Source: Streptomyces ambofaciens ATCC 23877 (GTDB taxonomy: Bacteria > Actinomycetota > Actinomycetes > Streptomycetales > Streptomycetaceae). From it: DNA of 64,000 bases. Below the pieces are notes generated by a model. It searched no databases. It was given only the letters and a program-made list of their open reading frames with translations, and had not been told where the DNA came from. The position numbers and the translations under genes were made by a program. The DNA lies in assembly GCF_001267885.1 (NCBI RefSeq), contig NZ_CP012382.1, positions 6,621,001-6,685,000 of the forward strand, in the 5' to 3' direction. Shown one piece after another: positions 1 through 64,000 of this stretch (positions are counted from its first letter, which is position 1; each line of letters starts with the position of its first letter).

Positions 1-2
1 TG

Positions 3-389
3 TGGAGCGACAGCCACCGCTACGCCGGCTCCTTCGACGCCATCGCGAAGGTGGACGGGGAGGTCGTCATCCTCGACTGGAAGACGTCGAAGTCGATCTA
101 CGACTCCGTAGCCCTCCAGCTCTCCGCCTACCGCTACGCGGACCGCATCATCCTCGCGGAGTCGGGGGAGTCGGTCGATGTCCCGGAGATGGTCGGCGGA
201 GCCGCCCTGCACGTCCGCCCGGAGGGCTGGGCGCTGCACCCGGTGAAGTGCGACCGCACGGTGTTCGACACGTTCCTCCACCTCCGCGGCGTCTTCGACT
301 GGGAGAAGGAAGGGAAGAAGAAGGTCATCGGCAAGCCGATTGCCTCCGGTGGAGAGTTCGTTACCGGCACTCAGAGGAGAGCGGCGTGA
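3..389 (+). CDS. PD-(D/E)XK nuclease, Cas4/RecB-like (5' partial)
   Basis: Only the last 128 residues are in the window; the frame is open at the left edge. The visible part has a PD-(D/E)XK nuclease core: an Asp in YAGSFD, then the metal-binding VILDWKTSK (D-x-K), then a helix QLSAYRYA that resembles the QxxxY motif of Cas4/RecB-type exonucleases. No C-terminal iron-sulphur cysteine cluster is present; the only Cys is in VKCDR. Such phage enzymes usually act as 5'-3' exonucleases in recombination or replication, and the nearby primase and polymerase genes fit that. It ends by overlapping the next start (GTGA). The exact substrate is unknown. Confidence 0.75.
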   Translation, partial: WSDSHRYAGSFDAIAKVDGEVVILDWKTSKSIYDSVALQLSAYRYADRIILAESGESVDVPEMVGGAALHVRPEGWALHPVKCDRTVFDTFLHLRGVFDWEKEGKKKVIGKPIASGGEFVTGTQRRAA

Positions 390-925
390 GCGGGACGAAG
401 AGCACCTACCTGGGCCATGAGACGACGTTGACGGAGTACACCGACCCGGTCCGTGTGGAGCTGACCACCATGGGGCGCGGCCCTGTTGCGATGGAGGAGA
501 ATTCCAGCGGGCAGCGCTGGACCTTCGATATTCCAGGAATGTCGTGGTACGCGCTTCGGGGCCACATCCGCGACACTGATCCCGTCCGTGCGGAGCTGGA
601 GAAGTCTCTCGACGACGCCCGGAGTACCATCGAGCGGCTCAGCGACGACCGCGACCACTGGGAGCAAGAGGCGGAGAGCCGGCAGAAGGAAGCCGACCTC
701 TGGAAGTCCCTCGCCGCACGTCAGGACAACACAGCTCCGCTCCGCACGGAGCTGGACAGCGTCAAGCGCGAGCGCGACTACTGGCATGGTCGGTTCGAGG
801 GCGCTCAGGCGAACGCGGAGTACGTCCGTGAGCAGTACGGGCGCCCGGACGAAGTCGACGAGCTGAAGGCCGTCATCGTCAGCCAGGCGCGGGAAATCGC
901 GCGACTGAAGGGGGAGAGCGAGTGA
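386..925 (+). CDS. Coiled-coil phage protein, function unknown
   Basis: This 179-residue protein starts at a GTG that overlaps the previous stop. The N-terminal 60 residues are unremarkable. From about residue 65 to the end it is rich in Glu, Arg, Lys and Leu with heptad-like spacing, including stretches such as DDARSTIERLSDDRD and ELDSVKRERDYW, which predicts a long coiled coil. The phrase DTDPVRAEL and its variants (TDPVRVEL, TAPLRTEL) recur three times, so the coil may have arisen by internal duplication. I do not recognise a family. Confidence 0.6.
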   Translation: MSGTKSTYLGHETTLTEYTDPVRVELTTMGRGPVAMEENSSGQRWTFDIPGMSWYALRGHIRDTDPVRAELEKSLDDARSTIERLSDDRDHWEQEAESRQKEADLWKSLAARQDNTAPLRTELDSVKRERDYWHGRFEGAQANAEYVREQYGRPDEVDELKAVIVSQAREIARLKGESE

Positions 926-1095
926 GCAAGTACGGCGAAGGCGTGCGCGAGCCGTTCGCAACATCGGGACTCATCAACGTCAGCATCGAGGACTACGACG
1001 GCAGCAGTCACACGAGTATCCATCCCGACGAGGCCCGTCTCCTCGGGCTCCGCCTGATCAAGATGGCCGACGAAGCGGAGGCGCAGGAATGGTGA
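922..1095 (+). CDS. Small hypothetical protein
   Basis: A 57-residue ORF starts at a GTG overlapping the previous stop, which continues the translational coupling of this operon. It has no recognisable motif; it is acidic at the C-terminus (ADEAEAQEW). The support is the coupled start and GC-rich third positions. Confidence 0.5.
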   Translation: MSKYGEGVREPFATSGLINVSIEDYDGSSHTSIHPDEARLLGLRLIKMADEAEAQEW

Positions 1096-1177
1096 ACGAC
1101 GCTCCTCCTCGTCCTGGGCGCTGACGCACTGGCGGTCGTGACGTCGAAGTTCCGCAAGTAGCACCAGTCGCACACGC

Positions 1178-1200
1178 GGGGCGTCCACACCGGGCGCCCC
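1178..1200 (+). terminator. Hairpin in a 130-bp gap, possible terminator
   Basis: GGGGCG pairs with CGCCCC across a short loop between the genes ending at 1095 and starting at 1227. There is no T-run, so termination would be weak. Nothing else is evident in this gap. Confidence 0.4.
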
Positions 1201-1223
1201 GCTTCGCATGCACACAGGAGGAG

Positions 1224-1243
1224 AGCGTGAAACGACTTACGCG
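1224..1243 (+). promoter_or_regulatory. Motif 1 copy (forward), overlaps a start codon
   Basis: The sequence AGCGTGAAACGACTTACGCG is one of ten copies of a 20-bp near-palindrome in the prophage. This copy covers the GTG start of the lipoprotein-like gene and supplies its first codons. It is in the AAACGAC orientation. It is more diverged than the others, so it may be a weaker site. Confidence 0.5.
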
Positions 1244-1421
1244 ACACCTGGCCGTCGTCCTGGCCCTCGTCGCCGCCCTGGCCATGCTCGCGGCCTGCGA
1301 CATCGACGACACCGCTCAGCCGTCGTGCGTGGAGGTCGACGTCGACGCTCCGAAGGTGAAGAAGCCGACGGGCCCGAAGATCACCGCCCCCGCACTGCGC
1401 ATCCCGACGAAGAGGAAGTGA
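1227..1421 (+). CDS. Small putative lipoprotein
   Basis: This 64-residue protein has a basic N-terminus (MKRLTRH), a hydrophobic stretch and a lipobox-like LAAC at about residues 26-29, so it is predicted to be exported and lipid-anchored at the Cys. The mature part is short and rich in Val, Asp, Lys and Pro. The start is a GTG after a GGAGGAGAG ribosome site and lies inside a motif 1 copy. Small prophage lipoproteins sometimes act in superinfection exclusion, but nothing in the sequence shows that here. Confidence 0.6.
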   Translation: MKRLTRHLAVVLALVAALAMLAACDIDDTAQPSCVEVDVDAPKVKKPTGPKITAPALRIPTKRK

Positions 1422-1422
1422 C

Positions 1423-1497
1423 ATGGAAGGCGCCGGAGTAGTCATCCTGATTGCCCTGATCCTCCTGCTTGCGTCCAGTCACAAGCCGAAGAAGTAG
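1423..1497 (+). CDS. 24-residue membrane mini-protein
   Basis: A very short ORF starts one base after the previous stop, with a GAGGAAG ribosome site. It encodes a single hydrophobic helix (VVILIALILLLA) followed by a basic tail HKPKK. Position, ribosome site and composition suggest a real single-pass membrane peptide translated with the lipoprotein. Confidence 0.5.
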   Translation: MEGAGVVILIALILLLASSHKPKK

Positions 1498-1520
1498 CGC
1501 CAACCACACACGCACGGCCT

Positions 1521-1552
1521 AGCCCCCGGTTGCCACGGCGCCGGGGGCTTTC
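1521..1552 (+). terminator. Rho-independent terminator
   Basis: AGCCCCCGG pairs with CCGGGGGCT and is followed by TTTCGG. A similar hairpin followed by the same TTTCGGCGTAGG sequence occurs at 8984-9014, which suggests a duplicated intergenic unit. Confidence 0.75.
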
Positions 1553-1578
1553 GGCGTAGGACGACACAGAGGAGAGAC

Positions 1579-1776
1579 ATGATCAACGGCGGAACCACCA
1601 TCCACACGGCCGACGGATCGACGGTCAACGTCACCCCGCGGGGCCTGGAGTACGACCTCCACGTCCGTAACGCCAGGGGCGAGACCGTCGCCACGGTGGT
1701 CATGAATCAGGACGACCTCGACGCCCTCTACGAGGAGCTGGACGCGCACACGACGGTGGAGTGGGAGGCGGCATGA
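1579..1776 (+). CDS. Hypothetical phage protein
   Basis: A 65-residue protein starting at ATG after an AGAGGAGAG ribosome site. It looks like a small beta-rich domain with an acidic C-terminus (DDLDALYEELDAH). It overlaps the next gene by ATGA. No family recognised. Confidence 0.55.
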   Translation: MINGGTTIHTADGSTVNVTPRGLEYDLHVRNARGETVATVVMNQDDLDALYEELDAHTTVEWEAA

Positions 1777-2264
1777 GTCTGCACGTGCGACCGCTGACCC
1801 TGAAGGAAGCTAACGCCCTCGTCGGCTCCTGGCATCGGCATCACCGTCCCGTGGTGGGCCACCGATTCAGCATCGGTGTGTTCGACGAGGGAGGCGCCCC
1901 TCATGGAGCGGCCATAGTCGGCCGGCCTGTGGCGCGGGCCGTAGATCAAAGCGCCGTCGCGGAGGTCACAAGACTTGTGACGGACGGGCACAAAAACGCG
2001 TGCTCGATGCTCTACGCGGCAGCTGCGCGGGCGGCGTCGGCGATGGGGTTCGAGCGCATTCAGACGTACACCCTGGCGTCGGAGCCTGGCACTTCGTTGC
2101 GCGCTTCCGGGTGGGTGCTCGACGGGACCACCCGGGGCCGGTCGTGGTCGTGCGAGTCCCGTCCTCGCGTGGACACGCACCCCACGGAGGACAAACAGCG
2201 ATGGGTGCGTGTTCTGAATCCGGGTTGGCAGGCGTCCGACAGCGACAGCCGGGAGGCGGCATGA
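1773..2264 (+). CDS. XF1762-like (GNAT-type fold) phage protein
   Basis: The 163-residue protein begins MSLHVRPLTLKEANALVG and contains HRHHRPVVGHRFSIGV, AAIVGRPVAR, VTRLVTDGHKNACSMLY and SEPGTSLRASGW. These are the conserved blocks of the XF1762 family, which is common in phages and related to the GNAT acetyltransferase fold. Its target is not known. The ATG at 1773 is chosen because it overlaps the upstream stop; an in-frame ATG at 1761 lies inside the previous gene. It overlaps the next start by four bases. Confidence 0.75.
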   Translation: MSLHVRPLTLKEANALVGSWHRHHRPVVGHRFSIGVFDEGGAPHGAAIVGRPVARAVDQSAVAEVTRLVTDGHKNACSMLYAAAARAASAMGFERIQTYTLASEPGTSLRASGWVLDGTTRGRSWSCESRPRVDTHPTEDKQRWVRVLNPGWQASDSDSREAA

Positions 2265-2518
2265 CGAAGCGCGAAGCACTGATCCTCACCCTCGCCGGCT
2301 CCCTGGCAACCTCCGGCATCGGCCGCTACGAGGAGCACTACGCCAGGGCGGAGAGGCTCGTCGACGAGGTGTTGGCGGAGGGAGCGCACGAGTTGGCGGA
2401 GGAGGGCCGGAAGTTTGTCGGTCCCCGCGCCTACCTGGGCGAGCCGGACCACGTTACGCGCTACGTCGCCGGCTGGCACGACGCTCTAAACCGTATCGAC
2501 CCGGAGGTGTCCTCATGA
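2261..2518 (+). CDS. Hypothetical phage protein
   Basis: An 85-residue, mostly helical, acidic protein. It starts at an ATG overlapping the previous stop and its TGA overlaps the next ATG. A helix with AERLVDEVLAEGAHELAEEG and a Trp/His-containing end (YVAGWHDALNRID) are visible. No family recognised. Confidence 0.55.
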   Translation: MTKREALILTLAGSLATSGIGRYEEHYARAERLVDEVLAEGAHELAEEGRKFVGPRAYLGEPDHVTRYVAGWHDALNRIDPEVSS

Positions 2519-2844
2519 TGGACCACGTCACCCGACAGATGATCATCGTCAACCAAATCCTGGAGGAGCGCGACGCACAGGACGCCCTCTTCGGCCGGCA
2601 GGACGACCTACCGAACGGCACGGGGGCGGAGGAGATGAAGCAACTAGCCGACCGCTATCGGTACGCCTGTGATGCAGCGTTCGCGGCTGGAGAGGGCACC
2701 CTCCGGCACGTCTTCCTGGAGGAAGTGTTCGAAGCCATGGCGGAGTCCGACCCCGTCAAGCTCCGCGCGGAACTACTCCAGGCCGTCGCCGTGGGCGTGA
2801 AGTGGCTGGAGGCCATCGACAAGCAGCAGGAGGAGAGCCAGTGA
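2515..2844 (+). CDS. MazG-like/phage hypothetical protein
   Basis: A 109-residue helical protein with ERDAQDALFGRQDDLPNGTG, TLRHVFLEEVFEAMAESDP and LRAELLQAVAVGVKWLEAID. This pattern, with the acidic LEEVFEA helix and a C-terminal helix ending WLEAID, is frequent in phage proteins distantly resembling all-alpha NTP pyrophosphohydrolases (MazG-like). If that holds it would hydrolyse non-canonical or excess nucleotides. It is coupled by ATGA overlaps to both neighbours. Confidence 0.5.
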   Translation: MMDHVTRQMIIVNQILEERDAQDALFGRQDDLPNGTGAEEMKQLADRYRYACDAAFAAGEGTLRHVFLEEVFEAMAESDPVKLRAELLQAVAVGVKWLEAIDKQQEESQ

Positions 2845-3176
2845 AGTACATCGACCGATCCGGCGACACCTGGGAGGACGTGTCGGCCGGCATCGTCCGC
2901 ATCGTCGTCATGGGCGGCGAGCCCGTGAAGTTCGCGGAGCCGTGGGACCGGGACGCCGCGGAGGAGAAGTGGGGTCCGTTCGCTCCGGGCGACACCCCCG
3001 CAGAACCCCAGGAAGCCCCCTCTCCCGTCCTCCCGACGGTCGAAGGGGTCATGAGTCGCGCGAGTGTCTTTCAGAGCGCTCACGCCCTCGTGACGGGCCT
3101 TGCGTGGGGCGACGAGGAGAAGCCGTCCGTGTACGACGTCCTGAGCGTCGCGAAGTGGCTGGAGGGCGACGAATGA
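2841..3176 (+). CDS. Hypothetical phage protein
   Basis: A 111-residue protein starting at a GTG that overlaps the previous stop; earlier in-frame starts lie inside the upstream gene. It opens with a small beta region (KYIDRSGDTWEDV), has a Pro/Glu-rich linker near residues 45-62 and ends in a helical segment VYDVLSVAKWLEGDE. The C-terminal segment resembles tails of small phage proteins that follow MazG-like genes. Function unknown. Confidence 0.5.
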   Translation: MKYIDRSGDTWEDVSAGIVRIVVMGGEPVKFAEPWDRDAAEEKWGPFAPGDTPAEPQEAPSPVLPTVEGVMSRASVFQSAHALVTGLAWGDEEKPSVYDVLSVAKWLEGDE

Positions 3177-3472
3177 GCATGGCCCAACTCGTCGCAGCCG
3201 GCGCCCCGGAACTGCCGGAGGGCTACTTCTACCGGGTGCACACAACGAGCATCCGTTCCCTGAAGGTGGAGATCCGCGAGCAGCGGCGTTTCAGGTCTCG
3301 CGCCGTGGCCGACACGTGGGTTCTCGACAAGCTGGAGGAGTCGGCGGAGGAGTCCATCGTCAAGGCGTGCGCACGTGCGTTCAAAGACTGGCAGGAGGCC
3401 GACGCAGTGCGCGCGTCGTACCGCGCCGTGTCGGAGTACATCGGAGACCACGACCCGAAGGGCGGGCGATGA
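3173..3472 (+). CDS. Hypothetical phage protein
   Basis: A 99-residue protein starting at an ATG that overlaps the upstream TGA. It has a predicted beta hairpin (YRVHTTSIRSLKVEIREQ) followed by two charged helices. No recognised domain; coupled on both sides. Confidence 0.5.
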   Translation: MSMAQLVAAGAPELPEGYFYRVHTTSIRSLKVEIREQRRFRSRAVADTWVLDKLEESAEESIVKACARAFKDWQEADAVRASYRAVSEYIGDHDPKGGR

Positions 3473-3852
3473 CCTACACCCTCGCCGACGCCATCCGCGA
3501 CGAGTTCGAGCGCACCCACCCGAACGGCAAGAACACGCTCCTCTGCGTCGGCCTGTGCCGGCGGCGCAAGGACCGGAACGACTTCCGCGAGACTCCCTGG
3601 CACGGACGTGCGGCCCGCTGCACGAGCTGTGAAGGGCTCCGCTACGTCGACGAGCTTCGTTACCGCCAGGCGTGGGAGCTGGAGCAGGAGCGGGCGAAGG
3701 TGCGGATGCTCGTCCGCCATATCCAGCGGCTCCGGCTTCAGCGGATCGTCGAGCGTGCGCCGGCACTGCACTTCCTGACGGAGCCCATGCCTGAGGCTGA
3801 GCGACGACGCAAGCGCGCACGACTCACATTGCAAATGGAGAGGAAGCGATGA
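3469..3852 (+). CDS. Hypothetical protein with a putative zinc-binding site
   Basis: A 127-residue, very basic protein. It has cysteines in CVGLC (about residues 24-28) and CTSC (about residues 50-53), a spacing that could bind zinc. The C-terminal half is a long Arg/Glu/Leu helix ending KRARLTLQMERKR. A nucleic-acid-binding role is plausible from charge and the zinc-like site but is inference. The start overlaps the preceding stop. Confidence 0.5.
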   Translation: MTYTLADAIRDEFERTHPNGKNTLLCVGLCRRRKDRNDFRETPWHGRAARCTSCEGLRYVDELRYRQAWELEQERAKVRMLVRHIQRLRLQRIVERAPALHFLTEPMPEAERRRKRARLTLQMERKR

Positions 3853-4346
3853 CACCTCAACCCGGCGACTTCGCCCTCACCCGTATCAAGGGCATCACCG
3901 GCGCCTTCGTCTCCGCCGGCCAGTACCTCGTAGGCGACGGCGCACCCGTGCACCATGCCTTCGTCTACGTCGGCAACGGCTACATCGTCCAGGCTATGCC
4001 GGGCGGGGCGGAGAAGATCCGTCTCGACGAGGCGTCGGAGCCGGTCCTGTGGTCGACGGGCGCCTTCAACCTGACGGCCGCGGAGCGCATGCGGATCTGC
4101 TACGAGGCGCGGAGCCTCGTCGGGACGCCGTACAGCTTCCTCGACTACGCGTCCATAGCGCTGGCTCACTGGCGCATCCGTCCTCAGTGGGTACGGGACT
4201 ACGTCGCCGCCACGGGCCACATGATCTGTTCCCAGCTCGTCGACGAGGTGTACCGCCGTGCCGGCGTGGACCTCTTCGCCGACGAGCGCATCCCGGGCGA
4301 CGTGACCCCCGGGGACCTTAATCGGCTGCTCGTTGGGAGGCGATGA
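3849..4346 (+). CDS. Permuted papain-like (YiiX/NlpC-P60-like) hydrolase
   Basis: The 165-residue protein begins with PGDFALTRIKG, then VHHAFVYVGNGYIVQAMP, which supplies the catalytic His, and later HMICSQLVDEVYRRAG, which supplies the nucleophile Cys. His before Cys is the order in circularly permuted papain-like enzymes of the YaeF/YiiX type, related to NlpC/P60. Family members are amidases or peptidases acting on peptidoglycan or lipid amides. No signal peptide or membrane segment is seen. It sits in the early gene region rather than in a lysis cassette, so its target is unclear. Confidence 0.65.
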   Translation: MTPQPGDFALTRIKGITGAFVSAGQYLVGDGAPVHHAFVYVGNGYIVQAMPGGAEKIRLDEASEPVLWSTGAFNLTAAERMRICYEARSLVGTPYSFLDYASIALAHWRIRPQWVRDYVAATGHMICSQLVDEVYRRAGVDLFADERIPGDVTPGDLNRLLVGRR

Positions 4347-4790
4347 GTGGAGGTAGAGGAACGCTTCTGGGCGAAGGTTGACTTCGACCCGCATGACGAA
4401 GAGCGGTGCTGACGGTGGCAAGGCGGCACCGTGACGCGGGGAGGGTACGGGCAGTTTGCGCTTCAGCGGGTGAACGTCCTTGCTCACCGCTTGGCGTATG
4501 AGTTGGAGCGGGGAGACATACCAGAGGGGTTGGACCTGGACCACCTTTGTCGTAGTCGGGGCTGCGTGAACCCCTGGCACTTGGAGCCCGTTACCGAGCG
4601 GGAGAACGCGTTGCGGGGCGAGGGGCCGACCGCGCAGAACGCGCGTAAGACAGCCTGCCCGCAGGGGCATCCCTACGACGTCCATGGCACTGAGGCGGAC
4701 GGGTCGCCACATCGGCGATGCAGCCGGTGTTCTCGTGCCTCGGGCCGGGCTCGCCAACGTAGATACCGAGAGAGGAAACGCCATGACTGA
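4347..4790 (+). pseudogene. HNH endonuclease with an in-frame TGA
   Basis: Read from the GTG at 4347 the frame gives EERFWAKVDFDPHDEERC, then TGA at 4410-4412, then RWQGGTVTRGGYGQF and a complete HNH domain. That domain has LAHRLAYELERG, LDLDHLCRSRGCVNPWHLEP and a second cysteine pair CSRCSR. Phage HNH proteins of this type have a C-W-x-W signature at exactly this point, so the stop probably replaces a TGG Trp codon. The intact remainder could start at a GTG at 4431 and still encode the catalytic core (119 residues). It is therefore either a recent pseudogene, a shortened active gene or a readthrough case. Confidence 0.65.
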
Positions 4791-5052
4791 CGCTCGCCGT
4801 TACCGCCTCGCCTGGCTTTCCGCCCGACGGCGAGTAGCCCGTGAGTCCGTCATGGCGACGGAGGCGGTCGAGCACCTCAGCGCCGACCGGGACCGGTGGC
4901 GGCAGCGCTACGAGCGCCTGGCGGCAGATCTGGAGGCGTCGCGTAAAACGACTCACGCGTCCCTCGTCGACGTGGGTCCCGACGGGGAGGGCGGAAGCGT
5001 CGTGAAACTCGCCGAAGTCCCCGCGTCACATCCGCCCGGGATTACGACATAA
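4783..5052 (+). CDS. Small coiled-coil hypothetical protein
   Basis: An 89-residue protein with an AGAGAGGAAACGCC ribosome region before its ATG, overlapping the end of the HNH frame. It is Arg/Ala/Glu-rich and helical (ADRDRWRQRYERLAADLEAS). A motif 1 copy at 4940-4959 lies in frame inside it and supplies the residues RKTTHA, so that part of the protein is dictated by the DNA site. Confidence 0.5.
   Translation: MTDARRYRLAWLSARRRVARESVMATEAVEHLSADRDRWRQRYERLAADLEASRKTTHASLVDVGPDGEGGSVVKLAEVPASHPPGITT
4940..4959 (+). promoter_or_regulatory. Motif 1 copy (forward), inside a CDS
   Basis: The sequence is CGCGTAAAACGACTCACGCG, the consensus form. It lies within the coding region of the preceding gene, about 150 bp upstream of the gp3-like start. 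Its position inside a gene argues for an operator or transcription-blocking role rather than a promoter element. Confidence 0.65.
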
Positions 5053-5053
5053 C
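5023..5053 (+). promoter_or_regulatory. Duplicated upstream element, copy 1
   Basis: This stretch contains GCGTCACATCCGCC, a 2-base variable part and GGATTACGACAYAAC. It is nearly identical to 17737-17767. One copy precedes the gp3-like gene and the other the sigma-like gene, both followed by an AGGCAC-containing leader. It is probably a shared promoter or activator site; the -35/-10 boxes cannot be assigned with certainty. Confidence 0.5.
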
Positions 5054-5116
5054 CCATGTGTAAGGCCGAACAAGGCCGCACACACCACGCACACCGCCAA
5101 CGAAAGGCACTCACAC

Positions 5117-5899
5117 ATGGCGAACAACCTCGCGAACATCTGGGACGCTGACCCCGACGCCGCTCCGAAGGAGCGCCCCTCCTTCTCCGACGACATCGCG
5201 GGCCGCTTCCGGTCCGGCCGCCTCGTTAAGACGGGGCGGACGGAGACGCCGGAGAGCCTGAACGAGTGGCGCGTCACCACGGGTGACCCCAGCGTCGCAG
5301 CGAAGGTCGCGGAGATCCTGGGCGGGAAGCCGGAGTCGTGGGAGACGGACCGGGAAGACAACCTGGAGATCCTCACCGACGCCAAGACGGTTCAGATCAT
5401 CATCGAGCCCGACGGCGTCGACGCGAGCTTCAAGCAGTTCGTGCCGGGTGCTGGGATGACGCACCACTGCGACGGCTTCAAGTACCTGTCCCCGGACGAG
5501 GACAAGGGCCAGCCCTGCGGCTGCCCGTCGTACATCGCGGAGCGCAAGACGGCCGCCGACAAGCTCCGCGGACCGAAGCCCAGCGTCGACGTCACCTTCC
5601 GCATGGCGGACGCGCCGGACCTGGGGAAGTTCAGGTTCAACAGCGGCTCTTGGAAGCTCGTGGAGGCCCTGGGCCCGCTCTTCGCCGACCTCGACAAGCA
5701 CGGTAACGCGGGCGACGAGGAGAACGGCGTCGACGGTGTCCCGACCCGCGCGTCACTGACCATCGAGAACGTCACCTACGTTCCGAAGAAGGGGCCCCGC
5801 GCCGGCCAGACAGTGAGCTACAACAAGCCGGTCATCAAGATCTTCGGCCCCGTCGCCGCTGAGGTCGCGGAGGACGAGGGCCTGAGCCAGGCCGCGTAA
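5117..5899 (+). CDS. phiC31 Gp3-like recombination directionality factor
   Basis: The 260-residue protein begins MANNLANIWDADPDAAPKER and continues with DIAGRFRSGRLV, LNEWRVTTGDPSVAAKVAEI, WETDREDNLEIL and later blocks typical of the Gp3-like family of Streptomyces phages. In phiC31 this protein binds the serine integrase and switches it from integration to excision. The length is close to that of known members. It is monocistronic-looking, with the duplicated element and a long leader upstream. Its presence predicts a large serine integrase elsewhere in the prophage; none lies in this window. Some homologues may have other DNA functions. Confidence 0.75.
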   Translation: MANNLANIWDADPDAAPKERPSFSDDIAGRFRSGRLVKTGRTETPESLNEWRVTTGDPSVAAKVAEILGGKPESWETDREDNLEILTDAKTVQIIIEPDGVDASFKQFVPGAGMTHHCDGFKYLSPDEDKGQPCGCPSYIAERKTAADKLRGPKPSVDVTFRMADAPDLGKFRFNSGSWKLVEALGPLFADLDKHGNAGDEENGVDGVPTRASLTIENVTYVPKKGPRAGQTVSYNKPVIKIFGPVAAEVAEDEGLSQAA

Positions 5900-5997
5900 G
5901 CACCACACGCACCGCGAGCAACGCAAGGCGCCGCTCCCAATGATTCCGGCACTGGGAGCGGCGCCTCCCACGATTCTACGCACACTGAGGTGAAGCA

Positions 5998-6528
5998 GTG
6001 TCCGAACCTGAAACGAGTCAGCCGAAGATCCTCGAACTTTGCGCAGGATACGGGGGCATCGGGTTGGCTGTAGAGCCCCTCATCGACGGACAAGTCACCC
6101 ACGTCGCTGAGGTAACCAAGCACGCCTGCAAGATCCTGGAAGACCGGTTCCCCGGAGCCGAGAACATCGGGGACGTCACGAAGTACGACTGGAGCGCCCT
6201 CGTCGGCCGAATCGACGTGATCACCGCAGGGTTCCCCTGCCAGGACATCAGCAACGCCGGCAGGAGAGAGGGCATTAATGGGAAGCGGTCGGGGATCTGG
6301 AAGCAAGTCGCCGAAGCTGTTGGGACACTTCGACCGAAGTACGTCTTCCTGGAGAACGTCGCAGTCCTCCGAACTCGGGGGCTCGACGTTGTCGCCCAGG
6401 ACCTGGCCGAAGTCGGGTATGACCTCCGGTGGACGACTCTACGAGCTTCCGACATCGGTGCCGCCCACCATCGGAGCCGGTGGTTCGGGTTCGCGACTCC
6501 CGCTGTTTCCCACCCCGAAGGCATCTGA
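5998..6528 (+). CDS. C5-cytosine DNA methyltransferase, N-terminal part
   Basis: This 176-residue protein has methyltransferase motif I (ILELCAGYGGIGLAV, SAM binding), motif IV GFPCQDIS with the catalytic Cys near residue 81, motif VI ENV, and motif VIII ending RASDIGAAHHRSRWFGFA. It stops just after motif VIII. The C-terminal motifs IX-X are encoded in another frame by the gene starting at 6278, which overlaps it by 251 bp. The two products may assemble into one enzyme, or a +1 frameshift may join them. The start follows a TGAGGTGAAGC region. It likely protects phage DNA from host restriction. Confidence 0.8.
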   Translation: MSEPETSQPKILELCAGYGGIGLAVEPLIDGQVTHVAEVTKHACKILEDRFPGAENIGDVTKYDWSALVGRIDVITAGFPCQDISNAGRREGINGKRSGIWKQVAEAVGTLRPKYVFLENVAVLRTRGLDVVAQDLAEVGYDLRWTTLRASDIGAAHHRSRWFGFATPAVSHPEGI

Positions 6529-7339
6529 CGGGCCGCACGGAGGACTCAACCAGCGCAATGGGAATGGCGAATACGACGCGCTGCCGAGCATGGTGGTGCA
6601 CCTCCTCCCTACACCGACGGCGGCCGACGCAAGAGGGACTGCCAACTTCCGCGCGGACGGCACGCCGTACGGGAGCGGGTACGGTCCCACCCTGACGGAC
6701 GCCGTTCGTGTGCTTCTGCCGACACCAACAGCACGCGATTGGAAGTCCGGGGCGTCAAACCTGCACGGCCGGAACTCTCGTCCGCTAAACGAAGTGGTGC
6801 TCACACTTGCGGAGCCGACGAAGTTCTTTGGCACGCCAAGGGCGTCATCAGCCAACGGACCCGGGCGGCTCGACAACCCCAAGAACCAGAGCCGGCTTGA
6901 GACGCAGGTGGTTCTGCTCAAGACACCCACGGCAAACCTGGGGACCAACGGCGCCGCGCAGCATCCGGACAAGAGGAAGGCCGGAGGACACGGCCCGACA
7001 CTGGACGATGAGGTCACGTACCTGATTCCCGAGCCGGACGGCCTAGTGCAGGACTGGGGGCCTTATGAGCCGGCCATCCGACGTCAGGAAGCGTGGATGG
7101 ACCGCGAAGCGCCAATCCCCACGGAGGTGGGGCCGCGCGGAGGACGGCGTCTGGCTGCTCGGTTCGCCGAGTGGCTCATGGGCCTTCCTGACGGCTGGGT
7201 GACAGACACTCCGGGGCTGAGCCGGGGCAACCAGTTGCATGCGATCGGTAACGGCGTGGTGCCCCGGCAGGCGTATTACGCCTTCAAGTCCCTGATGGAA
7301 CACCAGGCACACACGGAACAGCACACAGAGGAGAGCTGA
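6278..7339 (+). CDS. C5-methyltransferase C-terminal part, overlapping frame
   Basis: A 353-residue ORF in the +1 frame relative to the N-terminal methyltransferase gene. Its ATG has an AGGAGAG ribosome site about nine bases upstream. Residues around 25-85 carry a WRTSQ...WPKSGMT...LYELPTS pattern known from phage methylase C-terminal regions. Repeats of LLPTPTA-type sequence follow. The end has LAARFAEWLMGLPDGWV and LHAIGNGVVPRQA, which correspond to motifs IX and X of C5 methyltransferases. Because the first 250 bp also encode motifs VI-VIII in frame 1, this is a true overprinted region. It may be a separate subunit or the second half of a frameshifted enzyme. Confidence 0.65.
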   Translation: MGSGRGSGSKSPKLLGHFDRSTSSWRTSQSSELGGSTLSPRTWPKSGMTSGGRLYELPTSVPPTIGAGGSGSRLPLFPTPKASDGPHGGLNQRNGNGEYDALPSMVVHLLPTPTAADARGTANFRADGTPYGSGYGPTLTDAVRVLLPTPTARDWKSGASNLHGRNSRPLNEVVLTLAEPTKFFGTPRASSANGPGRLDNPKNQSRLETQVVLLKTPTANLGTNGAAQHPDKRKAGGHGPTLDDEVTYLIPEPDGLVQDWGPYEPAIRRQEAWMDREAPIPTEVGPRGGRRLAARFAEWLMGLPDGWVTDTPGLSRGNQLHAIGNGVVPRQAYYAFKSLMEHQAHTEQHTEES

Positions 7340-7340
7340 C

Positions 7341-7616
7341 ATGGGCAAGGCCCGACTGACCGACTACACGGGCGCGGAGATCCGCCCCGGCGCCCTCGTC
7401 TCCTACGCGACGCGACAGGGCAACCTCGTCCGCCTCTCTGAGGCCGTCGTCCTGGAGCTGGAGAGCAACAAGGCGGCCGGCGTGGTCGTGCCGCTCGTCA
7501 AGGTGAGGCCGACGGGGCGCGACTCCGGCTTCATCAGCCGCAAGACACTGGCCGTTCAGACGGTCGCCGCGGACCGCATGGTCGTCATCGGTGACACGAA
7601 GGGGGAGAGCAAGTGA
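7341..7616 (+). CDS. Small SH3/KOW-like hypothetical protein
   Basis: A 91-residue basic, beta-rich protein with IRPGALVSYATRQGNLVRL and a basic strand HKTLAVQTV-type ending; the pattern of a short barrel domain is similar to the larger proteins that follow. It starts one base after the methyltransferase stop with an AGAGGAGAG site and overlaps the next gene. No enzymatic motif. Confidence 0.5.
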   Translation: MGKARLTDYTGAEIRPGALVSYATRQGNLVRLSEAVVLELESNKAAGVVVPLVKVRPTGRDSGFISRKTLAVQTVAADRMVVIGDTKGESK

Positions 7617-8356
7617 GCGACGTCTTCGAGGTAGGGCAGAAGGTCCGCGTCCCTGGCGAAGCGGAGGGAGAGGTCACCTACGGCCCGTTCCGCAGCACCT
7701 TCGGCAGTTTCACGGGCTACGTGGTGCGGGTCCGTGGCATCGAGCGGCTGTACCGGGAATCGCACTTGGCCGCCGTTCCCACGCTGCCCGTCTTCGCCGT
7801 GGGGGACACGGTGACGCTGACGACGCGGGATTCACTCGCAACCGTCGAGTACGGTCCCTTCGACGACCGGGACGTCTACGTCGTGAAGCTCGTCGACGCA
7901 CCGTCTGACCCTGACGACGTCCGCACCTTTACGGCGCTCGCAAGTGTCATGCGGAAGGTGGAGACGCCGGCCGTCGCGGTCGGTGACCGGGTGCGGGTGA
8001 CGCGTGCCTTTGCCGTGAGCAACTGGCTCGGGCGGGTCGGAACGGTGACGTCAACCACTGAGCGTTTCCGGGAGAACCTGGGAGACCTCCACCGCTATGT
8101 GGTGGACGACGGCTCCGATAGCGTTTACGCCGCCGAAGTTGAGCCCGTCACCGACGAGGACACCTACGAGTACAACGGCATGGTCTACGACCTGGTGGCG
8201 AAGTACCGGGACCGGGACGGCGACGTGTGGCGCCTGAAGCGCGTCAACGGCATTGTCCGCGCCCGGTGGGACGGCGAGGAGGACCCCACGACGGACAGCA
8301 ACACCCTGGCGACCGTCGCGAGCACCTGGGGCCCCCTCACCCGGATCACCGACTGA
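7613..8356 (+). CDS. phiSA1p31-related protein with SH3/KOW-like repeats
   Basis: The 247-residue protein has three successive domains beginning VGQKVRV, VGDTVTL and VGDRVRV, each a predicted small beta barrel resembling KOW/SH3 folds. A C-terminal block YNGMVYDLVAKYRDRDGDVW is characteristic of proteins annotated as phiSA1p31-related in Streptomyces phages. The gene at 8430 is a paralogue with the same C-terminal block. The role is unknown; barrel repeats of this type often bind nucleic acid or protein. The GTG start overlaps the previous stop. Confidence 0.6.
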   Translation: MSDVFEVGQKVRVPGEAEGEVTYGPFRSTFGSFTGYVVRVRGIERLYRESHLAAVPTLPVFAVGDTVTLTTRDSLATVEYGPFDDRDVYVVKLVDAPSDPDDVRTFTALASVMRKVETPAVAVGDRVRVTRAFAVSNWLGRVGTVTSTTERFRENLGDLHRYVVDDGSDSVYAAEVEPVTDEDTYEYNGMVYDLVAKYRDRDGDVWRLKRVNGIVRARWDGEEDPTTDSNTLATVASTWGPLTRITD

Positions 8357-8371
8357 CCATCCCGCACCCCG

Positions 8372-8399
8372 CGGCCCCGGACACCGACGATCCGGGGCC
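8372..8399 (+). terminator. Hairpin, likely terminator
   Basis: GGCCCCGGA pairs with TCCGGGGCC across an 11-base loop, 15 bp after the stop at 8356. There is no clear T-run. Confidence 0.55.
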
Positions 8400-8429
8400 C
8401 TCACACGAGCTACTCACGGAGGAGAGAGC

Positions 8430-8978
8430 ATGGCGTTCAAGGTTGGCGACAAGGTGGATCACCGGACCTTCGGCAAGGGCGAAGTCGTCTTCGGCCCGTT
8501 CGAGCACACCATGGGTTCGGACTTCTACCTGATGAAGCAGGAGCACGACGGTGCCCACGCGCTGACGGCGGGCGAGGCGCTCACACAGGCCGCGAAGTTC
8601 AAGGTCGGCAACAAGGCGCAAGGGACCTACTCCGGTCGGGTCTACACCATCGTGGGCGGGCCGTACCGGGGCCCCGCGGGTCGTACGTGGTACGCCACGG
8701 AGAGCACCGACGGCATGGTCACCAACAACGACGAGGACGACCTCCTGACCGTCACCCCGGAGCCGGCGAAGGACGAGGCCATCGTCGACGGCGTGACTTA
8801 CGACCTGACCGCCCGCTACCGGGACCGGGACGGCGACTACTGGACGTTCAAGGACGTCGACGGCACTGTCCGGGGCGAGTGCAGTAGCTACGACCGGGAC
8901 AACTCCGAGCACATCAGCTCCTACAGCGACCCGCTGGAGTCCGCTGTCCGCAACTTCGGCCCCTTGACCCGCGTCTGA
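8430..8978 (+). CDS. phiSA1p31-related protein (paralogue)
   Basis: This 182-residue protein starts MAFKVGDKVDHRTFGKGEVV, has a second barrel-like unit beginning FKVGNKAQGTYSG, and ends with VDGVTYDLTARYRDRDGDYW and NFGPLTRV. The C-terminal block matches that of the upstream 247-residue protein, so the two are duplicates that diverged. It is preceded by a GGAGGAGAG ribosome site. Function unknown. Confidence 0.6.
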   Translation: MAFKVGDKVDHRTFGKGEVVFGPFEHTMGSDFYLMKQEHDGAHALTAGEALTQAAKFKVGNKAQGTYSGRVYTIVGGPYRGPAGRTWYATESTDGMVTNNDEDDLLTVTPEPAKDEAIVDGVTYDLTARYRDRDGDYWTFKDVDGTVRGECSSYDRDNSEHISSYSDPLESAVRNFGPLTRV

Positions 8979-8983
8979 CCCTC

Positions 8984-9014
8984 AGCCCCCGGTGACTTCG
9001 GTCCCGGGGGCTTT
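8984..9014 (+). terminator. Rho-independent terminator
   Basis: GCCCCCGG pairs with CCCGGGGGC and is followed by TTTCGGCGTAGG. The downstream sequence matches that after the terminator at 1521, pointing to duplication of an intergenic unit. Confidence 0.75.
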
Positions 9015-9046
9015 CGGCGTAGGAGGACCGAGAGAGAAGAGGGCAC

Positions 9047-9211
9047 ATGGCAACGATCCGTAAGCCCGATGTCGTGATCGTCGAGATGACCACGGCGGAA
9101 CTGGAACTGATCCGCGTGGGGCTCCGGTGCTACCGGACCTACGAGGCGGCAGGGGCCGACGACAGCGACGCGCTGAACCTGCTCAACGACCTGGAGGGCG
9201 TCCGTCGATGA
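9047..9211 (+). CDS. Small hypothetical protein
   Basis: A 54-residue ORF with a GAGAGAAGAGGGC ribosome region and an ATG start. It is helical and slightly acidic, ending LLNDLEGVRR, and overlaps the next ATG. No family recognised. Confidence 0.5.
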   Translation: MATIRKPDVVIVEMTTAELELIRVGLRCYRTYEAAGADDSDALNLLNDLEGVRR

Positions 9212-9408
9212 CCGGCGCCTTCCACACCATCGACGCCGCCATGGCGCCCGCACTGGGCGACGTCCGCAGCGCCGGCCCCGGTGATCTGGTCTACATCCTC
9301 CCCGACGCGACGAGCCGGAAGGACTTCCCGAAGTACTGGGAGGCGGCCGGTACAGCGTTCGTGCGGGGAGCGCAGGTGGTTGTTATGAGGAGAGAGGAGA
9401 ACACATGA
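9208..9408 (+). CDS. Small hypothetical protein
   Basis: A 66-residue protein with a central beta segment GPGDLVYILPDATS and a basic C-terminus VVVMRREENT. It starts at an ATG overlapping the upstream stop and its end overlaps the next start. Function unknown. Confidence 0.5.
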   Translation: MTGAFHTIDAAMAPALGDVRSAGPGDLVYILPDATSRKDFPKYWEAAGTAFVRGAQVVVMRREENT

Positions 9409-9644
9409 GGGACTCATTCGGCACCCGCATCGAAGCCGGGGACTACGTCCTGTCGGCCGCATCTTCCAGCGGCTTCTTCAAGCTGGGCGTCGTCTACCTG
9501 GCGCAGTCGGGCCGACTGATGATGGAAGTCACGCGGTCGAACTGGAGCGGCGCCGCCCGGCGCAGTGAGGTCGGCTCGAACGTCCTCGTCCTGCGCAAGG
9601 CGGACGGCACGGTGCCGTCGGTCGTGGCGGGGGAGGGCGGCTGA
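9405..9644 (+). CDS. Small beta-rich hypothetical protein
   Basis: A 79-residue protein with IEAGDYVLSAASSSGFFKLG and a second strand pair near the C-terminus, reminiscent of the small barrel proteins at 7341 and 7613. Coupled to both neighbours by one- to four-base overlaps. Confidence 0.5.
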   Translation: MRDSFGTRIEAGDYVLSAASSSGFFKLGVVYLAQSGRLMMEVTRSNWSGAARRSEVGSNVLVLRKADGTVPSVVAGEGG

Positions 9645-9868
9645 TGGGCGTCTTCGACGGTGGGACGCACCGTGTCAGGGTTCTCACGCGGGACGGCGAC
9701 GAGAGCGACCACTACCCCGACGACGTCCGCGGCTTCGTCGCCACGCTGCGCAAGCGTTCGGACGTGAAGGCGTTCGAGACGGTGTGGGTCCACTTCGCCA
9801 CGGGTGATGTCGTGAGCGACCTCTCGCACGGGGACATCGACGGCCTCGACGAGGAGGAAGCCGAATGA
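9644..9868 (+). CDS. Small acidic hypothetical protein
   Basis: A 74-residue protein with alternating strands and a strongly acidic tail (DIDGLDEEEAE). Its ATG shares its A with the previous TGA. Function unknown. Confidence 0.5.
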   Translation: MGVFDGGTHRVRVLTRDGDESDHYPDDVRGFVATLRKRSDVKAFETVWVHFATGDVVSDLSHGDIDGLDEEEAE

Positions 9869-9999
9869 TCGTCCGCGAGCCCGACATGCGCATCGTCCAC
9901 GCCCTCCCCGATCAGGAGCCCGTGGAGTTCGACAAGCCGCGGAGCGTGTACGCCTCGTGGATCACGGAAGAGCTGATGAGGGAGACGGAGGAAGGCTGA
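9865..9999 (+). CDS. Small hypothetical protein
   Basis: A 44-residue ORF (starts MIVREPDMRIVHALPDQ) overlapping the previous stop by ATGA. It ends the coupled run 9047-9999. No motif. Confidence 0.45.
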   Translation: MIVREPDMRIVHALPDQEPVEFDKPRSVYASWITEELMRETEEG

Positions 10000-10135
10000 C
10001 AGTTCCTCCACGACGGCTACACATCTGTAGAGACTCCGTGCTCTCCCGTAACCAAACAAGCGTTCCATCCGTTGAGGTTGTACGACACACGCACCGGGTA
10101 TGGCATGCGCATATGCGCGGGGGAAGGGGCTCCAC
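10000..10135 (+). promoter_or_regulatory. Intergenic region with a possible promoter
   Basis: This 136-bp gap separates two coupled gene runs. It contains GAGGTTGTACGACACACG at about 10074-10091, which resembles half of motif 2 (GGTTGTGT) of the four prophage promoters, and TATGGC about 15 bp after TTGTAC. It is a weak promoter candidate only. Confidence 0.35.
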
Positions 10136-10288
10136 ATGGCGGACGAACAGCGCGGACACCTGACGTACGGCGGGCAGACGTGGGAGGTCGAGACGGCGCC
10201 CGTCTTCGTCGACGAGGACGGGGACTCGATCCTCGTCGAAGTGTGGGTCAAGAGAGGTGAGTCCATCGGCAAATCCAGCGAAGGCTAA
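10136..10288 (+). CDS. Small hypothetical protein
   Basis: A 50-residue acidic protein with a GGGGGAAGGGG ribosome region before the ATG. It contains LTYGGQTWEVETAPVFVDED and overlaps the following gene by 32 bp in another frame, an unusually long overlap for this operon. Function unknown. Confidence 0.45.
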   Translation: MADEQRGHLTYGGQTWEVETAPVFVDEDGDSILVEVWVKRGESIGKSSEG

Positions 10289-10673
10289 GGGCACCGCGTG
10301 GGAAACCGCGTGGACCAACTACATCCGCGAGCACCACAACCCGGCGGCCCATCGAAACGTACAGATGGGCCGCGCGGACATTGGTGACGTGTCGGGCTAC
10401 TACCTCCATGCTGCGGAGCTGAAGGCAGAGAAGTCGATCACGCTCTCCGACTACATCGCGCAAGCCAACCGCGAAGCCATCCACGCCGGCCAGCCCTTCG
10501 GCTGCGCGGTGGTGAAGCGGCGGATGAAGGGCACCGCTGACGGCTACGTCGTGAGGGACGTGGGGACGGATGTCAGGCTGGTGAATCGGCTGCGGGACAT
10601 GGAGGAGGCGCTCCAGGACGTCGACTACGACCGATGGAGCGACCTCGACACGGAGCACAGGGAGGCAGCGTGA
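10257..10673 (+). CDS. PD-(D/E)XK resolvase-like nuclease
   Basis: A 138-residue basic protein with KAKGTAWETAWTNYIREH, GRADIGDVSGYYLHAAELKA and ITLSDYIAQANREA. Glu in the first block, Asp in GDVSG and the E-x-K of AELKAEK form the PD-(D/E)XK catalytic set seen in phage Holliday-junction-resolvase-like and VRR-type nucleases. It likely resolves recombination or replication intermediates and sits just upstream of the primase-helicase. The start is a GTG with an AGAGAG ribosome region inside the upstream gene. Confidence 0.7.
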   Translation: MSPSANPAKAKGTAWETAWTNYIREHHNPAAHRNVQMGRADIGDVSGYYLHAAELKAEKSITLSDYIAQANREAIHAGQPFGCAVVKRRMKGTADGYVVRDVGTDVRLVNRLRDMEEALQDVDYDRWSDLDTEHREAA

Positions 10674-10849
10674 AGACGCGGATCGAGTTCACGGCGTTCC
10701 TCGACGTCGAGGGCGCCTCAGACATGAGCCCTGTCGACGCTGCCGACTGGGTGCGTAAGGCGCTCCTGTACGGCGACAAGCATGCCGACGGGTGGACCCT
10801 GCACGGCTCAGATCTGCGCATGGTCGAAGCCGTCGGCGACGACGAGTAG
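10670..10849 (+). CDS. Small hypothetical protein
   Basis: A 59-residue protein (VKTRIEFTAFLDVEG...) with a beta-alpha pattern, starting at a GTG that overlaps the nuclease stop. It is followed directly by motif 1 and a terminator-like hairpin, so it ends a transcription unit. Confidence 0.5.
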   Translation: MKTRIEFTAFLDVEGASDMSPVDAADWVRKALLYGDKHADGWTLHGSDLRMVEAVGDDE

Positions 10850-10850
10850 C

Positions 10851-10870
10851 CGCGTAAAACGACTCACGCG
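10851..10870 (+). promoter_or_regulatory. Motif 1 copy (forward)
   Basis: CGCGTAAAACGACTCACGCG lies two bases after the stop at 10849 and 24 bp before a terminator hairpin. It is an exact copy of the 4940 site in the AAACGAC orientation. Confidence 0.7.
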
Positions 10871-10893
10871 GCAGCACCGCTAAGCACTGACAC

Positions 10894-10919
10894 AAGGGGC
10901 GTCCTCCGGGGCGCCCCTT
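10894..10919 (+). terminator. Hairpin, likely terminator
   Basis: AAGGGGCG pairs with GCGCCCCTT across a short loop, followed by CC. It separates the unit ending at 10849 from the HNH gene. Confidence 0.55.
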
Positions 10920-10943
10920 CCGCATGCACGAGAGGGGAGAGGG

Positions 10944-11465
10944 ATGGGCGGGATCAGCTTTGCTCCGGTACCGGGAGCTAAACGCGGTTACTACGTCGAC
11001 AGTGAGGGCGGGGTTTACGGTCCCCGCGGGCAGATGAAGCCCACTCCTCGGTGTGGGAAAGTCAGGAGGCGCCAGCGGGGGCACGGGTACCTAGCCTTCA
11101 CGTACCGAGCCCCTGATAACCGGCAGCGGACCAAGAACGTTCACCGGGCCGTCTTCGAGGCGTTCCACGGTCCTGTGCTTGCGGGCCTTCACGTTCGGCA
11201 TCTAAACGGTGATGAGACGGACAACCGCCTCAGCAACCTTGCGGCGGGGACACCGACGGAGAACGTTGCGGATTCATACCGGAACGGCGCCCGGCACAAC
11301 GGCGAACGGCACCCGCGTGCGCGGCTGACCGATGCACAGGTTCTCAGCATCCGCACGGAGTACGCGGAGGGCGAGACAAGTTACCAGCGACTCGCGGACA
11401 AGTACGGCGTCACGAAGCAGCAGATCTACGCAATCGTCAAGCGGAAGCAGAGGAGGGACGTCTAG
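10944..11465 (+). CDS. HNH homing-type endonuclease with C-terminal HTH
   Basis: A 173-residue basic protein. The central HNH_3-like region has KNVHRAVFEAFHGP, HVRHLNGDETDNRLSNLAAG and TPTENVADSYRNG, and the C-terminus LTDAQVLSIRTEYAEG...QRLADKYGVTKQQIYAIVKRK is a helix-turn-helix of the kind that gives homing enzymes site specificity. It is a free-standing mobile endonuclease gene just upstream of the primase-helicase. Its TAG overlaps the next GTG start. Confidence 0.8.
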   Translation: MGGISFAPVPGAKRGYYVDSEGGVYGPRGQMKPTPRCGKVRRRQRGHGYLAFTYRAPDNRQRTKNVHRAVFEAFHGPVLAGLHVRHLNGDETDNRLSNLAAGTPTENVADSYRNGARHNGERHPRARLTDAQVLSIRTEYAEGETSYQRLADKYGVTKQQIYAIVKRKQRRDV

Positions 11466-13948
11466 TGCGGCTTTCGGAGATCCTGGGGCGACTTGCGGGG
11501 GTCGAAGAAGACCACGACGGGCACCTTGCCTTCTGCCCCGTGCACGCTGACCGCAACAACCAGAGCCTGAAGCTCACGCTGAAGGAGGACGGCAAGCTCC
11601 TCCTCGTCTGCCGCACCGGGTGCCCGAAGGGCGACGTCCTGGAGAGGCTCCGAATGCGGGAGTCCGACCTCTTCGACGTCATCAATGACCTGGGCGCGTC
11701 GACCATCAGCGCGAAGGCACCGGAGAGCGTCGGCCCGGGGGAGATAGCCGGCCTCCGCATGTTCGTCGACGAGACGTCGGCCGCCCTGGAGCCGGAGTCG
11801 GAAGCGGCCTCCTACCTCTTCGACCGCTTCGGCATCACGCTGGAGACGGCGGAAGACCTGGGCGTCGGCTACGCGGCTCCCGGGCCTCGTCCTCAGCCGT
11901 GGCTCTCCCGCGGCTTCACCCGGTACCCGCGACTGACGGTCCCGCTCGCCGGCTTTGACGGAGTGGTCCGCGGCCTCCAGGGGCGCGACCTCTCTGGCAA
12001 GTGCCCCGCCCGGTGGGTCTCCCTGACCAACGTGGACGGCAAGCAGTGGGCGAAGTACGGCGTGATGAGGAGTGGCGCCGGCTACGACACGGTCCTAATT
12101 TGTGAGGGTCCTGGCGACGCTCTGACGGCCGTCGGCGCGGGCTATGACGCCGTGGCCATCCGCGGCGCTGGGCTCGCCCGTAACGCCGCTCTGGTGGCCG
12201 AACTGGCGGACGGCCTCCGGGACCTGGACGTCGTCATTGCCGGCGACCGGGACCGTGCCGGCGCAGGCTTCACCGACTCCCTGGCCGTGGCCCTCGTCAA
12301 GGCGGGCGTCATGGTGCGTCGCCTGGAGATCCCGAACGACGGCGACGACCTCACCGACTGGAGGGAGCGGGACGCGGAGGCCTTCCCCGGGCAGCTCCAT
12401 GCCGCCGTGCGTGCGGCCACCGTCGTGGAGCTGGAGGAGACGAAGGCGGAGCCTGTGAAGGAGGACGCCGACGAGGAGGCAGACGTCTCCGCCACGGACG
12501 CCGCCCTTCAGACGATGTCCCAGTCCGCGCGGGAGGCTTTCGACCTGACGGACGTGGGCATCGCGGTACGCCTCCGCGACTACATGGCCCGCTCTGGCGG
12601 GGGAGTGCGCTACGCGAGCGGACTTGGCTTCCTCGTGTGGGACGGCAAGGTCTGGGCGCCGGGGAACGACGAGGTGCGGACGGCGCTCCTTCAGATGGGC
12701 GCGGAACTCATCGCGTCGGGCGACGACGGGGCGCGGAAGATCGCGCTACGAGCGCTGACCAACCGGGCCATCGAGGACATCATCAAGGTTCTGCCGTCGG
12801 TGCCCGGAGTCCCGGCGTCGGCCGCGGACTTCGATTCGGACCCGGAGCTTCTGTCCGTCGCCAACGGGACCGTCAACCTCCGCACGAAGGAGCTGCGCCC
12901 GCACGATCCCGCGGACATGATCACCCGTCGCCTTGACGTCGCGTACCGACCGGGCGCGAAGGCGGAGAGGTGGCTCCAGTTCCTCGACGAGATCTTCCCC
13001 CATCACCCGGAGCTGCCGGCGTACATGCGACGGCTCATCGGCTACGGAATCACCGGGTCGACGGCGGAGGAGTGCTTCGTCTTCCTCCACGGGGACGGCA
13101 AGAACGGGAAGTCGAAGTTCCTGGGCGCGCTCATCGACACCTTCAAGGGCGTCACGAAGTCGACGGAGTTCAGCACCTTCGAGAGCCGCGTCGGCGTCGG
13201 CCAGGCGTCACCGGAGGTGGCAGCGCTCCGCGGGGCGAGGCTCGTGACGGCGAGCGAGACGGAGAAGTACTCCCGTCTTGCGGAAGGGCTGATCAAGCAG
13301 TTGACCGGCGGTGATCCGGTGACGTGTCGGATGCTCTACGGCGCGCCGTTCACCTACGTGCCTAGCTTCCTCCTCCTCGTCGCCGGCAACTACAAGCCCG
13401 CCATCCTGAGCCAGGACTACGGAATTTGGCGTCGGGTGAAGCTCGTGCCCTTCGAAGCGTCCTTCCGCGGGGCGAAGGCAGACCTCAACCTTGCCGCCCG
13501 CCTCCGCGCGGAGCGGGAGGGCATCCTCGCGTGGGCCATCGACGGAGCCGCGGAGTGGTACGCGAGCGGCCTTCAGGAGCCCGACTCCATCGCCACGGCT
13601 ACGCAGGACTACCGGGAGTCGGAGGATCGCCTTGCCGAGTTCCTCGTCGCCCGGTGCGTCGAAGAGCCGGGCACGCGGGTCGCTCCCATGGCCATCCGTC
13701 GCGCCTACCAGGAATGGGCGGAGGACGCCGGCCTGAGCCGGAAGGAGGTGCTCTCCGGCTGGGCGCTGGGCGTGGAGTTGGAGTCGCGCGACTTCGCGAA
13801 GGTCAAGCGCTCCGGGCGCTGGGGCTTCGAGGGGCTGCGACTGAAGAGCGACGAAGAAATCCAGGAGGCGAACGCAGCGGAGAACACGCCGGCCGACGAG
13901 CCGGGCGAGGACACGGACATCTTCAATCAGTCGAAGGAGGCAGCGTGA
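11465..13948 (+). CDS. Bifunctional primase-helicase (CHC2/TOPRIM/D5-like SF3)
   Basis: The 827-residue protein carries a zinc-binding primase finger (C24, H27, C49, C53), a TOPRIM domain with ICEGPGDALTA near residue 214 and VIAGDRDRAG near 258, and a Glu/Asp-rich linker. The C-terminal superfamily 3 helicase of the phage D5/P4 type has a Walker A GDGKNGKSKF near 545, LVTASETEKY near 594 and the GDPVTCR/AGNYKP blocks. It would prime and unwind DNA at the phage replication fork with the polymerase encoded downstream. The start is GTG. It is flanked on both sides by HNH endonuclease genes. The arrangement is typical of phiC31-like and related actinophages. Confidence 0.9.
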   Translation: MRLSEILGRLAGVEEDHDGHLAFCPVHADRNNQSLKLTLKEDGKLLLVCRTGCPKGDVLERLRMRESDLFDVINDLGASTISAKAPESVGPGEIAGLRMFVDETSAALEPESEAASYLFDRFGITLETAEDLGVGYAAPGPRPQPWLSRGFTRYPRLTVPLAGFDGVVRGLQGRDLSGKCPARWVSLTNVDGKQWAKYGVMRSGAGYDTVLICEGPGDALTAVGAGYDAVAIRGAGLARNAALVAELADGLRDLDVVIAGDRDRAGAGFTDSLAVALVKAGVMVRRLEIPNDGDDLTDWRERDAEAFPGQLHAAVRAATVVELEETKAEPVKEDADEEADVSATDAALQTMSQSAREAFDLTDVGIAVRLRDYMARSGGGVRYASGLGFLVWDGKVWAPGNDEVRTALLQMGAELIASGDDGARKIALRALTNRAIEDIIKVLPSVPGVPASAADFDSDPELLSVANGTVNLRTKELRPHDPADMITRRLDVAYRPGAKAERWLQFLDEIFPHHPELPAYMRRLIGYGITGSTAEECFVFLHGDGKNGKSKFLGALIDTFKGVTKSTEFSTFESRVGVGQASPEVAALRGARLVTASETEKYSRLAEGLIKQLTGGDPVTCRMLYGAPFTYVPSFLLLVAGNYKPAILSQDYGIWRRVKLVPFEASFRGAKADLNLAARLRAEREGILAWAIDGAAEWYASGLQEPDSIATATQDYRESEDRLAEFLVARCVEEPGTRVAPMAIRRAYQEWAEDAGLSRKEVLSGWALGVELESRDFAKVKRSGRWGFEGLRLKSDEEIQEANAAENTPADEPGEDTDIFNQSKEAA

Positions 13949-14448
13949 GCGACGAGTGGCGGGAGATACCGGGGTTCCCCGGCTACTTCGCAAGCAGCTC
14001 CGGGCGCATCCGGGGGCGGCGAGGTTGGGAGTTGTCTCCTGCGGTAGGGCGGGGCGGGTACGAGAAGGTGACCCTGTACGCAGGTGGGCGGAAGCAGAAC
14101 GTGGAAGTACACCGGGCGGTGGCACTCGCCTTTCTTGGTCCGGACGAGGAGGGCCGCCCAGTTGTTGCACACGGCGACGGCAACCCGCGGAACAACACCC
14201 CAGGCAACCTCCGATGGGCAACGTACGCGGACAACGCCGCCGACCGTGACCGACATGGAAGAACTGCGCGCGTGTGTGGAGAGGACCACCGTTCCGCGAA
14301 GGTGACGGCGCACGAGGTACGAGGAATTCGCGCTGAATACGAGGAGGGCGTACTCACCCAAGCAATGCTGGGAGAGGCATACGGGCTCTCGCATCAGACC
14401 GTCTGGTCGATCATCCATCGTCAAAACTGGAGGCACCTCGATGCGTGA
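13945..14448 (+). CDS. NUMOD4-HNH homing endonuclease
   Basis: A 167-residue protein beginning VSDEWREIPGFPGYFASSSG, a NUMOD4-type DNA-binding module. An HNH_3 region follows (EVHRAVALAFLG, VVAHGDGNPRNNTPGNLRWA), then a C-terminal helix-turn-helix (AMLGEAYGLSHQTVWSIIHR). It starts at a GTG overlapping the primase stop and ends inside the polymerase start (8-bp overlap), so it has inserted neatly between two replication genes. Confidence 0.8.
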   Translation: MSDEWREIPGFPGYFASSSGRIRGRRGWELSPAVGRGGYEKVTLYAGGRKQNVEVHRAVALAFLGPDEEGRPVVAHGDGNPRNNTPGNLRWATYADNAADRDRHGRTARVCGEDHRSAKVTAHEVRGIRAEYEEGVLTQAMLGEAYGLSHQTVWSIIHRQNWRHLDA

Positions 14449-16411
14449 GGTCCGTGGATTGCTCGCAGGACGTCCCTGGACCGGTCACGTCCTGGAGCGC
14501 GTCGAAGATCTCCCTGCCTTCGTAAAGTGGGGCCTCCGCCAACGTGTCCCCGTTGCCGTGGATAGCGAGACGAAGGGGCTCGCTATCCTCAGCGGCGACC
14601 CGGAGTACATCCGTCTCGTGCAGATGGGCAACGAGGAAGAAGCGTTCGTCATCCCCGTCGAGCTGGGGGAGCCGTTCCGCGTTGCTGTCCGTGACGTCCT
14701 CCGCGCCCTGCCTCGCATCGTGGGGCACAACTACCACGCCTACGATGCGCCAGCGCTTCACGCGTATCTAGGCATGGACTACGACGAGCTGTGCCGTAAG
14801 GCCACGGATACCATGCTTCTGTCGAAGCTCGTCGACCCCCGCGCGGTCCACGAGGGTGGCATAGGAAGCTCGCTGAAGCCGCTCTCAGACCACTACATCG
14901 ACCCGACGGCCGCCGATACACAAGGCGACCTCACGGCCGTGTTCCGCACGCTGAAGCTGACGAAGGAGACAGGGTGGGCGGGAATCCCGCTCTTCCACCC
15001 GACCTACGTCGAGTACGCCGCACTCGACGTCATCTTGACTGCACGGCTGCTCTCCAAACTGGAGGCGGAACTCCGTCGCTTCGGCGTTCCTCAGCGTCTC
15101 GTCGACTACGAACACGAGGTCGCCCGCATCTGCGGGCACATGCAGATCCGCGGCTTCCTTCTGGACCCTGACTACACCCGCCACCTGGCCGACGAGCTGA
15201 GGGAAGAGGAGGAGACCAACACCCGCATCGTCCGTTCCTACGGCGTGGAGAAGCTGGGCTCTCCGACTCAGATCGTCGAAGCGCTGCTTGGCATGGGGGA
15301 GTCCCTCATCATGCCCGGCAAGTCGGCGCCGGAGCGGACGGCCGGCGGAGCCATCAAGGCTGACAAGTCGGTCCTCTGTGCACTCGCGGACACCGACCTC
15401 TACGGCAAGCGTCTGCACATCCGCACCCCCAACCCGCTCGCCGTTGCCGTCATCAAGGCGAAGCGGGCGGCGAAGTGGCGCACGGCCTACGCGGACAACT
15501 TCCTCTCGACGGTCGACCGCAACGGCCGCATCCATCCGGGCATCCGGACGATGCAGGCGCGCACGGGGCGCATGTCCGTGACGAACCCCGCGGTTCAGAC
15601 CCTCCCGTCGGGCGACTGGAAGATCCGCCGGGCGTTCCTCGCGGAGCCGGGGGAGCGGATCATCAGCGTCGACTTCCAGGCCGTCGAACTGCGCGTTCTT
15701 GCGGCCCTGGCGGGCGTGACGAAGATGAAGGAGGCCATCAACGCCGGCCGTGACCTCCACTCCTTCACGGCGGAACTCGTCTTCGGGCCCGGCTTCACGA
15801 AGAAGCACCGCAAGATCAGTAAGGCGATCGGCTTCGGCGTGGTCTATGGAGGCGGCGCCAATACGATTCAGCGCCAGACCGGCGCCCCGATGGAGGAGGT
15901 CAAGCGGGCCGTCGCCGCCTACCACCGGGCGTACCCGGAGGTGCGCCGGGCGGCGAACCGATGGCAGCGTGAGGCCTTCGCGAACGGCATGGTGACGACG
16001 TCTGTGACGGGGCGTCGCCTCCCGCTGGACCGGGACCGCACCTACGCCGTGACGAACTACCAGGTTCAGAGTGCGGCGCGGGACTGCTTGGGCCAGGCCC
16101 TCATCAACATGGACGAGGCGGGCCTCCTGCCGTACCTGCGTCTCCCCGTTCACGACGAGGTCATCGCGTCGGCACCGGAGCGGGAGGCGGAGGACGTCGC
16201 CCGTGCCATCGGTGAGTGCATGACGTTCAACCTCTTTGGCGTGCCCATCGATTCGGACCCCGACGTCAGCGGACAGAGCTGGGGGAGCCTGTACATGAAG
16301 GACCCGGACGACAAGTACCTCCCGGAGCTACTCATCGAGCACGACCCGTACTTCGCGAGCCGGCCGGAGGAGGCGCACCGCATGCGGGAGCCGGAAGCGG
16401 CGGCAGCGTGA
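14441..16411 (+). CDS. Family A DNA polymerase
   Basis: A 656-residue polymerase with an N-terminal 3'-5' exonuclease. Exo I is VAVDSETKG near residue 40, Exo II is VGHNYHAYDAP, and Exo III is YVEYAALDVILTARL. The family A catalytic motifs follow: A (SVDFQAVELRVLAAL, near 410), B (KISKAIGFGVVYGG, near 460) and C (LPVHDEV, near 570). All key acidic residues are present, so it should be an active replicative polymerase. It lacks a 5'-3' exonuclease domain, as usual for phage enzymes. Its ATG lies within the end of the HNH gene, and its stop overlaps another HNH gene. Confidence 0.93.
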   Translation: MREVRGLLAGRPWTGHVLERVEDLPAFVKWGLRQRVPVAVDSETKGLAILSGDPEYIRLVQMGNEEEAFVIPVELGEPFRVAVRDVLRALPRIVGHNYHAYDAPALHAYLGMDYDELCRKATDTMLLSKLVDPRAVHEGGIGSSLKPLSDHYIDPTAADTQGDLTAVFRTLKLTKETGWAGIPLFHPTYVEYAALDVILTARLLSKLEAELRRFGVPQRLVDYEHEVARICGHMQIRGFLLDPDYTRHLADELREEEETNTRIVRSYGVEKLGSPTQIVEALLGMGESLIMPGKSAPERTAGGAIKADKSVLCALADTDLYGKRLHIRTPNPLAVAVIKAKRAAKWRTAYADNFLSTVDRNGRIHPGIRTMQARTGRMSVTNPAVQTLPSGDWKIRRAFLAEPGERIISVDFQAVELRVLAALAGVTKMKEAINAGRDLHSFTAELVFGPGFTKKHRKISKAIGFGVVYGGGANTIQRQTGAPMEEVKRAVAAYHRAYPEVRRAANRWQREAFANGMVTTSVTGRRLPLDRDRTYAVTNYQVQSAARDCLGQALINMDEAGLLPYLRLPVHDEVIASAPEREAEDVARAIGECMTFNLFGVPIDSDPDVSGQSWGSLYMKDPDDKYLPELLIEHDPYFASRPEEAHRMREPEAAAA

Positions 16412-16785
16412 CCCCCGCACGTCTCACACCCCCGACCCTGGGGCGCACGACCGCAGTTGGCCGCACGGTGGCGGGATTCCGTCCCTCTGCCGTGCGGCCC
16501 GTGCCTCGTCCCATGCACACCACGCCCTCCCTGCGCCCGCCTGAGCCTCCGCTCTTCCCCTCCCGTCGTGACGTTCTGCGACGGTGGGAGGAGTCGGAGG
16601 AGTGGTCCTGTGCCTACTGTGACGCCGCGTTTACGCAAATGGTTGTAGCGGAGGTGGACCACATACGTCCGCTTGCGAAGGGGGGCGTTCACGACTGGGC
16701 CAACCTGGCGCCCGCGTGCGCCGCTTGCAACCGCGCGAAGGCGGACACGGATGTCGTGTCTTGGCTCGCACAAAAGCACAGGTGA
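16408..16785 (+). CDS. HNH endonuclease
   Basis: A 125-residue protein with a Pro/Arg-rich N-terminus and a C-terminal HNH domain. The domain has CAYCDAAF (zinc pair), VAEVDHIRPLAKGGVHDWAN and LAPACAACNRAKADTD (second zinc pair), all expected residues intact. It starts at a GTG overlapping the polymerase stop. This is the fourth HNH gene of the prophage and the third attached to a replication gene. Confidence 0.8.
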   Translation: MTPARLTPPTLGRTTAVGRTVAGFRPSAVRPVPRPMHTTPSLRPPEPPLFPSRRDVLRRWEESEEWSCAYCDAAFTQMVVAEVDHIRPLAKGGVHDWANLAPACAACNRAKADTDVVSWLAQKHR

Positions 16786-17049
16786 GAGCCTCACCAACGT
16801 CACCTGCATAGTCACGCAAGGCGACGAAGAGGGGTGTGTGGAGGCTTCACAAGTCCTCCACACGGTCACAGTTCGGTAACGGGGATTGGTTGAACCATAA
16901 GACATGTCGACCGACATAACCGCAGGTGAGATTGGTCGACCGACATAAGTCGTTCAATCACGTGCTCGAACCGAAACGGACGTTACATCACATAGCGGTA
17001 CAGACAACGGGGTTGATCCGGCCGCTTGCTCATTGCCTGTGGAGGTTGT
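16786..17049 (+). promoter_or_regulatory. Control region with dense palindromes
   Basis: This 264-bp gap has no convincing ORF. It contains GGTTGAACC (16888-16896), ATGTCGACCGACAT (16904-16917, a 6-bp palindrome with 2-bp spacer) followed by AACC, GGTCGACC (16934-16941) followed by GACATAAG, and a degenerate motif 1 (ACATAAGTCGTTCAATCACG, 16943-16962). The GTCGAC/GACATAA cores match motif 2 of the four promoters at 20.4-25.4 kb. It is likely the operator/promoter region for the genes from 17050 onward. Confidence 0.6.
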
Positions 17050-17448
17050 GTGACTTACAGTCCTGATCACGCCACTGACGGACAACGGATGACCGATTTG
17101 ATCGAGGCGCTGATTCAGGCGGCGCACGAGGTCAGGCAGTTCGTTTCCGCCTACGACGACGCAGTAACCATGCCGGGCAGGCGGCCCGACGTGGATGCGG
17201 ACGGAACGGGCCGGACAGCAACGACCGGACCCTCCCGCCCAACGGAGGCGACGGCGCTGGACGGGCGCCGGCTGGCCCTCCGCACAGAACTGAAAAACGG
17301 CGCCGACTGGCTCGCCTACGCAGTAGCAGCGACTCGCGGCGTCTCCGCATCCATGGATCGCGCCCTCACCCATTGGGAAGGGGAGGACGTGACCCTCCAG
17401 CTCCCAGGGGGACAACTTGATCATCATGACGGGGCCGCAGGGCAGTGA
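17050..17448 (+). CDS. Hypothetical phage protein
   Basis: A 132-residue protein starting at a GTG that follows GGAGG; a later in-frame ATG at 17089 is an alternative start. It has a helical N-terminal half (MTDLIEALIQAAHEVRQFV), a low-complexity Arg/Thr/Gly linker and a second helical segment. It resembles no family I can name. It is the first gene after the palindrome-rich control region. Confidence 0.5.
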   Translation: MTYSPDHATDGQRMTDLIEALIQAAHEVRQFVSAYDDAVTMPGRRPDVDADGTGRTATTGPSRPTEATALDGRRLALRTELKNGADWLAYAVAATRGVSASMDRALTHWEGEDVTLQLPGGQLDHHDGAAGQ

Positions 17449-17638
17449 CGAAGAGGTCGGATTCCTGGCGGAGATGGCGGGGTTGCTGGGAGCTATCCCC
17501 GCGTTCGCCGCAGTACTCCAGTGGGCGACGGCAACAGCGCTCTACTGCCTCACCGGCTGGGAGAAGTGCCCGACGGCCGTAGCTGACGTGACGCTCGCGG
17601 AAGCCGCCGGCATGGCGATTCACTTCCTGGCCGCATGA
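17417..17638 (+). CDS. Small hydrophobic hypothetical protein
   Basis: A 73-residue Ala/Leu-rich protein with AEMAGLLGAIPAFAAVLQWA and a second hydrophobic stretch ending AIHFLAA, perhaps membrane-associated. The TTG start is well placed behind AGGGGG; the ATG at 17426 is an alternative. It overlaps the preceding gene by 32 bp. Motif 1 and a terminator follow directly. Confidence 0.45.
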   Translation: MIIMTGPQGSDEEVGFLAEMAGLLGAIPAFAAVLQWATATALYCLTGWEKCPTAVADVTLAEAAGMAIHFLAA

Positions 17639-17642
17639 CACC

Positions 17643-17662
17643 CGCGTAAAACGACTCACGCG
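17643..17662 (+). promoter_or_regulatory. Motif 1 copy (forward)
   Basis: CGCGTAAAACGACTCACGCG, an exact consensus copy between a stop codon (17638) and a terminator (17665). Confidence 0.7.
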
Positions 17663-17664
17663 AC

Positions 17665-17694
17665 GCCCCCGTTCCAGCGAGGGACGGGGGCTTT
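17665..17694 (+). terminator. Rho-independent terminator
   Basis: GCCCCCGT pairs with ACGGGGGC and is followed by TTTCG. It separates the 17.0-17.6 kb unit from the sigma-like gene. Confidence 0.75.
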
Positions 17695-17736
17695 CGTGTA
17701 CCTGAATCACTGTGTGACCCACGTCACAAAACATCA

Positions 17737-17767
17737 GCGTCACATCCGCCTCGGATTACGACACAAC
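17737..17767 (+). promoter_or_regulatory. Duplicated upstream element, copy 2
   Basis: GCGTCACATCCGCC, two variable bases and GGATTACGACACAAC repeat the element at 5023-5053 almost exactly. It lies about 30 bp upstream of the sigma-like gene and is followed by the leader AAGGCACACACGGAGGAG, which recurs in other prophage units. Probable shared promoter. Confidence 0.5.
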
Positions 17768-17798
17768 ACAAGCACAAGGCACACACGGAGGAGTTCAC

Positions 17799-18569
17799 AT
17801 GAGCCGCGACCAGATCAACGCCGACCAGATCCGCGCCGCACAGGGTGGCAACAGTGACGCCATGTGGCAGATCGTCATGGGTCTGGACGCGACTCTCCGC
17901 GGCATCGTCCGCAGCGTCGCCCCGACGGCAAACGAGAAGGACGCGGAGGACTACCTCCAGGAGGCGCGGGTGGTCCTGATCCAGCGCATCAAGGACTTCG
18001 ACTCCGACGCGTCGTCGGCATCGCTGATGACTTACGTCTATCAGGCAGCCCGTCGCGCGGTGACGGAGGCGCACATCTCCAACTCGTGCCCCGTCTCCGT
18101 TCCCGCATCGGCCGCGATCGTCGTCCGTCACCTCCTGTGGCGCCACGGTGGCGACGCGGAGAAGGTGTGGGCGGAGCTGGAGGAGCAGCGGAGCGCCACG
18201 CACAAGATCTCCCGGGAGATGTTCGTCTCGGTCATCGAAGCACTCGCGGAGGTGACGAGCCTCGACGCCCCCACCGGCGGAGAAGACGGCGACGGCTCCG
18301 GCCTCACGCTCTCCGACGTCCTCCCCGACCCCTTGTCGGAAGCCACCGACTCCATCGAGCGCCGCGACCTGGCCCGGTGGCTCATGACGCAGATCCCACA
18401 GCGCCAGGCATACGCGCTTCGCGCCTTCTACGGCGTCGGCATGACGAAGCAGGAGGACGCGGAAACGTGCGACGACCTGACCGTCAAGCCGGCCGCCCTC
18501 CGCAAGCTCCGTTCCCGCGGACTGTGCAGCGCGCTTGCCGTCGCAGACGCGCACGACGTGACCGCGTGA
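17799..18569 (+). CDS. Sigma-factor-like protein
   Basis: The 256-residue protein has a region 2-like segment at about 45-100 (DAEDYLQEARVVLIQRIKDF then LMTYVYQAARRAVTEAHIS) and a region 4-like helix-turn-helix at about 198-245 (IPQRQAYALRAFYGVGMTKQ then VKPAALRKLRSRG). They are joined by an acidic linker. This order matches sigma-70 family factors. It may redirect RNA polymerase to phage promoters such as the four repeated ones downstream, but that is inference. It has its own promoter element shared with the gp3-like gene and a good GGAGGAG ribosome site. Confidence 0.65.
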   Translation: MSRDQINADQIRAAQGGNSDAMWQIVMGLDATLRGIVRSVAPTANEKDAEDYLQEARVVLIQRIKDFDSDASSASLMTYVYQAARRAVTEAHISNSCPVSVPASAAIVVRHLLWRHGGDAEKVWAELEEQRSATHKISREMFVSVIEALAEVTSLDAPTGGEDGDGSGLTLSDVLPDPLSEATDSIERRDLARWLMTQIPQRQAYALRAFYGVGMTKQEDAETCDDLTVKPAALRKLRSRGLCSALAVADAHDVTA

Positions 18570-18606
18570 ATCACACACCCAACCGAACCGAACTGGAGCA
18601 ACGACC

Positions 18607-18753
18607 ATGAACCGACTCCCCTCCCTCGACGACTACGACCTCTCCGGCGTCCGCCTCGACGAAGCCGCCCTCTGGGGTGACGACGTGCGCTACCTCGTGG
18701 AGGCCCGCAGCGACGGCGAGGCGTTCGACGGCTTCACCATCGACACCCTGTAG
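18607..18753 (+). CDS. Small acidic hypothetical protein
   Basis: A 48-residue acidic ORF (MNRLPSLDDYDLSGVRLDEA...), 37 bp after the sigma-like gene with GGAGCAACGACC before the ATG. It may act with the sigma-like protein, but nothing in the sequence shows this. Motif 1 follows it. Confidence 0.45.
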   Translation: MNRLPSLDDYDLSGVRLDEAALWGDDVRYLVEARSDGEAFDGFTIDTL

Positions 18754-18763
18754 TACGCACCGC

Positions 18764-18783
18764 CGCGTAAAACGACTCACGCG
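18764..18783 (+). promoter_or_regulatory. Motif 1 copy (forward)
   Basis: CGCGTAAAACGACTCACGCG in the short gap between 18753 and the gene at 18812; no hairpin terminator accompanies it here. Confidence 0.7.
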
Positions 18784-18811
18784 ACTCGAAGTTACGGACA
18801 GAGGAGAGAAC

Positions 18812-19804
18812 ATGACCGAGCACATCGCTACGTGCCGTTGGGCCGCCGCTGACCACCTGCGCGCGCAGGTTTCCGGCGACGCCGTGCACATCGAACACCG
18901 AACCAACCACACCATCAACGGCGACGTCTCCCTCCGCTCCGACGCTGCCCGCACCTTCGCCCGCGGCATCCTCGCCCTGGCCGACGAGATCGACGGGGGA
19001 GAGGCGGAGGAGGTGCCGGCCCTGAGTCGTACCCCGAAGGTTGGTGACCGGGTGCGTGTCGTGCGCAACGCCTACAGCTTCGAGGGCGCCGAGAACATCG
19101 GTCGGGTGGGGGTGCTGAAGGAGGTCACCCCCGAAGACGCCCAGTCGCACCGTGTGTCCTTCACGGACGACGCTTACGGCTGGTGGTGCGCGGAAGTGGA
19201 GTACGTGGAGAGCGCGCCGGCCGACTCCCGCCCGAAGGTGGGCGACCGGTTCCGCGTCACGCAAGACTTCCTGGAGTGCGCGGGTGTCCACGTCGGTGAC
19301 ATCGTCGCCGTGGGCGAACTGACCGGAGATGAGTCGTTCCGCACCACGCCGTGCGCCGACGGCCGACGGTGGCACTTCGGCTTCTCCAGCATCGGTGACG
19401 GCCTGGAGCCCGTCACCGACGAGCCGGCTCACCCCCTCGACGAGCCGGGACTCGCCGGCTGGGAGCGCGACCTCATCGAGAGCGCGTCGCCCCCTGCCCC
19501 GATCAAGGTCGGTGACCTCGTGACGATCGTGCGCGCGGAGTACAGCGCCCGCGACGAGGACGGCCGCACGGGCATCGTGGACGAGGTCGACGACAACGAC
19601 GACCGCCTTCCATACCGCATCGTCGACGAGGCAGGCGACTTCGTCGCGTGGGCCGCAGAGGTTCGGAAGGTCGACGAGCCGGAGGACGCCACCCCCTCCC
19701 CCTTCGCCCGCTACGTCGACGAGGCGAAGAAGCTCCTCGCCGGCACCGACCACACCGGCACCGACGTCATCGCCCTGGCCCGGGAGCTGTCGGAGCACCC
19801 CTAG
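18812..19804 (+). CDS. Multi-KOW/SH3-like repeat protein
   Basis: A 330-residue protein. After an N-terminal domain of about 70 residues it has three barrel-like units beginning KVGDRVRVVRNAYS, KVGDRFRVTQDFLE and KVGDLVTIVRAEYS. Two of these contain a G(R/I)VG-type turn and a W-x-AEV strand. The C-terminus is a helical segment RYVDEAKKLLAG. The N-terminal domain, one barrel and the C-terminal helix are shared with the paralogue at 19852. The function is unknown; binding of nucleic acid or a host protein is plausible. Confidence 0.6.
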   Translation: MTEHIATCRWAAADHLRAQVSGDAVHIEHRTNHTINGDVSLRSDAARTFARGILALADEIDGGEAEEVPALSRTPKVGDRVRVVRNAYSFEGAENIGRVGVLKEVTPEDAQSHRVSFTDDAYGWWCAEVEYVESAPADSRPKVGDRFRVTQDFLECAGVHVGDIVAVGELTGDESFRTTPCADGRRWHFGFSSIGDGLEPVTDEPAHPLDEPGLAGWERDLIESASPPAPIKVGDLVTIVRAEYSARDEDGRTGIVDEVDDNDDRLPYRIVDEAGDFVAWAAEVRKVDEPEDATPSPFARYVDEAKKLLAGTDHTGTDVIALARELSEHP

Positions 19805-19805
19805 C

Positions 19806-19825
19806 CGCGTAAAACGACTCACGCG
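19806..19825 (+). promoter_or_regulatory. Motif 1 copy (forward)
   Basis: CGCGTAAAACGACTCACGCG one base after the stop at 19804, in the gap before the paralogous gene at 19852. Confidence 0.7.
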
Positions 19826-19851
19826 ACACCAACCACACACGAGGAGAGACC

Positions 19852-20349
19852 GTGACTAGACACACACTGAGGTGCCGTGTAACCGACGGGGACTACGCGG
19901 AGGCGCACATCGACGCGGACGGCGACGTGCGCCTTGAGGTGCACATGGGTCAGCACACCTCCGCCTTCGTCTACGGCCGCCCCACAGAGTTCGCCGCCTT
20001 CGCCCGTGCCGTCCTGGCAGGGACGGGGGAGAGCGTGGAGACGCTGACCGACGGGTCGATCAATGTAGGTGACCGGGTGGAGATCCTCCCGTCCGCCAAC
20101 AACACGACCACCGCTGGCCGTGTGGGAGTCGTCAGTAAGGTCGACCGTAGCGGTAACGACGACATGCCGTACCGAGTCGACGACGAGGCGGGCGGGTTCA
20201 TTGCCTGGGCGACGCGAGTCCGCAAGATCTCCAGCGATTCCGCCACCTCCCCGCGCGCTGACTTCGTCTCCCAGGCCCGCGCCGCACTCGACGGCACCAA
20301 CCCCACGGCCGCAGACATAGTCCGCCTCGCGGAGTTCCTGGCCGGCTGA
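19852..20349 (+). CDS. KOW/SH3-like protein (paralogue of 18812 gene)
   Basis: A 165-residue protein with the same architecture as its upstream neighbour but only one barrel: an N-terminal domain (HTLRCRVTDGDYAEAHIDAD), NVGDRVEILPSANN...GGFIAWATRVRKI, and a C-terminal helix FVSQARAALDG. It looks like a duplicate that kept or gained one repeat. It starts at GTG after GAGGAGAG. Function unknown. Confidence 0.55.
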   Translation: MTRHTLRCRVTDGDYAEAHIDADGDVRLEVHMGQHTSAFVYGRPTEFAAFARAVLAGTGESVETLTDGSINVGDRVEILPSANNTTTAGRVGVVSKVDRSGNDDMPYRVDDEAGGFIAWATRVRKISSDSATSPRADFVSQARAALDGTNPTAADIVRLAEFLAG

Positions 20350-20369
20350 CGCGTAAGTCGTTTCACGCG
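20350..20369 (-). promoter_or_regulatory. Motif 1 copy (reverse) next to a promoter
   Basis: CGCGTAAGTCGTTTCACGCG overlaps the end of the upstream gene (stop at 20349). It is in the opposite orientation to the six copies upstream. Its centre is 34.5 bp before the centre of motif 2 at 20384. Confidence 0.7.
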
Positions 20370-20383
20370 ACTTTCCCCGCAGG

Positions 20384-20415
20384 GGTTGTGTGGTCGACAT
20401 AACCCGTGCCATAGT
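20384..20415 (+). promoter_or_regulatory. Phage promoter with overlapping motif 2 operator
   Basis: The palindrome GGTTGTGT-N5-ACATAACC (20384-20404) overlaps a -35 box TTGTGT; an 18-bp spacer leads to CATAGT (20410-20415) as -10. The leader contains AAGGCACACACGG and a GGGGCG/CGCCCC hairpin (20442-20465) just before the ribosome site. One of four near-identical promoters in the prophage. Confidence 0.7.
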
Positions 20416-20478
20416 CATCACATCGCAAGGCACACACGGAAGGGGCGCTCCGCACGGGGCGCCCCAGGGGAGGACGTC

Positions 20479-20814
20479 ATGGCACTCACCTTTCACCTGA
20501 TCTCGTACCGCACCCTGTCGGGCGAGACAGGCGTGGCCCGGGTCGGTACCGACCGCACCCGCCCGGTCCGATCGGAGTGCAGGGAGCAAATCCCCGGCTT
20601 CCTCAGCGGATCGCACCTGGGGCCGGAGCCGACCCTCACGCTCACCTACGAGACGGAGCGCGGGACGCAGACGAAGACGGTCAGCCGCACCCTGCTGAAC
20701 CGCAGCGTCGGCCGGCTCGTCGCCCGCGCTGCGGACCGGGGCGAAGCGTGGAACATCGCCGTCGTCGACGAGCGCGGGGAGGATGTCACCGACTCCGTCC
20801 CCTGCTTCGCCTGA
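20479..20814 (+). CDS. Hypothetical phage protein
   Basis: A 111-residue beta-rich protein (FHLISYRTLSGETGVARVG..., TLTLTYETERGTQTKTVSRT) under the promoter at 20384. The ribosome site GGGGAGGA directly follows a leader hairpin, which could regulate translation. No family recognised. Confidence 0.5.
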   Translation: MALTFHLISYRTLSGETGVARVGTDRTRPVRSECREQIPGFLSGSHLGPEPTLTLTYETERGTQTKTVSRTLLNRSVGRLVARAADRGEAWNIAVVDERGEDVTDSVPCFA

Positions 20815-20847
20815 CCAACTAGCCGAAGCGCCCTCCGCGGCGCTGGC

Positions 20848-20922
20848 GCCCCGCATAGGCAAGCCCGACTACCCGGTACCCCCAGTGCCGGCGGGCGCGC
20901 GGTTCGAATCCGCGGCGGGGCA
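20848..20922 (+). tRNA. tRNA-like element, unusual D and anticodon arms
   Basis: A perfect 7-bp acceptor stem (GCCCCGC 20848-20854 with GCGGGGC 20915-20921, discriminator A) and a perfect T arm (CGCGG-TTCGAAT-CCGCG, 20898-20914) are clear. The middle does not fold canonically. CGGTA/TGCCG can form an anticodon stem with loop CCCCCAG, which would read CCC (Gly) but has C instead of U at position 33. The D stem would be only UAG/CUA. An alternative long hairpin (GCCCG 20863-20867 with CGGGC 20892-20896, enclosing CCGGTA/TGCCGG) competes. CCA is not encoded. It may be a degenerate phage tRNA or a tRNA mimic. Confidence 0.5.
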
Positions 20923-20957
20923 CTTCACAGACCTACCGACTCACTAAAGGAGCAACC

Positions 20958-21239
20958 TTGTTCGAGATCTCCCGCATCGCCGACCTGCACCCCACGGCGA
21001 TCACGCACAGCGCCCGTCAGCTCCGCCTAGTCTTCCCCAACGGCTTCGGCGCGTCGGTCATCACCGACGGATACGGCGCGGAGGAAGGGCTCTACGAGGT
21101 GGCCGTGCTGGACGCGGACGGGCACGTCACCTACGACACCCCGGTCACGGGCGACGTCGAGGGATACCAGACCTCCGACGAGGTCGCGGCGCTCCTGCAC
21201 AGCATCGCGGTCCTGCCATCGTCCGCGCTGGAGCGGTGA
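20958..21239 (+). CDS. Hypothetical phage protein
   Basis: A 93-residue protein with a TTG start after AAAGGAGC. It is beta-rich in the middle (LRLVFPNGFGASVITDG) and helical at the end. It starts a coupled run of three small genes after the tRNA-like element. Function unknown. Confidence 0.5.
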   Translation: MFEISRIADLHPTAITHSARQLRLVFPNGFGASVITDGYGAEEGLYEVAVLDADGHVTYDTPVTGDVEGYQTSDEVAALLHSIAVLPSSALER

Positions 21240-21391
21240 CCGTGAAGCACAACCCCAACGACTCCGCCATCCGCGCCGCCTTCGACCGCTTCCACACCAC
21301 GGCGTCGACGTCCCGCAAGTCGGCCGTCGCCCAGCTCCACACCGACATGAAGCGCGCCGGGGGACCGGTGCCGCAGGAGGAGGAGAAGTGA
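21236..21391 (+). CDS. Small basic hypothetical protein
   Basis: A 51-residue basic ORF starting at a GTG that overlaps the previous stop and ending over the next GTG. It has SAIRAAFDRFHTTASTSRKS and QLHTDMKRAGG, helical and basic. Function unknown. Confidence 0.45.
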   Translation: MTVKHNPNDSAIRAAFDRFHTTASTSRKSAVAQLHTDMKRAGGPVPQEEEK

Positions 21392-21585
21392 CCACGCAGT
21401 ACGAGGAGCACTACATCGTCGAGCACGTCAAGGCGGAGGGGAAGGTCGACGTCGAGCAGTACGACAACCCGTCGGAGGCGATCGGGGCCTACAACGAGCT
21501 GGCCCGTGTGCTGAGTCGCGGAGAGAAGATCAACCTCCACCGGTACAGCTCCGTCGTGCTCGCCTCGTCCGCCCGCGCGAAGTAG
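21388..21585 (+). CDS. Small hypothetical protein
   Basis: A 65-residue beta-alpha-beta protein (EEHYIVEHVKAEGKVDVEQY...SEAIGAYNELARVLSRG). The GTG start overlaps the upstream stop. No family recognised. Confidence 0.5.
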   Translation: MTTQYEEHYIVEHVKAEGKVDVEQYDNPSEAIGAYNELARVLSRGEKINLHRYSSVVLASSARAK

Positions 21586-21596
21586 GAGACCCGACC

Positions 21597-22223
21597 ATGC
21601 CGAGGCCCTCCCGACTCCCGTTCCGCGCAGCCGTCGTCACGGCCTCTGCGGCGACCGTCGCTGCCCTGGCGTTCACCATCGCCCCCGACGCGCAGGCGCC
21701 CGACTACCCGCGTCTGTCCGACGTCGTCTCCGCCCCCGTCGTGACGCCCTCCCCGAACTCTCCGTCGCCGTACCGTCCGGAGCCGCGAGAGCCCCGTCAG
21801 ACGACGCGGGACGAGCCGCGCAAGACACTGACGCCGACGCCCTCCCCGACGGTCGCGAAGCCGTCGAAGACGCCCGCCGTGAAGCGGCCCATCGCGAAGC
21901 CGCCGGCCGACATCCGCATCAGCTTCTACCGCGACTGCACCGGCCACGCTCAGCAGTGCATCGACGCCGGCACCCTGACGATGTACGCGGGCAAGATCCT
22001 GGCCGGCCACAACTACGACGGCTATCAGTGGCTCTCCCGCGTCCCCGTCGGCCGCACGGTCCGCGTCATCTCCGGCCCGCTCGCGGGGACGTACCGGGTC
22101 TACGGCCACCAGTACATCGACCGCCAGGGCGGCAAGATCCCGGCGTTCAGCGGCGGCCCGGACCTCGTGCTCCAGACGTGCGAGGGGGAGGGGACGGGGT
22201 TCTCGCTGCTACGTCGGGTCTGA
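21597..22223 (+). CDS. Secreted sortase-like protein
   Basis: The 208-residue protein has an N-terminal signal or anchor segment (FRAAVVTASAATVAALAFTI), then a Pro/Thr/Lys-rich linker to about residue 105. A C-terminal domain of about 100 residues contains ILAGHNYDGYQWLSRVPVG, VRVISGPLAGTYRVYGHQYI, DLVLQTCEGEG and FSLLRRV. His in GHN, Cys in LQTC and the final Arg pair occupy the positions of the sortase catalytic His-Cys-Arg, and the strand pattern fits a sortase barrel. It could attach proteins at the cell surface or have lost that activity. Prophage-encoded surface modification is an attractive but unproven idea. Confidence 0.55.
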   Translation: MPRPSRLPFRAAVVTASAATVAALAFTIAPDAQAPDYPRLSDVVSAPVVTPSPNSPSPYRPEPREPRQTTRDEPRKTLTPTPSPTVAKPSKTPAVKRPIAKPPADIRISFYRDCTGHAQQCIDAGTLTMYAGKILAGHNYDGYQWLSRVPVGRTVRVISGPLAGTYRVYGHQYIDRQGGKIPAFSGGPDLVLQTCEGEGTGFSLLRRV

Positions 22224-22261
22224 TCAACAGCCACGCCAACCACGCTCGTAGAGGAGCCATC

Positions 22262-22408
22262 ATGCCCACCTTCGCCGACTCCCTTGATCAGTTCTTCAAC
22301 GACCTCCGTGACGCCGGGGAATGCGAGTTCTGGGAGTGCCCGCGCACGGGTGCCCAGCCTCACGACCGTAACTGCCTGACGGGCAGTTCGACGGACGACG
22401 ACGAGTAG
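22262..22408 (+). CDS. Small Cys-containing hypothetical protein
   Basis: A 48-residue acidic protein with CEFWECPRTG and HDRNCLTG, a C-x4-C...H-x3-C arrangement that could bind zinc. The ATG follows AGAGGAGCCATC. Function unknown. Confidence 0.5.
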   Translation: MPTFADSLDQFFNDLRDAGECEFWECPRTGAQPHDRNCLTGSSTDDDE

Positions 22409-22416
22409 GAGTCCAC

Positions 22417-22584
22417 GTGATGATGCTCGGACGGTTCTGCCCCGACGGTCCTGGCGGCCGTGACTGCTACTGCTGCGGACAGCCGCCGGGGAGGGGGAGG
22501 ACCCTTGCCCGTCGGGCGCAGCGCCGCAGGGAGCGGCACGCTTGGCGCAAGAGCGTGAGTCGTTTTACGCGAGTTGGCGAGTAG
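22417..22584 (+). CDS. Small basic Cys-rich protein
   Basis: A 55-residue, very Arg-rich ORF (CPDGPGGRDCYCCGQ then RRAQRRRERHAWRK) starting at GTG 22417 or ATG 22420. Its C-terminal codons are formed by motif 1 (22552-22571), and its TAG abuts motif 2. The end of the protein is therefore constrained by the operator DNA. Function unknown. Confidence 0.4.
   Translation: MMMLGRFCPDGPGGRDCYCCGQPPGRGRTLARRAQRRRERHAWRKSVSRFTRVGE
22552..22571 (-). promoter_or_regulatory. Motif 1 copy (reverse) next to a promoter
   Basis: AGCGTGAGTCGTTTTACGCG, reverse orientation, within the 3' end of the upstream gene. Its centre is 34.5 bp before the centre of motif 2 at 22586, the same spacing as at 20350. Confidence 0.7.
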
Positions 22585-22585
22585 G

Positions 22586-22617
22586 GGTTGTGTGGTCGAC
22601 ATAACCCGTGCGATAGT
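22586..22617 (+). promoter_or_regulatory. Phage promoter with overlapping motif 2 operator
   Basis: GGTTGTGT-N5-ACATAACC (22586-22606) overlaps -35 TTGTGT; an 18-bp spacer leads to -10 GATAGT (22612-22617). The leader has AAAGGCACTCACTCACG and an AAGGAG ribosome site for the gene at 22656. Confidence 0.7.
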
Positions 22618-22655
22618 CGCTACAGCGAAAGGCACTCACTCACGAAGGAGTCGAA

Positions 22656-23285
22656 ATGAACCTCTGCACCTCCACCCGCCGCAAGGTCACCAAGCACTAC
22701 GGCACCACGTGGGTGTTCGGTCAGCCGGAGTGCGGCAAGCCGGCGACGCACTTCCGCAAGACGGCCGACGACTCCGGCGCCTCCGGGTGGATCATCTACA
22801 TGTGCGAGGAGCACGCGGGGGAGGGCTTCGAGGTCATCGCAGACGAGGAGCCGGCGGAGGCCGTCGAGCACCGGGAGACCACGGTCACCGTCGCGGGCGT
22901 CGACCGCGTCATCCGCACGGAGGTGGGAGGCCGTGTCCGCACCGTCAAGCAGCTCGAAGCGGCGCACACGAAGGCCGTAAAGGCGGCCCTCGTAGAGATG
23001 CGTAAGGCGAACCTGGCGGGCTTCCAGGAGGCCGCGAATGCTGCGGAGGTTAGCGCAAAGAAGAACCCCGGCTCGTGGTTCACTCAGGAGGACGCCAAGC
23101 GGGCGCGCAACATCGCTCGTCGGGCGGAGCGAGGGACCCTCTACTCCCACACCTCCCCGTGGGCGTCGGACCTGAAGCCGTTCCCCCCGGTCAAGTTCAC
23201 GGACGAGGTCCCCGCCTACCTCGTCGAGATCGAGCCGGGCCACTACGCGACGGAGGAGGCCGCGGAGTCGCTCACCCTCTTCTAG
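22656..23285 (+). CDS. Hypothetical phage protein with Cys/His motif
   Basis: A 209-residue protein under its own promoter and closed by a strong terminator. The N-terminal 50 residues contain PECGKPATHF and YMCEEHA, which may form a zinc site. The middle is helical with conserved-looking basic and Ala-rich stretches (EAAHTKAVKAALVEMRKANL) and KNPGSWFTQEDAKRARNIAR. The C-terminus has a Pro-rich beta segment. Function unknown; the single-gene cassette layout resembles a phage moron. Confidence 0.55.
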   Translation: MNLCTSTRRKVTKHYGTTWVFGQPECGKPATHFRKTADDSGASGWIIYMCEEHAGEGFEVIADEEPAEAVEHRETTVTVAGVDRVIRTEVGGRVRTVKQLEAAHTKAVKAALVEMRKANLAGFQEAANAAEVSAKKNPGSWFTQEDAKRARNIARRAERGTLYSHTSPWASDLKPFPPVKFTDEVPAYLVEIEPGHYATEEAAESLTLF

Positions 23286-23293
23286 ACCCTTTG

Positions 23294-23324
23294 GAGCCCC
23301 TGTCAATTCCGGTGACAGGGGCTC
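23294..23324 (+). terminator. Strong terminator, copy 1 of 3
   Basis: GAGCCCCTGTCA and TGACAGGGGCTC form a perfect 12-bp stem with loop ATTCCGG. The same 31 bp occurs at 24959 and 25822. Confidence 0.8.
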
Positions 23325-23334
23325 TAGGCGCCAG

Positions 23335-23532
23335 TCACTTGCGCCTCCACCTGAAGACCGCGTCGACGAGGGAGCGGAAGTAGTCCCCCAGGGCGCGGAT
23401 GATGTGGGGGCGAGCGTCCTCCGACGTCCCGCGCAGAGCAATGCGCAGGCCGATGATGCCGCCGGCTACGACGACGAGGACGCAAAGGACGAGGGCGAGC
23501 AGGACCCACGGCAGAGCTTCAGCGAACGACAT
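23335..23532 (-). CDS. Small single-pass membrane protein
   Basis: A 65-residue minus-strand protein starting MSFAEALPWVLLALVLCVLV, a strong transmembrane segment, followed by a basic amphipathic tail ending FRWRRK. An AAGGG ribosome site lies seven bases upstream. It is convergent with the gene ending at 23285 and lies against the direction of all other prophage genes up to 27.7 kb. This suggests separate expression, possibly during lysogeny. No family recognised. Confidence 0.6.
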   Translation of the reverse strand: MSFAEALPWVLLALVLCVLVVVAGGIIGLRIALRGTSEDARPHIIRALGDYFRSLVDAVFRWRRK

Positions 23533-23918
23533 GACGAACCCTTCGTGCCATGCCTTCGGAGAGGGCGCCGCCCCGTGGCGACGCTGCAACCTCAACGAAG
23601 GACAGTTGTGCCTGTCAGACACGGCGCCCGCTAGGCCGTGCTCCGCCGGAGCGGATTCGTTGAAGTCGATACTCCCGATCTTCGGTACTGCGGTACTGCG
23701 TTGCGCGGGCGGACAGGCATTGGCCACAACGTCTGTCCCTACGAGGGGCGTTCAGAAGCCCCATTCGTCCTCCGGGGAAACTGTCCCAGGGACGAGATCT
23801 TTCCAGTTTTCCGATGGCGCCTTTGGCGGCGACGCCTCTTCTCACTTTCCGGGGAGGACGGTAGCCCACGAACCTGGCGCCGTGTCAACTCAGCCACGAG
23901 GCACTCACAGGAGGAGCC
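23533..23918 (+). other. 386-bp stretch without a supported gene
   Basis: This divergent gap between the minus-strand membrane protein and the gene at 23919 is less GC-rich than its surroundings. The frames crossing it have odd composition and no ribosome sites. It contains a tandem GGTACTGC (at about 23682) and several short inverted repeats. It may hold the promoters of both flanking genes or a small RNA; nothing definite is visible. Confidence 0.35.
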
Positions 23919-24116
23919 ATGCCCGTATTGACCATCCCCGCCCGCGACATCCGCCAGGGCGACCGCTTCAGCCTCCATGGCTTCCGCCGCACGGCTTCTG
24001 ACGGAGCCTGGCCGTGGGGAGACCACAGCGTCAGCCTGACCTTCGAGGACGGAGGCTACGCCCTCGTGTCGGACGACACGGAGTTCGTCGTCAACCGCGA
24101 CGGGGAGGCGGTGTGA
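23919..24116 (+). CDS. Small hypothetical protein
   Basis: A 65-residue beta-rich protein (VLTIPARDIRQGDRFSLHGF, HSVSLTFEDGGYALVSDDTE) with a strong AGGAGGAG ribosome site. The RQGD...V-x-F-x-DG pattern recurs in the proteins at 25014 and 25214, so these may be related small barrels. It overlaps the next gene. Confidence 0.55.
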   Translation: MPVLTIPARDIRQGDRFSLHGFRRTASDGAWPWGDHSVSLTFEDGGYALVSDDTEFVVNRDGEAV

Positions 24117-24505
24117 CGGAATACGACTACTACAACCCACCTCCGCCGGGGGTCCGCGTCTCGACGGACTTCGGCGACTACGCAACGTGCCATGCGTGCG
24201 GAGGGTTCACGACAGTGTGGCGTGACGGCTTGCTCGCCCTTCACGACCGGCCCCGGGCCGGCGGGCAGTGTCCGGCGTCGTGGTCCGCGGCGGATCTGGA
24301 GTCCGCGATAGCGCGAGACGACCGCCTCAACCCGGAGGAGGAGACGGCAAGCTCCTGGGCGTGGCGATGGGTCAGCATGTGCAGGGGCTACCAGACACTA
24401 AGCAACGGCAGTACGGAACACTGCTGGCACCCCATCTGCGAGGAGCGGAAGGCGAAGGGGATCTACTGGACGCTCTCCGGGTGGAGACGTCGCGACGTCG
24501 CGTGA
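24113..24505 (+). CDS. Hypothetical protein with putative zinc site
   Basis: A 130-residue protein starting at a GTG overlapping the previous stop. It has CHACGG near residue 26 and CRGYQ, CWHPIC in the second half, possibly zinc-binding. It is rich in Trp. Its last codons lie in motif 1 (24499-24518). Function unknown. Confidence 0.5.
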   Translation: MTEYDYYNPPPPGVRVSTDFGDYATCHACGGFTTVWRDGLLALHDRPRAGGQCPASWSAADLESAIARDDRLNPEEETASSWAWRWVSMCRGYQTLSNGSTEHCWHPICEERKAKGIYWTLSGWRRRDVA

Positions 24506-24518
24506 GTCGTTTTACGCG
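24499..24518 (-). promoter_or_regulatory. Motif 1 copy (reverse) next to a promoter
   Basis: CGCGTGAGTCGTTTTACGCG, the exact reverse complement of the consensus. It overlaps the stop of the upstream gene. Its centre is 24.5 bp before the centre of motif 2 at 24523, ten bases closer than at 20350 and 22552. Confidence 0.7.
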
Positions 24519-24522
24519 ATGA

Positions 24523-24554
24523 GGTTGTGTGGTCGACATAACCTGTGTCATAGT
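24523..24554 (+). promoter_or_regulatory. Phage promoter with overlapping motif 2 operator
   Basis: GGTTGTGT-N5-ACATAACC (24523-24543), -35 TTGTGT, 18-bp spacer, -10 CATAGT (24549-24554). The leader has GAGGGACACACGG; the gene at 24607 follows. Confidence 0.7.
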
Positions 24555-24606
24555 TAGGGCACCGCGAGGGACACACGGTCTCTCCCAAACCTCCCCGGAG
24601 GTCACC

Positions 24607-24942
24607 ATGAACGCCACGACCAACACCATCGAGGCCGGCACCATCGTTCGCGCCCCGCGGGTCGTGGCGACCGTGTCCACCGGGGTCCGCAAGGGACTCG
24701 TTGTCGACACCTTCGGCGACTCGGCCTTCCTCGTCTGGTTCTACGGCGCCGGCGACGCCAAGACGGAGACCCGCCTCGTCATGAAGCGGGAGATGACGGA
24801 GGTCGGCAGCGTCGGTGACCTGTCGGAGCGGATGCTCTCCCGCCTCCTGGGCGGCATGACGGAGGACGGTCCGGCCCGCGCGATGGGCTTCAAGATCCAC
24901 CGTCTCCGGGCGCAGCTCCGCTCCGCGCGCCGGGGCTACTGA
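24607..24942 (+). CDS. Hypothetical phage protein
   Basis: A 111-residue protein with an N-terminal beta domain (GTIVRAPRVVATVSTGVRKG, FLVWFYGAGD) and a basic helical end (HRLRAQLRSARRGY). The N-terminal part is again reminiscent of a small SH3-like barrel. It forms a single-gene cassette between promoter 24523 and the terminator at 24959. Confidence 0.5.
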   Translation: MNATTNTIEAGTIVRAPRVVATVSTGVRKGLVVDTFGDSAFLVWFYGAGDAKTETRLVMKREMTEVGSVGDLSERMLSRLLGGMTEDGPARAMGFKIHRLRAQLRSARRGY

Positions 24943-24958
24943 CCACCCCTCACCATGT

Positions 24959-24989
24959 GAGCCCCTGTCAATTCCGGTGACAGGGGCTC
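24959..24989 (+). terminator. Strong terminator, copy 2 of 3
   Basis: Identical 31 bp to the terminator at 23294: a 12-bp stem GAGCCCCTGTCA/TGACAGGGGCTC with loop ATTCCGG. Confidence 0.8.
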
Positions 24990-25013
24990 GCTCAGTTCTC
25001 GTTTGGAGGAACC

Positions 25014-25226
25014 ATGCGCGACTACCGTCGTTTGATCATGGCTGAGGCCATCCGCCAGGGTGACTCACTGGAGTTCAAGGGCGCGCAGAGGGCGGTGAGC
25101 GAACCGCCCCGGATGGGCCGGTTGCTGCACCACGTCTTCGTGTCCTTCACGGATGGGGAGGAGGCCGTGTTCACGGCTTCCGACCCCGTCATGGTGCACC
25201 GGCAGGACGCGGCATGTTCCGCCTGA
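25014..25226 (+). CDS. Small hypothetical protein
   Basis: A 70-residue protein (IRQGDSLEFKGAQ..., HHVFVSFTDGEEAVFTASDP) with a GGAGGAACC ribosome site. It resembles the protein at 23919 in its IRQGD and V-x-F-x-DG segments, which suggests a small duplicated family. It overlaps the next ORF. Confidence 0.5.
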   Translation: MRDYRRLIMAEAIRQGDSLEFKGAQRAVSEPPRMGRLLHHVFVSFTDGEEAVFTASDPVMVHRQDAACSA

Positions 25227-25393
25227 CCTTCGAGGACGGCCTCTCCTTCCTCGTCGACGAGGACGCGCGGCTCCACTTCCTCCGCCTGGCGAAGCGCCGG
25301 GGCGACGAGCTGACCCGGGTCCGCGGAGGCCACGTCATCACCCTGGCCGGCCGACGGGTGCGACGGGTGGCGATCATTGCGGAAGTCGCGTGA
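25214..25393 (+). CDS. Small basic hypothetical protein
   Basis: A 59-residue ORF (FRLTFEDGLSFLVDED..., RRVRRVAIIAEVA) overlapping the previous gene by 13 bp. It shares the F-x-L-x-F-EDG pattern of the 23919 protein. Its stop lies in motif 1 (25387-25406). Confidence 0.45.
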   Translation: MFRLTFEDGLSFLVDEDARLHFLRLAKRRGDELTRVRGGHVITLAGRRVRRVAIIAEVA

Positions 25394-25406
25394 GTCGTTT
25401 TACGCG
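25387..25406 (-). promoter_or_regulatory. Motif 1 copy (reverse) next to a promoter
   Basis: CGCGTGAGTCGTTTTACGCG, identical to the 24499 copy and again 24.5 bp centre-to-centre from motif 2 (25411). Confidence 0.7.
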
Positions 25407-25410
25407 ACGG

Positions 25411-25442
25411 GGTTGTGTGGTCGACATAACCTGTGTCATGCT
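25411..25442 (+). promoter_or_regulatory. Phage promoter with overlapping motif 2 operator
   Basis: GGTTGTGT-N5-ACATAACC (25411-25431), -35 TTGTGT, 18-bp spacer, -10 CATGCT (25437-25442), a weaker -10 than in the other three. The leader has TAAGGCACTAGCG and a GAAGGAA ribosome site for the gene at 25480. Confidence 0.65.
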
Positions 25443-25479
25443 GAGGGCACAGCGTAAGGCACTAGCGAAGGAATTGGGC

Positions 25480-25812
25480 ATGAGCACCGCAATTGAGACG
25501 GTCTCGAAGCTGGTAGGGAAGTGGGTCGCGGCTCGTGCCGAACTGGCGGAGATCGAGCGGGCGGAGCACCCGGACATCGTCGACCGCCACGGCCGCACGT
25601 GGACGTGGTTCGGGCGAGGTGACCTCTACCGGCACTGCGGCAACGCCGCTCCCGCATCCATGATCGACCAGTTCGGGCGCCGCCCGCAGGTGATCTTGGA
25701 CAACCCGAACTACGACCTCTGTGACGTCTGCATCGACGGAAGGGTTCGTAACGCCCCCGTCTGCAAGCCGGAGTGGGACTGCTCGCACAAGTGGTGCGCG
25801 AGCCATCGCTAG
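25480..25812 (+). CDS. Hypothetical protein with Cys/His-rich C-terminus
   Basis: A 110-residue protein. A helical N-terminus (VSKLVGKWVAARAELAEIER) is followed by a region with HCGNAAP, YDLCDVCIDG, VCKPEWDCSHKWCASH, which gives seven Cys and several His likely to bind metal. It forms a single-gene cassette between promoter 25411 and terminator 25822. Function unknown. Confidence 0.55.
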   Translation: MSTAIETVSKLVGKWVAARAELAEIERAEHPDIVDRHGRTWTWFGRGDLYRHCGNAAPASMIDQFGRRPQVILDNPNYDLCDVCIDGRVRNAPVCKPEWDCSHKWCASHR

Positions 25813-25821
25813 GCACACTCG

Positions 25822-25852
25822 GAGCCCCTGTCAATTCCGGTGACAGGGGCTC
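25822..25852 (+). terminator. Strong terminator, copy 3 of 3
   Basis: Identical 31 bp to those at 23294 and 24959. Confidence 0.8.
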
Positions 25853-25892
25853 CGGTTCACACTCACAACTCACGCACACTGAACGAGGAGCC

Positions 25893-26540
25893 ATGAGAGC
25901 ACTCCGCCGGCTGGACCCCCTTCTGATCCAAGCCATCATCGCCGCCGCACTCTCCTTCGCCCACATCCACGACATCGCGGAGGCTGCGGGACAGGGCGGA
26001 TGGAAGGCGTGGGCCTACCCCGTCTCCGTCGACGTCCTCCTCGTCATGGCCTGGAAGCGCGTCAGGGAGGCGGAGGAGGGCGAGTCCATCGCCGCCGCGC
26101 GCCTGTGGTTCTGGCTCTCCCTGGCTGCGTCCATGAGCGCCAACGTGGCTACGGCCGGCGTGATCGACCTGGAGCACCCCCCGACGATGCTCCGCGTCCT
26201 CGTCGCCGCGTGGCCGGTGCTGGCGTTCTTCGGGGGTTCGCTCCTCGTCCACTCCCGCAAGGCACCCACGAAGGCCACTGAGGGGCCGCAGGAGGCCGCT
26301 GGAGAGCCTGCGGGGGAGCCGGTGGAGGAAGTGGTCCCGGAGCCCGTGGAGGAGCCCCAGAGGCCCAACCTCGTCACCTACGCGGAAGCGGCGGCCATGG
26401 CCGACGTCGCCCCCGAGACGATCCGCGGCGCCGCGAACGGCCCGAAGGCCCGACTGACGAAGTACGAGACGAACCAGGGACCGCGCGTCGACCTCGACGA
26501 GGTCCGTAAGGTCTACAGCAAGCGCCCTGCGGGCGTGTGA
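25893..26540 (+). CDS. DUF2637-type membrane protein
   Basis: A 215-residue protein with four predicted transmembrane helices in the first 120 residues: LLIQAIIAAALSFAHIHDIA, AYPVSVDVLLVMAW, LWFWLSLAASMSANVATA and VLVAAWPVLAFFGGSLLV. A Glu/Pro-rich linker follows, then a C-terminal segment VTYAEAAAMADVAPETIRGA resembling a helix-turn-helix. This is the layout of DUF2637 proteins of actinobacterial plasmids and phages, which are related to plasmid-spread (SpdB-like) proteins. The role in phage biology is unknown. Confidence 0.7.
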   Translation: MRALRRLDPLLIQAIIAAALSFAHIHDIAEAAGQGGWKAWAYPVSVDVLLVMAWKRVREAEEGESIAAARLWFWLSLAASMSANVATAGVIDLEHPPTMLRVLVAAWPVLAFFGGSLLVHSRKAPTKATEGPQEAAGEPAGEPVEEVVPEPVEEPQRPNLVTYAEAAAMADVAPETIRGAANGPKARLTKYETNQGPRVDLDEVRKVYSKRPAGV

Positions 26541-26549
26541 GGAGAGACG

Positions 26550-27113
26550 ATGAAGCGTTATGTCGTTAGACCTTCCAACTCAACCCTCCTGCCGTGGCGC
26601 GTGCGTCATCGTCTGTCAATCTTCCCGGCGGCTGACGTGGACGCTGGGGACGGTAACGGAAAGCGCGTCCAGCTCCACCGGTCGGAGGGCGACGCGCAGA
26701 AGGCCGCCCGGCTGCTGAACGGCGAAGGCCTGACTCAGGAGGCCCGTCTCGTCGAGCTGGACCGCAGCATCAAGGCCCTGGAGACGTGGCACCACGAATG
26801 GCGCCTCCGCTGGGACGCGGACTACCGCACGCTGCACCCGGGGGAGTGGTGCGAGCACCACAACGGGCCGAAGATGGGGTGTGAGCTGCCGTGCCACTGG
26901 AGGCGTTCGTATGCGCTTGAGCGCGAGGGGCGTCAAAGGCTGCGCCGGCGGGAGCGGGAGGACGACGTCGAGATCGTCACCTGGAGCGGGCACGTCCTCC
27001 GCTCGCGCCGTGGAGAGCGCGAGGACGAGTACGGCATGACGGTGACGGAGCGACGCCGGGCGACGCGGAACGTGGTCGCGTGGGTCCGCTCGCAGGTGGG
27101 GGAGGCCGACTGA
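26550..27113 (+). CDS. Basic hypothetical phage protein
   Basis: A 187-residue protein, strongly basic and helical, with a Cys/His cluster WCEHHNGPKMGCELPCHW near residues 90-115 that could bind zinc. The C-terminal half is Arg/Glu-rich (RQRLRRREREDDVEIVTW). No family recognised. It starts after a GGAGAGACG ribosome region and overlaps the next start by one base. Confidence 0.5.
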   Translation: MKRYVVRPSNSTLLPWRVRHRLSIFPAADVDAGDGNGKRVQLHRSEGDAQKAARLLNGEGLTQEARLVELDRSIKALETWHHEWRLRWDADYRTLHPGEWCEHHNGPKMGCELPCHWRRSYALEREGRQRLRRREREDDVEIVTWSGHVLRSRRGEREDEYGMTVTERRRATRNVVAWVRSQVGEAD

Positions 27114-27394
27114 TGCAGTGCAAGGACATCCCCGACGCCACCTTCCTCGACGCCGTCCGCACCGCCCCTGCCTCCTCCGCAATCGGATGGCGGAACCGGT
27201 GGGACGTCCACGAGGCACTGGAAGCCGTCATGGGTCATGAGATCCCGTCCAACCTCCTCATGGCGAAGGCTCGCCGGCTGGAGTCCCGGGGCCTCTTGGG
27301 AGGCTGCACCTGCGGGTGTCGGGGCGACTGGCACCCGTCGGACGAGTGCGGCGACCGAACGTACTGCTGCCCGCCTCGTACCATGGCGGCATGA
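27113..27394 (+). CDS. Hypothetical protein, Cys-rich end
   Basis: A 93-residue protein. The N-terminal two thirds look like a winged-helix-type domain (DVHEALEAVMGHEIPSNLLM, KARRLESRGLLGGC) and the end is Cys-rich (CTCGC, DECG, YCCPP). Its ATG uses the last base of the previous TGA. A DNA-binding role is possible. Confidence 0.5.
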   Translation: MQCKDIPDATFLDAVRTAPASSAIGWRNRWDVHEALEAVMGHEIPSNLLMAKARRLESRGLLGGCTCGCRGDWHPSDECGDRTYCCPPRTMAA

Positions 27395-27513
27395 GCGCCC
27401 AGACCGGACCCTGCACGAAGTGCCACGAGCCCACCATCCGCTATGGACCCGGAGGGAACCCCCTCTGCCCGGAGTGCCTGGCCCCGGTCCGTGAGCGGCA
27501 GGGTAAGAAGTAG
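27391..27513 (+). CDS. Zinc-ribbon mini-protein
   Basis: A 40-residue protein with CTKC and CPEC separated by 15 residues, a minimal zinc ribbon, and a basic tail RERQGKK. It overlaps the previous stop by ATGA. Such mini-proteins often contact nucleic acid or polymerase, but this one is uncharacterised. Confidence 0.55.
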   Translation: MSAQTGPCTKCHEPTIRYGPGGNPLCPECLAPVRERQGKK

Positions 27514-27525
27514 AGACGAGGACGA

Positions 27526-27726
27526 ATGAAGCTCGACGACGATACTCGGAACACGCTGGAGGGGCTGGAGCACGTCGAAGACGCACCGCTCACGGCGACG
27601 CACGGCCGGTCTGCGTCGCTCTTGCAGTACCTCATGGCCGCCGGCTACGTCGAGAACTCCGGCCCCGGGCGCATGCGTATCAGCGACGTCGGACGTCGCG
27701 CTCTCGCTGACCACCGCGGACACTGA
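27526..27726 (+). CDS. Small winged-helix-like protein
   Basis: A 66-residue protein with two helices, then ASLLQYLMAAGYVENSGPG and MRISDVGRRALADH, which fits a winged-helix recognition helix and wing (a common ending in transcription regulators). It could be a small DNA-binding regulator. A strong terminator follows. Confidence 0.5.
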   Translation: MKLDDDTRNTLEGLEHVEDAPLTATHGRSASLLQYLMAAGYVENSGPGRMRISDVGRRALADHRGH

Positions 27727-27736
27727 GCACCACCAC

Positions 27737-27770
27737 GAAGGCCCCCGCCATCAGGCAGGGGCCTTCTTTG
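27737..27770 (+). terminator. Rho-independent terminator
   Basis: GAAGGCCCC and GGGGCCTTC flank GCCATCAGGC and are followed by TTTG. It ends the + strand run and faces the minus-strand DUF397 gene. Confidence 0.8.
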
Positions 27771-27783
27771 CGTTCAGGCTAGA

Positions 27784-27993
27784 TCAGACGTCGCCACGCT
27801 TCACAGCGTCGACGAAGCCCCACCACGTGTCAGCGGAGAAGACGACCGCCGGGCCGGCGGGACGCTTGCTGTCGCGCACGGGGAGAGCCGCGGGAACGGC
27901 ACCGTGGGCGACCTCGACGCAGTCACCTTGGTTGCCGCTGTATGACGACTTCGTCCAGGTAAAGGGCAAGGCGGAAGAGTTGGGGATCATCAT
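27784..27993 (-). CDS. DUF397 protein
   Basis: A 69-residue protein with the DUF397 signature FTWTKSSYSGNQGDCVEVA, AALPVRDSKRP, VVFSADTWWGFVDAVKRGD. In actinomycetes DUF397 proteins are paired with XRE/DUF5753 (Scr1-type) regulators and such pairs are described as toxin-antitoxin-like. Here the start overlaps the end of the XRE gene by one base, which confirms the pairing. The pair lies inside the prophage and may be its lysogeny or fitness regulator. Confidence 0.85.
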   Translation of the reverse strand: MMIPNSSALPFTWTKSSYSGNQGDCVEVAHGAVPAALPVRDSKRPAGPAVVFSADTWWGFVDAVKRGDV

Positions 27994-28883
27994 CAGATGG
28001 AGTCCTTCAGTCGTTCAATGAGGTCGGCTGAGTCGTCGAACGGCAACGCTGCGGCCCTCAGCCGCTCGAAGGCGCTGCCGTAACGGCTCACTTCCGTATG
28101 GTCCTCGACATACAAGGCGTTCGTCAGGTTCTCCAGATAGACGACGTCAAGGTCAGCCGTCTCGGGGAAGCCGAACAGTACGAAGCTTCCGATCATCCCC
28201 ACGTGTGGCGGGGCATCGAGCGGAAGCACCTGTATCGAGACATTCGGAAGCTCTTGTCTGTCGAGCAGCGATTGAAGCTGCTCCTTCATGATCTTCGGGT
28301 GGCTCTTGACCCGCGGACGGAGCGCAGCCTCATGGATGACGGCCCACAGCTCCAGAGGGTCCGGGCGGGTAAGGACGGACTGACGAGCCATCCGCACCTC
28401 TGCCAGCCGGTTGACCTCGTCGGGGGTCGACGTCATACCCGTGGCGCTCAGCGTCGCGCGAGCGTAGGCGACCGTCTGGAGGAGTCCCGGGATGAGGGTG
28501 GACTGGTACGAGCGCATCGACTGTGCGTCAGCCTCCAGGCTGATCAGGTCCGCGTACGCCGGGGAGATCAAGTCTTTGTAGGTCTGCCACCACCCGCGCC
28601 GGCTCCCATGCCGCGCGATGGAGCGGAGGACGGTACGAAGGGACTCGTCCTCGACGTCGTAGAGGTCCAGAAGCTCGTCAAGATCGTCAGGCTTGATGCC
28701 CAGGCGCCCCAGTTCGACGCGGCCGACCTTCGATTCGGGCATCGACGTGCGAGCGGCGACGTCTTCGAGTTTCAGCCCCTTGGCCTGGCGCAACTGACGC
28801 AGCTTCGCCCCAAGCTGACGCTTGCGCACCGTCGGCTCACCTACTGCGCCCAACTCGTCCCCGATTCCTCGTCTCTGCGCCAT
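27993..28883 (-). CDS. XRE-family regulator with DUF5753 (Scr1-like) domain
   Basis: The 296-residue protein has an N-terminal helix-turn-helix (LGAKLRQLRQAKGLKLEDVA, SMPESKVGRVELGR) and a C-terminal DUF5753 ligand-sensing domain (YQSTLIPGLLQTVAYARA, VRMARQSVLTRPDP, ELWAVIHEAALR, IQVLPLDAPPHVGMIGSF). This is the standard Streptomyces partner of DUF397. It probably represses its own promoter and the divergent gene at 29091. As the only classical repressor in the visible prophage it is a candidate for the motif 1/motif 2 binder, though its type usually acts locally. Confidence 0.85.
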   Translation of the reverse strand: MAQRRGIGDELGAVGEPTVRKRQLGAKLRQLRQAKGLKLEDVAARTSMPESKVGRVELGRLGIKPDDLDELLDLYDVEDESLRTVLRSIARHGSRRGWWQTYKDLISPAYADLISLEADAQSMRSYQSTLIPGLLQTVAYARATLSATGMTSTPDEVNRLAEVRMARQSVLTRPDPLELWAVIHEAALRPRVKSHPKIMKEQLQSLLDRQELPNVSIQVLPLDAPPHVGMIGSFVLFGFPETADLDVVYLENLTNALYVEDHTEVSRYGSAFERLRAAALPFDDSADLIERLKDSI

Positions 28884-29090
28884 CTTCCCGCCGCTGGAGC
28901 GACGCGGCTACACAGCCTCCCATAGTTGGGACGCCGACCCTAGATCGGACTGCATTTTTGCAGTCTTGGTCTGTCGGGTTGCAATTCCGAGAGTTCTGGC
29001 GACACACTAGACGTGCCATTCCGCACACGGCGAGTCACCGAATGTACGGGGCTTCGTTGTGACGTGTGCCTGATTCCGGGAGGTGGGGGA
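28884..29090 (+). promoter_or_regulatory. Divergent control region with GACTGCA palindrome
   Basis: The 207-bp gap between the XRE gene and the gene at 29091 is less GC-rich than its surroundings. It contains GACTGCATTTTTGCAGTC (28948-28965), a perfect 7-bp inverted repeat, and TTGCAATT at about 28980. These TGCA-type sites fit an operator of the XRE regulator. An in-frame extension of the 29091 gene to 29013 exists but lacks a ribosome site. Confidence 0.5.
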
Positions 29091-29303
29091 ATGGCGTACG
29101 AGCGAACGCTTCAAGAGCCGATCTGCTTAAGCGATCCGCTGGAGTGGGGTCCGAAACCGGCGCCGGGGTGTGACGTGTGCGGGGCCCTCGCGAGTCAGTA
29201 CGCGACGTTCAACAACCCGAGCAACCCCGAGTACAACCCGTCAAAGGCGACTGACGTTCTCGTCGAAATCGGCCGGCACCCGCACGGGGAGGGGCGCTCG
29301 TGA
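29091..29303 (+). CDS. Hypothetical protein
   Basis: A 70-residue protein starting at an ATG behind GGGAGGTGGGGGA. It has CDVCGALASQYATFNNP near the middle and ends GRHPHGEGRS. It is divergent from the XRE-DUF397 pair and overlaps the next gene. Function unknown. Confidence 0.5.
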   Translation: MAYERTLQEPICLSDPLEWGPKPAPGCDVCGALASQYATFNNPSNPEYNPSKATDVLVEIGRHPHGEGRS

Positions 29304-29560
29304 CCACGAATCCCTTCCCTGAAGTCTCCTCCGGCGAGGAGCTGGACGACGTATGGGCCGGCCACTACGTCGAATGCGTCGGCTGTGTCGACATGGTCCC
29401 GCTGCACAACGGCGAGGACCCCGTGGAGTGGGCGAAGAAGCACACCGCGGAGAGGCCATGGCACACGCGGTTCCGGACGACGCGCATCGTGAACTTCAGC
29501 GTGACGGCCGACAACGGACCGGCGGGCAGCCCGCCGGGACTGTTCCCAGCCGTCTCCTAG
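29300..29560 (+). CDS. Small Cys-containing protein beside XRE-DUF397
   Basis: An 86-residue protein starting at a GTG overlapping the previous stop. It contains YVECVGCVDMVP, DPVEWAKKHTAERP and HTRFRTTRIVNFSV. This pattern (Cys pair, WA-x-x-H, then H-x-R-F-R) is found in small proteins that often neighbour XRE-DUF397 pairs in Streptomyces. It is the last prophage gene before the junction. Function unknown. Confidence 0.5.
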   Translation: MTTNPFPEVSSGEELDDVWAGHYVECVGCVDMVPLHNGEDPVEWAKKHTAERPWHTRFRTTRIVNFSVTADNGPAGSPPGLFPAVS

Positions 29561-29599
29561 GCCCGCGGACCGGACCGGGTGCGTCCGGCTCGCGGTGGG

Positions 29600-29760
29600 C
29601 GCGACGGGGGGTGTGGTGCCTCCGTTGAGGTCGGCAGGGCACCAACCTCAGCACCCCCCGTGCGCGTCCGAAACCCTCGTCCCGGCGTCTCCTCCTCCGT
29701 TGGGGCGAGGAAGGTCCGCCCAACGCCGACACCTCCGCGTCCAGCCGGAGGTAGAGGGCG
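29600..29760 (+). other. Structured non-coding region near the prophage end
   Basis: Nested inverted repeats are packed together: GGGGGGTGTGGTGCC with GGCACCA...CACCCCCC (29605-29659), GTTGGGGCG with CGCCCAAC (about 29699-29724), and CTCCGCG...CCGGAG. No ORF with a ribosome site is seen. It could be a small structured RNA or part of the attachment region. Confidence 0.4.
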
Positions 29761-29763
29761 GAC

Positions 29764-29813
29764 GAAGCCCCGTTCATCTCCTCTTCCGTGGTGGAGATGG
29801 GCGGGGCTTCTTT
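29764..29813 (+). terminator. Strong terminator at the prophage end
   Basis: GAAGCCCC-GTTCATCTCC pairs with GGAGATGGGC-GGGGCTTC and is followed by TTTA. It insulates the prophage from the chromosome; the stop codon of the truncated host frame (29812-29814) coincides with the T-run. Confidence 0.8.
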
Positions 29814-29946
29814 ACGTCCTTCGGTGATGCGTGCTGGATAGCACTTCGGGTGTGTCGACGGTGCGGGTGGTCACCGCGTCCGCGCCGAACAGCGCGGGAT
29901 CGGCGGCCCGGGCGTGGTCGGAGTCCGTGAGGTTCTCCCAGCGCAT
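29812..29946 (-). pseudogene. Rv2578c-type radical SAM gene, 5' fragment cut by prophage
   Basis: Reading from the ATG at 29946, the first 34 codons give MRWENLTDSDHARAADP then ALFGADAVTTRTVDTPE, which matches the N-terminus of the Rv2578c family of radical SAM proteins. In that family TRTFDTPEFRG follows and the CxxxCxxC cluster comes later. After DTPE the sequence changes to VLSSTHHRRT and stops, so the gene has been interrupted. The rest should lie at the left end of the prophage, outside the window. The ribosome region and promoter remain on the chromosomal side. Confidence 0.75.
29842..29860. other. Prophage-chromosome junction (attachment site)
   Basis: Similarity to the radical SAM family ends between codons 30 and 35 of the truncated gene, which places the recombination point here. 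The Gp3-like directionality factor suggests a serine integrase, whose crossover core is only two bases, so the exact base cannot be set from one end. Confidence 0.6.
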
Positions 29947-30105
29947 TGACGCCTCCTCGGTAGCACTGCCCCCACAATAGAACACGTGTTCCCTTGATCG
30001 TGCGGACGAGTCGCGCGGGGCCGCTTCACGCCCCCGGATTTGGTGGCCGGGCGGCGGGGTGGTTGGCTTGCCCGGACCCCGAGAACCAGGCCCTGGAGGA
30101 ACCCG

Positions 30106-30549
30106 ATGGCGCAGGTCGAGGCGACTACCGAGCGGATCGTCGCAGCGGACGCGGAGACGGTGTTCGACACCCTCGCCGACTACAGCGGCACCCGCGCGAA
30201 ACTGCTGCCCGAGCAGTTCAGCGAGTACGAGGTCCGCGAGGGCGGCGACGGTGAGGGCACCCTCGTCCACTGGAAGCTCCAGGCCACCAGCAAGCGCGTC
30301 CGTGACTGCCTGCTGGAGGTCACCGAGCCGACCGACGGCGAGCTCGTCGAGAAGGACCGCAACTCCTCCATGGTCACCACCTGGCGGGTCACCCCGGCCG
30401 GCGAGGGCAGGTCCCGGGTGGTCGTCGTCACCACCTGGCAGGGCGCCGGCGGCGTCGGCGGCTTCTTCGAGAAGACCTTCGCGCCCAAGGGCCTCGCCCG
30501 GATCTACGACGCCATGCTCGTCAAGCTGGCGGCCGAGGTCGAGAAGTAG
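30106..30549 (+). CDS. SRPBCC-family protein
   Basis: A 147-residue protein of the START/polyketide cyclase-like fold: an N-terminal strand VEATTERIVAADAETVFDTL, central strands (GTLVHWKLQATSKRVRDCLL, SMVTTWRVTP) and a long C-terminal helix (LARIYDAMLVKLAAEVEK). These proteins bind hydrophobic ligands; no catalytic residues are evident. The start is the ATG after CTGGAGGAACCCG. It is divergent from the interrupted radical SAM gene. Confidence 0.75.
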   Translation: MAQVEATTERIVAADAETVFDTLADYSGTRAKLLPEQFSEYEVREGGDGEGTLVHWKLQATSKRVRDCLLEVTEPTDGELVEKDRNSSMVTTWRVTPAGEGRSRVVVVTTWQGAGGVGGFFEKTFAPKGLARIYDAMLVKLAAEVEK

Positions 30550-30699
30550 CCAAAGCGCAAGCCCGGGGCGGCCGTTGGCCGCCTCACCGGTTCGAGTGAT
30601 CTCCGCCCGAAACCACCGCGCTTCCGTAACTCGTCGCACTTGTTCGCAGTTGCCGCATCAGGCGGCAAATGTGAGCAGGTGTGGCGAGGGGAGCGGAAC

Positions 30700-33099
30700 A
30701 TGGGCGGGATCACTCTGGTGCAGGACGAACCGGTCGCCGCACCCCCGACGCCTCCCGAACCCCCCGCACCGGGGCCCGAGCCCGGAGCCGGGCTGAGCCC
30801 GCGCCGGGTGCGGCTCGTCTTCGTCGGGCTGATGCTGGCGCTGCTGCTCGCCGCGCTGGAGCAGATGATCGTCGCCACGGCGCTGCCGAAGATCGTCGGC
30901 GAGCTGCACGGCCTGGACAAGATGTCCTGGGCGATCACCGCCTACCTGCTCACCTCCACCGTCGGCCTGCCCATCTACGGCAAGCTGGGCGACCTCTTCG
31001 GGCGCAAGGGCGTCTTCCAGTTCGCCATCGTGGTGTTCATCGTCGGCTCGGCGCTCGCCGGCCGGGCGCAGACCATGGACCAGCTGATCGCCTTCCGCGC
31101 CGTGCAGGGCGTCGGTGCGGGCGGGCTGATGATCGGCGTCCAGGCGATCATCGCGGACATCGTGCCGCCCCGCGAACGCGGCCGGTTCATGGGCCTGATC
31201 GGTGCCGCCTTCGGGCTCGCCTCGGTCGCCGGCCCCCTGCTGGGCGGCTACTTCACCGACCACCTCTCCTGGCGCTGGTGCTTCTACATCAACGTCCCCT
31301 TCGGCCTGGTCACCATGGCCGTCGTGGCCGTGGTCCTGAAACTGCCCAAGCCGCAGGCCAAGCCGCGCCTGGACGTCCTCGGCGCGCTGCTGCTCGCCAC
31401 CGCCTCCACCTGTCTGGTGCTGCTCACCAGCTGGGGAGGCACCGAGTACGCGTGGGGTTCGAGGGTCATCCTCGGCCTGGCGGCCGGAGCGGTCGCCGCC
31501 ACGGTCCTCTTCCTGGTCGCCGAGCACTTCGCGCCCGAACCGCTGATCCCGCTACGGCTGTTCCGGGACTCCGTCTTCAACGTCACCGGCCTGGTGGGCC
31601 TGGTCGTCGGTATCGCCCTGTTCGGTGCCGCCAGCTACCTGCCGACCTTCCTGCAGATGGTCGACGGCGCCAGTGCCACCGAGTCGGGCCTGCTGATGCT
31701 CCCGATGATGGGCGGCATCGTCGGCGCCTCGATCATCTCCGGGCAGATGATCAGCCGCACCGGGCACTACCGGTCCCACCCGATCCTCGGCAGCGTGCTG
31801 TCCGTCATCGGCATGTGGCTGCTGTCCCGGCTCGACGCCGACACGCCCCGGCTGCACTACAGCATCTGGATGGCCGTCCTCGGCGCCGGCATCGGCATGG
31901 TGATGCCCGTCCTGGTCCTCGCCGTGCAGAACTCCGTGCGCCCCGCCGACCTCGGCACCGCCACCAGTGCCAACAACTACTTCCGGCAGATCGGCGGCAG
32001 CGTCGGCGCGGCCGTCTTCGGCACGCTCTTCGCCGACCGGCTCACCGACGCCCTCGCCGACCGGGTCCCCGCCGAGGCGGGCGCCGCCCTGCCCGACGCC
32101 GAGGCCATCACCCCCCAGCTCGTCCACTCCCTGCCCCCGGCGCTGCGCGACGCCTACATCGGGGCGTACGCCGACGCCATGCCGCGGATCTTCCTCTACC
32201 TGGTGCCGGTGCTCGTCCTCGGGCTGCTCATCGCCCTCTTCCTCAAGGAGAAACCACTGGTGTCCCACCACGCCCCCGTGACCGACCCGGGAACCGCTCC
32301 GCCCGTCGCCCCCGTCCCGCAGGCCCGGTCGCCCCACGCCGCCGGCATTCCGGTCTGCGGCACGGTGCAGCATCCCGACGGCACCGTCGTGCCCCGCGCG
32401 GCGCTCACCCTCATCGACGTCGGCGGTCAGCAGATCGGCCGGGGCGCCAGCGGCGAGGACGGACGGTACGCGCTGGCCACGCCCGGCGCGGGGGCGTACG
32501 TCCTGATCGCCGCGGCCGGCGGCCACCAGCCGCAGGCGGTCTCCGTGACCGTCGGCGAGCGCCCGGTGGACCTGGACGTCGTCCTCGGCGGCGCCGGGCG
32601 CCTCGCCGGCAGCGTGCTCACCGCCGACGGCAGCCCCGTGCGCGACGCGATCGTCACGCTCACCAACGTCCACGGAGAGGTCGTCGCCACCACCCGCAGC
32701 GGCCGGGAGGGCGGCTACGTCATCACCGAGCTGGTGGCCGGCGAGTACACCCTCGCCGCCAGCGCCCCCGCCTTCCGCCCGGCCGCCCTGCCCGTCAGCG
32801 TGCAGGCCGCCCGGGAGACCCGCCAGGACGTCGAGCTGGCCGGTGGCGCGGTGCTGCGCGGCACCGTCCGCGCCAGTGCCGGACGGGTCGTGGAGGACGC
32901 CCGCGTGACCCTGCTCGACGCGGCGGGCAACGTGGTGGACACGCTGACCACCGGGCCCGACGGCACCTTCCGGTTCGTCGACCTGTCGTCCGGTGAGTAC
33001 ACCGTCATCGCCGCCGGTTACCCGCCCGTCGCCACCGTGCTCCAGGTGGCCGGCGGCGGCCGGACCGAACGCGACCTCCAGCTCGGGCACGAGGACTGA
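30700..33099 (+). CDS. DHA2-type MFS exporter with C-terminal regulatory-like repeats
   Basis: A 799-residue protein. A Pro-rich cytoplasmic start is followed by 14 predicted membrane helices with the MFS motif [14 protein letters not shown] and a DHA2-type drug:H+ antiporter layout. From about residue 545 come three soluble domains of about 80 residues, each ending in an xDGRYA/GGYVI/DGTFRF...GEY(T/V) pattern typical of carboxypeptidase-regulatory-like (transthyretin-like) domains. Some actinobacterial exporters have such tails, probably extracellular or cytoplasmic binding modules. The ATG at 30700 is chosen because of the GGGGAG site. A strong terminator follows. Confidence 0.85.
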
Positions 33100-33106
33100 G
33101 ACCGGC

Positions 33107-33137
33107 ACACCGGCGCGCGCGTGCGCGCCGGTGTTTC
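33107..33137 (+). terminator. Strong terminator
   Basis: ACACCGGCGCGC and GCGCGCCGGTGT form a perfect 12-bp stem with a 4-base loop, followed by TTCC, 8 bp after the exporter stop. Confidence 0.8.
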
Positions 33138-33194
33138 CGCGCGCCACCAGTTCCCCCGTTGCCGCACCTGGCCGCCGGCCACGGCCGTACCGTG

Positions 33195-33359
33195 GTGACG
33201 GCGGCACAGATCTTGCTGCCGGCGCTGCGCGGGGCCGGCACCGACGACGAGACCGGGCGCGGACTGCGCGTGGTCAGCACCCTCGCCCGCGAACGGGGCG
33301 CCAGCCGTACGAAGGCCGGCAAGACCCTCTGGTTCGCGCTGACGCCGCCCCGCCGCTGA
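33195..33359 (+). pseudogene. Fragment of an anti-sigma/HATPase-type regulator
   Basis: A short ORF ending DDETGRGLRVVSTLARERGA and SRTKAGKTLWFAL is the conserved C-terminal end of Streptomyces ATP-binding anti-sigma-like proteins (HATPase_c_2). The N-terminal ATPase motifs are absent upstream. It is best read as a remnant. The rest of the 33,138-33,547 gap holds no supported gene. Confidence 0.5.
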
Positions 33360-33547
33360 GCCCGCCCTCGCCCCCCGCTAAGTACTCCCGCCCCCGCTGA
33401 GCACGCCAGCGGCCCGAGGGGCGCGCGCCGTTTGCACGTCCGGTGAAGGAATGCGCCGGGCGCTTGTGGCAGTGCGCCGGGCGCGGTACACCGTACGGGT
33501 CCGTCACCTCCGACGGGCTGTACGTCGTCGCACCTGGGGAGACGGGC

Positions 33548-34276
33548 ATGAGCGTGACGAGCCGGTACCGGGACGCCTGGGAGAGCTTCTGGAACGAGGT
33601 GCCGGAGGGACAGGGGGCGGTGTTCTGGGACGCGGAGCCGATGCTGACCTCCGGCCGCCACCTCGCCCACTTCGAGCCGCACCTGATCGACCCCGGTCTG
33701 CCGCTGATCGACCTCGGCTGCGGCAACGGCACCCAGACGCGTTTCTTCGCCGACCGCTTCCCGCACGTCGTCGGCGCCGACCTGAGCACCGCCGCCCTCG
33801 ACCACGCCCGCCGCTCCGACCCCGCCGGCCGGGCCGCTTACCGGCAGCTGGACGCCGCCGACAAGGCCGAGGCGGAGACGCTGCACGCGGAGCTGGGCGA
33901 CGCCAACGTGTACGTGCGGGGTGTCCTGCACCAGTGCGAGCCCGACGACCGGCAGCCGCTGGCCGACGCCCTCGCCGTACTCGTCGGCACACGCGGGCGA
34001 GCCTTCCTGGTGGAGCCCTGCCAGGCCGCCGGGACGGTCCTGGCGGGGCTGGCCCGGGAGCCCGAGGGTCCGCCGGCCAAACTCGCCCCCGTCCTGCGCC
34101 ACGGACTGACCCCCGGCGCCGCCCCCGACGAGGCGGTGCCGCAGCACCTCCGCGCGGCCGGACTGACCGTCCTGGCGAGCGGTGAACTCCCGCTGTTCAC
34201 CACGGAGTACACGCCGGACGGCGCCAGGATCGAGCTGCCGTCGACGTGGGTGGTGGCGGGCCCGGCAGCGGGGTGA
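33548..34276 (+). CDS. Class I SAM-dependent methyltransferase
   Basis: A 242-residue protein with a SAM-binding motif LIDLGCGNGTQTRFFADRFP at about residues 54-73, VVGADLSTAAL and VYVRGVLHQCEP. It looks like a thiopurine/small-molecule methyltransferase of the Methyltransf_25 type. The substrate is unknown. The ATG at 33548 follows GGGGAGACGGGC; upstream in-frame starts have no ribosome site. Confidence 0.8.
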   Translation: MSVTSRYRDAWESFWNEVPEGQGAVFWDAEPMLTSGRHLAHFEPHLIDPGLPLIDLGCGNGTQTRFFADRFPHVVGADLSTAALDHARRSDPAGRAAYRQLDAADKAEAETLHAELGDANVYVRGVLHQCEPDDRQPLADALAVLVGTRGRAFLVEPCQAAGTVLAGLAREPEGPPAKLAPVLRHGLTPGAAPDEAVPQHLRAAGLTVLASGELPLFTTEYTPDGARIELPSTWVVAGPAAG

Positions 34277-34474
34277 CACAGCCTGCCCGTCGTGGCGCGC
34301 GGCCCGCGGGCCTCCCGACCTGGACGCCGGCCCCCGGAGCCCGTCCTCGCCGAGGTGCCGGAACTCGGTGCCGAGGGGGGCGGGGGCGGTCCCTGCCGAC
34401 CCGGCCCGACCGGTGGAGACCCTTTCCCCCTTCTTCGTAGCCGCCTCCCGCTTCGGCGCGTAACGTGACGCCCC

Positions 34475-35308
34475 ATGAAGATCCTCATCAGCGCCGACAT
34501 GGAGGGCGCCACCGGTGTCACCTGGCCGGCCGACGTGCTGCCGGGGACGCCGCAGTGGGAGCGGTGCCGGTCGATGTTCACCTCGGACGTGAACGCCGCC
34601 GTGCTGGGCTTCCTGGACGGCGGCGCCGACGAGGTGCTGGTCAACGAGGCCCACTGGACCATGCGCAACCTGCTCCTGGAGCAGCTCGACGAGCGCACCC
34701 AGATGCTCACCGGCCGGCACAAGGCCCTCTCCATGGTGGAGGGCGTCCAGCACGGGGACGTGGACGGCATCGCGTTCATCGGCTACCACGCGGGCGCCGG
34801 CATGGAGGGTGTCCTCGCGCACACCTACCTCGCCAACCAGATCACCGGCGTGTGGCTGAACGACGTACGGGCCAGTGAGGGTCTGCTCAACGCGCACGTC
34901 GTCGCCGAGTACGGCGTGCCGGTGGTCCTGGTCACCGGGGACGACGTGGCCTGCGAGGACGCGCTCGGATACGCGCCCGGGGCGCTGAAGGTCGCCGTCA
35001 AGGACCATGTGTCGCGGTACGCGGCCGTGTGCCGTACGCCGGCCAGGACCGCCGCCGACATCCGGGCGGCGGCCAAGGAGGCGGCGGCCCTCGCGGTGCG
35101 CCACGAGCCGGTGAGCGGCGGTCCGTTCACGGTCGCGGTGGAGTTCGACGCCGAGCACCTGGCCGCGGCCTCGACCGTGGTGCCGGGTGTGGCCCGGACC
35201 GGGGAGCGGAAGGTGGCGTACACCCACGACACCATGTTCGACGCGATCCGTACGTTCAAGGCGGTCACCACGATCGCCTCCGCCGCCGTGGAGGAGCAGT
35301 ATGGCTGA
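34475..35308 (+). CDS. M55 family D-aminopeptidase (DppA-like)
   Basis: A 277-residue protein starting MKILISADMEGATGVTWPAD, the metal-binding N-terminus of M55 peptidases, with EAHWTMRN, IGYHAGAG and GDDVACEDA as further conserved blocks. DppA-type enzymes release N-terminal D-amino acids from short peptides in the cytoplasm. It overlaps the next gene by eight bases, and the M20, S9 and S66 peptidase genes that follow suggest use of D-amino-acid-containing (cell wall) peptides. Confidence 0.88.
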   Translation: MKILISADMEGATGVTWPADVLPGTPQWERCRSMFTSDVNAAVLGFLDGGADEVLVNEAHWTMRNLLLEQLDERTQMLTGRHKALSMVEGVQHGDVDGIAFIGYHAGAGMEGVLAHTYLANQITGVWLNDVRASEGLLNAHVVAEYGVPVVLVTGDDVACEDALGYAPGALKVAVKDHVSRYAAVCRTPARTAADIRAAAKEAAALAVRHEPVSGGPFTVAVEFDAEHLAAASTVVPGVARTGERKVAYTHDTMFDAIRTFKAVTTIASAAVEEQYG

Positions 35309-36623
35309 GCAGACCGGGCACACCGGCGCGCAGGCACTGGACGAGGTCGTCCGGTTCACCTCCGAGCTCATCCGGATCGACACGACCAACCGGGGCGGCG
35401 GGGACTGCCGGGAGCGCCCGGCCGCCGAGTACGCCGCCGCGCGGCTCGCCGAGGCCGGTGTCGAGCCCACGCTGCTGGAGCGGACCGAGGGCCGGACCAA
35501 CGTCGTCGCCCGCATCGAGGGCACCGACCCGTCGGCCGACGCGCTGCTCGTCCACGGCCACCTGGACGTGGTGCCCGCGGAGGCCGCCGACTGGAGCGTG
35601 CACCCGTTCTCCGGGGAGATCCGCGACGGGGTCGTCTGGGGGCGCGGCGCCGTCGACATGAAGAACATGGACGCGATGATCCTGGCCGTCGTGCGCGACT
35701 GGGCCCGGCGGGGCGTACGGCCCCGGCGGGACGTCGTCATCGCGTTCACCGCGGACGAGGAGGCCAGCGCCGAGGACGGCTCCGGCTTCCTCGCCGACCG
35801 CCACGCCGCACTGTTCGAGGGGTGCACCGAGGGCGTCAGCGAGTCCGGCGCGTTCACCTTCCACGACGGTGCCGGCCGGCAGTTCTACCCGATCGCCGCC
35901 GGTGAGCGCGGCACGGGCTGGCTCAAGCTCACCGCCCGCGGGCGGGCCGGCCACGGCTCCAAGGTGAACCGGGAGAACGCGGTGACCCGCCTCGCCGCGG
36001 CGGTCACCCGCATCGGCGACCACGAGTGGCCGTTGCGCCTGACCCCCACCGTGCGAGCGGCCCTGACCGAACTCGCCGCCGTCTACGGCATCGAGAGCGG
36101 CCTCGACGACGTCGACGCCCTGCTGGACAAGCTCGGGCCCGCCGCCAAGCTGGTCGAGGCGACCGTCCGCAACAGCAGCAACCCGACCATGCTGGACGCC
36201 GGTTACAAGGTCAACGTCATCCCCGGCGAGGCCGTCGCACAGGTCGACGGGCGCTTCCTGCACGGTCACGAGGACGAGTTCCGCAGCACCCTCGACCAGC
36301 TCACCGGGCCGGACGTGGACTGGGAGTTCGTCCACCGGGAGGTCGCCCTCCAGGCGCCGGTGGACTCACCGACCTACGCCGGGATGCGCGCCGCCGTCGA
36401 GGAGTTCGCCCCCGAGGGGCACGTGGTGCCGTACTGCATGTCCGGCGGCACGGACGCCAAGCAGTTCTCGAGGCTCGGCATCACCGGCTACGGGTTCGCG
36501 CCGCTGAAGCTGCCCGAGGGCTTCGACTACCAGGCCCTCTTCCACGGTGTGGACGAACGCGTCCCCGTCGAGGCGCTGCACTTCGGTGTCCGCGTCCTCG
36601 ACCGGTTCCTGCGCACGGCCTAG
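35301..36623 (+). CDS. M20 family metallopeptidase
   Basis: A 440-residue di-zinc peptidase with LLVHGHLDVVPAEA (His, Asp ligand), WGRGAVDMKNMDAM (bridging Asp), FTADEEASAEDGSG (catalytic Glu and Glu ligand) and CMSGGTDAKQFS near the C-terminus. All expected ligands are present. It belongs to the ArgE/DapE/carboxypeptidase group and should cleave dipeptides or acylated amino acids. The start at 35301 is coupled to the M55 gene. Confidence 0.88.
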   Translation: MAEQTGHTGAQALDEVVRFTSELIRIDTTNRGGGDCRERPAAEYAAARLAEAGVEPTLLERTEGRTNVVARIEGTDPSADALLVHGHLDVVPAEAADWSVHPFSGEIRDGVVWGRGAVDMKNMDAMILAVVRDWARRGVRPRRDVVIAFTADEEASAEDGSGFLADRHAALFEGCTEGVSESGAFTFHDGAGRQFYPIAAGERGTGWLKLTARGRAGHGSKVNRENAVTRLAAAVTRIGDHEWPLRLTPTVRAALTELAAVYGIESGLDDVDALLDKLGPAAKLVEATVRNSSNPTMLDAGYKVNVIPGEAVAQVDGRFLHGHEDEFRSTLDQLTGPDVDWEFVHREVALQAPVDSPTYAGMRAAVEEFAPEGHVVPYCMSGGTDAKQFSRLGITGYGFAPLKLPEGFDYQALFHGVDERVPVEALHFGVRVLDRFLRTA

Positions 36624-36672
36624 GACCGCACGGTCCCGGAGCGCACGGCCCAGAAACGAAGCTGGAGGAGAA

Positions 36673-38640
36673 GTGGGGCAGTCGGTGCAGACACTGGCGT
36701 ACGGATCGTGGCCCTCGCCCGTCGACGCGGCGCTGGCCGCCGCGCACGACGGGCGGCCCGACGACGTGGGTTTCGTCGGCGACGAGGTGTGGTGGACCGC
36801 GCCCCGGCCCGCCGAGGGCGGACGGCGCACGCTGGTGCGCCGGCGCCCCGACGGCGTGGAGGAGTCGGTCCTGCCCGCGCCGTGGAACGTGCGCAGCCGT
36901 GTCATCGAGTACGGCGGCCGGCCCTGGGCCGCGCACCCGGGCGACGCCGGGCCGCTGCTGGTCTTCGTGAACTTCGCCGACCAACGGCTGTACGCCTACG
37001 AGCCGGGCGGCGGCGAGCCCCGCCCCCTGACCCCCGTCTCGACGGTGGGCGGCGGACTGCGCTGGGCCGAGCCGGAGCTGCGCCCCGAGCGCGGCGAGGT
37101 GTGGTGCGTCCTGGAGGAGTTCACCGGCGACGGGCCCACCGATCTGCGGCGGGTCCCGGTCGCGGTGCCGCTGGACGGCTCGGCGGCCGACGACCGGGGC
37201 GCGGTCCGCGAACTCACCGGCGCCCGGCACCGTTTCGTCACCGGTCCCCGCCTCTCGCCCGACGGACGGCGCGCGGCCTGGCTCGCCTGGGACCACCCGC
37301 GCATGCCCTGGGACGGCACCGAGCTGATCGTCGCCGAGGTCACCGGCGACGGCGTCCTCCGCGACGGCCGGACCGTCGCCGGCGGGCCCGAGGAGTCGAT
37401 CGCCCAGGTGGAGTGGGCACCCGACGGCACCCTGCTGTACGCCTCCGACCGCACCGGCTGGTGGAACCTCTACCGCGACGGGCAGCCGCTGTGCGCCCGC
37501 GAGGAGGAGTTCGGCGGGCCGCTGTGGAAGCTCGGGCAGCGCTGGTTCACCCCGCTGGACAGCGGCCTCGTCGCCGTCGTGCACGGCCGGGGCGCCACCG
37601 CCCTCGGCATACTCGACCCCGCGACCGGCGAGGTCGTCGACGCGGCCGGCCCCTGGACCGAGTTCGCGGCCACCCTCGCCGCGCACGGTGAACGGATCGT
37701 GGCCGTCGGCGCGAGCCCGCGCACCTCCTACGAGGTGGTCGAGCTGGACACCCGCACCGGCCGCGCGCGGGTGATCGGCGCCCCGCACCACGACGCCGTC
37801 GATCCCGCGTACTACCCCGAGCCGCGGACCCGCACCTTCACCGGACCCGCCGGCCGCGAGATCCACGCCCACCTCCACCCGCCGCACCACCCCGGCTGCC
37901 GGGCCCCGGACGGCGAACGGCCGCCGTACGTGATCTGGGCGCACGGCGGCCCCACCAGCCGGTCGCCGCTGGTGCTGGACCTGGAGATCGCCTACTTCAC
38001 CTCGCGCGGCATCGGTGTCGCGGAGGTCAACTACGGCGGCTCCACCGGGCACGGCCGGGAGTACCGCAACCGGCTGCGCGAGCAGTGGGGCGTGGTCGAC
38101 GTCGAGGACTGCGCCGCCGTCGCCCTCGCCCTCGCCGACGAGGGCACCGCCGACCGGGAGCGGCTCGCCGTACGGGGCGGCAGCGCGGGCGGCTGGACGG
38201 CCGCCGCCTCCCTCGCCACGACCGACGTCTACGCCTGCGGCACGGTCATCTACCCCATCCTCGACCTGACCGGCTGGGGCACGGGGGAGACCCACGACTT
38301 CGAGTCGCGGTACCTGGAGAGCCTCATCGGCCCCTACGCCGAGGTGCCCGCCCGCTACGCCGAGCGGTCCCCCGCCGAGCACGCCGACCGCGTCACCGCG
38401 CCCTTCCTGCTGCTCCAGGGCCTGGACGACGTGATCTGCCCGCCCGTCCAGTGCGAGCGGTTCCTCGCCCGGATCGCGGGCCGGGGCGTGCCGCACGCCT
38501 ACCTCGCCTTCGAGGGCGAGGGACACGGATTCCGCCGGGCGGACACCATGGTGCGCGCCCTGGAGGCCGAACTCTCCCTCTACGCACAGGTCTTCGGCCT
38601 GACCCCGCCGGACGTCCCGACCCTGGAGCTGACCAGGTGA
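36673..38640 (+). CDS. S9 prolyl-oligopeptidase family peptidase
   Basis: A 655-residue protein: an N-terminal beta-propeller (repeats such as LSPDGRRAAWLAWDHP and WAPDGTLLYASDRTGWWN) and a C-terminal alpha/beta hydrolase with nucleophile in RGGSAGGWTAAA near residue 504, catalytic Asp in QGLDDVICPP and His in GEGHGFRR. It cleaves short peptides, probably as an acylaminoacyl- or dipeptidyl-peptidase. GGAGGAG precedes the GTG at 36673; a second GTG at 36685 is an alternative start. Its stop overlaps the S66 gene. Confidence 0.88.
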   Translation: MGQSVQTLAYGSWPSPVDAALAAAHDGRPDDVGFVGDEVWWTAPRPAEGGRRTLVRRRPDGVEESVLPAPWNVRSRVIEYGGRPWAAHPGDAGPLLVFVNFADQRLYAYEPGGGEPRPLTPVSTVGGGLRWAEPELRPERGEVWCVLEEFTGDGPTDLRRVPVAVPLDGSAADDRGAVRELTGARHRFVTGPRLSPDGRRAAWLAWDHPRMPWDGTELIVAEVTGDGVLRDGRTVAGGPEESIAQVEWAPDGTLLYASDRTGWWNLYRDGQPLCAREEEFGGPLWKLGQRWFTPLDSGLVAVVHGRGATALGILDPATGEVVDAAGPWTEFAATLAAHGERIVAVGASPRTSYEVVELDTRTGRARVIGAPHHDAVDPAYYPEPRTRTFTGPAGREIHAHLHPPHHPGCRAPDGERPPYVIWAHGGPTSRSPLVLDLEIAYFTSRGIGVAEVNYGGSTGHGREYRNRLREQWGVVDVEDCAAVALALADEGTADRERLAVRGGSAGGWTAAASLATTDVYACGTVIYPILDLTGWGTGETHDFESRYLESLIGPYAEVPARYAERSPAEHADRVTAPFLLLQGLDDVICPPVQCERFLARIAGRGVPHAYLAFEGEGHGFRRADTMVRALEAELSLYAQVFGLTPPDVPTLELTR

Positions 38641-39560
38641 GGGAACTGACCCGGCCGGCCCGGCTCGCACCCGGCGCCAGGGTGGCCGTCGTCGCGCCCA
38701 GCGGGCCCGTGCCCGAGGAGAGGCTGCAGGCCGGCCTAGACGTGCTGCGCGCCTGGGACCTCGACCCGGTCGTGGCCCCGCACGTCCTCGACCGGCACGG
38801 CACCTTCGACTACCTCGCCGGCACCGACGCCGACCGGGCCGCCGACCTCCAGGCCGCCTGGTGCGACCCGTCCGTGGACGCGGTGCTGTGCGCCCGCGGC
38901 GGGTACGGCGTCCAGCGCATGACCGACCTGCTCGACTGGGCGGCGATGCGCGCGGCCGGACCGAAGGTGTTCGTCGGCTTCAGCGACATCACCGCGCTGC
39001 ACGAGGCGTTCGCCACCCGGCTGGGCCTGGTCACCCTGCACGGGCCGATGGCCGCGGGCATCGACTTCCTGAAGAACGCCCGCGCGCAGGAACACCTGAA
39101 GGCCACCCTCTTCGCCCCGGAGACGGTACGCGTCATCGCCTCCGGCGGTACGCCGCTGGTGCCCGGCCGGGCGCGGGGCGTCACCCTCGGCGGCTGCCTG
39201 TGCCTGCTCGCCGCCGAGCTGGGCACCCCGCACGCCCGTCCCTCCGCGCGCGGCGGGCTGCTGTGCCTGGAGGACGTGGGGGAGGAGACCTACCGGCTGG
39301 ACCGCTACCTCACCCAGTTGCTGCGGGCCGGCTGGCTCGACGGCGTCGGCGGGGTGCTGCTCGGGTCCTGGCACGCGTGCGAACCCTCCGCGCGGCTGCG
39401 GCCGATGCTGGCCGACCGGCTCGGCGGCCTCGGCGTACCGGTGGTCGAGGACTTCGGCTTCGGCCACTGCGAGGGGGCGCTGACCGTCCCGTTCGGCGTG
39501 ACGGCGGAACTCGACACCGACGCCGCGACCCTGACCCTGGACCGGCCCGCCCTGCGCTGA
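38637..39560 (+). CDS. S66 family LD-carboxypeptidase
   Basis: A 307-residue protein with VAVVAPSGPVPEERLQAGLD at the start, CARGGYGVQRM, the nucleophile Ser in VGFSDITALHEA, Glu in CLEDVGEETYRLDR and His in FGHCEGALTVPFG. These match the Ser-Glu-His set of LdcA-type enzymes, which remove the terminal D-Ala from murein tetrapeptides in the cytoplasm. The GTG start overlaps the S9 stop. With M55 and M20 it forms a plausible muropeptide-recycling operon. Confidence 0.88.
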   Translation: MRELTRPARLAPGARVAVVAPSGPVPEERLQAGLDVLRAWDLDPVVAPHVLDRHGTFDYLAGTDADRAADLQAAWCDPSVDAVLCARGGYGVQRMTDLLDWAAMRAAGPKVFVGFSDITALHEAFATRLGLVTLHGPMAAGIDFLKNARAQEHLKATLFAPETVRVIASGGTPLVPGRARGVTLGGCLCLLAAELGTPHARPSARGGLLCLEDVGEETYRLDRYLTQLLRAGWLDGVGGVLLGSWHACEPSARLRPMLADRLGGLGVPVVEDFGFGHCEGALTVPFGVTAELDTDAATLTLDRPALR

Positions 39561-39601
39561 CCGGCCCCGCGCGCGGCCGTACGGCGTCGTAGGCTGGCGG
39601 G

Positions 39602-40168
39602 ATGCCGCACAACGCACCCCGCCACCTCGCCGAGGGCCCTCGCGTGGGCATACGGCACTTCACCCACGAGGACGGCGCCGAGTTCACCGCCCGGGCCCGG
39701 GAGAGCAAGGACCTGCACCACCCCTGGCTCTTCCCGCCGGACAGCGCCGAGGCGTACGACGCCTACGCGTCCCGGCTCATCGAGGACCCGACCAAGGCGG
39801 GGTTCCTGGTGTGCGAGAAGGACACTGTGAAAGCCGGCGGCGGCTCGATCGCGGGGTTCGTCAACATCAACAACATCGTCCAGGGCGGCTTCCTCAGCGG
39901 CGCGCTCGGCTACGGCGCCTTCGCGCACGCGGCGGGGCGCGGGCTGATGCGGGAGGGACTGGACCTCGTCGTGCGCCACGCCTTCGGGCCGATGCGGCTG
40001 CACCGGCTGGAGATCAACGTGCAGCCGGGCAACGCGGCCTCGATCGCCCTGGCCCGCGCCTGCGGCTTCCACCTGGAGGGCTTCTCGCCGCGGATGCTCT
40101 TCATCGACGGGGCCTGGCGGGACCATCAGCGCTGGGCGATCACCGCCGAGACCGTGACCTCCGGTTGA
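39602..40168 (+). CDS. GNAT acetyltransferase, RimJ-like
   Basis: A 188-residue protein with GIRHFTHEDGAEFTARAR, GFVNINNIVQGGFLSGALGY and RLEINVQPGNAASIALARAC, the last containing the acetyl-CoA and helix features of RimJ/RimL-type N-acetyltransferases. It follows the peptidase operon after 41 bp and may be co-transcribed. The target is unknown. Its 3' end overlaps the convergent DUF6204 gene by 29 bp. Confidence 0.8.
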   Translation: MPHNAPRHLAEGPRVGIRHFTHEDGAEFTARARESKDLHHPWLFPPDSAEAYDAYASRLIEDPTKAGFLVCEKDTVKAGGGSIAGFVNINNIVQGGFLSGALGYGAFAHAAGRGLMREGLDLVVRHAFGPMRLHRLEINVQPGNAASIALARACGFHLEGFSPRMLFIDGAWRDHQRWAITAETVTSG

Positions 40169-40487
40169 TCTTCATCGTGTCGAGGTCCGTCACCGTCGAC
40201 CGCAGCTCCCGGAACCCGTAGCCGAGCCCGCGCAGGGTGGTCTCCGCCCGGTCCTCGGCGATCGCGCCCGCCATCTCCTCGCCGTCCGCGGCGTCCGACA
40301 CCACGACGTAGCGCATCGAGAAGTGCTTCAGCGGCGCGGGCTCGTAGGACAGGGAGCCCTCCTCGGTGAACCGCATACTCGCCATCCCGTGGTCGGCGGC
40401 CTCGGCCAGCAACCGGTCACGGGCCTGTCCGGTCAGCCCCTCCCAGGTCCCCCGGACGATCACCCGGTAGGTGTGCTGCTCGCTCAC
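40140..40487 (-). CDS. DUF6204 family protein
   Basis: A 115-residue protein starting VSEQHTYRVIVRGTWEGLTG at a GTG behind GAGGAGGGGCAC. It has MASMRFTEEGSLSYEPAPLK and FSMRYVVVSDAADGEEMAGA, the conserved layout of the small Streptomyces DUF6204 proteins. No function is known. It is convergent with the GNAT gene, and the two reading frames share their last 29 bp. Confidence 0.7.
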   Translation of the reverse strand: MSEQHTYRVIVRGTWEGLTGQARDRLLAEAADHGMASMRFTEEGSLSYEPAPLKHFSMRYVVVSDAADGEEMAGAIAEDRAETTLRGLGYGFRELRSTVTDLDTMKINRRSRSRR

Positions 40488-40649
40488 GTGCCCCTCCTCG
40501 ACGTGCCGTTTCCTCGTCACCGTGCCGACCGCCCGACCCTACGCCGCCACCGGCACGGCGCCCAGGCGGTCAAACGTGAGCCACATCGCGCCGACGCGAC
40601 CGGTGGCGCCCCTGTTCACGGCACCGGTGAGCGGCTTCCATGGGGAAGC

Positions 40650-42629
40650 GTGACGACGATCCGACGTGAGGTACTGACCCTGCCCGCCGCGCCGCTGGGA
40701 CCGGACAACCCCCTGCCGCCGCTGCGCCCCCTGGACGAGGCCCACCGCATCGACGAGCGCGACCGGGCCGGCCTGCCCCGCGACATGGCCCGCCAGGTCG
40801 GCCACGAGCCGCTGCGCAGCCTGCTGCCCCTGCGGGTCAGGGACGGCTACGACCGGGTGCGGGAAGACCGGGAGTTCGACGCCCTCGTCATCGAGAACGA
40901 CCGGCTGCGGGCCACCGTCCTGCCCGGTCTCGGCGGTCGCGTCGCCTCCCTCCACCACAAGCCGACCGACCGCGAACTCCTCTACGTCAACCCCGTGTTC
41001 CAACCCGCCAACTTCGCCCTCAACGGGGCCTGGTACTCCGGCGGCATCGAATGGAACATCGGCGCCACCGGGCACACCACCCTCTCCTGCTCGCCCGTGC
41101 ACGCCGCCCGCGTGCCCGCCCCCGACGGCGGGGAGATGCTGCGCCTGTGGGAGTGGGAGCGGCTGCGCGACCTGCCCTTCCAGGTCGACCTGTGGCTGCC
41201 GGAGGGCTCGGACTTCCTGTACGTCGGCGCCCGGATCCGCAACCCGCACGAGCGCCCGGCGGCGACGTACTGGTGGTCCAACATCGCCGTCCCCGAGGAA
41301 CGGCGCGTCCTGGCCCCGGCCGACGAGGCGTGGCTCTTCGGCTACGAGCGGCGGCTGCGCCGGGTGCCCGTGCCGGCCCACGACGGAGCCGACCGGACGT
41401 ACCCGAAGAACAGCCGCTACCCCGCCGACTGGTTCTACGAGGTGCCGGAGGGCCGGCGCCGCTGGATCGCCGCGCTCGACGAGGCGGGCCACGGGCTGGT
41501 CCAGACGTCGACCGACGTGCTGCGCGGCCGCAAGCTCTTCGTGTGGGGCACGGGGCCCGGCGGGCGGCGCTGGCAGGAGTGGCTCACCGAGCCCGGCACC
41601 GGCGGCTACTGCGAGATCCAGGCCGGACTCGCCCGCACCCAGTTGGAGCACGTCAGGCTGGAGGCGGAGAGCGAGGTGTCCTGGCTGGAGGCGTACGGAC
41701 CGCTCGACGCGTCTCCCGAGGGCGAGTGGCACGCCGTGCTGCGCGAGGCCGAGGACCGGCTGGAGACGGCCCTGCCGCGCGCCGACGTCGAGGCGGCGTA
41801 CGCGGCCTGGCAGCCGTACGCCGACGCCGAGCCCGGCGAGAGTCTCGCCGCCGGGTCGGGCTGGGGCGCCCTCGAAGTGCTGCGCGCGGGCTGGAAGCTG
41901 CCCGGCACGCCCTTCGCGGAAAGCACCCTGGGCGAGGAGCAGCGGCCCTGGCTGGAACTGCTGCGCGCGGGGGCGCTGCCCGAGCCGGAGGGCCGTGAAG
42001 CGCCCGGCGGGACGCTGGTCGCCCGGCCCTGGCGGGACATGCTGGAGACCACGGCCGCCACCCCCCTCGCCGAGTACCACCTCGGCGTCGCCCAGTGGCA
42101 CGGCGGCGACCGGGCGCAGGCGGTGCGCAGCTGGGAACGCGGCCTGAAGACCGCCGACGCGGGCTGGCCGCTGCTGCGCTGCCTCGCCGTCGCCGACCAG
42201 GAGGACGGCCACCACGAGCGGGCCGCCGACCGGTACGCCGCCGCCTTCGACGACCTCTGCGAGCAGCCGTGGGACGAGCCCGGCGCGAGCGGCGGGTCGA
42301 GCGGCGGCGACGACCGGGCGGCCGTCACCGCCGCGCTCGGCCGCGAGGCGATCGAGGCACTGCTCGCGGCCGGACGTACGGCGGACGCCCGCGCGGTGTA
42401 CGAGCGGCTGCGTCCCGAGACCCGGGCCCGCGGCCGGTTCCGGCTGACCGAGGCGGCGCTGCTGGTCGCCGAGGGCCGGCACGGGGAGGCACGGGCCGTC
42501 TTCGACGAGGGGTTCGAGGTCGCCGACCTGAGGGAGGGCGACGAGGTCATCGGCCGCCTGTGGGCGCGGCTCGGCGACCAACCCCTCCCGGCCCGACACG
42601 ACTTCCGGATGCGGCCGGACGGGGAGTGA
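40650..42629 (+). CDS. DUF5107/tetratricopeptide protein, aldose-epimerase-like
   Basis: A 659-residue protein. The N-terminal 420 residues have a galactose-mutarotase-like sandwich (DALVIENDRLRATVLPGLGG, SGGIEWNIGATGHT, YWWSNIAVPEERRVLAP) as in DUF5107 proteins. The C-terminal part is built of TPR-like helices (AEYHLGVAQWHGGDRAQAVR). DUF5107 proteins are thought to act on carbohydrates. The GTG at 40650 follows GGGGAAGC. Confidence 0.75.
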   Translation: MTTIRREVLTLPAAPLGPDNPLPPLRPLDEAHRIDERDRAGLPRDMARQVGHEPLRSLLPLRVRDGYDRVREDREFDALVIENDRLRATVLPGLGGRVASLHHKPTDRELLYVNPVFQPANFALNGAWYSGGIEWNIGATGHTTLSCSPVHAARVPAPDGGEMLRLWEWERLRDLPFQVDLWLPEGSDFLYVGARIRNPHERPAATYWWSNIAVPEERRVLAPADEAWLFGYERRLRRVPVPAHDGADRTYPKNSRYPADWFYEVPEGRRRWIAALDEAGHGLVQTSTDVLRGRKLFVWGTGPGGRRWQEWLTEPGTGGYCEIQAGLARTQLEHVRLEAESEVSWLEAYGPLDASPEGEWHAVLREAEDRLETALPRADVEAAYAAWQPYADAEPGESLAAGSGWGALEVLRAGWKLPGTPFAESTLGEEQRPWLELLRAGALPEPEGREAPGGTLVARPWRDMLETTAATPLAEYHLGVAQWHGGDRAQAVRSWERGLKTADAGWPLLRCLAVADQEDGHHERAADRYAAAFDDLCEQPWDEPGASGGSSGGDDRAAVTAALGREAIEALLAAGRTADARAVYERLRPETRARGRFRLTEAALLVAEGRHGEARAVFDEGFEVADLREGDEVIGRLWARLGDQPLPARHDFRMRPDGE

Positions 42630-42645
42630 CCCGCCCGGCCCGGTC

Positions 42646-42993
42646 CTACGCCCGCCGGTCCACGTACTCGTAGATCGCCCCGTCCGGGTGCCGGGCGATC
42701 AGGTTGCGGCCCGCGGGCGTCGGGACCGGTCCCGCGATGACGTCCGCGCCCAGGGAGGTGAGGACCCGGTGGGTCTCCTCGACGTCCGCCACGGCGATCG
42801 TCGCGGCCACCTTGCGCAACACCTCGAGCTGGGACTCGGGTCCGCTCATCAGCAGGAAGCAGCCGACCGCGGCGACTTGGACGCCGCCGCGTTCGAAACG
42901 AAGGGCCGGGCCGCCGGCCAGCCCCTCGTAGAAGGGGATCGCCTTCTCCAGGTCGTCGACGTAGATGCGCAGGGTGGCTCCCAGAATGTCCAT
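42646..42993 (-). CDS. VOC/glyoxalase-family protein
   Basis: A 115-residue protein with two beta-alpha-beta-beta-beta units: ATLRIYVDDLEKAIPFYEGL and ATIAVADVEETHRVLTSLGA, ending HPDGAIYEYVDRRA. This is the vicinal oxygen chelate fold of glyoxalase/bleomycin-resistance proteins. A substrate cannot be assigned. Confidence 0.8.
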   Translation of the reverse strand: MDILGATLRIYVDDLEKAIPFYEGLAGGPALRFERGGVQVAAVGCFLLMSGPESQLEVLRKVAATIAVADVEETHRVLTSLGADVIAGPVPTPAGRNLIARHPDGAIYEYVDRRA

Positions 42994-43074
42994 GCGGACG
43001 AGCCTAGTTGGGGATGCCGGGGCCGTGCCCGCGGCCCGGCCCATGGAAGCCGCCCGCGCGGGTACCCGCAAGGT

Positions 43075-43554
43075 ATGGACCGCATGGATCACTTGGAACA
43101 CCTGGACAAGCACCTGGTCGACGAACTGGCGCAGGTGGCACGCGAGACCGTGCGCGACGAACTGCGCGAACAGACGCGCAAGCAGCGCCGCAAGGCCACG
43201 CTGTACGCCGCGTCCGGTGCGGCCGCCCTGTACGCGGGCGCCGCCCTCGCCCTCGCCGTGGGCCTGGTCCTCGCCATCGGCCTGCCGGGCTGGGCCGCCG
43301 CGCTCATCACGGCCGCCCTGCTGGGCGTCGCGGCCTATCTGCTGCGGGGCGCGGCCCGGCCGCACTCCGGCCACGGCGCCGCCTCCGCCGGCGACGCGGC
43401 CTCGGCGCCGGGCGGCCTCGGCATGCCGGTCCCGCCGAAGCCGCCCGTCGCCCCCGACGTGCCGGCGGCCGGCATGCCCGCACCGGGCTCCGCCGGCCGG
43501 ACCGCCCCGCGCGGGGACGACACCGGCTCCGGTGCCCCGCACGGCCGCGGCTGA
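43075..43554 (+). CDS. Holin-X-like (phage holin family) membrane protein
   Basis: A 159-residue protein with a charged helix (LVDELAQVARETVRDELREQ), two predicted transmembrane helices (AAALYAGAALALAVGLVLAI and WAAALITAALLGVAAYLL) and a disordered Pro/Gly/Ala tail. This resembles the actinobacterial Holin-X family, chromosomal membrane proteins despite the name. A GGGTAC sequence lies 10 bp upstream of the ATG without a matching -35 box. Confidence 0.65.
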   Translation: MDRMDHLEHLDKHLVDELAQVARETVRDELREQTRKQRRKATLYAASGAAALYAGAALALAVGLVLAIGLPGWAAALITAALLGVAAYLLRGAARPHSGHGAASAGDAASAPGGLGMPVPPKPPVAPDVPAAGMPAPGSAGRTAPRGDDTGSGAPHGRG

Positions 43555-43567
43555 CCTGCCGTCACCG

Positions 43568-43620
43568 CACCCGCACCGCGGCGCCCCCGGACGAGGTCCG
43601 GGGGCGCCGCGGTGCGGGTG
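43568..43620. terminator. Bidirectional terminator, 25-bp perfect stem
   Basis: CACCCGCACCGCGGCG... (43568-43592) is perfectly complementary to 43596-43620, with loop GAG. It lies between two convergent genes (43554 and 43630) and would stop transcription from both sides. Confidence 0.85.
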
Positions 43621-43629
43621 GGGACGGGG

Positions 43630-44589
43630 TCAGCCGCCCTGGAGCCGCGGCAGCACCTTCGTACGGTAGAAGTCGAAGAAGCCGCGCAGGTCGGGGCCGA
43701 TCTGGTTGACGTAGACGCGGTCGAAGCCGGCGTCGGCGAACCCCCTCAGCTCCGCGACGTGCTCGTCCGCGTCGTCGCCGCAGACCCGGTTGTCCCGGAC
43801 CATGTCCTCGGTGACCAGGGTCTGGGCCTGCTCGAAATGCTTCGGCGAGGGAAGCACCTGGCCCAGCTCGCCCGGCAGCAACTCGTTGGCCCACAGCCGG
43901 TGCACGGTCCGTACCGCCGCGTCCCTGTCGGTGTCGTAGCAGACCTTGGTGCCGCCGCTGACGAGCTTGCCGCCGCCCCCGCCCTTGCGGTACTGCTCCA
44001 CCATCGAGGCGTCCGGCATCATCGTGATGTAGCCGTCGCCCACCCGGGAGGCCAGCTTGGTCGCCGCCGGGCCGAAGCCGGAGATGTCGATCGGGACGGG
44101 CTCGTCCGGGACGGTGTACAGACGGGCGTTCTCCACCGTGTAGTGCGTGCCGTGGTGGTTGACCTCCTCGCCGGTGAACAGCCGGCGCATGATCAGGATG
44201 GCCTCCTCCAGCATCTCCAGCCGTACGTGCGCGGCGGGCCAGGCGTCACCGAGGATGTGCTCGTTGAGTGCCTCGCCGGTGCCGACGCCGAGCCGGAAGC
44301 GTCCGTTGGTCATCACCGCACTGGTCGCCGCGGCCTGCGCCACCACGGCGGGGTGCATGCGCACGGTCGGGCAGGTCACCGCCGTCTCGACGGGCAGGGA
44401 CACCGCCTCCGACAGCGCGCCGATCACCGACCACACGAAGGGGCTCTGCCCCTGCTCGCCGTTCCAGGGGTGGTAGTGGTCCGAGATCCACAGTGCCTGG
44501 AAACCGGCCTGCTCGGCCATGCGCGCCTGTTCGATCAGTTCCGCGGGACCGTACTGCTCGCAGGAGAGGAAATAGCCGTACTCGGGCAT
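43630..44589 (-). CDS. LLM-class F420-dependent oxidoreductase
   Basis: A 319-residue TIM-barrel protein with GYFLSCEQYGPAELIEQARM, ALWISDHYHPWN, RFRLGVGTGEALNEHILGD and GDGYITMMPDASMV, typical of the luciferase-like F420 enzymes with a TIGR03557-type pattern. It uses reduced F420 or flavin as hydride carrier; the substrate is unknown. The start at 44589 (MPEYG) has GGAGG upstream. A sigma-B-type promoter lies at 44634-44658. Confidence 0.85.
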   Translation of the reverse strand: MPEYGYFLSCEQYGPAELIEQARMAEQAGFQALWISDHYHPWNGEQGQSPFVWSVIGALSEAVSLPVETAVTCPTVRMHPAVVAQAAATSAVMTNGRFRLGVGTGEALNEHILGDAWPAAHVRLEMLEEAILIMRRLFTGEEVNHHGTHYTVENARLYTVPDEPVPIDISGFGPAATKLASRVGDGYITMMPDASMVEQYRKGGGGGKLVSGGTKVCYDTDRDAAVRTVHRLWANELLPGELGQVLPSPKHFEQAQTLVTEDMVRDNRVCGDDADEHVAELRGFADAGFDRVYVNQIGPDLRGFFDFYRTKVLPRLQGG

Positions 44590-44633
44590 GGGGGGCTGCC
44601 TCCGGGACATGGGGCGGGTGGGTCCCGGGCCGG

Positions 44634-44658
44634 GTACCCGGGCGAGAGGGGGGAAACC
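44634..44658 (-). promoter_or_regulatory. Sigma-B-type promoter for the F420 enzyme
   Basis: On the minus strand GGTT, a 15-bp spacer and GGGTAC fit the Streptomyces sigma-B consensus GNNT-N14-16-GGGTAC/T. The -10 is about 45 bp upstream of the gene start. Confidence 0.55.
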
Positions 44659-44748
44659 GGGCCGGTGGTCGCCCCCGCGGACGTTTGGGTGCCCCGGCCA
44701 AGGGGACGCGGAAGGCTCACGAGGTACGCGACAGCCCGGAGGCGAACC

Positions 44749-46608
44749 GTGAGCCGACCCCGCATCGTGATCGTCGGCGCCGGCTTCGCCGGGTACCGGA
44801 CGGCCCGCACCCTGTCCCGGCTCACCCGGCACCAGGCGGACATCACCCTGCTCAACCCGACCGACTACTTCCTGTACCTTCCCCTGCTGCCCCAGGTCGC
44901 CGCCGGAGTGCTGGAGCCGCGCCGGGTCACCGTGTCCCTGTCCGGCACGCTGCCGCGGGTCCGGCTGGTGCTCGGTGAGGCCGACGGCATCGACCTCGAC
45001 GGGCACACGGTGCACTACAGCGGACCGGAGGGCGGCGAGGGCACGCTCTCCTTCGACCGGCTGGTGCTCGCCGCGGGCAGCGTCAACAAGCTGCTGCCCG
45101 TCCCCGGTGTCGCCGAGCACGCCCACGGCTTCCGCGGGCTGCCCGAGGCGCTGTACCTGCGCGACCACGTGACCCGGCAGGTGGAGCTGGCCGCCGCGGC
45201 CGACGACCGCGAGGAGTGCGCCGCGCGGTGCACCTTCGTCGTGGTCGGCGCCGGCTACACCGGCACCGAGGTCGCCGCGCACGGCCAGATGTACACCGAC
45301 GCGCAGGTGCGCGGGCATCCGATGCGCACCGGCATGCGGCCCCGCTGGATGCTGCTGGACGTCGCGCCGCGCGTGCTGCCCGAGATGGACGAGCGGCTCT
45401 CCCGGACCGCCGAGCGGGTGCTGCGGCAGCGGGGCGTCGACGTGCGGATGGGGGTCTCCGTGAAGGAGGCCACGCACGACGGGGTGCTGCTCACCGACGG
45501 CACGAGTGTCGGCACGCGCACGCTGGTGTGGTGCGTGGGCGTACGGCCCGATCCCCTGGTGGAGTCCCTCGGTCTGCCCGTGGAACGCGGCCGGCTGCTC
45601 GTCGACCCCCACCTCCAGGTGCCGGGGCGGCCCGAGCTGTTCGCCTGCGGTGACGTGGCCGCGGTGCCCGACCTGAGCCGGCCCGGCCAGTACACGCCGA
45701 TGACCGCGCAGCACGCCTGGCGGCACGGCAAGGTCTGCGCCCAGAACGTCGCCGCGTCACTCGGTATCGGCGAGCGGCGTGCCTACCGCCATCGTGACCT
45801 GGGGTTCGTCGTGGACCTGGGCGGCGCCAAGGCGGCCGCCAACCCGCTGGGTGTCCCGATGTCCGGCCCGGCGGCGGGCGCGGTCACCCGCGGCTACCAC
45901 CTCGCGGCGATGCCCGGCAACCGCGTCCGGGTCGCCGCGGACTGGCTGCTGGACGCGGTGCTGCCCCGCCAGGCCGTCCAGCTGGGCCTCGTACGCTCCT
46001 GGTCCGTGCCCCTGGAGTCGGCGTCGCCGGAGGTGGCGCGGGTGCCGGGACGGACGGAACCGCGGAGCGCGGCGCCCGGACGAGGCGGCCCGGCGAGCGA
46101 GGCCGCGCCGAGCCGGCCCGGCGACGAGCCGGCCGGGAGCCGGTCCGGTGGTGAGCCGGCCAGGAGCCGGTCCGGACGTGAGCCGGCCAAGAACCACGGT
46201 GGTGAGCCGGCGAGGAATCAGCCCGGTGGTGAGCCGGCGAGGAATCAGCCCGGTGGTGAGCCGGCCAGGAACCAGCCCGGTGGTGAGCCGGCCAAGAACC
46301 GGCCCGGAGAGGTGGCCCCAGGCAAGCGGTCGGGCGACAAGGCGGGCAGCGGCCGGTCAGCCGGTGGGGCGCCGGGGAAGGGCCGGCCGCCCGGTGCCGG
46401 GACCGCCCGGGCCACCGCCCAGCCCCGCCCGGGCGCCGAGCCCGGCAGACCACGGCCCGCCGGCGCCGCGCCCGGCCCGGTGCGGTCCGCCGACATGCCC
46501 GCCGACCCCGGACCCGAACCCCCGGCGGACCAGCCGCCCGCCGGACCCGACATCGCCCCCGGCCCCGTCAAGCGCACCGACGGCCGTGCCGTGGAAGGAG
46601 ACTCATGA
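44749..46608 (+). CDS. Type II NADH dehydrogenase-like flavoprotein with long disordered tail
   Basis: A 619-residue protein. The first 420 residues are a pyridine nucleotide-disulphide oxidoreductase of the NDH-2 type: FAD site RIVIVGAGFAGYRTARTLSR, NADH site CTFVVVGAGYTGTEVAAHGQ, LFACGDVAAVPD and an amphipathic C-terminal anchor region. The last 200 residues are Gly/Pro/Arg/Glu-rich and contain about eight tandem units of the type GGEPARNQP. That tail is not part of the enzyme family and is likely disordered. The stop overlaps the transketolase start by four bases. Confidence 0.85.
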   Translation: MSRPRIVIVGAGFAGYRTARTLSRLTRHQADITLLNPTDYFLYLPLLPQVAAGVLEPRRVTVSLSGTLPRVRLVLGEADGIDLDGHTVHYSGPEGGEGTLSFDRLVLAAGSVNKLLPVPGVAEHAHGFRGLPEALYLRDHVTRQVELAAAADDREECAARCTFVVVGAGYTGTEVAAHGQMYTDAQVRGHPMRTGMRPRWMLLDVAPRVLPEMDERLSRTAERVLRQRGVDVRMGVSVKEATHDGVLLTDGTSVGTRTLVWCVGVRPDPLVESLGLPVERGRLLVDPHLQVPGRPELFACGDVAAVPDLSRPGQYTPMTAQHAWRHGKVCAQNVAASLGIGERRAYRHRDLGFVVDLGGAKAAANPLGVPMSGPAAGAVTRGYHLAAMPGNRVRVAADWLLDAVLPRQAVQLGLVRSWSVPLESASPEVARVPGRTEPRSAAPGRGGPASEAAPSRPGDEPAGSRSGGEPARSRSGREPAKNHGGEPARNQPGGEPARNQPGGEPARNQPGGEPAKNRPGEVAPGKRSGDKAGSGRSAGGAPGKGRPPGAGTARATAQPRPGAEPGRPRPAGAAPGPVRSADMPADPGPEPPADQPPAGPDIAPGPVKRTDGRAVEGDS

Positions 46609-48452
46609 ACACCGGTGAACTCGTCGACCTCGGACAGCAGTTGCGCGTCGACAGCGTACGGGCGTCCGCTGCCGCGGGCTCCGGCCATCCGACGTCGTCG
46701 ATGTCCGCCGCGGACCTGGTGGCCGTGCTCCTGGCCAACCACCTCCGCTACGACTTCGAGCGCCCCGCCCACCCCGGCAACGACCGCCTCGTCCTCTCCA
46801 AGGGACACGCCTCACCCCTCCTCTACTCCGCCTACAAGGCGGCCGGCGCCATCGACGACGAGGAGCTGCTCACCTTCCGCAAGCTGGGCAGCCGCCTGGA
46901 GGGGCACCCCACGCCGCAGCGGCTGCCGTGGGTCGAGACGGCCACGGGGTCGCTCGGCCAGGGGCTGCCCGTCGGCGTCGGCATCGCGCTGTCCGGGAAG
47001 CGGCTGGACCGCACCGACTACCGCGTGTGGGTGCTGTGCGGCGACAGCGAGATGGCCGAGGGCTCGGTCTGGGAGGCCGCGGAGCACGCCGGGTACGAGC
47101 ACCTCGACAACCTCGTCGTGATCGTCGACGTGAACCGCCTGGGCCAGCGTGGCCCGACCCGGCACGGCCACGACCTCGACGCGTACGCGCGCCGCTTCCG
47201 GGCCTTCGACTGGCACACGATCGAGATCGACGGCCACGACGTCGACGCCGTCGACCGCGCCTACGGCGAGGCACTCTCCACCAAGGGCCAGCCCACCGCG
47301 ATCATCGCCCGGACGCTCAAGGGCAAGGGCGTCCAGGCCGTGGAGGACCGCGAGGGCAAGCACGGCAAGCCGCTGCCCGAGGCCGAGGAGGCGATCGCCG
47401 AACTCGGCGGTCCGCGCGACCTCACGGTCCGGGTGCAGGAGCCGCCCGCCGCCCGGGCGCTGCACTCGGCCGGCACCGGGGAGATCGAACTGCCCCGCTA
47501 CGACCTGGGGGACGAGGTCGCCACCCGCAACGCCTTCGGTGAGGCGCTCGCCGCCCTCGGCACCGCCCGCGGCGACGTCGTCGCCCTCGACGGCGAGGTC
47601 GGCGACTCCACCCGCGCCGAGTACTTCGCGAAGGAACACCCCGAGCGGTACTTCGAGTGCTACATCGCCGAGCAGCAGATGGTCGCCACCGCGGTGGGGA
47701 TGGCGGCCCGCGGCTGGGTGCCGTTCGCCACCTCCTTCGCGGCGTTCCTGACCCGTGCGCACGACTTCGTGCGCATGGCCTCGATCAGCGGCTCCGGCAT
47801 CAACCTGGTCGGCTCCCACGCCGGCGTCGCCATCGGCGAGGACGGGCCCAGCCAGATGGGCCTGGAGGACCTGGCGATGATGCGGGCCGTCCACGGCTCG
47901 ACCGTGCTGTACCCGTGCGACGCCAACCAGACCGCCCGCCTCGTCGCCGCGATGGCCGGGCTGGAGGGCATCCGCTACCTGCGCACCTCGCGCGGCGGGA
48001 GCAAGGTCGTCTACGGCCCCGACGAGGAGTTCCCGGTCGGTGGCAGCAAGGTCCTGCGCTCCTCCGACCGCGACCGGCTCACCGTCGTCGCGGCGGGCGT
48101 CACCGTGCACGAGGCCCTCGCCGCGGCCGACGCCCTGGAGCAGGACGGCATCCAGGTCCGCGTCATCGACCTGTACTCGGTCAAGCCCGTGGACCGGGCC
48201 ACCCTGCGCCAGGCCGCCGAGGACACCGGCTGCCTGCTGACCGTGGAGGACCACCGCCGGGAGGGCGGCATCGGCGACGCGGTCCTGGACGCGTTCTGCG
48301 ACGGACGGCCCGTGCCCCGCCTGGTCCGGCTCGCCGTCGAGACGATGCCCGGCTCCGCGAGCCCGGCCGAGGAACTGCGCGCCGCGGGGATCGACGCGGA
48401 CTCCGTCGCGGCCGCCGTACGGATGCTCGTCGAGCAGGCGATCGTCCCGTGA
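46605..48452 (+). CDS. Transketolase
   Basis: A 615-residue protein with DSVRASAAAGSGHPTSSMSA and LSKGHASPLLYSAY, the thiamine diphosphate motif CGDSEMAEGSVWEAAEHAGY...VIVDVNR, and the pyrimidine-binding GEVGDSTRAEYF and FAAFLTRAHDFVRMA. It transfers two-carbon units between sugar phosphates. It is shorter than the main bacterial TktA form and resembles the second, short transketolase of actinobacteria. It is coupled upstream to the NADH dehydrogenase and downstream to the LigD domain. Confidence 0.88.
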   Translation: MNTGELVDLGQQLRVDSVRASAAAGSGHPTSSMSAADLVAVLLANHLRYDFERPAHPGNDRLVLSKGHASPLLYSAYKAAGAIDDEELLTFRKLGSRLEGHPTPQRLPWVETATGSLGQGLPVGVGIALSGKRLDRTDYRVWVLCGDSEMAEGSVWEAAEHAGYEHLDNLVVIVDVNRLGQRGPTRHGHDLDAYARRFRAFDWHTIEIDGHDVDAVDRAYGEALSTKGQPTAIIARTLKGKGVQAVEDREGKHGKPLPEAEEAIAELGGPRDLTVRVQEPPAARALHSAGTGEIELPRYDLGDEVATRNAFGEALAALGTARGDVVALDGEVGDSTRAEYFAKEHPERYFECYIAEQQMVATAVGMAARGWVPFATSFAAFLTRAHDFVRMASISGSGINLVGSHAGVAIGEDGPSQMGLEDLAMMRAVHGSTVLYPCDANQTARLVAAMAGLEGIRYLRTSRGGSKVVYGPDEEFPVGGSKVLRSSDRDRLTVVAAGVTVHEALAAADALEQDGIQVRVIDLYSVKPVDRATLRQAAEDTGCLLTVEDHRREGGIGDAVLDAFCDGRPVPRLVRLAVETMPGSASPAEELRAAGIDADSVAAAVRMLVEQAIVP

Positions 48453-49387
48453 GCGGTGGCGCCGTGCGGACCGTCCGGGCCGGCCGGCACACGGTCGAGG
48501 TCCACCGGCCGGACAAGGTGCTGTTCCCCGCGGGCGACGACGGCGACGGACGTGCGCGGGAGTACACCAAGGGCGATCTGGTCGACTACTACCGGGCCGC
48601 GGCCCCGTTCATACTGCCGCACCTGCGGGGCCGCCCGCTGATGCTGGAGCGGCACCCGGACGGCGTCGACGGACCGCGGTTCATGCAGAAGAACACCCCG
48701 GAGCACTATCCGGACTGGATCGACCGGGTCGAGGTGGGAAAGGAGGGCGGCATGGTCCGCCACACCGTGTGCGACGACACCGCCACCCTCCTCTACCTGG
48801 CCGACCAGGCAGCCCTCACCCTGCACCGCTGGCTGTCCCGGCGCGGGCAGGTCGACCGACCGGACCGGATGGTCTTCGACCTCGACCCGGCCGGCGACGA
48901 CTTCCCTGCGGTCCGGGAGGCCGCCCGGCTGCTGGGCGAGCTGCTGGACGAACTGAAGCTGCCCTCGGGCCTCATGACCACCGGATCCCGGGGACTGCAC
49001 GCGGTCGTGCCGCTGGACGGCCGCCAGCACTTCGACGACGTACGGGAGTTCGCCCGGGACGTCGCCGAGGTGCTGGCCGCGGCCCACCCCGACCGGCTCA
49101 CCACCGCCGCCCGCAAGAAGGACCGCGGCGACCGGCTCTACCTGGACATCCAGCGCAACGCCTACGCGCAGACCGCGGTCGCCCCCCTCACCGTCCGCGC
49201 ACGGCCCGGCGCCCCCGTCGCGACGCCCCTCTCCTGGGACCAGCTCGACGACCCCGGGCTGCACGCCCGCCGCTGGACGATCGCGGACGCCGTCGACCAG
49301 GCCCGCACCCAGCCCTGGGAGGGGATCATGAGCCGCGCCCGGGCGCTCGGCCCCGCCCGGCGACGGCTGAACGCCCTGCGCGGCTGA
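48449..49387 (+). CDS. LigD-type polymerase (primase) domain protein
   Basis: A 312-residue stand-alone LigD polymerase domain: DKVLFPAGDDGDG...TKGDLVDYY, LMLERHPDGVDGPRFMQKN, the catalytic pair in MVFDLDPAGDDFP, the triphosphate-binding TTGSRGLHAVVPLDG and DIQRNAYAQTAVAPLTVRAR. Such archaeo-eukaryotic primase-type enzymes fill gaps in non-homologous end joining with Ku and a ligase. The GTG start overlaps the transketolase stop, so it shares the NADH dehydrogenase-transketolase operon. Confidence 0.88.
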   Translation: MSGGAVRTVRAGRHTVEVHRPDKVLFPAGDDGDGRAREYTKGDLVDYYRAAAPFILPHLRGRPLMLERHPDGVDGPRFMQKNTPEHYPDWIDRVEVGKEGGMVRHTVCDDTATLLYLADQAALTLHRWLSRRGQVDRPDRMVFDLDPAGDDFPAVREAARLLGELLDELKLPSGLMTTGSRGLHAVVPLDGRQHFDDVREFARDVAEVLAAAHPDRLTTAARKKDRGDRLYLDIQRNAYAQTAVAPLTVRARPGAPVATPLSWDQLDDPGLHARRWTIADAVDQARTQPWEGIMSRARALGPARRRLNALRG

Positions 49388-49497
49388 CCGGCCCGGGGCC
49401 GTCGGACCGTCGGGGGCGCGTCGGCGCGCGTGGCACATGCATGCGCCCGTGGAGGTTTGGCGAACACTCTTGCGGCCACACGGGAGGGGAGGTGGCC

Positions 49498-49890
49498 ATG
49501 GCGAACACGAACAACACATCCGAATCACAAGACTCGCAACAGAGTTCACAGGAATCACAGAAGACACAACAGTCACAGAAGTCGCGTAACACGCAGAAGT
49601 CTCAGGAGACACAGGAGACGCGTCGGCCCCGGCCGATGGAGATTCTGCGCGAGGCGCGTGCCCAGCTCGCCGAGTTGACCGGTATGACCGCCGAGTCGGT
49701 GTCGTCCTTCGAGCAGACGGAGGAGGGATGGGCGCTGGAGGTCGAGGTCCTCGAGCTCGAGCGCGTCCCCGACACGATGAGCCTGATGGCGAGCTACCAG
49801 GTCGAGCTGGACCCCGACGGACAGCTCACCGGCTACCGGCGCGTGAGGCGCTACGAGCGCGGCCGGGCGGACACGCGCGGCGGCCGCTAG
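49498..49890 (+). CDS. gvpO: Gas vesicle protein GvpO
   Basis: The 130-residue protein has a C-terminal GvpO domain (PMEILREARAQLAELTGMTA, WALEVEVLELERVPDTMSLM, ASYQVELDPDGQLTGYRRVR). Its first 42 residues are an unusual Ser/Gln/Thr/Asn-rich segment (NTNNTSESQDSQQSS...) encoded with ACA, TCA and CAA codons that are rare in such GC-rich DNA. It is the first gene of the gvp operon, with an AGGGGAGGTGG ribosome site. GvpO is an accessory protein in actinobacterial gas vesicle clusters. Confidence 0.9.
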   Translation: MANTNNTSESQDSQQSSQESQKTQQSQKSRNTQKSQETQETRRPRPMEILREARAQLAELTGMTAESVSSFEQTEEGWALEVEVLELERVPDTMSLMASYQVELDPDGQLTGYRRVRRYERGRADTRGGR

Positions 49891-49941
49891 GCCGTCCGAC
49901 CGGACACACACACCCACAGACGAGATGGAGGGATTGCTGGC

Positions 49942-50379
49942 ATGACTGTCGTACCGGCACAACAGACCGGCGGCGGAGGCGGCAGCAGCGGCCTTTACGA
50001 CGTGCTCGAGCTCGTACTGGACAGGGGGCTCGTGATCGACGCGTTCGTGCGCGTGTCCCTGGTCGGGATCGAGATCCTGAAGATCGACGTCCGTGTCGTC
50101 GTCGCCAGCGTCGACACCTACCTGCGCTTCGCCGAGGCGTGCAACCGGCTCGACCTGGAGGCCGGGCCGCGCAAGGACCCGGGCCTGCCCGACCTGGTCG
50201 GATCGATCACCGAGTCCGGCGCCAAGGGCAAGTCCAAGGGGGCGCTGTCCGGTGCCGCCGAGACCATCTCGGACGCGTTCAAGCAGGCCCGCGACGAGGG
50301 TGGTTCCGAGCGGGAGACCGCCTCGCGACCGCGGGCCCGCAAGTCGGCGCCCTCGCGCCGTAAGGAGGAGCAGGAGTGA
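49942..50379 (+). CDS. gvpA: Major gas vesicle structural protein GvpA
   Basis: A 145-residue GvpA-type shell protein. The core at about residues 17-75 has GLYDVLELVLDRGLVIDAFV, RVSLVGIEILKIDVRVVVAS and VDTYLRFAEACNRLD. Canonical GvpA is about 70 residues; here a 70-residue charged, basic tail ending SAPSRRKEEQE is added, as in Streptomyces homologues. It assembles the ribs of the protein shell. Its stop overlaps gvpF. Confidence 0.92.
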   Translation: MTVVPAQQTGGGGGSSGLYDVLELVLDRGLVIDAFVRVSLVGIEILKIDVRVVVASVDTYLRFAEACNRLDLEAGPRKDPGLPDLVGSITESGAKGKSKGALSGAAETISDAFKQARDEGGSERETASRPRARKSAPSRRKEEQE

Positions 50380-51149
50380 GCACGTACGTCTACGGCATCA
50401 CCGCCGGTTCGCACCCCTCGCTCCCCGAGGGCATCGCCGGTGTCGGTGAGCCGCCACGCGAGGTCCGGATCCTGAAGGTGGGCGAGCTGGCGGCCGTCGT
50501 CAGCGACGCGCCCGAGGGCCTGCGGCCCAAGCGCAGGGAGCTGCTCGCCCACCAGAACGTGCTCAGCGAGGCGGGCGCGGGCGGCTGTGTGCTGCCCATG
50601 CGCTTCGGCAGCGTCGCCCCGGACGACGGCGCGGTCACGGGCGTGCTCGCCGAGCGGGCGGACCACTACAAGGAGCGCCTCGCGGCGCTGGACGGCCGGG
50701 TCGAGTACAACGTCAAGGCCAACCACGTCGAAGAGGCCGTGCTGCACCACGTGATGGCCGACAACCCGGAGATCCGGGCGCTGGCCGAGTCCAACCGGCA
50801 GTCGGGCGGCGGCAGCTACGAGAGCAAGATCCAGCTCGGCGAGATGGTCGCGGCGGCGGTCCAGAGCAAGGAGGGCGAGGACGCCCTCGCGCTGGAGCGG
50901 GCCCTGGAACCGGTCGCCGACGCCGTGAGCGTGGGTCCCGAGTCCACCGGGTGGCTGGCCAACGTCTCCTACCTGGTGAAGCAGGACGCGGCCGAGGAGT
51001 TCCTCGCCGCCGTGGAACGGACCCGTAAGGACATGCCGCACCTGGAGGTGCGCGTGAACGGCCCCCTGCCGCCGTACAGCTTCGTCGAGCCCGGTCCGGC
51101 CGAGCCCGCGGGCACCGCGGCCGGCGGGATGGATGTCGGAACGGAGTGA
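50376..51149 (+). CDS. gvpF: Gas vesicle protein GvpF (GvpL/F family)
   Basis: A 257-residue GvpL/F protein beginning STYVYGITAGSHPSLPEGIA, with ELAAVVSDAPEGLRPKRREL, CVLPMRFGSVAPDDGAVTGV and NVSYLVKQDAAEEFLAAVER. GvpF is thought to sit at the nucleus of vesicle assembly with GvpA. It is coupled to gvpA (four-base overlap). A second member of the family, gvpL, lies downstream. Confidence 0.9.
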   Translation: MSTYVYGITAGSHPSLPEGIAGVGEPPREVRILKVGELAAVVSDAPEGLRPKRRELLAHQNVLSEAGAGGCVLPMRFGSVAPDDGAVTGVLAERADHYKERLAALDGRVEYNVKANHVEEAVLHHVMADNPEIRALAESNRQSGGGSYESKIQLGEMVAAAVQSKEGEDALALERALEPVADAVSVGPESTGWLANVSYLVKQDAAEEFLAAVERTRKDMPHLEVRVNGPLPPYSFVEPGPAEPAGTAAGGMDVGTE

Positions 51150-51153
51150 GGAC

Positions 51154-51417
51154 GTGGGACTCATCTCGGAGGTCCTGATGCTGCCGCTCGCCCCGGCGCG
51201 CGGCGGTGCCTGGGCCATCAGACAGGTGCTGAACGAGGCCGAGCGGATCTACTACGACCCCGCCACGGTCCGCGCCGAACTTGCGCGGCTGGAGGAGCAG
51301 CTGGAGGCCGGCGAGATCACCGAGGAGGAGTTCGACCGACAGGAGGACGGGCTTCTGGACCGGCTGGAGATCGCTACGCGCACGAGCGCGGGATTGGGCA
51401 ACGGGACGGCGCCATGA
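51154..51417 (+). CDS. gvpG: Gas vesicle protein GvpG
   Basis: An 87-residue protein starting VGLISEVLMLPLAPARGGAW, then a helical region RAELARLEEQLEAGEITEEE ending in DRQEDGLLDRLEIA; this is the GvpG signature. It starts at the GTG after GTGAGGAC, four bases past gvpF, and overlaps gvpY. Confidence 0.88.
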   Translation: MGLISEVLMLPLAPARGGAWAIRQVLNEAERIYYDPATVRAELARLEEQLEAGEITEEEFDRQEDGLLDRLEIATRTSAGLGNGTAP

Positions 51418-52121
51418 ATCGAGTGGGACTCGGCCTCGCGGTAGGGGCCGGCTATCTGCTGGGACGTACGAAGAAACTGAAACTCGCGGTCGCCGTGGGC
51501 ACCATGGTGGCGGGCAAGAAGATGAACCTGACCCCGAAGGGCATCGCGGAGCTGGTCTCCACGCAGTTGCAGAACAACCCCCAGTTCAAGGAGATCGGGG
51601 ACCAGCTGCGCACGGATCTGCGAGGCGTGGGCAAGGCGGCCTCGGGTGCCATGGTCGAGCGGCAGATCGACGCGCTCGCCGATCGACTGCACGGGCGCAC
51701 CGCCCAGGTGCGCGACCAGCTCTCCGGCGTGGCGTCCAAGGCGCCGGGCGTCGACTCCCGCGACTCCGAGGACTCGGAGGACTCGGAGCCGTACGAGGAG
51801 TACGACGAGGACGAGCACGACGACGACCACGAGGACGAGCCGCCCGAGGACGAGCACGAGGACGAGCGCGAGTCCGAGGGACGGGACCGGGAACGCCGCG
51901 AGCCGCGGAACGAGCGGGCCGCGAAGAAGGCTCCGCCCGAGGCGCGCAAGGCGGCCAAGAAGGCGCCGGCGAAGAAGACCGCGGCCAAGGCACCCGCGAA
52001 GAAGGCCGCCGCGAAGCGGGCCCAGCCCGCCAAGAAGGCGGCGGGCAAGAAGGCCGCCGGGGCCAGGAGCGCCGCCCGCGGCGCCGGCCCCCGGCAGACG
52101 AAGGGCGGTGGTGAGCGATGA
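51414..52121 (+). CDS. gvpY: Gas vesicle cluster protein GvpY
   Basis: A 235-residue protein found only in actinobacterial gvp clusters. The N-terminal 100 residues include a glycine-rich hydrophobic start (GLGLAVGAGYLLGRTKKLKL) and helices. An acidic stretch EDSEPYEEYDEDEHDDD follows, then a histone H1-like Lys/Ala/Pro tail (KKAPAKKTAAKAPAKKAA). Its role is unknown; order and neighbours identify it. Opposite charges in the two tail parts could mediate interactions with GvpZ. Confidence 0.8.
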   Translation: MNRVGLGLAVGAGYLLGRTKKLKLAVAVGTMVAGKKMNLTPKGIAELVSTQLQNNPQFKEIGDQLRTDLRGVGKAASGAMVERQIDALADRLHGRTAQVRDQLSGVASKAPGVDSRDSEDSEDSEPYEEYDEDEHDDDHEDEPPEDEHEDERESEGRDRERREPRNERAAKKAPPEARKAAKKAPAKKTAAKAPAKKAAAKRAQPAKKAAGKKAAGARSAARGAGPRQTKGGGER

Positions 52122-53296
52122 CCGACACCCTCGGTTCCGCGGCTTCCACCGCGGGCAAGGCGGCGAAGAAGAACCCGCTCGCCGACGTGGCCCAGAGCGA
52201 GGCGGCCGACCGGCTCAAGGCGGAGGTGCAGGAGTACCTCGCGGCCCAGGTCACGCGGCTGCTGACCGGCGTCGGCACCAAGCTCGGCGAGACCACCGGC
52301 AAGCTGAACGACATAGCCGAGGGCAACAGCCCCGGATTCGCCAAGCTCGCCCTCGACGGTGGCCGCAAGCTCGCCGAGGGCAAGGGCCCGATGCGGGCCG
52401 CGTTCGAGGTCGGCGCCGGCAAGGTGAAGGACAACGTGGTCGGCGCCTTCAAGAACCTGACCGGCGGCAGGGGGCGGAAGAAGGGCGGCGGCGGCCAGAA
52501 GCCGACCGTCATCATCGAGTACGTCGACGTCGGTGTCCCGCTGCGCACGGCCTACGACCAGTGGACCCAGTACCAGGACTTCAGCACCTTCGCCAAGGGG
52601 GTCAAGAGCGCCAACCGCGCCGACGACACGTCGTCCGACTGGCAGCTGAAGGTCTTCTGGTCCAACCGCAGCTGGAAGGCGAAGACCACCGAGCAGGTGC
52701 CGGACGACCGGATCTCCTGGACGTCGGAGGGCGCCAAGGGCACCACCAAGGGCGTCGTCAGCTTCCACCAGCTCGCCGACAACCTCACCCGCGTGATCCT
52801 GGTCATCGAGTACTACCCCAAGGGCCTGTTCGAGAAGACCGGCAACATCTGGCGCGCCCAGGGCCGCCGGGCCCGCCTCGACCTGAAGAACTACGTCCGC
52901 CACATCACCCTCAAGGGCGAGGCGGACGACGGCTGGCGCGGTGAGATCCGCGACGGCGAGGTCGTCCGCAGCCACGAGGACGCCGTCGCCGAGGAAGAGG
53001 AGGAGCGGGAGGAGCAGGACGGGCAGGCGCAGGAGGACGGCCCGGAAGGGGAGGAGTCCGAGGAGGAGTACGAGGGCGAGGAGGAGGAGCCGCACGCCGA
53101 GGAGGAGAGCGAGGCGGACGCCGAGTACGAGCAGGAGCCGGAGGGCGAGCCCGAGGAGGAGTACGAGGAGTACGAGGAGCCGGAGGGCGAGTACGAGGAG
53201 CCCGAGGGCGAGTACGAGGAGGACAAGGAAGCCGGCGAGGACGAGTACGCGTCCCGTGAGGAGCACGAGGACGCCGACAGCGGGAGTCGTCGATGA
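52118..53296 (+). CDS. gvpZ: Gas vesicle cluster protein GvpZ (SRPBCC domain)
   Basis: A 392-residue protein. The N-terminal 130 residues are helical and Lys-rich. An SRPBCC domain spans about 130-285 (VIIEYVDVGVPLRTAYDQWT, WSNRSWKAKTTEQVPDDRIS, VSFHQLADNLTRVILVIEYY). The last 105 residues are extremely acidic with repeats of EEPEGEYEE. It is specific to the gvpOAFGYZJLSK type of cluster and its role in vesicle assembly is unknown. Start and stop overlap both neighbours. Confidence 0.82.
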   Translation: MTDTLGSAASTAGKAAKKNPLADVAQSEAADRLKAEVQEYLAAQVTRLLTGVGTKLGETTGKLNDIAEGNSPGFAKLALDGGRKLAEGKGPMRAAFEVGAGKVKDNVVGAFKNLTGGRGRKKGGGGQKPTVIIEYVDVGVPLRTAYDQWTQYQDFSTFAKGVKSANRADDTSSDWQLKVFWSNRSWKAKTTEQVPDDRISWTSEGAKGTTKGVVSFHQLADNLTRVILVIEYYPKGLFEKTGNIWRAQGRRARLDLKNYVRHITLKGEADDGWRGEIRDGEVVRSHEDAVAEEEEEREEQDGQAQEDGPEGEESEEEYEGEEEEPHAEEESEADAEYEQEPEGEPEEEYEEYEEPEGEYEEPEGEYEEDKEAGEDEYASREEHEDADSGSRR

Positions 53297-53619
53297 CCAC
53301 ACCCAGCCGGTTGCCCGATCCCTATGGCCAGGGACAGAGCGCCAATCTCGCCGACATCCTGGAGCGGGTGCTCGACAAGGGAGTCGTCATCGCCGGCGAC
53401 ATCCGGATCAACCTGCTCGACATAGAGCTGCTCACGATCAAGCTGCGGCTCATCGTCGCCTCCGTCGACAAGGCCAAGGAAATGGGCATCGACTGGTGGG
53501 AGAGCGACCCCGCCCTCTCCTCGCGCGCCCGGCGCGACGAACTCACCCGGGAGAACGCCGAACTGCGTGAACGCCTGCGCGAGCTCGACCCGGGCCGCGT
53601 ACCGAGGGAGGCGCCGTGA
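53293..53619 (+). CDS. gvpJ: Gas vesicle protein GvpJ
   Basis: A 108-residue GvpA-related protein with NLADILERVLDKGVVIAGDI, RINLLDIELLTIKLRLIVAS and VDKAKEMGIDWWESDP, followed by a short charged helix. The WW after the core is typical of GvpJ rather than GvpA. GvpJ is a minor shell protein or cap component. Coupled to gvpZ and gvpL. Confidence 0.88.
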   Translation: MTTPSRLPDPYGQGQSANLADILERVLDKGVVIAGDIRINLLDIELLTIKLRLIVASVDKAKEMGIDWWESDPALSSRARRDELTRENAELRERLRELDPGRVPREAP

Positions 53620-54395
53620 CCGGACTGCGGTACGTGTACGCCGTCTGCCGCCCCTTCGACGCGGTCCTCAAGACCCAGCTGACGGGGGTGGCGGGCGATC
53701 CGCCCCGCCTGCTGCCCCACGGCGGCCTCGTCGCCGTCGTCAGCCACGTCCCCGAGGCCGACTTCTCCGAGGAGGCGCTGCGCGCCCACCTGGAGGACCT
53801 GGACTGGCTCTCCGGGACCGCCCGTGCCCATCAGCAGGTCATCGACGCGCTCACCGCCGTCACCACCCCGCTGCCGCTCCGGCTGGCCACCGTCTTCCGG
53901 GACGACAGCGGCGTACGCGTGATGATGGAGGAGCGGGAGGAGGCCTTCCGGCGCACGCTCGACCGGCTCGACGGACGGGTGGAATGGGGCGTCAAGGTGT
54001 ACGTCGAGACGGAACCGGAGAAGGCTTCGGGGCCGGCGCAGCCCGCCCCGAAGCCCGCCTCGGGCCGGGACTACCTGCGACAGCGGCGCATGCAGACGCG
54101 AGCCGACGAGGACCTGTGGACCAGGGCCGAGGAGTTCGCGACGCGCCTGCACGAGACGCTGTCCGCGCGGGCCGACGACGCGCGGTTGCACGCGCCGCAG
54201 AACCCGAGTCTTTCCGGGGCCGCCGGACGGAACGTGCTCAATGCCGCCTACCTGGTGCGGCGCGACGCCTCCGAGGAGTTCGTGGAGAACGTGGACCGTA
54301 CGAAGGACGACGTCCCCGGGATGCGGGTGGAACTCACCGGGCCGTGGGCCGCCTACTCCTTCGCCGGCGAGGAAAGCCCCGGGGAGGGACCGTGA
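53616..54395 (+). CDS. gvpL: Gas vesicle protein GvpL (GvpL/F family)
   Basis: A 259-residue paralogue of GvpF: TGLRYVYAVCRPFDAVLKTQ, VAVVSHVPEADFSEEALRAH, PLPLRLATVFRDDSGVRVMM, NAAYLVRRDASEEFVENVDR. It shares the GvpF domain pair but has a longer insertion near residues 130-160. It is presumed to act with GvpF at early assembly. GTG start overlapping gvpJ. Confidence 0.9.
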   Translation: MTGLRYVYAVCRPFDAVLKTQLTGVAGDPPRLLPHGGLVAVVSHVPEADFSEEALRAHLEDLDWLSGTARAHQQVIDALTAVTTPLPLRLATVFRDDSGVRVMMEEREEAFRRTLDRLDGRVEWGVKVYVETEPEKASGPAQPAPKPASGRDYLRQRRMQTRADEDLWTRAEEFATRLHETLSARADDARLHAPQNPSLSGAAGRNVLNAAYLVRRDASEEFVENVDRTKDDVPGMRVELTGPWAAYSFAGEESPGEGP

Positions 54396-54574
54396 CCGTC
54401 GTCGAACGCCGTGAGATCGCGCTCGTGGACCTCCTCGACCGGCTGCTGGCCGGCGGAGTGGTCATCACCGGCGACGTCACCCTGCGCATAGCCGACGTCG
54501 ACCTGGTCCGCATCGATCTGAACGCGCTGATCAGCTCGGTCAACCGCACCGTACCCTCGCCGTTCGGGGACTGA
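54392..54574 (+). CDS. gvpS: Gas vesicle protein GvpS
   Basis: A 60-residue short GvpA-like protein: REIALVDLLDRLLAGGVVIT, GDVTLRIADVDLVRIDLNAL, ISSVNRTV. It contains only the shell core without a tail, as in Streptomyces GvpS. The GTG overlaps the gvpL stop. Confidence 0.88.
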   Translation: MTVVERREIALVDLLDRLLAGGVVITGDVTLRIADVDLVRIDLNALISSVNRTVPSPFGD

Positions 54575-54575
54575 C

Positions 54576-54869
54576 GTGAGCGAGCATCCCGAGCCCCGCA
54601 AGCGTCTCGACCTCGACCCCGACACGGTCGAGCGCGACCTGGTCAAGCTGGTGCTGACCGTGGTCGAGCTGCTGCGCCAGCTCATGGAGCGCCAGGCGCT
54701 GCGCCGGGTCGACGAGGGCGACCTGAGCGAGGAGCAGGAGGAGCGGATCGGGCTCACCCTGATGCTCCTCGACGACCGCATGACCGAACTGCGCGACCGC
54801 TACGGACTGCGGCCCGAGGACCTGAACCTGGACCTCGGGCCGCTGGGACCGCTGCTGCCCCGGGAGTGA
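54576..54869 (+). CDS. gvpK: Gas vesicle protein GvpK
   Basis: A 97-residue GvpK protein: RKRLDLDPDTVERDLVKLVL, TVVELLRQLMERQALRRVDE, LTLMLLDDRMTELRDRYGL. It closes the gvp operon; its GTG begins one base after the gvpS stop. A terminator hairpin overlaps its end. Confidence 0.9.
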   Translation: MSEHPEPRKRLDLDPDTVERDLVKLVLTVVELLRQLMERQALRRVDEGDLSEEQEERIGLTLMLLDDRMTELRDRYGLRPEDLNLDLGPLGPLLPRE

Positions 54870-54886
54870 GCCTCCCGGGGCGGCAG
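54852..54886. terminator. Bidirectional terminator after gvpK
   Basis: CTGCTGCCCCGGGAG pairs with CTCCCGGGGCGGCAG (one mismatch) around the gvpK stop. It separates the gvp operon from the convergent small gene at 54921. Confidence 0.7.
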
Positions 54887-54920
54887 CCTCGTCGTGTGCG
54901 GTGTGGTGCGCCGTCCTGGC

Positions 54921-55091
54921 TCACCACCTGTACCAGCGGCCCCTGCCGCCGCCGGCCGTCGTCCCGCGGGCCAGGAAGCCCAGCAGCCACAGGACCAGGA
55001 CTGCCACGGCAATCCACCAGAAGATCTCCACGGCGAATCCGACGCCGAAGAGAACGATCACGAGAAGCAGTACGAGCAGAAGTGGAACCAT
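54921..55091 (-). CDS. Small hydrophobic membrane protein
   Basis: A 56-residue protein beginning MVPLLLVLLLVIVLFGVGFA, with a second hydrophobic helix and a Gly/Arg end GGGRGRWYRW. Similar small hydrophobic proteins of this layout are common in Streptomyces. GGAGG lies about 10 bp upstream of the ATG. Function unknown. Confidence 0.7.
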   Translation of the reverse strand: MVPLLLVLLLVIVLFGVGFAVEIFWWIAVAVLVLWLLGFLARGTTAGGGRGRWYRW

Positions 55092-55127
55092 GATGGTGAA
55101 CCTCCTGTCGTACTGATGTCCTGAAAT

Positions 55128-55967
55128 CTACCGATCAGGCGCGTTCCGGACTTCCTTTCGGCACAGGATCTCCCCGTGCGGGACGCTGAACCAGCCGTCC
55201 GGCCGTTCTCCCCACTCCCGCCAGGCCGCCGAGACGGCCCGCAGCCGCTCCGTCGTCGCGTGGCCGCCCTCGACGGCGCGCCCGGCGTACGCCGACGCCA
55301 GGGTGCGCTCCGCCCACAGGCCGCTCCACCACTCCCGTTCGGCGGGGGTGGAGAAGGTCCAGGTGGCGGAGGTGCAGGTGACGTCCGTGAAGCCCGCTTC
55401 GAGGGCCCAGGCCTCCAGTCGGCGTCCGGCGTCCGGCTCGCCCCCGTTGGCGCGGGCCACCCCGCGGTACAGATCCAGCCAGTCGTCCAGGCCCGGCGAC
55501 GCCGGGTACCACGTCATGGCCCCGTAGTCCGCGTCGCGGACGGCGACGATCCCGCCCGGCTTCACGACCCGCCTCATCTCCCGCAGTGCCCGCACCGGGT
55601 CGCCCACGTGCTGGAGCACCTGGTGGGCGTGGACCACGCAGAAGGTGTCGTCCGGGTGGTCCAGCGCGTGCACGTCGGCGACCGCGAAGTCGGTGTTGGC
55701 CGCCCCGCGCCCGGCGGCCGTCGCGCGGGCCCGCTCCACGATCTCCGGCGCCCGGTCCACGCCGGTGACGTGCCCGTCCGGGACCAGGGCCGCGAGGTCC
55801 GCGGTGATGGTGCCCGGACCGCAGCCGACGTCCAGGATCCTCATGTGGGGCTTCAGTGAACCGAGCAGGTAGGCGGCGGAGTTGGCGGCGGTGCGCCAGG
55901 TGTGCGAACGGAGCACGGACTCGTGGTGCCCGTGCGTGTAGACGGCGGTCTCCCGCGGTTTCGGCAT
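55128..55967 (-). CDS. Class I SAM-dependent methyltransferase (UbiE-like)
   Basis: A 279-residue methyltransferase with motif I ILDVGCGPGTITADLAAL, VTGVDRAPEIVERARATAAG, FAVADVHALDHPDDTF and VVKPGGIVAVRDADYG, followed by a helical lid and a C-terminal end EILCRKEVRNA. This matches Methyltransf_11/UbiE-type small-molecule methyltransferases. Substrate unknown. It is preceded on the minus strand by an AGACC region and may be expressed alone. Confidence 0.85.
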   Translation of the reverse strand: MPKPRETAVYTHGHHESVLRSHTWRTAANSAAYLLGSLKPHMRILDVGCGPGTITADLAALVPDGHVTGVDRAPEIVERARATAAGRGAANTDFAVADVHALDHPDDTFCVVHAHQVLQHVGDPVRALREMRRVVKPGGIVAVRDADYGAMTWYPASPGLDDWLDLYRGVARANGGEPDAGRRLEAWALEAGFTDVTCTSATWTFSTPAEREWWSGLWAERTLASAYAGRAVEGGHATTERLRAVSAAWREWGERPDGWFSVPHGEILCRKEVRNAPDR

Positions 55968-56079
55968 GGTAGGTCTCCCGGCTCTCCCGACGGTGCGGTC
56001 ACCGTACGCCCCTCGGCCGGATGCTGAGACCCCGATATCGCCATGTGGACTGACGGAGCGTCAGTGAACGGGGAGTGCG

Positions 56080-57585
56080 TCAGGAGAGAAGTCCGCCACC
56101 GGGCAGCGGCCGGTACACCGTGAGCGCCTCGGGCAGCTTCTCCAGCGTCAGGTCGCCCTCCGTCTCCGTGAGCTCACCGTCGAACGCCATCAGCGTGCCC
56201 GGCGCGACCCCGGACAGGCGCAGTCGGCCCACCTGGACCGCGGCATGCGCGGGGGAGCGGGTCAGCGGTCCCGCGAGGGCCGCGGACAGCAGCCGCAGCG
56301 CCGGCCGGCGGCCGCCGTGCACCACCCGCACGTCCAGCTGCCCGTCCGCCAGGTCCAGCCGGCGGCCCGAGGCGATGCCCCGGCGGTGGTACGTGCCGTT
56401 GCCCGCGAACAGCATCCACAGCGGCCGCCTGCGGCCCCGCACCTCGGCCTCCAGCGGGTGCCGGTCGGCCCGCAGCACCCGTACGGCCGCGAGCACACCG
56501 GCCGGCCAGCCGCCGATCCGGGACGACCAGCGCTCCCGCTCGCGCACCAGCTCCGGGTACACACCGAGACTGAAGGTGTTCAGGAAGACGCCGCGCTGCC
56601 CGCCGGAGGCGAACCGGCCCACGTCCACCCGCACGCCCTCCCCCCGCTCCAGCGCCCGGCACAGGTCCCGTACGTCCTCCACGCCGAGGTCGTAGGCGAA
56701 GTGGTTCAGCGTGCCGCCGGGCAGCACCGCCAGCGGCAGCCCGTGCCGCAGCGCGGTCTCGGCCCCCGCGTTCACGGTGCCGTCGCCGCCGCACACGCCC
56801 AGCACCCGGGCACGGCCCGCAGCCTTCTCCAGCTCCGCCCGGACGTCCTGCGGCTCGCACTCGACGACCTCCGCCTCGGGCAGCGCGTCGCACAGCGCCC
56901 GCACCCGCTCCGAGGTGCCCGAGCCGATGTTGGCCACCATCACCAGCCCCTCGCCCCCGGCCAGCGCCGGCACCTCGGCACGCGGCCGGGCCGGCGGGGT
57001 GAGCTGGGCCCGCGTGGGCACCATGCCCCGTACGGCGAACGCCGCCCCCACCCCGAGGGCCGCACCGGCCAGCACGTCGCTCGGGAAGTGGACGCCGGTG
57101 TAGACGCGGGAAAGGGCGACCGCGGCGGCCACCGGGGCCACCGCCGCGCCCCACGCGGGCGACTCCAGCGCGACGCCGGTCGCGAACGCGGCGGCCGACG
57201 CAGCGTGCCCGGACGGGAAGGACGTCGTGATCGGCTGCCGCTTCAGCTGCCGGACCAGCGGCACCGGGTCGAGGACGGGGCGGGCCCGGCGGACCGAGCG
57301 CTTGCCGAGGGTGTTGATCGTCAGCGAGGCCAGGCTCAGCGAGGCGAGGCCCCGGGCGGCGGCGCGACGGGCCCTCGGCGTGCGGGACGCGGCCAGGGCC
57401 GCCGCTGCCGCGAACCACAGCACGCCGTGGTTGGCGCCGCGGCTCAGCCGGGGCAGCAGGGGATCGGCACCGGGCCAGGTACGGGCGGCGACGGCCTCGA
57501 ACGCACGCTGGTCCAGGCGCAGGAAACCGTTGCGGACCGGGTGCGGGCCGGGGGTGAGGGCGGTGAGGTCTACGTCGGGGCTCAT
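56080..57585 (-). CDS. PAP2 phosphatase - diacylglycerol kinase fusion
   Basis: A 501-residue two-domain protein. The N-terminal 200 residues are a membrane PAP2 phosphatase with the three-part signature KRSVRRARP, SFPSGHAASAAAF and SRVYTGVHFPSDVLAGA. The C-terminal 300 residues are a diacylglycerol kinase catalytic domain with VCGGDGTVNAGAETALRHG and LAVLPGGTLNHFAYDLGVED. It can both remove and add phosphate on lipids, so it probably balances phosphatidate, isoprenoid phosphate or diacylglycerol pools. The fusion is known in Streptomyces. Confidence 0.88.
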   Translation of the reverse strand: MSPDVDLTALTPGPHPVRNGFLRLDQRAFEAVAARTWPGADPLLPRLSRGANHGVLWFAAAAALAASRTPRARRAAARGLASLSLASLTINTLGKRSVRRARPVLDPVPLVRQLKRQPITTSFPSGHAASAAAFATGVALESPAWGAAVAPVAAAVALSRVYTGVHFPSDVLAGAALGVGAAFAVRGMVPTRAQLTPPARPRAEVPALAGGEGLVMVANIGSGTSERVRALCDALPEAEVVECEPQDVRAELEKAAGRARVLGVCGGDGTVNAGAETALRHGLPLAVLPGGTLNHFAYDLGVEDVRDLCRALERGEGVRVDVGRFASGGQRGVFLNTFSLGVYPELVRERERWSSRIGGWPAGVLAAVRVLRADRHPLEAEVRGRRRPLWMLFAGNGTYHRRGIASGRRLDLADGQLDVRVVHGGRRPALRLLSAALAGPLTRSPAHAAVQVGRLRLSGVAPGTLMAFDGELTETEGDLTLEKLPEALTVYRPLPGGGLLS

Positions 57586-57709
57586 GCCTCCCGCCTACCC
57601 TGCGGGCGGCGTTTCCTGCGGGTGGCGCGCCCGACGTGCCCGAGCCCACGTCCGCGGCGGACGAAATGGGTTTGCCCGGGAAGCGGTGGGAGCCGCAGAA
57701 TCCGGTCCC

Positions 57710-59329
57710 ATGGGCCATCTCGAAGCCGCACACCTGGAGTACTACCTCCCCGACGGGAGGGCGCTGCTCGGCGACGCGTCGTTCCGGGTGGGGGAGGGGG
57801 CCGTCGTGGCCCTCGTCGGACCGAACGGAGCGGGCAAGACCACCCTGCTCCGCATGCTGGCGGGGGAGCTCAAGCCGCACGGCGGGACCGTCACCGTCGG
57901 CGGAGGGCTCGGGGTGATGCGGCAGTTCGTGGGCTCCGTCCGGGACGAGACGACCGTCCGCGACCTGCTGGTGTCGGTGGCACCGCCCCGGATCCGCGAG
58001 GCCGCGCGCGCCGTCGACGCCGCCGAGCACGGGATCATGACGGTCGACGACGAGGCCGCCCAGATGCGCTACGCGCAGGCGCTCGCCGACTGGGCCGAGG
58101 CGCAGGGCTACGAGGCGGAGACCCTGTGGGACATCTGCACCACCGCCGCGCTGGGCGTGCCCTACGAGCGCGCCCAGTGGCGGCAGGTGAGCACCCTCTC
58201 CGGCGGTGAGCAGAAACGGCTGGTGCTGGAGGCCCTGCTGCGCGGCACCGACGAGGTGCTGCTGCTGGACGAGCCGGACAACTACCTCGACGTGCCCGGC
58301 AAGCGCTGGCTGGAGGAGCGGCTCGCGGAGACCCGCAAGACCGTGCTGTTCGTCTCCCACGACCGGGAGCTGCTCGCCCGCGCCGCCGAGAAGATCATCT
58401 CCCTCGAACCGGGCCCCGCGGGCGCCGACGCCTGGGTGCACGGCGGCGGCTTCGCCACCTTCCACGAGGCCCGGCGCGAGCGCTTCGCCCGCTTCGAGGA
58501 GCTGCGCCGCCGCTGGGACGAGAAGCACGCACAGCTCAAGAAGCTCGTGCTGACGCTGCGTCAGGCGGCCGCAGTCAGCCACGAGATGGCCTCCCGCTAC
58601 GCCGCCGCCCAGACCCGGCTGCGCAAGTTCGAGGAGGCCGGCCCGCCGCCCGAGCCGCCGCGCGAGCAGGACATCAGGATGCGCCTGAAGGGCGGCCGCA
58701 CCGGCGTACGCGCCGTCACCTGCGAGCAGCTGGAACTCACCGGCCTGATGAAACCCTTCGACCTGGAGGTCTTCTACGGCGAACGGGTCGCCGTCCTCGG
58801 CTCCAACGGCTCCGGCAAGTCGCACTTCCTGCGGCTGCTCGCCGGCGGCGAGGTGGCGCACACCGGGAACTGGAAGCTCGGCGCGCGCGTCGTGCCCGGA
58901 CACTTCGCGCAGACCCACGCCCACCCGGAACTGCTCGGACGCACCCTCCTGGACATCCTGTGGAGCGAGCACTCCCAGGACCGGGGCGCCGCCATGTCCC
59001 GGCTGCGCCGCTACGAGCTGACCCAGCAGGCCGAGCAGACCTTCGACCGCCTCTCCGGCGGCCAGCAGGCCCGCTTCCAGATCCTCCTGCTGGAACTCCA
59101 GGGCGTCACCGCCCTCCTGCTCGACGAGCCGACCGACAACCTCGACCTGGAATCGGCCGAAGCCCTCCAGGAAGGCCTGGAGGGCTTCGAGGGCACGGTC
59201 CTCGCGGTCACCCACGACCGCTGGTTCGCCCGCTCCTTCGACCGCTACCTGGTCTTCGGCGGCGACGGCCGGGTCCGCGAGACGGCGGAGCCGGTCTGGG
59301 ACGAACGGCGGGTGGAGCGGGCCCGCTGA
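57710..59329 (+). CDS. ABC-F type ATPase
   Basis: A 539-residue soluble protein with two ABC cassettes: Walker A VALVGPNGAGKTTLLRM, signature LSGGEQKRLVLEAL and Walker B LLLDEPDNYLD in the first; VAVLGSNGSGKSHFLRL, LSGGQQARFQILLL and LLLDEPTDNLDLESAEAL in the second. There are no membrane segments. A charged linker (RRRWDEKHAQLKKLVLTLRQ) between the cassettes is characteristic of ABC-F proteins, which act on the ribosome in translation or antibiotic resistance. The ATG at 57710 is chosen; upstream extension is a shadow of the PAP2 promoter region. Confidence 0.9.
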   Translation: MGHLEAAHLEYYLPDGRALLGDASFRVGEGAVVALVGPNGAGKTTLLRMLAGELKPHGGTVTVGGGLGVMRQFVGSVRDETTVRDLLVSVAPPRIREAARAVDAAEHGIMTVDDEAAQMRYAQALADWAEAQGYEAETLWDICTTAALGVPYERAQWRQVSTLSGGEQKRLVLEALLRGTDEVLLLDEPDNYLDVPGKRWLEERLAETRKTVLFVSHDRELLARAAEKIISLEPGPAGADAWVHGGGFATFHEARRERFARFEELRRRWDEKHAQLKKLVLTLRQAAAVSHEMASRYAAAQTRLRKFEEAGPPPEPPREQDIRMRLKGGRTGVRAVTCEQLELTGLMKPFDLEVFYGERVAVLGSNGSGKSHFLRLLAGGEVAHTGNWKLGARVVPGHFAQTHAHPELLGRTLLDILWSEHSQDRGAAMSRLRRYELTQQAEQTFDRLSGGQQARFQILLLELQGVTALLLDEPTDNLDLESAEALQEGLEGFEGTVLAVTHDRWFARSFDRYLVFGGDGRVRETAEPVWDERRVERAR

Positions 59330-59342
59330 CGCGGCCCGGAGG

Positions 59343-60464
59343 TCACTTCCAGCGCAGCAGCGCCCCGAGACCGCCCACCGGCGCCTTGTCCGCCGCCTCG
59401 GACGGGAGGGCCGGCGTCACCGAGATCGCCGGGGCACCGGTCATCACCGCCGAGCGCAGCAGGGCGTCGTCCGCGCGGGCTGACCAGGAGGTCTGCTCGC
59501 CGAGCGTCGTCAGCTCCGTACGGCGCACCGCGAGCTGGTCGGCGTCCTCGCCGACCCACACCTCGCGGTGGGTGTCCGGACCGTCGGGGATGATCAGCAG
59601 CTCGTCGATGCGGTGCTCCCGGGCCGCCTCCACCAGCGCGGGCACGCCCTCCGCCGCACCGGCCCGGCCCTCGCCGTCCGGTGCGCGGGCGGCCAGGAAC
59701 CGCTCCAGGTCCTCCCGCGCGCGCGAGCGGACGTGGTCGACGCGCAGCCCCTCCACCTCCTCGTCCAGCAGCCTGCTCCCGGCGCCGCGGGAGGCTTCGG
59801 CGATCCGGTCCTGCAGCCGCTTGGGCATCCGCTGGTGCACGGACCGCCGCTCCCGGTCGTCGCCCACCAGGATCATCAGGTCCGCGCCCGTCTCCTCCTG
59901 GCACACGGCGAGCGCGTCCGCGATCTCCGCGGCGTTGTGCTCCCAGGTGTTCTCGACCCGCAGCTGGAAGTGGCGCTCGGACCAGTCGGCGCTGCTGGTC
60001 CGGTGCACCGGCCACTGCCGGCCGGTCACGCCGCCCGCGTCCGAGCTGCCCAGCGCACTGCGCAGCTCGAAGTCGGCGCCCTTGCGGTCGATGTACGCCA
60101 CCACGCACACCGGGTCCTCGCCGGCCAGGTCCAGCAGCGGCGCCACGTGCGGCAGCGGCGCCCAGTCGGCGGTGGTCCCGCCGTACGGGGGCCGGGCCAG
60201 CGGCGGGTCCAGGACCACCCGGCCGCCGCACGCGAACAGGGCCCGCCCGTGCGGATCGGTGGCGTGGCGCAGCCCGTCCACGGCCTCCCGCACGGCCTCG
60301 CAGGTCGCCTCGTCCGCGCCCTGGGCCGCGAGCTCCCGGGCCACCGCGGCGGCCGTCAGCTCACGTTCGTGGGCGGTGTCCTCCGCGTGCCGGGACAGAT
60401 CGACGTACACGGAGGCCCAAGGCCCCTGATGCTCGTAGAGGGGGTGCAGAAACGAGAGATCCAT
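59343..60464 (-). CDS. baeRF2-domain (release-factor-like) protein
   Basis: A 373-residue protein of the bacterial/archaeal release-factor-like superfamily. Conserved blocks include WASVYVDLSRHAEDTAHERE, CVVAYIDRKGADFELRSALG, WEHNAAEIADALAVCQEETG and DELLIIPDGPDTHREVWVGE. Members resemble eRF1/Vms1 and mycobacterial Rv2629, and may act on stalled ribosomes or in dormancy. It shares a palindromic GGGTACCC promoter region with the divergent DUF6158 gene. Confidence 0.8.
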   Translation of the reverse strand: MDLSFLHPLYEHQGPWASVYVDLSRHAEDTAHERELTAAAVARELAAQGADEATCEAVREAVDGLRHATDPHGRALFACGGRVVLDPPLARPPYGGTTADWAPLPHVAPLLDLAGEDPVCVVAYIDRKGADFELRSALGSSDAGGVTGRQWPVHRTSSADWSERHFQLRVENTWEHNAAEIADALAVCQEETGADLMILVGDDRERRSVHQRMPKRLQDRIAEASRGAGSRLLDEEVEGLRVDHVRSRAREDLERFLAARAPDGEGRAGAAEGVPALVEAAREHRIDELLIIPDGPDTHREVWVGEDADQLAVRRTELTTLGEQTSWSARADDALLRSAVMTGAPAISVTPALPSEAADKAPVGGLGALLRWK

Positions 60465-60491
60465 GGGGCTGCCCTCCCGGGTGCCGCTCGG

Positions 60492-60517
60492 GGGTGGTAG
60501 TGCTCGGGGGCGGGTAC
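60492..60517 (+). promoter_or_regulatory. Sigma-B-type promoter for the DUF6158 gene
   Basis: GGGT, a 16-bp spacer and GGGTAC on the + strand fit GNNT-N14-16-GGGTAC. The -10 lies only 9 bp upstream of the ATG at 60527, so the transcript would be nearly leaderless. Confidence 0.45.
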
Positions 60518-60538
60518 CCGGACCGCATGAACGAACAC
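60514..60538 (-). promoter_or_regulatory. Sigma-B-type promoter for the baeRF2 gene
   Basis: On the minus strand GTGT, a 15-bp spacer and GGGTAC fit the sigma-B consensus. Its -10 shares the GGGTACCC palindrome with the + strand promoter, and its -35 lies within the DUF6158 coding start. The two divergent promoters therefore overlap. Confidence 0.55.
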
Positions 60539-60805
60539 GACACGCGTGAGGCCACCGCGACCGGTGTGGACCCGGGCCGCCTGGACGACCAGCAGCTCAT
60601 GAAGGAGCTGGAGACCATCCACCGCACGCGTCACGACACCCTGCTGTACGGGTCGAACGACGCGCTGCGGGTCCACAACGACCGCATGGCCCAGCTGGAG
60701 GGCGAGTGGCTGCGCCGCAACCCCCGGCGTTCGGTGGCCGCGGGCCGCACCCGCGAGGGCGCCCGGGAACGCGGCTGCGGGGAGGCCACCGCACCCGGCG
60801 CCTGA
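60527..60805 (+). CDS. DUF6158 family protein
   Basis: A 92-residue protein with GVDPGRLDDQQLMKELETIH, RTRHDTLLYGSNDALRVHND and RMAQLEGEWLRRNP, the conserved pattern of small Streptomyces DUF6158 proteins. Function unknown. It is divergent from the baeRF2 gene; no ribosome site is visible, which fits a near-leaderless transcript. Confidence 0.75.
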   Translation: MNEHDTREATATGVDPGRLDDQQLMKELETIHRTRHDTLLYGSNDALRVHNDRMAQLEGEWLRRNPRRSVAAGRTREGARERGCGEATAPGA

Positions 60806-60907
60806 GCGTCGGCGTGGTTGCCTCCCCGCACACGGGCGGACCCGGCCCTCCGGCGCGCTCGGGGCGCCCCGGCGGCCCGGGCCCGCGGCGCGGCTCCGGG
60901 CCCTCCG

Positions 60908-61450
60908 TCAGCCGCCGGCCTTGGCGAACTCCGCGAGGAACGTCTCGCAGAACGCCTTGAGGTCGTCCGGCTTGCGGCTGGTGATCAGCACGTTGTCACC
61001 GTGGTCGCAGACCTTCACCTGTTCGTCGACCCAGGTGGCGCCCGCGTTGCCGAGGTCGGTCCGCAGGCTCGGCCACGAGGTCAGCACCCGGCCGCGCACC
61101 ACGTCCGCCTCGACGAGCGTCCACGGGGCGTGACAGATGGCGGCCACCGGACGGCCCTGCCGGAAGAAGTCCCTGACGAACGCCACGGCCTTCTCGTCCA
61201 TCCGCAGGAAGTCCGGGTTGGCCACACCACCGGGCAGGACCAGCCCGCCGAAGGAGTCGGCGGAGGTGTCGCCCACCACCTCGTCCACCGGGAACGTGTC
61301 CGCCTTGTCGAGGTGGTTGAAGCCCTGGATCTCACCGGACTGCGTGGAGACGAGCACGGGCTCGTGACCCGCGTCCTTCGCCGCCTGCCACGGCTCGGTC
61401 AGCTCGACCTGTTCCACGCCCTCGGGCGCGCTCAGAAATGCGATACGCAT
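60908..61450 (-). CDS. DJ-1/PfpI family protein (class I glutamine amidotransferase-like)
   Basis: A 180-residue protein with RIAFLSAPEGVEQVELTEPW, GGLVLPGGVANPDFLRMDE, AICHAPWTLVEADVVRGR and NVLITSRKPDDLKAFCETFL. The nucleophile Cys is in AICHAPW with its Glu earlier, as in the YhbO/PfpI group, which includes stress-induced protein deglycases. GAAAGGAG precedes the start. Confidence 0.88.
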   Translation of the reverse strand: MRIAFLSAPEGVEQVELTEPWQAAKDAGHEPVLVSTQSGEIQGFNHLDKADTFPVDEVVGDTSADSFGGLVLPGGVANPDFLRMDEKAVAFVRDFFRQGRPVAAICHAPWTLVEADVVRGRVLTSWPSLRTDLGNAGATWVDEQVKVCDHGDNVLITSRKPDDLKAFCETFLAEFAKAGG

Positions 61451-61589
61451 GTGGTTCGGACTCCTTTCCGGACGCGCTCCGGCCGGTGTCGCCGCCTGGA
61501 GCGCCTGTGTCGTTCGGCCGTGTGTTCTCCGGCCATGTGCTGGTGGGGCCGTGTGTCTCTGTCGGGCCCCTCGGCCGTCCGGCGCGTGG

Positions 61590-62021
61590 TCAGCCGCCGG
61601 ACCGCTCGTCGGGCGCCGCCCGGCTGATGTCTGCGAGGGCCGAGGCGGGGGCGCGGGCCTCGGCCAGATCGCCGAGGCTGACCGTCCCCACCGGCAGCCC
61701 GTCCTCCACGACCGGCAGCCGGCGCACGGCGTGCTCGCGCATCAGCGCCGACGCGTCCGCCGCCGGGTCGCCCGGGGAGACCGTCAGCGGGTCGCGGGTG
61801 CACACCGTCCGGACGGCGACCGCCATCGGGTCGAGGCCTTCCGCCACCGCCCGGACCGTGATGTCACGGTCGGTGAGCACGCCCACGACGTCCTGCCCGT
61901 CCGCGACCACCACGTGCCCGATGTTGTGCGTGCGCATGAGGCGCGCCGCCTCGACGAGGGAGGAGTCCGGGCGGACGGCGGCCACGCCCGGGGTCATGAC
62001 GTCCCTCACGTACTCGGCCAT
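61590..62021 (-). CDS. CBS-domain protein
   Basis: A 143-residue protein with two CBS motifs: VRDVMTPGVAAVRPDSSLVE...NIGHVVVADGQDVVGVLTDRDI and CTRDPLTVSPGDPAADASALMREH...VEDGLPVGTVSLGDLAE. CBS pairs bind adenine nucleotides and regulate partner proteins. It lies 22 bp downstream of the DUF2795 gene and probably shares its sigma-B-type promoter. Confidence 0.88.
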   Translation of the reverse strand: MAEYVRDVMTPGVAAVRPDSSLVEAARLMRTHNIGHVVVADGQDVVGVLTDRDITVRAVAEGLDPMAVAVRTVCTRDPLTVSPGDPAADASALMREHAVRRLPVVEDGLPVGTVSLGDLAEARAPASALADISRAAPDERSGG

Positions 62022-62043
62022 GTGCGGCCCACCCCTCCCGGCG

Positions 62044-62451
62044 CTAGGCGCCCCGCGGGCCGGCGGACCCGGACCCGCCGTTGTCGGTCAGGGCCATCGC
62101 CAGTTCCTGGACGTTGTCGTAGCGCGCCTTGTGCGGCAGCCGTTCCAGACCCTCGACGAGGGCGTCCGGCGCGTGGCCGCGGCGCAGTGCCCGGGTCAGT
62201 TCCCGAGGGCCCGCGGGAAAGGTGCCCCGGGTCAGGTTCCGGGCCAGTTCGAGCCGGAGGGCCTCCAGGTACGTCGGTCCGCGGCCCGGTGTCACCGGTC
62301 CGTACGTGACGTCCGGGTCGTCCTCGGCAGCCGGTTCCGGGTCGTTCCACTCCTCGGTGCGGGTGGGGTGCCCGGACCTGAGCAGACCCTGGAGTTCGTG
62401 CTTCATCTCGTCGTCGCGGTGGACGCTCATCCGGTCGCTGCCTCGCTGCAT
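62044..62451 (-). CDS. DUF2795 protein
   Basis: A 135-residue protein with an N-terminal charged region and a C-terminal DUF2795-type domain (LARNLTRGTFPAGPRELTRA, LVEGLERLPHKARYDNVQEL). The start at 62451 is chosen for its GGAGGGAG site; an upstream in-frame start at 62496 lacks one. DUF2795 proteins are common near stress genes in Streptomyces. Confidence 0.75.
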   Translation of the reverse strand: MQRGSDRMSVHRDDEMKHELQGLLRSGHPTRTEEWNDPEPAAEDDPDVTYGPVTPGRGPTYLEALRLELARNLTRGTFPAGPRELTRALRRGHAPDALVEGLERLPHKARYDNVQELAMALTDNGGSGSAGPRGA

Positions 62452-62484
62452 GTCTCCCTCCAGATCCTTCGGGGTGCCGACCGC

Positions 62485-62509
62485 GTACCCGGCCACCGCG
62501 GGCCGACAC
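62485..62509 (-). promoter_or_regulatory. Sigma-B-type promoter for DUF2795-CBS operon
   Basis: On the minus strand GTGT, a 15-bp spacer and GGGTAC match the sigma-B consensus, about 34 bp upstream of the DUF2795 start. Confidence 0.6.
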
Positions 62510-62661
62510 GGATTCGTCCGGACGGGTCCGGTCCGATTCCGCCCGGCCTCCCGCCGACACGGTGCGTGAACCCCCGCGCACCGTGGGTTCGCCCGGCGCG
62601 GCGCGGGAACCCGGCCCGCGCACCACCCCCCACGCCCACCCCTTCTCGGGAAGGACGGACC

Positions 62662-62808
62662 ATGGCGGTGCTGCTCGCTGTGTTCATCCCTGTCCTCATG
62701 CTCGGCGTGGTCCTGGCCCTCGGCCGTTATGAGGAACTGCTGCTTCCGGGCCCCGCGCCCGAGCCTCAGGAGGCCGAGGCGGCCGTGGGCGGCCCGGCCG
62801 ATCAGTAA
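62662..62808 (+). CDS. Small single-pass membrane protein
   Basis: A 48-residue protein with one transmembrane helix (VLLAVFIPVLMLGVVLALGR) followed by an acidic/Pro tail. GGGAAGGAC precedes the ATG. Function unknown. Confidence 0.6.
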   Translation: MAVLLAVFIPVLMLGVVLALGRYEELLLPGPAPEPQEAEAAVGGPADQ

Positions 62809-62875
62809 TCGAGAAGCGGGAGTCGTCGCGCCCCGTCTAGCGTGTCACTGCCGACCCGCCGACGGAGGAGACCCG

Positions 62876-64000
<1,125 letters not shown>

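Follow-up and report, generated by a model that had tools for sequence, protein, structure and literature searches.

A dispersed near-palindrome in the Streptomyces prophage Samy, probably the operator of its immunity repressor

The window analysed here, 64,000 nucleotides of Streptomyces ambofaciens ATCC 23877, is part of prophage Samy (OR263580), whose 13 copies of a 20-bp near-palindrome, O1, are probably the operators of the phage immunity repressor, most likely gp32, and would form an array like that of the CIRs of phage phiC31, with a new sequence. In this model, which is built from comparative sequence analysis, a gp32 dimer would bind O1. At the five promoter-linked copies, one at the gp31-gp32 operon and four at right-arm early genes, gp32, positioned on one fixed side of the helix, would control initiation jointly with a factor that binds a second palindrome, O2. 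At the remaining eight copies, four of which directly follow stop codons in rightward gene runs, bound repressor would block elongation or anchor silencing, so that the long lytic operons stay off in the lysogen. If this is correct, a large and mostly unannotated set of Streptomyces prophages gains a binding site for its putative repressor.

O1 is confined to the prophage. A scan of the whole 8.39-Mb host genome for CGCGTRAAACGACTYACGCG (at most three mismatches, both strands) returned 13 matches, between 6,602,340 and 6,646,406, all within Samy, the boundaries of which have been placed at 6,589,778-6,650,857 (PMC11302927); the reversed pattern, used as a control on the host genome, returned none. 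Ten matches lie in the window, against 0 in 100 dinucleotide shuffles. An earlier sequence-only reading had listed these ten sites, with coordinates and strands that all proved exact at up to three mismatches, and had asked whether the motif might be equally frequent in the host chromosome; it is absent from the rest of it. The three further copies are all forward and lie left of the window, at positions 8365, 10596 and 24787 of the Samy record (OR263580), and along the phage nine forward copies are followed by four reverse ones. Eight of the 13 are noncoding throughout, and seven start within -20 to +12 bp of a stop codon (expected 5.0%, p 1e-6). Among the papers searched, none mentions the O1 motif or O2, and only PMC11302927 has the gene name SAMYPH_32; its main text lacks the words 'operator' and 'promoter'.

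The forward copies in the window had been described as lying at gene ends, within ORFs or before terminators. The solitary copy at 1224..1243 overlaps the start of gp37 (1227-1421). The copy at 4940..4959 falls within gp47 (4783-5052), toward its 3' end, and about 100 bp further on, within 5023-5066, comes the class II promoter-like element of gp48, the recombination directionality factor gene. The solitary copy at 10851..10870 follows the gp61 stop by 1 bp, and that at 17643..17662 follows the gp67 stop by 4 bp, directly ahead of a terminator-like hairpin (17665-17691), after which a class II promoter-like element precedes gp68, a sigma-factor gene. Two more solitary copies are intergenic, at 18764..18783 (gp69/gp70) and 19806..19825 (gp70/gp71). 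Four of the six forward copies (10851, 17643, 18764 and 19806) lie 1-10 bp past a stop codon.

The four reverse copies were said to sit just upstream of a promoter, and each indeed adjoins a conserved early promoter-like block on the forward strand. In the gp72 promoter (TTGTGT-N18-CATAGT, 20386..20415), the -35-like element follows O1 (20350..20369) after 16 bp, and the copy at 22552..22571 is equally far from that of gp78 (TTGTGT-N18-GATAGT, 22588..22617). The copies at 24499..24518 and 25387..25406 overlap the ends of gp81 and gp84, respectively, each 6 bp upstream of the -35-like element, in the gp82 (TTGTGT-N18-CATAGT, 24525..24554) and gp85 (TTGTGT-N18-CATGCT, 25413..25442) promoters. 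Support for these promoters comes from their conservation among the relatives; with a strict sigma-70 consensus, a scan of window positions 17500-26000 found no promoter. Beside the promoter-linked O1 copies stands the second phage-specific near-palindrome, O2 (GGTTGTGTGGTCGACATA). Samy has exactly five perfect copies of it, all of which follow an O1 site by 4-18 bp; those in the window are matched at 20384..20401, 22586..22603, 24523..24540 and 25411..25428, all forward. O1 is upstream of the -35-like element, not over it, and it is O2 that overlaps this element, as at 20384..20401.

Most promoter-linked O1 copies take one of two positions, which differ by one turn of the helix. Among 37 early promoters, 8 have a gap of 5-6 bp between O1 and the -35-like element, 27 a gap of 14-16 bp and 2 a gap of 12 or 19 bp, one of the 38 promoters examined being left out for want of a recognisable -35-like element. 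At the repressor operon (n=31), the gap between the site and the ATG is 39-42 bp in 9, 49-54 bp in 19 and 57-58 bp in 3. Class I activators sit at such upstream positions on the polymerase face, and gp32 or another O1-bound protein could be mainly an activator, placed at about -52 or -62, that turns on the early cassettes of the right arm as well as the repressor operon. The helical spacing, the overlap of O2, not O1, with the -35-like element and the expression of the repressor gene in lysogens (PMC11302927) would all agree with this. However, eight of the 13 Samy copies lie elsewhere, including four that directly follow stop codons, and there an activator would have no need of them. The phiC31 CIRs, known as repressor sites, share this placement, and activation as the main role of O1 appears unlikely.

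The putative immunity repressor gene, gp32, lies just left of the window (record 25580-26356). It forms a protease-repressor operon with gp31, a SprT-like protease whose family match falls below the cut-off, and the two genes occur together in all 39 gp32-bearing records. A metalloprotease-like gene beside the repressor, probably co-transcribed with it, recalls the ImmA-ImmR protease-repressor pairs. Expression of gp32 in lysogens, and at a high level under all conditions tested, has been reported (PMC11302927). The protein has no match above the cut-off in Pfam or NCBIfam, nor in PHROGs at E 0.01, and its relatives, among the names listed and Samy's own record aside, are called 'hypothetical' or 'uncharacterized' protein. 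The Samy record itself notes that gp32 is related to the phiC31 repressor and to two PHROGs of the c type, phrog_29596 and phrog_19947. Profile comparison with the c family gave a weak collinear match (P 0.004, probability 8-9%); with this match and no c-family Pfam or PHROG hit, membership in the c family is not established.

The sequence-only reading had also staked its proposal on conservation in related prophages, and there the motif is kept. Relatives whose putative repressor resembles gp32 have dispersed near-palindromes of their own, in which the template NSCGYnnnnC|GnnnnRCGSN is shared and the core is specific to the phage. The search used this template because GC-rich coding matches had overwhelmed an anchor search at five mismatches. 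The best template cluster exceeds all five Markov-shuffled controls in 15 of the 20 distinct long sequences (40-80 kb; Samy is one of them); of the remaining five, G187, G401 and G408 tie with them and G404 (to which L108 belongs) and G407 fall below, with 9 and two sites, respectively, by their own consensus. G402 has its own array. Among the short loci, an O1-type cluster rises above the controls in only 6 of 26. The copy at the protease-repressor operon is conserved in 37 of 39 loci, before gp31 in 34 and directly before gp32 in 3, and no O1-like site was found at the operon in L119 and L120, the two loci whose gp32 is most diverged (29-32%). No convincing intergenic array was seen in three Arthrobacter/Microbacterium phages that have a protein similar to gp32 in its middle part only, and palindromes in Liebe, DrManhattan and Barnstormer, which exceed or equal shuffles, were rejected as arrays in that they look like coding repeats. 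Arrays that differ in their 'password' from one related virus to another suggest how each may stay silent and tell itself from its relatives.

The motif and the putative repressor diverge together. Across 28 phages, motif distance, taken from one repressor-operon site per phage chosen by eye (that of G361 being a weak match to its own array), correlates with gp32 distance (Mantel r 0.47, p 0.0002) and still does when the adjacent gp31 is controlled for (r 0.29, p 0.0006), while the motif-gp31 correlation controlling for gp32 is not significant. Among 16 genomes, the motif-gp32 correlation remains significant against each of 15 other proteins. After controlling for gp32, the motif is nonetheless still tracked by the major capsid protein (p 0.0018) and gp86 (p 0.019), and shared ancestry therefore contributes. 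No cluster of candidate specificity residues emerged in gp32. Should gp32 be the O1-binding protein, repressor specificity would become readable from sequence, and immunity groups could be predicted ahead of any test.

O1 could alternatively be bound by another phage protein, such as the sigma factor gp68, gp70, gp86 or gp91, or by a host protein. The tracking of the motif by gp86 and capsid distances leaves some room for this, and gp91 is a clear HTH protein; however, gp91 was not found in a number of relatives, six distinct long ones and several with arrays among them, gp70 distance does not follow that of O1 (r -0.02), and the most conserved site is the gp31-gp32 operon copy. A host binder would be hard to reconcile with cores that are specific to each phage although the hosts belong to one genus, and a host regulator is rejected, the rest of the host genome having no O1 copy. 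A binder other than gp32 is, overall, quite unlikely.

The orientation of O1 follows promoter linkage, not position. All eight solitary Samy copies are forward, aligned with transcription, and four of the five promoter-linked copies are reverse, against it (post hoc Fisher p 0.007). The exception is the forward copy at record 24787, just upstream of the promoter-like block at the repressor operon, left of the window, which rules out that all forward copies avoid promoters. The perfect split is present in Samy and three close relatives and is not conserved beyond them, several other relatives having symmetric cores. That reverse orientation defines early promoters is ruled out by forward copies at two early promoters in G410 and two in G361. 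At promoters the orientation is probably incidental, because the four reverse copies share a duplicated-looking promoter block and the promoter sites of relatives are symmetric or forward. In solitary copies we infer that the forward orientation matters.

KOPS and Ter are polar oriented DNA sites, and the perfect split in Samy and its three close relatives could likewise reflect a replication, segregation or packaging motif oriented toward a flip point near 47 kb of the phage. This is very improbable: the symmetric cores of several relatives, the forward sites of G410 beyond the flip and the fixed spacing of the reverse copies to promoter blocks all speak against it, and GC skew, whose sign changes within the first 50 kb of the record fall near 13, 15, 26 and 43 kb, does not reverse at 44-49 kb, where site orientation changes. 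An RNA hairpin acting as terminator or attenuator, which an inverted repeat often found after stop codons might suggest, is rejected as just as improbable, given the weak 5-bp stem of the forward RNA (-4.2 kcal/mol, against -8.7 for the reverse strand), the A-C at positions 6 and 15 in most Samy copies, the reverse copies upstream of promoters and the lack of any Rfam match in window positions 1-30000.

One of the closest known arrangements is that of phiC31, in which the CIRs are sites bound by repressor c. This likeness, proposed from the outset, holds for layout, with many scattered copies largely in intergenic gaps, and fails for sequence. In the c family, to which Lomovskayavirus C31, BT1 and TG1 belong, the four phages scanned here have 12-16 dispersed near-palindromes per genome, often at gene ends (8 of 16 phiC31 CIRs lie within 26 bp after a stop codon), arrays differ between related phages, and the phiC31 repressor gene follows a dNMP kinase gene, as in Samy, where gp32 takes the c slot. 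In contrast, the CIR sequence, found de novo here as CCTACTCACGTGAGTAGG, is symmetric and centred on CTCACGTGAG, whereas gp32 phages have the different template NSCGYnnnnC|G; the best match to the Samy motif in phiC31 has 5 mismatches. Furthermore, c matches PF25746, which gp32 does not, and the four c-family records have no annotated SprT-like gene before c.

The comparison with phage L5 stoperators holds in part. The L5 gp71 system is described as having more than 20 dispersed sites, some at promoters and others in short intergenic spaces, with an orientation correlated with transcription and a motif that covaries with the repressor (PMC9283540, PMC6550527). The alignment of all eight solitary sites with transcription supports the analogy. 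The four promoter-linked sites run against it (4 of 13 copies oppose transcription), and O1 is a 20-bp near-palindrome, unlike the asymmetric, monomer-bound 13-mers of L5. Dispersed sites are also reported in R4, a Streptomyces temperate phage (PMC10276819), whose enriched word CACTTGCACA is non-palindromic and whose repressor is annotated 'similar to L5 gp71'; gp32, compared with the L5 type through this L5-like R4 gp29, shows no similarity to it (probability 0.1%, P 0.42). A tentative and rather doubtful idea is that the Samy family evolved stoperators independently of L5, with a dimeric palindrome-binding repressor whose solitary sites, as AAAC/AGTC half-site hybrids, would give the dimer a direction and block polymerase only along lytic transcription, while at promoters it would work in either direction with a separately evolving O2. 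Such polar elongation blocking can be tested directly with existing sequences, given the natural occurrence of forward, reverse and symmetric sites and the helical spacing of the two positions. Since gp32 is without clear similarity to the phiC31 or R4 repressors, one may ask why the scattered-site layout keeps arising: in Samy, phiC31 and R4 alike, the repressor lies between lysis and early genes, and each phage has an array of scattered sites.

Streptomyces phage Samy (record OR263580) is 100% identical to window 1-25000, and a window position plus 27025 gives the record position. The prophage is described as spanning 6,589,778-6,650,857 (PMC11302927), so that its end falls near window position 29,857. 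Nearly all genes across the O1 region point rightward, gp79 lying on the opposite strand, and gp31 and gp32 (the putative immunity repressor, proposed to bind O1) are located at record 24861-26356, just left of the window. The ten copies of the 20-bp near-palindrome O1 picked out by the sequence-only reading are all exact, with zero expected by chance. A whole-genome scan allowing up to 3 mismatches yields 13 sites, every one within Samy: nine forward (record 8365, 10596, 24787, 28249, 31965, 37876, 44668, 45789 and 46831) and four reverse (47375, 49577, 51524 and 52412). With up to 1 mismatch, O1 matches occur in 4 of 392 Streptomyces genomes, namely the Samy host (12), Streptomyces sp. SID5910 (6; a single genome, reached twice as G152 and G397) and two others with one each. 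Exact copies are present on three IMG/VR contigs, and a slightly wider pattern on six contigs of the species-genome collection: the contigs from Streptomyces sp. MH60 and SID5910 carry several copies, the other four (two from Streptomyces, two MAG contigs from other phyla) one apiece.

Of the 392 Streptomyces genomes, 13 have a gp32 homologue at E 1e-3 or better (in two cases a weak partial match), and homologues are present at 28 IMG/VR loci; G and L numbers below denote these relatives' genomes, contigs or loci. Motifs were sought de novo in 16 sequences, then 40, then nine full virus records, and the best cluster matching the relatives' O1 template was compared with five Markov shuffles per sequence. 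Among 20 different long sequences of 40-80 kb, one of them Samy, the cluster beats all five shuffles in 15, ties in G187, G401 and G408 and falls below in G404 and G407; the repeats G405 (= G082) and G409 (= G155), outside these 20, also beat them. Among 26 short loci (10-21 kb), six exceed controls (L099, L103, L104, L109, L117 and L118), although L104 and L109 come from records that the long set already includes. The O1 array is conserved in related prophages, in a re-specified form with different cores in gp32-bearing relatives: TCCGTGAGTC/GACTCACGGA in G155, TCCGCTAATC/GATTAGCGGT in G307, ACCGTAAGGC/GCCTTACGGA in G358, TGCGCAAAAC/GTTTTGCGCA in G096, AGCGTGAAGC/GATTCACGCG in G361 and AGCGCAAAAC/GTTTTGCGCT in G402. 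The array is genuine and re-specified across a family of Streptomyces prophages, its sites being most likely operators of a repressor.

Distances were compared across 28 phages with one O1 site each (31 before dropping gp32 sequences >95% identical; L100, L101 and G402 excluded). Motif distance correlates with that of gp32 (r 0.47, p 0.0002), gp31 (r 0.40, p 0.0002) and the kinase gp29 (r 0.22, p 0.010). The gp32 correlation persists when gp31 is controlled (r 0.29, p 0.0006); gp31 with gp32 controlled gives only r 0.10 (p 0.16) in the same 28 phages. Across 16 genomes, the O1-gp32 correlation is significant with each of 15 other proteins controlled, and with gp32 controlled a signal remains for the major capsid protein (p 0.0018) and gp86 (p 0.019); gp66, absent in one genome, was excluded from this comparison. 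Covariation supports gp32 as the O1 binder, short of proof.

Within Samy, 8 of the 13 sites are fully noncoding, compared to 9.1% of 20-mers (p 4e-6), and 7 of the 13 start -20 to +12 bp from a stop codon, compared to 5.0% of positions (p 1e-6). Five O1 copies are followed by O2, the 18-bp word GGTTGTGTGGTCGACATA, of which Samy carries exactly five perfect copies and none further within four mismatches. Four of these O2-linked copies are the reverse ones, and the fifth is the forward copy upstream of gp31 at record 24787; the remaining eight are termed solitary. The earlier placement of reverse copies just upstream of a promoter applies to all four, each O2-linked with a promoter-like block; a rule that forward copies avoid promoters fails at record 24787. 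Two of the solitary sites (record 31965 and 44668) are followed, after about 100 bp, by another promoter-like element, GTCACA-N17-CATAAC, recognized by eye. This element precedes the recombination directionality factor gene at window 5023-5066 and the sigma-factor gene at 17737-17780; ACATAAC or CCATAAC words occur four times in G361, G082 and G179. In window 1224-1300, the first O1 copy overlaps the start of gp37, whose frame, translated by eye, opens like a lipoprotein signal peptide. Three 32-bp terminator-like inverted repeats, 97-100% identical, lie at window 23293-23324, 24958-24989 and 25821-25852, each directly after gp78, gp82 or gp85, and each of these genes stands behind an O1/O2 promoter. 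Judged by this layout, the three units are promoter-gene-terminator cassettes.

O1 direction is definable only where the two core halves differ, as in Samy, where 13 of 13 sites are AAAC/AGTC hybrids. All eight solitary copies are forward, and the promoter-linked copies comprise one forward and four reverse (Fisher p 0.007, with a post hoc grouping). The same pattern is seen in MH60 (8 forward/3 reverse), V2930 (9/2) and SID5910 (7/2), mostly at positions shared with Samy, so that the cases are not independent of it. Six forward sites are present on the partial contig G401. Because the promoter blocks of the four reverse Samy copies have 62-90% identity over 73-87 bp, these copies may derive from one cassette. 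The orientation split is real in Samy and its close relatives but breaks down outside them. Early promoters of G410 carry two forward and one reverse O1. If forward means, as in Samy, that the half with T at position 9 stands on the right, then all seven listed asymmetric sites of G361 are forward, including two at early promoters, and the repressor-operon O1 of L097 and L098 is reverse. Cores are symmetric at 13/13 sites in G155, 15/16 in G082, 11/11 in G403, 8/9 in G404, 10/10 in G406, 6/6 in G408, 8/11 in G358, 4/6 in G096, 4/10 in G307, 2/6 in G321 and 1/6 in G179. Since relatives have symmetric, forward and reverse sites there, O1 direction is probably dispensable at promoters. Among AAAC/AGTC-type solitary sites the forward direction is strongly preferred; the possible exceptions are reverse copies at 14757 in G395 and, with 1 mismatch, at 11438 in G410. 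The forward/reverse split is best explained by promoter linkage.

Promoter geometry was examined at 38 right-arm O1 sites in 18 sequences, chosen by eye for a nearby promoter-like block, other right-arm sites being left outside the set. TTGTG or TTATG is present at 37 of them, 5-6 bp from O1 in 8, 14-16 bp in 27 and 12 or 19 bp in 2, with a spacer of 18 bp (17 in two cases) to a -10-like hexamer. The two main O1 positions are one helical turn apart, at early and repressor promoters alike, which points to contact with polymerase or an O2-bound protein rather than the mere presence of a site. In the window, O2 copies at 20384-20401, 22586-22603, 24523-24540 and 25411-25428 overlap the -35-like element of early promoters. 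In relatives, O2 takes the form TTGTG-N8-CAYAA, N8 being mostly palindromic and phage-specific, and its core varies among phages largely independently of O1. G155, G406 and G408 have a common O1 core and different O2 cores, so O2 is probably read by a different protein or domain than O1. O2 tracks gp31 a little more closely than gp32 (partial p 0.023) and, more closely again, the exonuclease gp34 (p 0.002), a link to be taken as a lead only.

gp31 and gp32 co-occur in 39 of 39 gp32-bearing records, gp31 preceding gp32 in all 39 loci; no gp91 (HTH_31 plus DUF5753) turned up in the long records G096, G082, G155, G403, G404 and G406 or in the repeats G405 and G409. An O1-like site, picked by eye in aligned upstream regions, precedes gp31 in 34 of 39 loci. 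Removing the repeats L107, G405 and G409 leaves 31 loci, of which 19 have 49-54 bp between this site and the gp31 ATG, nine have 39-42 bp and three have 57-58 bp. In L100, L101 and G402 the register before gp31 is ambiguous, and an O1 copy differing at 3 positions from the consensus of G402 instead lies 48-49 bp before gp32, between gp31 and gp32, which suggests a separate repressor promoter. L119 and L120, whose gp32 is the most diverged, show no O1 site at the repressor operon. In Samy, a -10-like TATACT ends 7 bp upstream of the gp31 start codon ATG (record 24807-24863, left of the window), so the gp31-gp32 mRNA is probably leaderless; twelve of the 39 loci have TATACT 6-7 bp upstream of the ATG. 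gp31 (record 24861-25487) is a below-cut-off SprT-like match, and this putative protease may process the repressor upon induction. The SprT-like genes of Arthrobacter phage DrManhattan and Microbacterium phage Barnstormer occupy another place in the genome.

The array had been likened both to the phiC31 conserved inverted repeats (CIR) and to the L5 stoperators. The likeness to the CIRs stands for layout, and that to stoperators perhaps at the Samy solitary sites, but O1 differs in sequence from the CIRs, and it shares neither the site form of L5 nor, judged by a comparison of gp32 with the L5-like repressor of R4, the L5 repressor type. phiC31, BT1, TG1 and AbbeyMikolon carry a CTCACGTGAG-centred family, unlike the gp32-phage template. 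The Samy record's own note asserts a relation of gp32 to c-type repressors; against the c family, gp32 gives a weak profile match (P 0.004, probability 8-9%). By the tests made, the O1 array is outside both families. The O1 sequence and the second operator O2 are new, the kind of system being already known. Arthrobacter phage Liebe (L152) carries nine same-strand copies of CTGGCCATCTTC (20536, 22026, 24534, 25486, 27701, 30175, 39056, 42330 and 43000), several of them roughly 50 bp upstream of gene starts; they may represent a promoter or start element specific to this phage. In Streptomyces phage R4 (L153), the enriched word CACTTGCACA has five minus-strand copies in the left arm and three plus-strand copies in the right arm, in agreement with both transcription directions, a strand pattern expected for L5-type stoperators.
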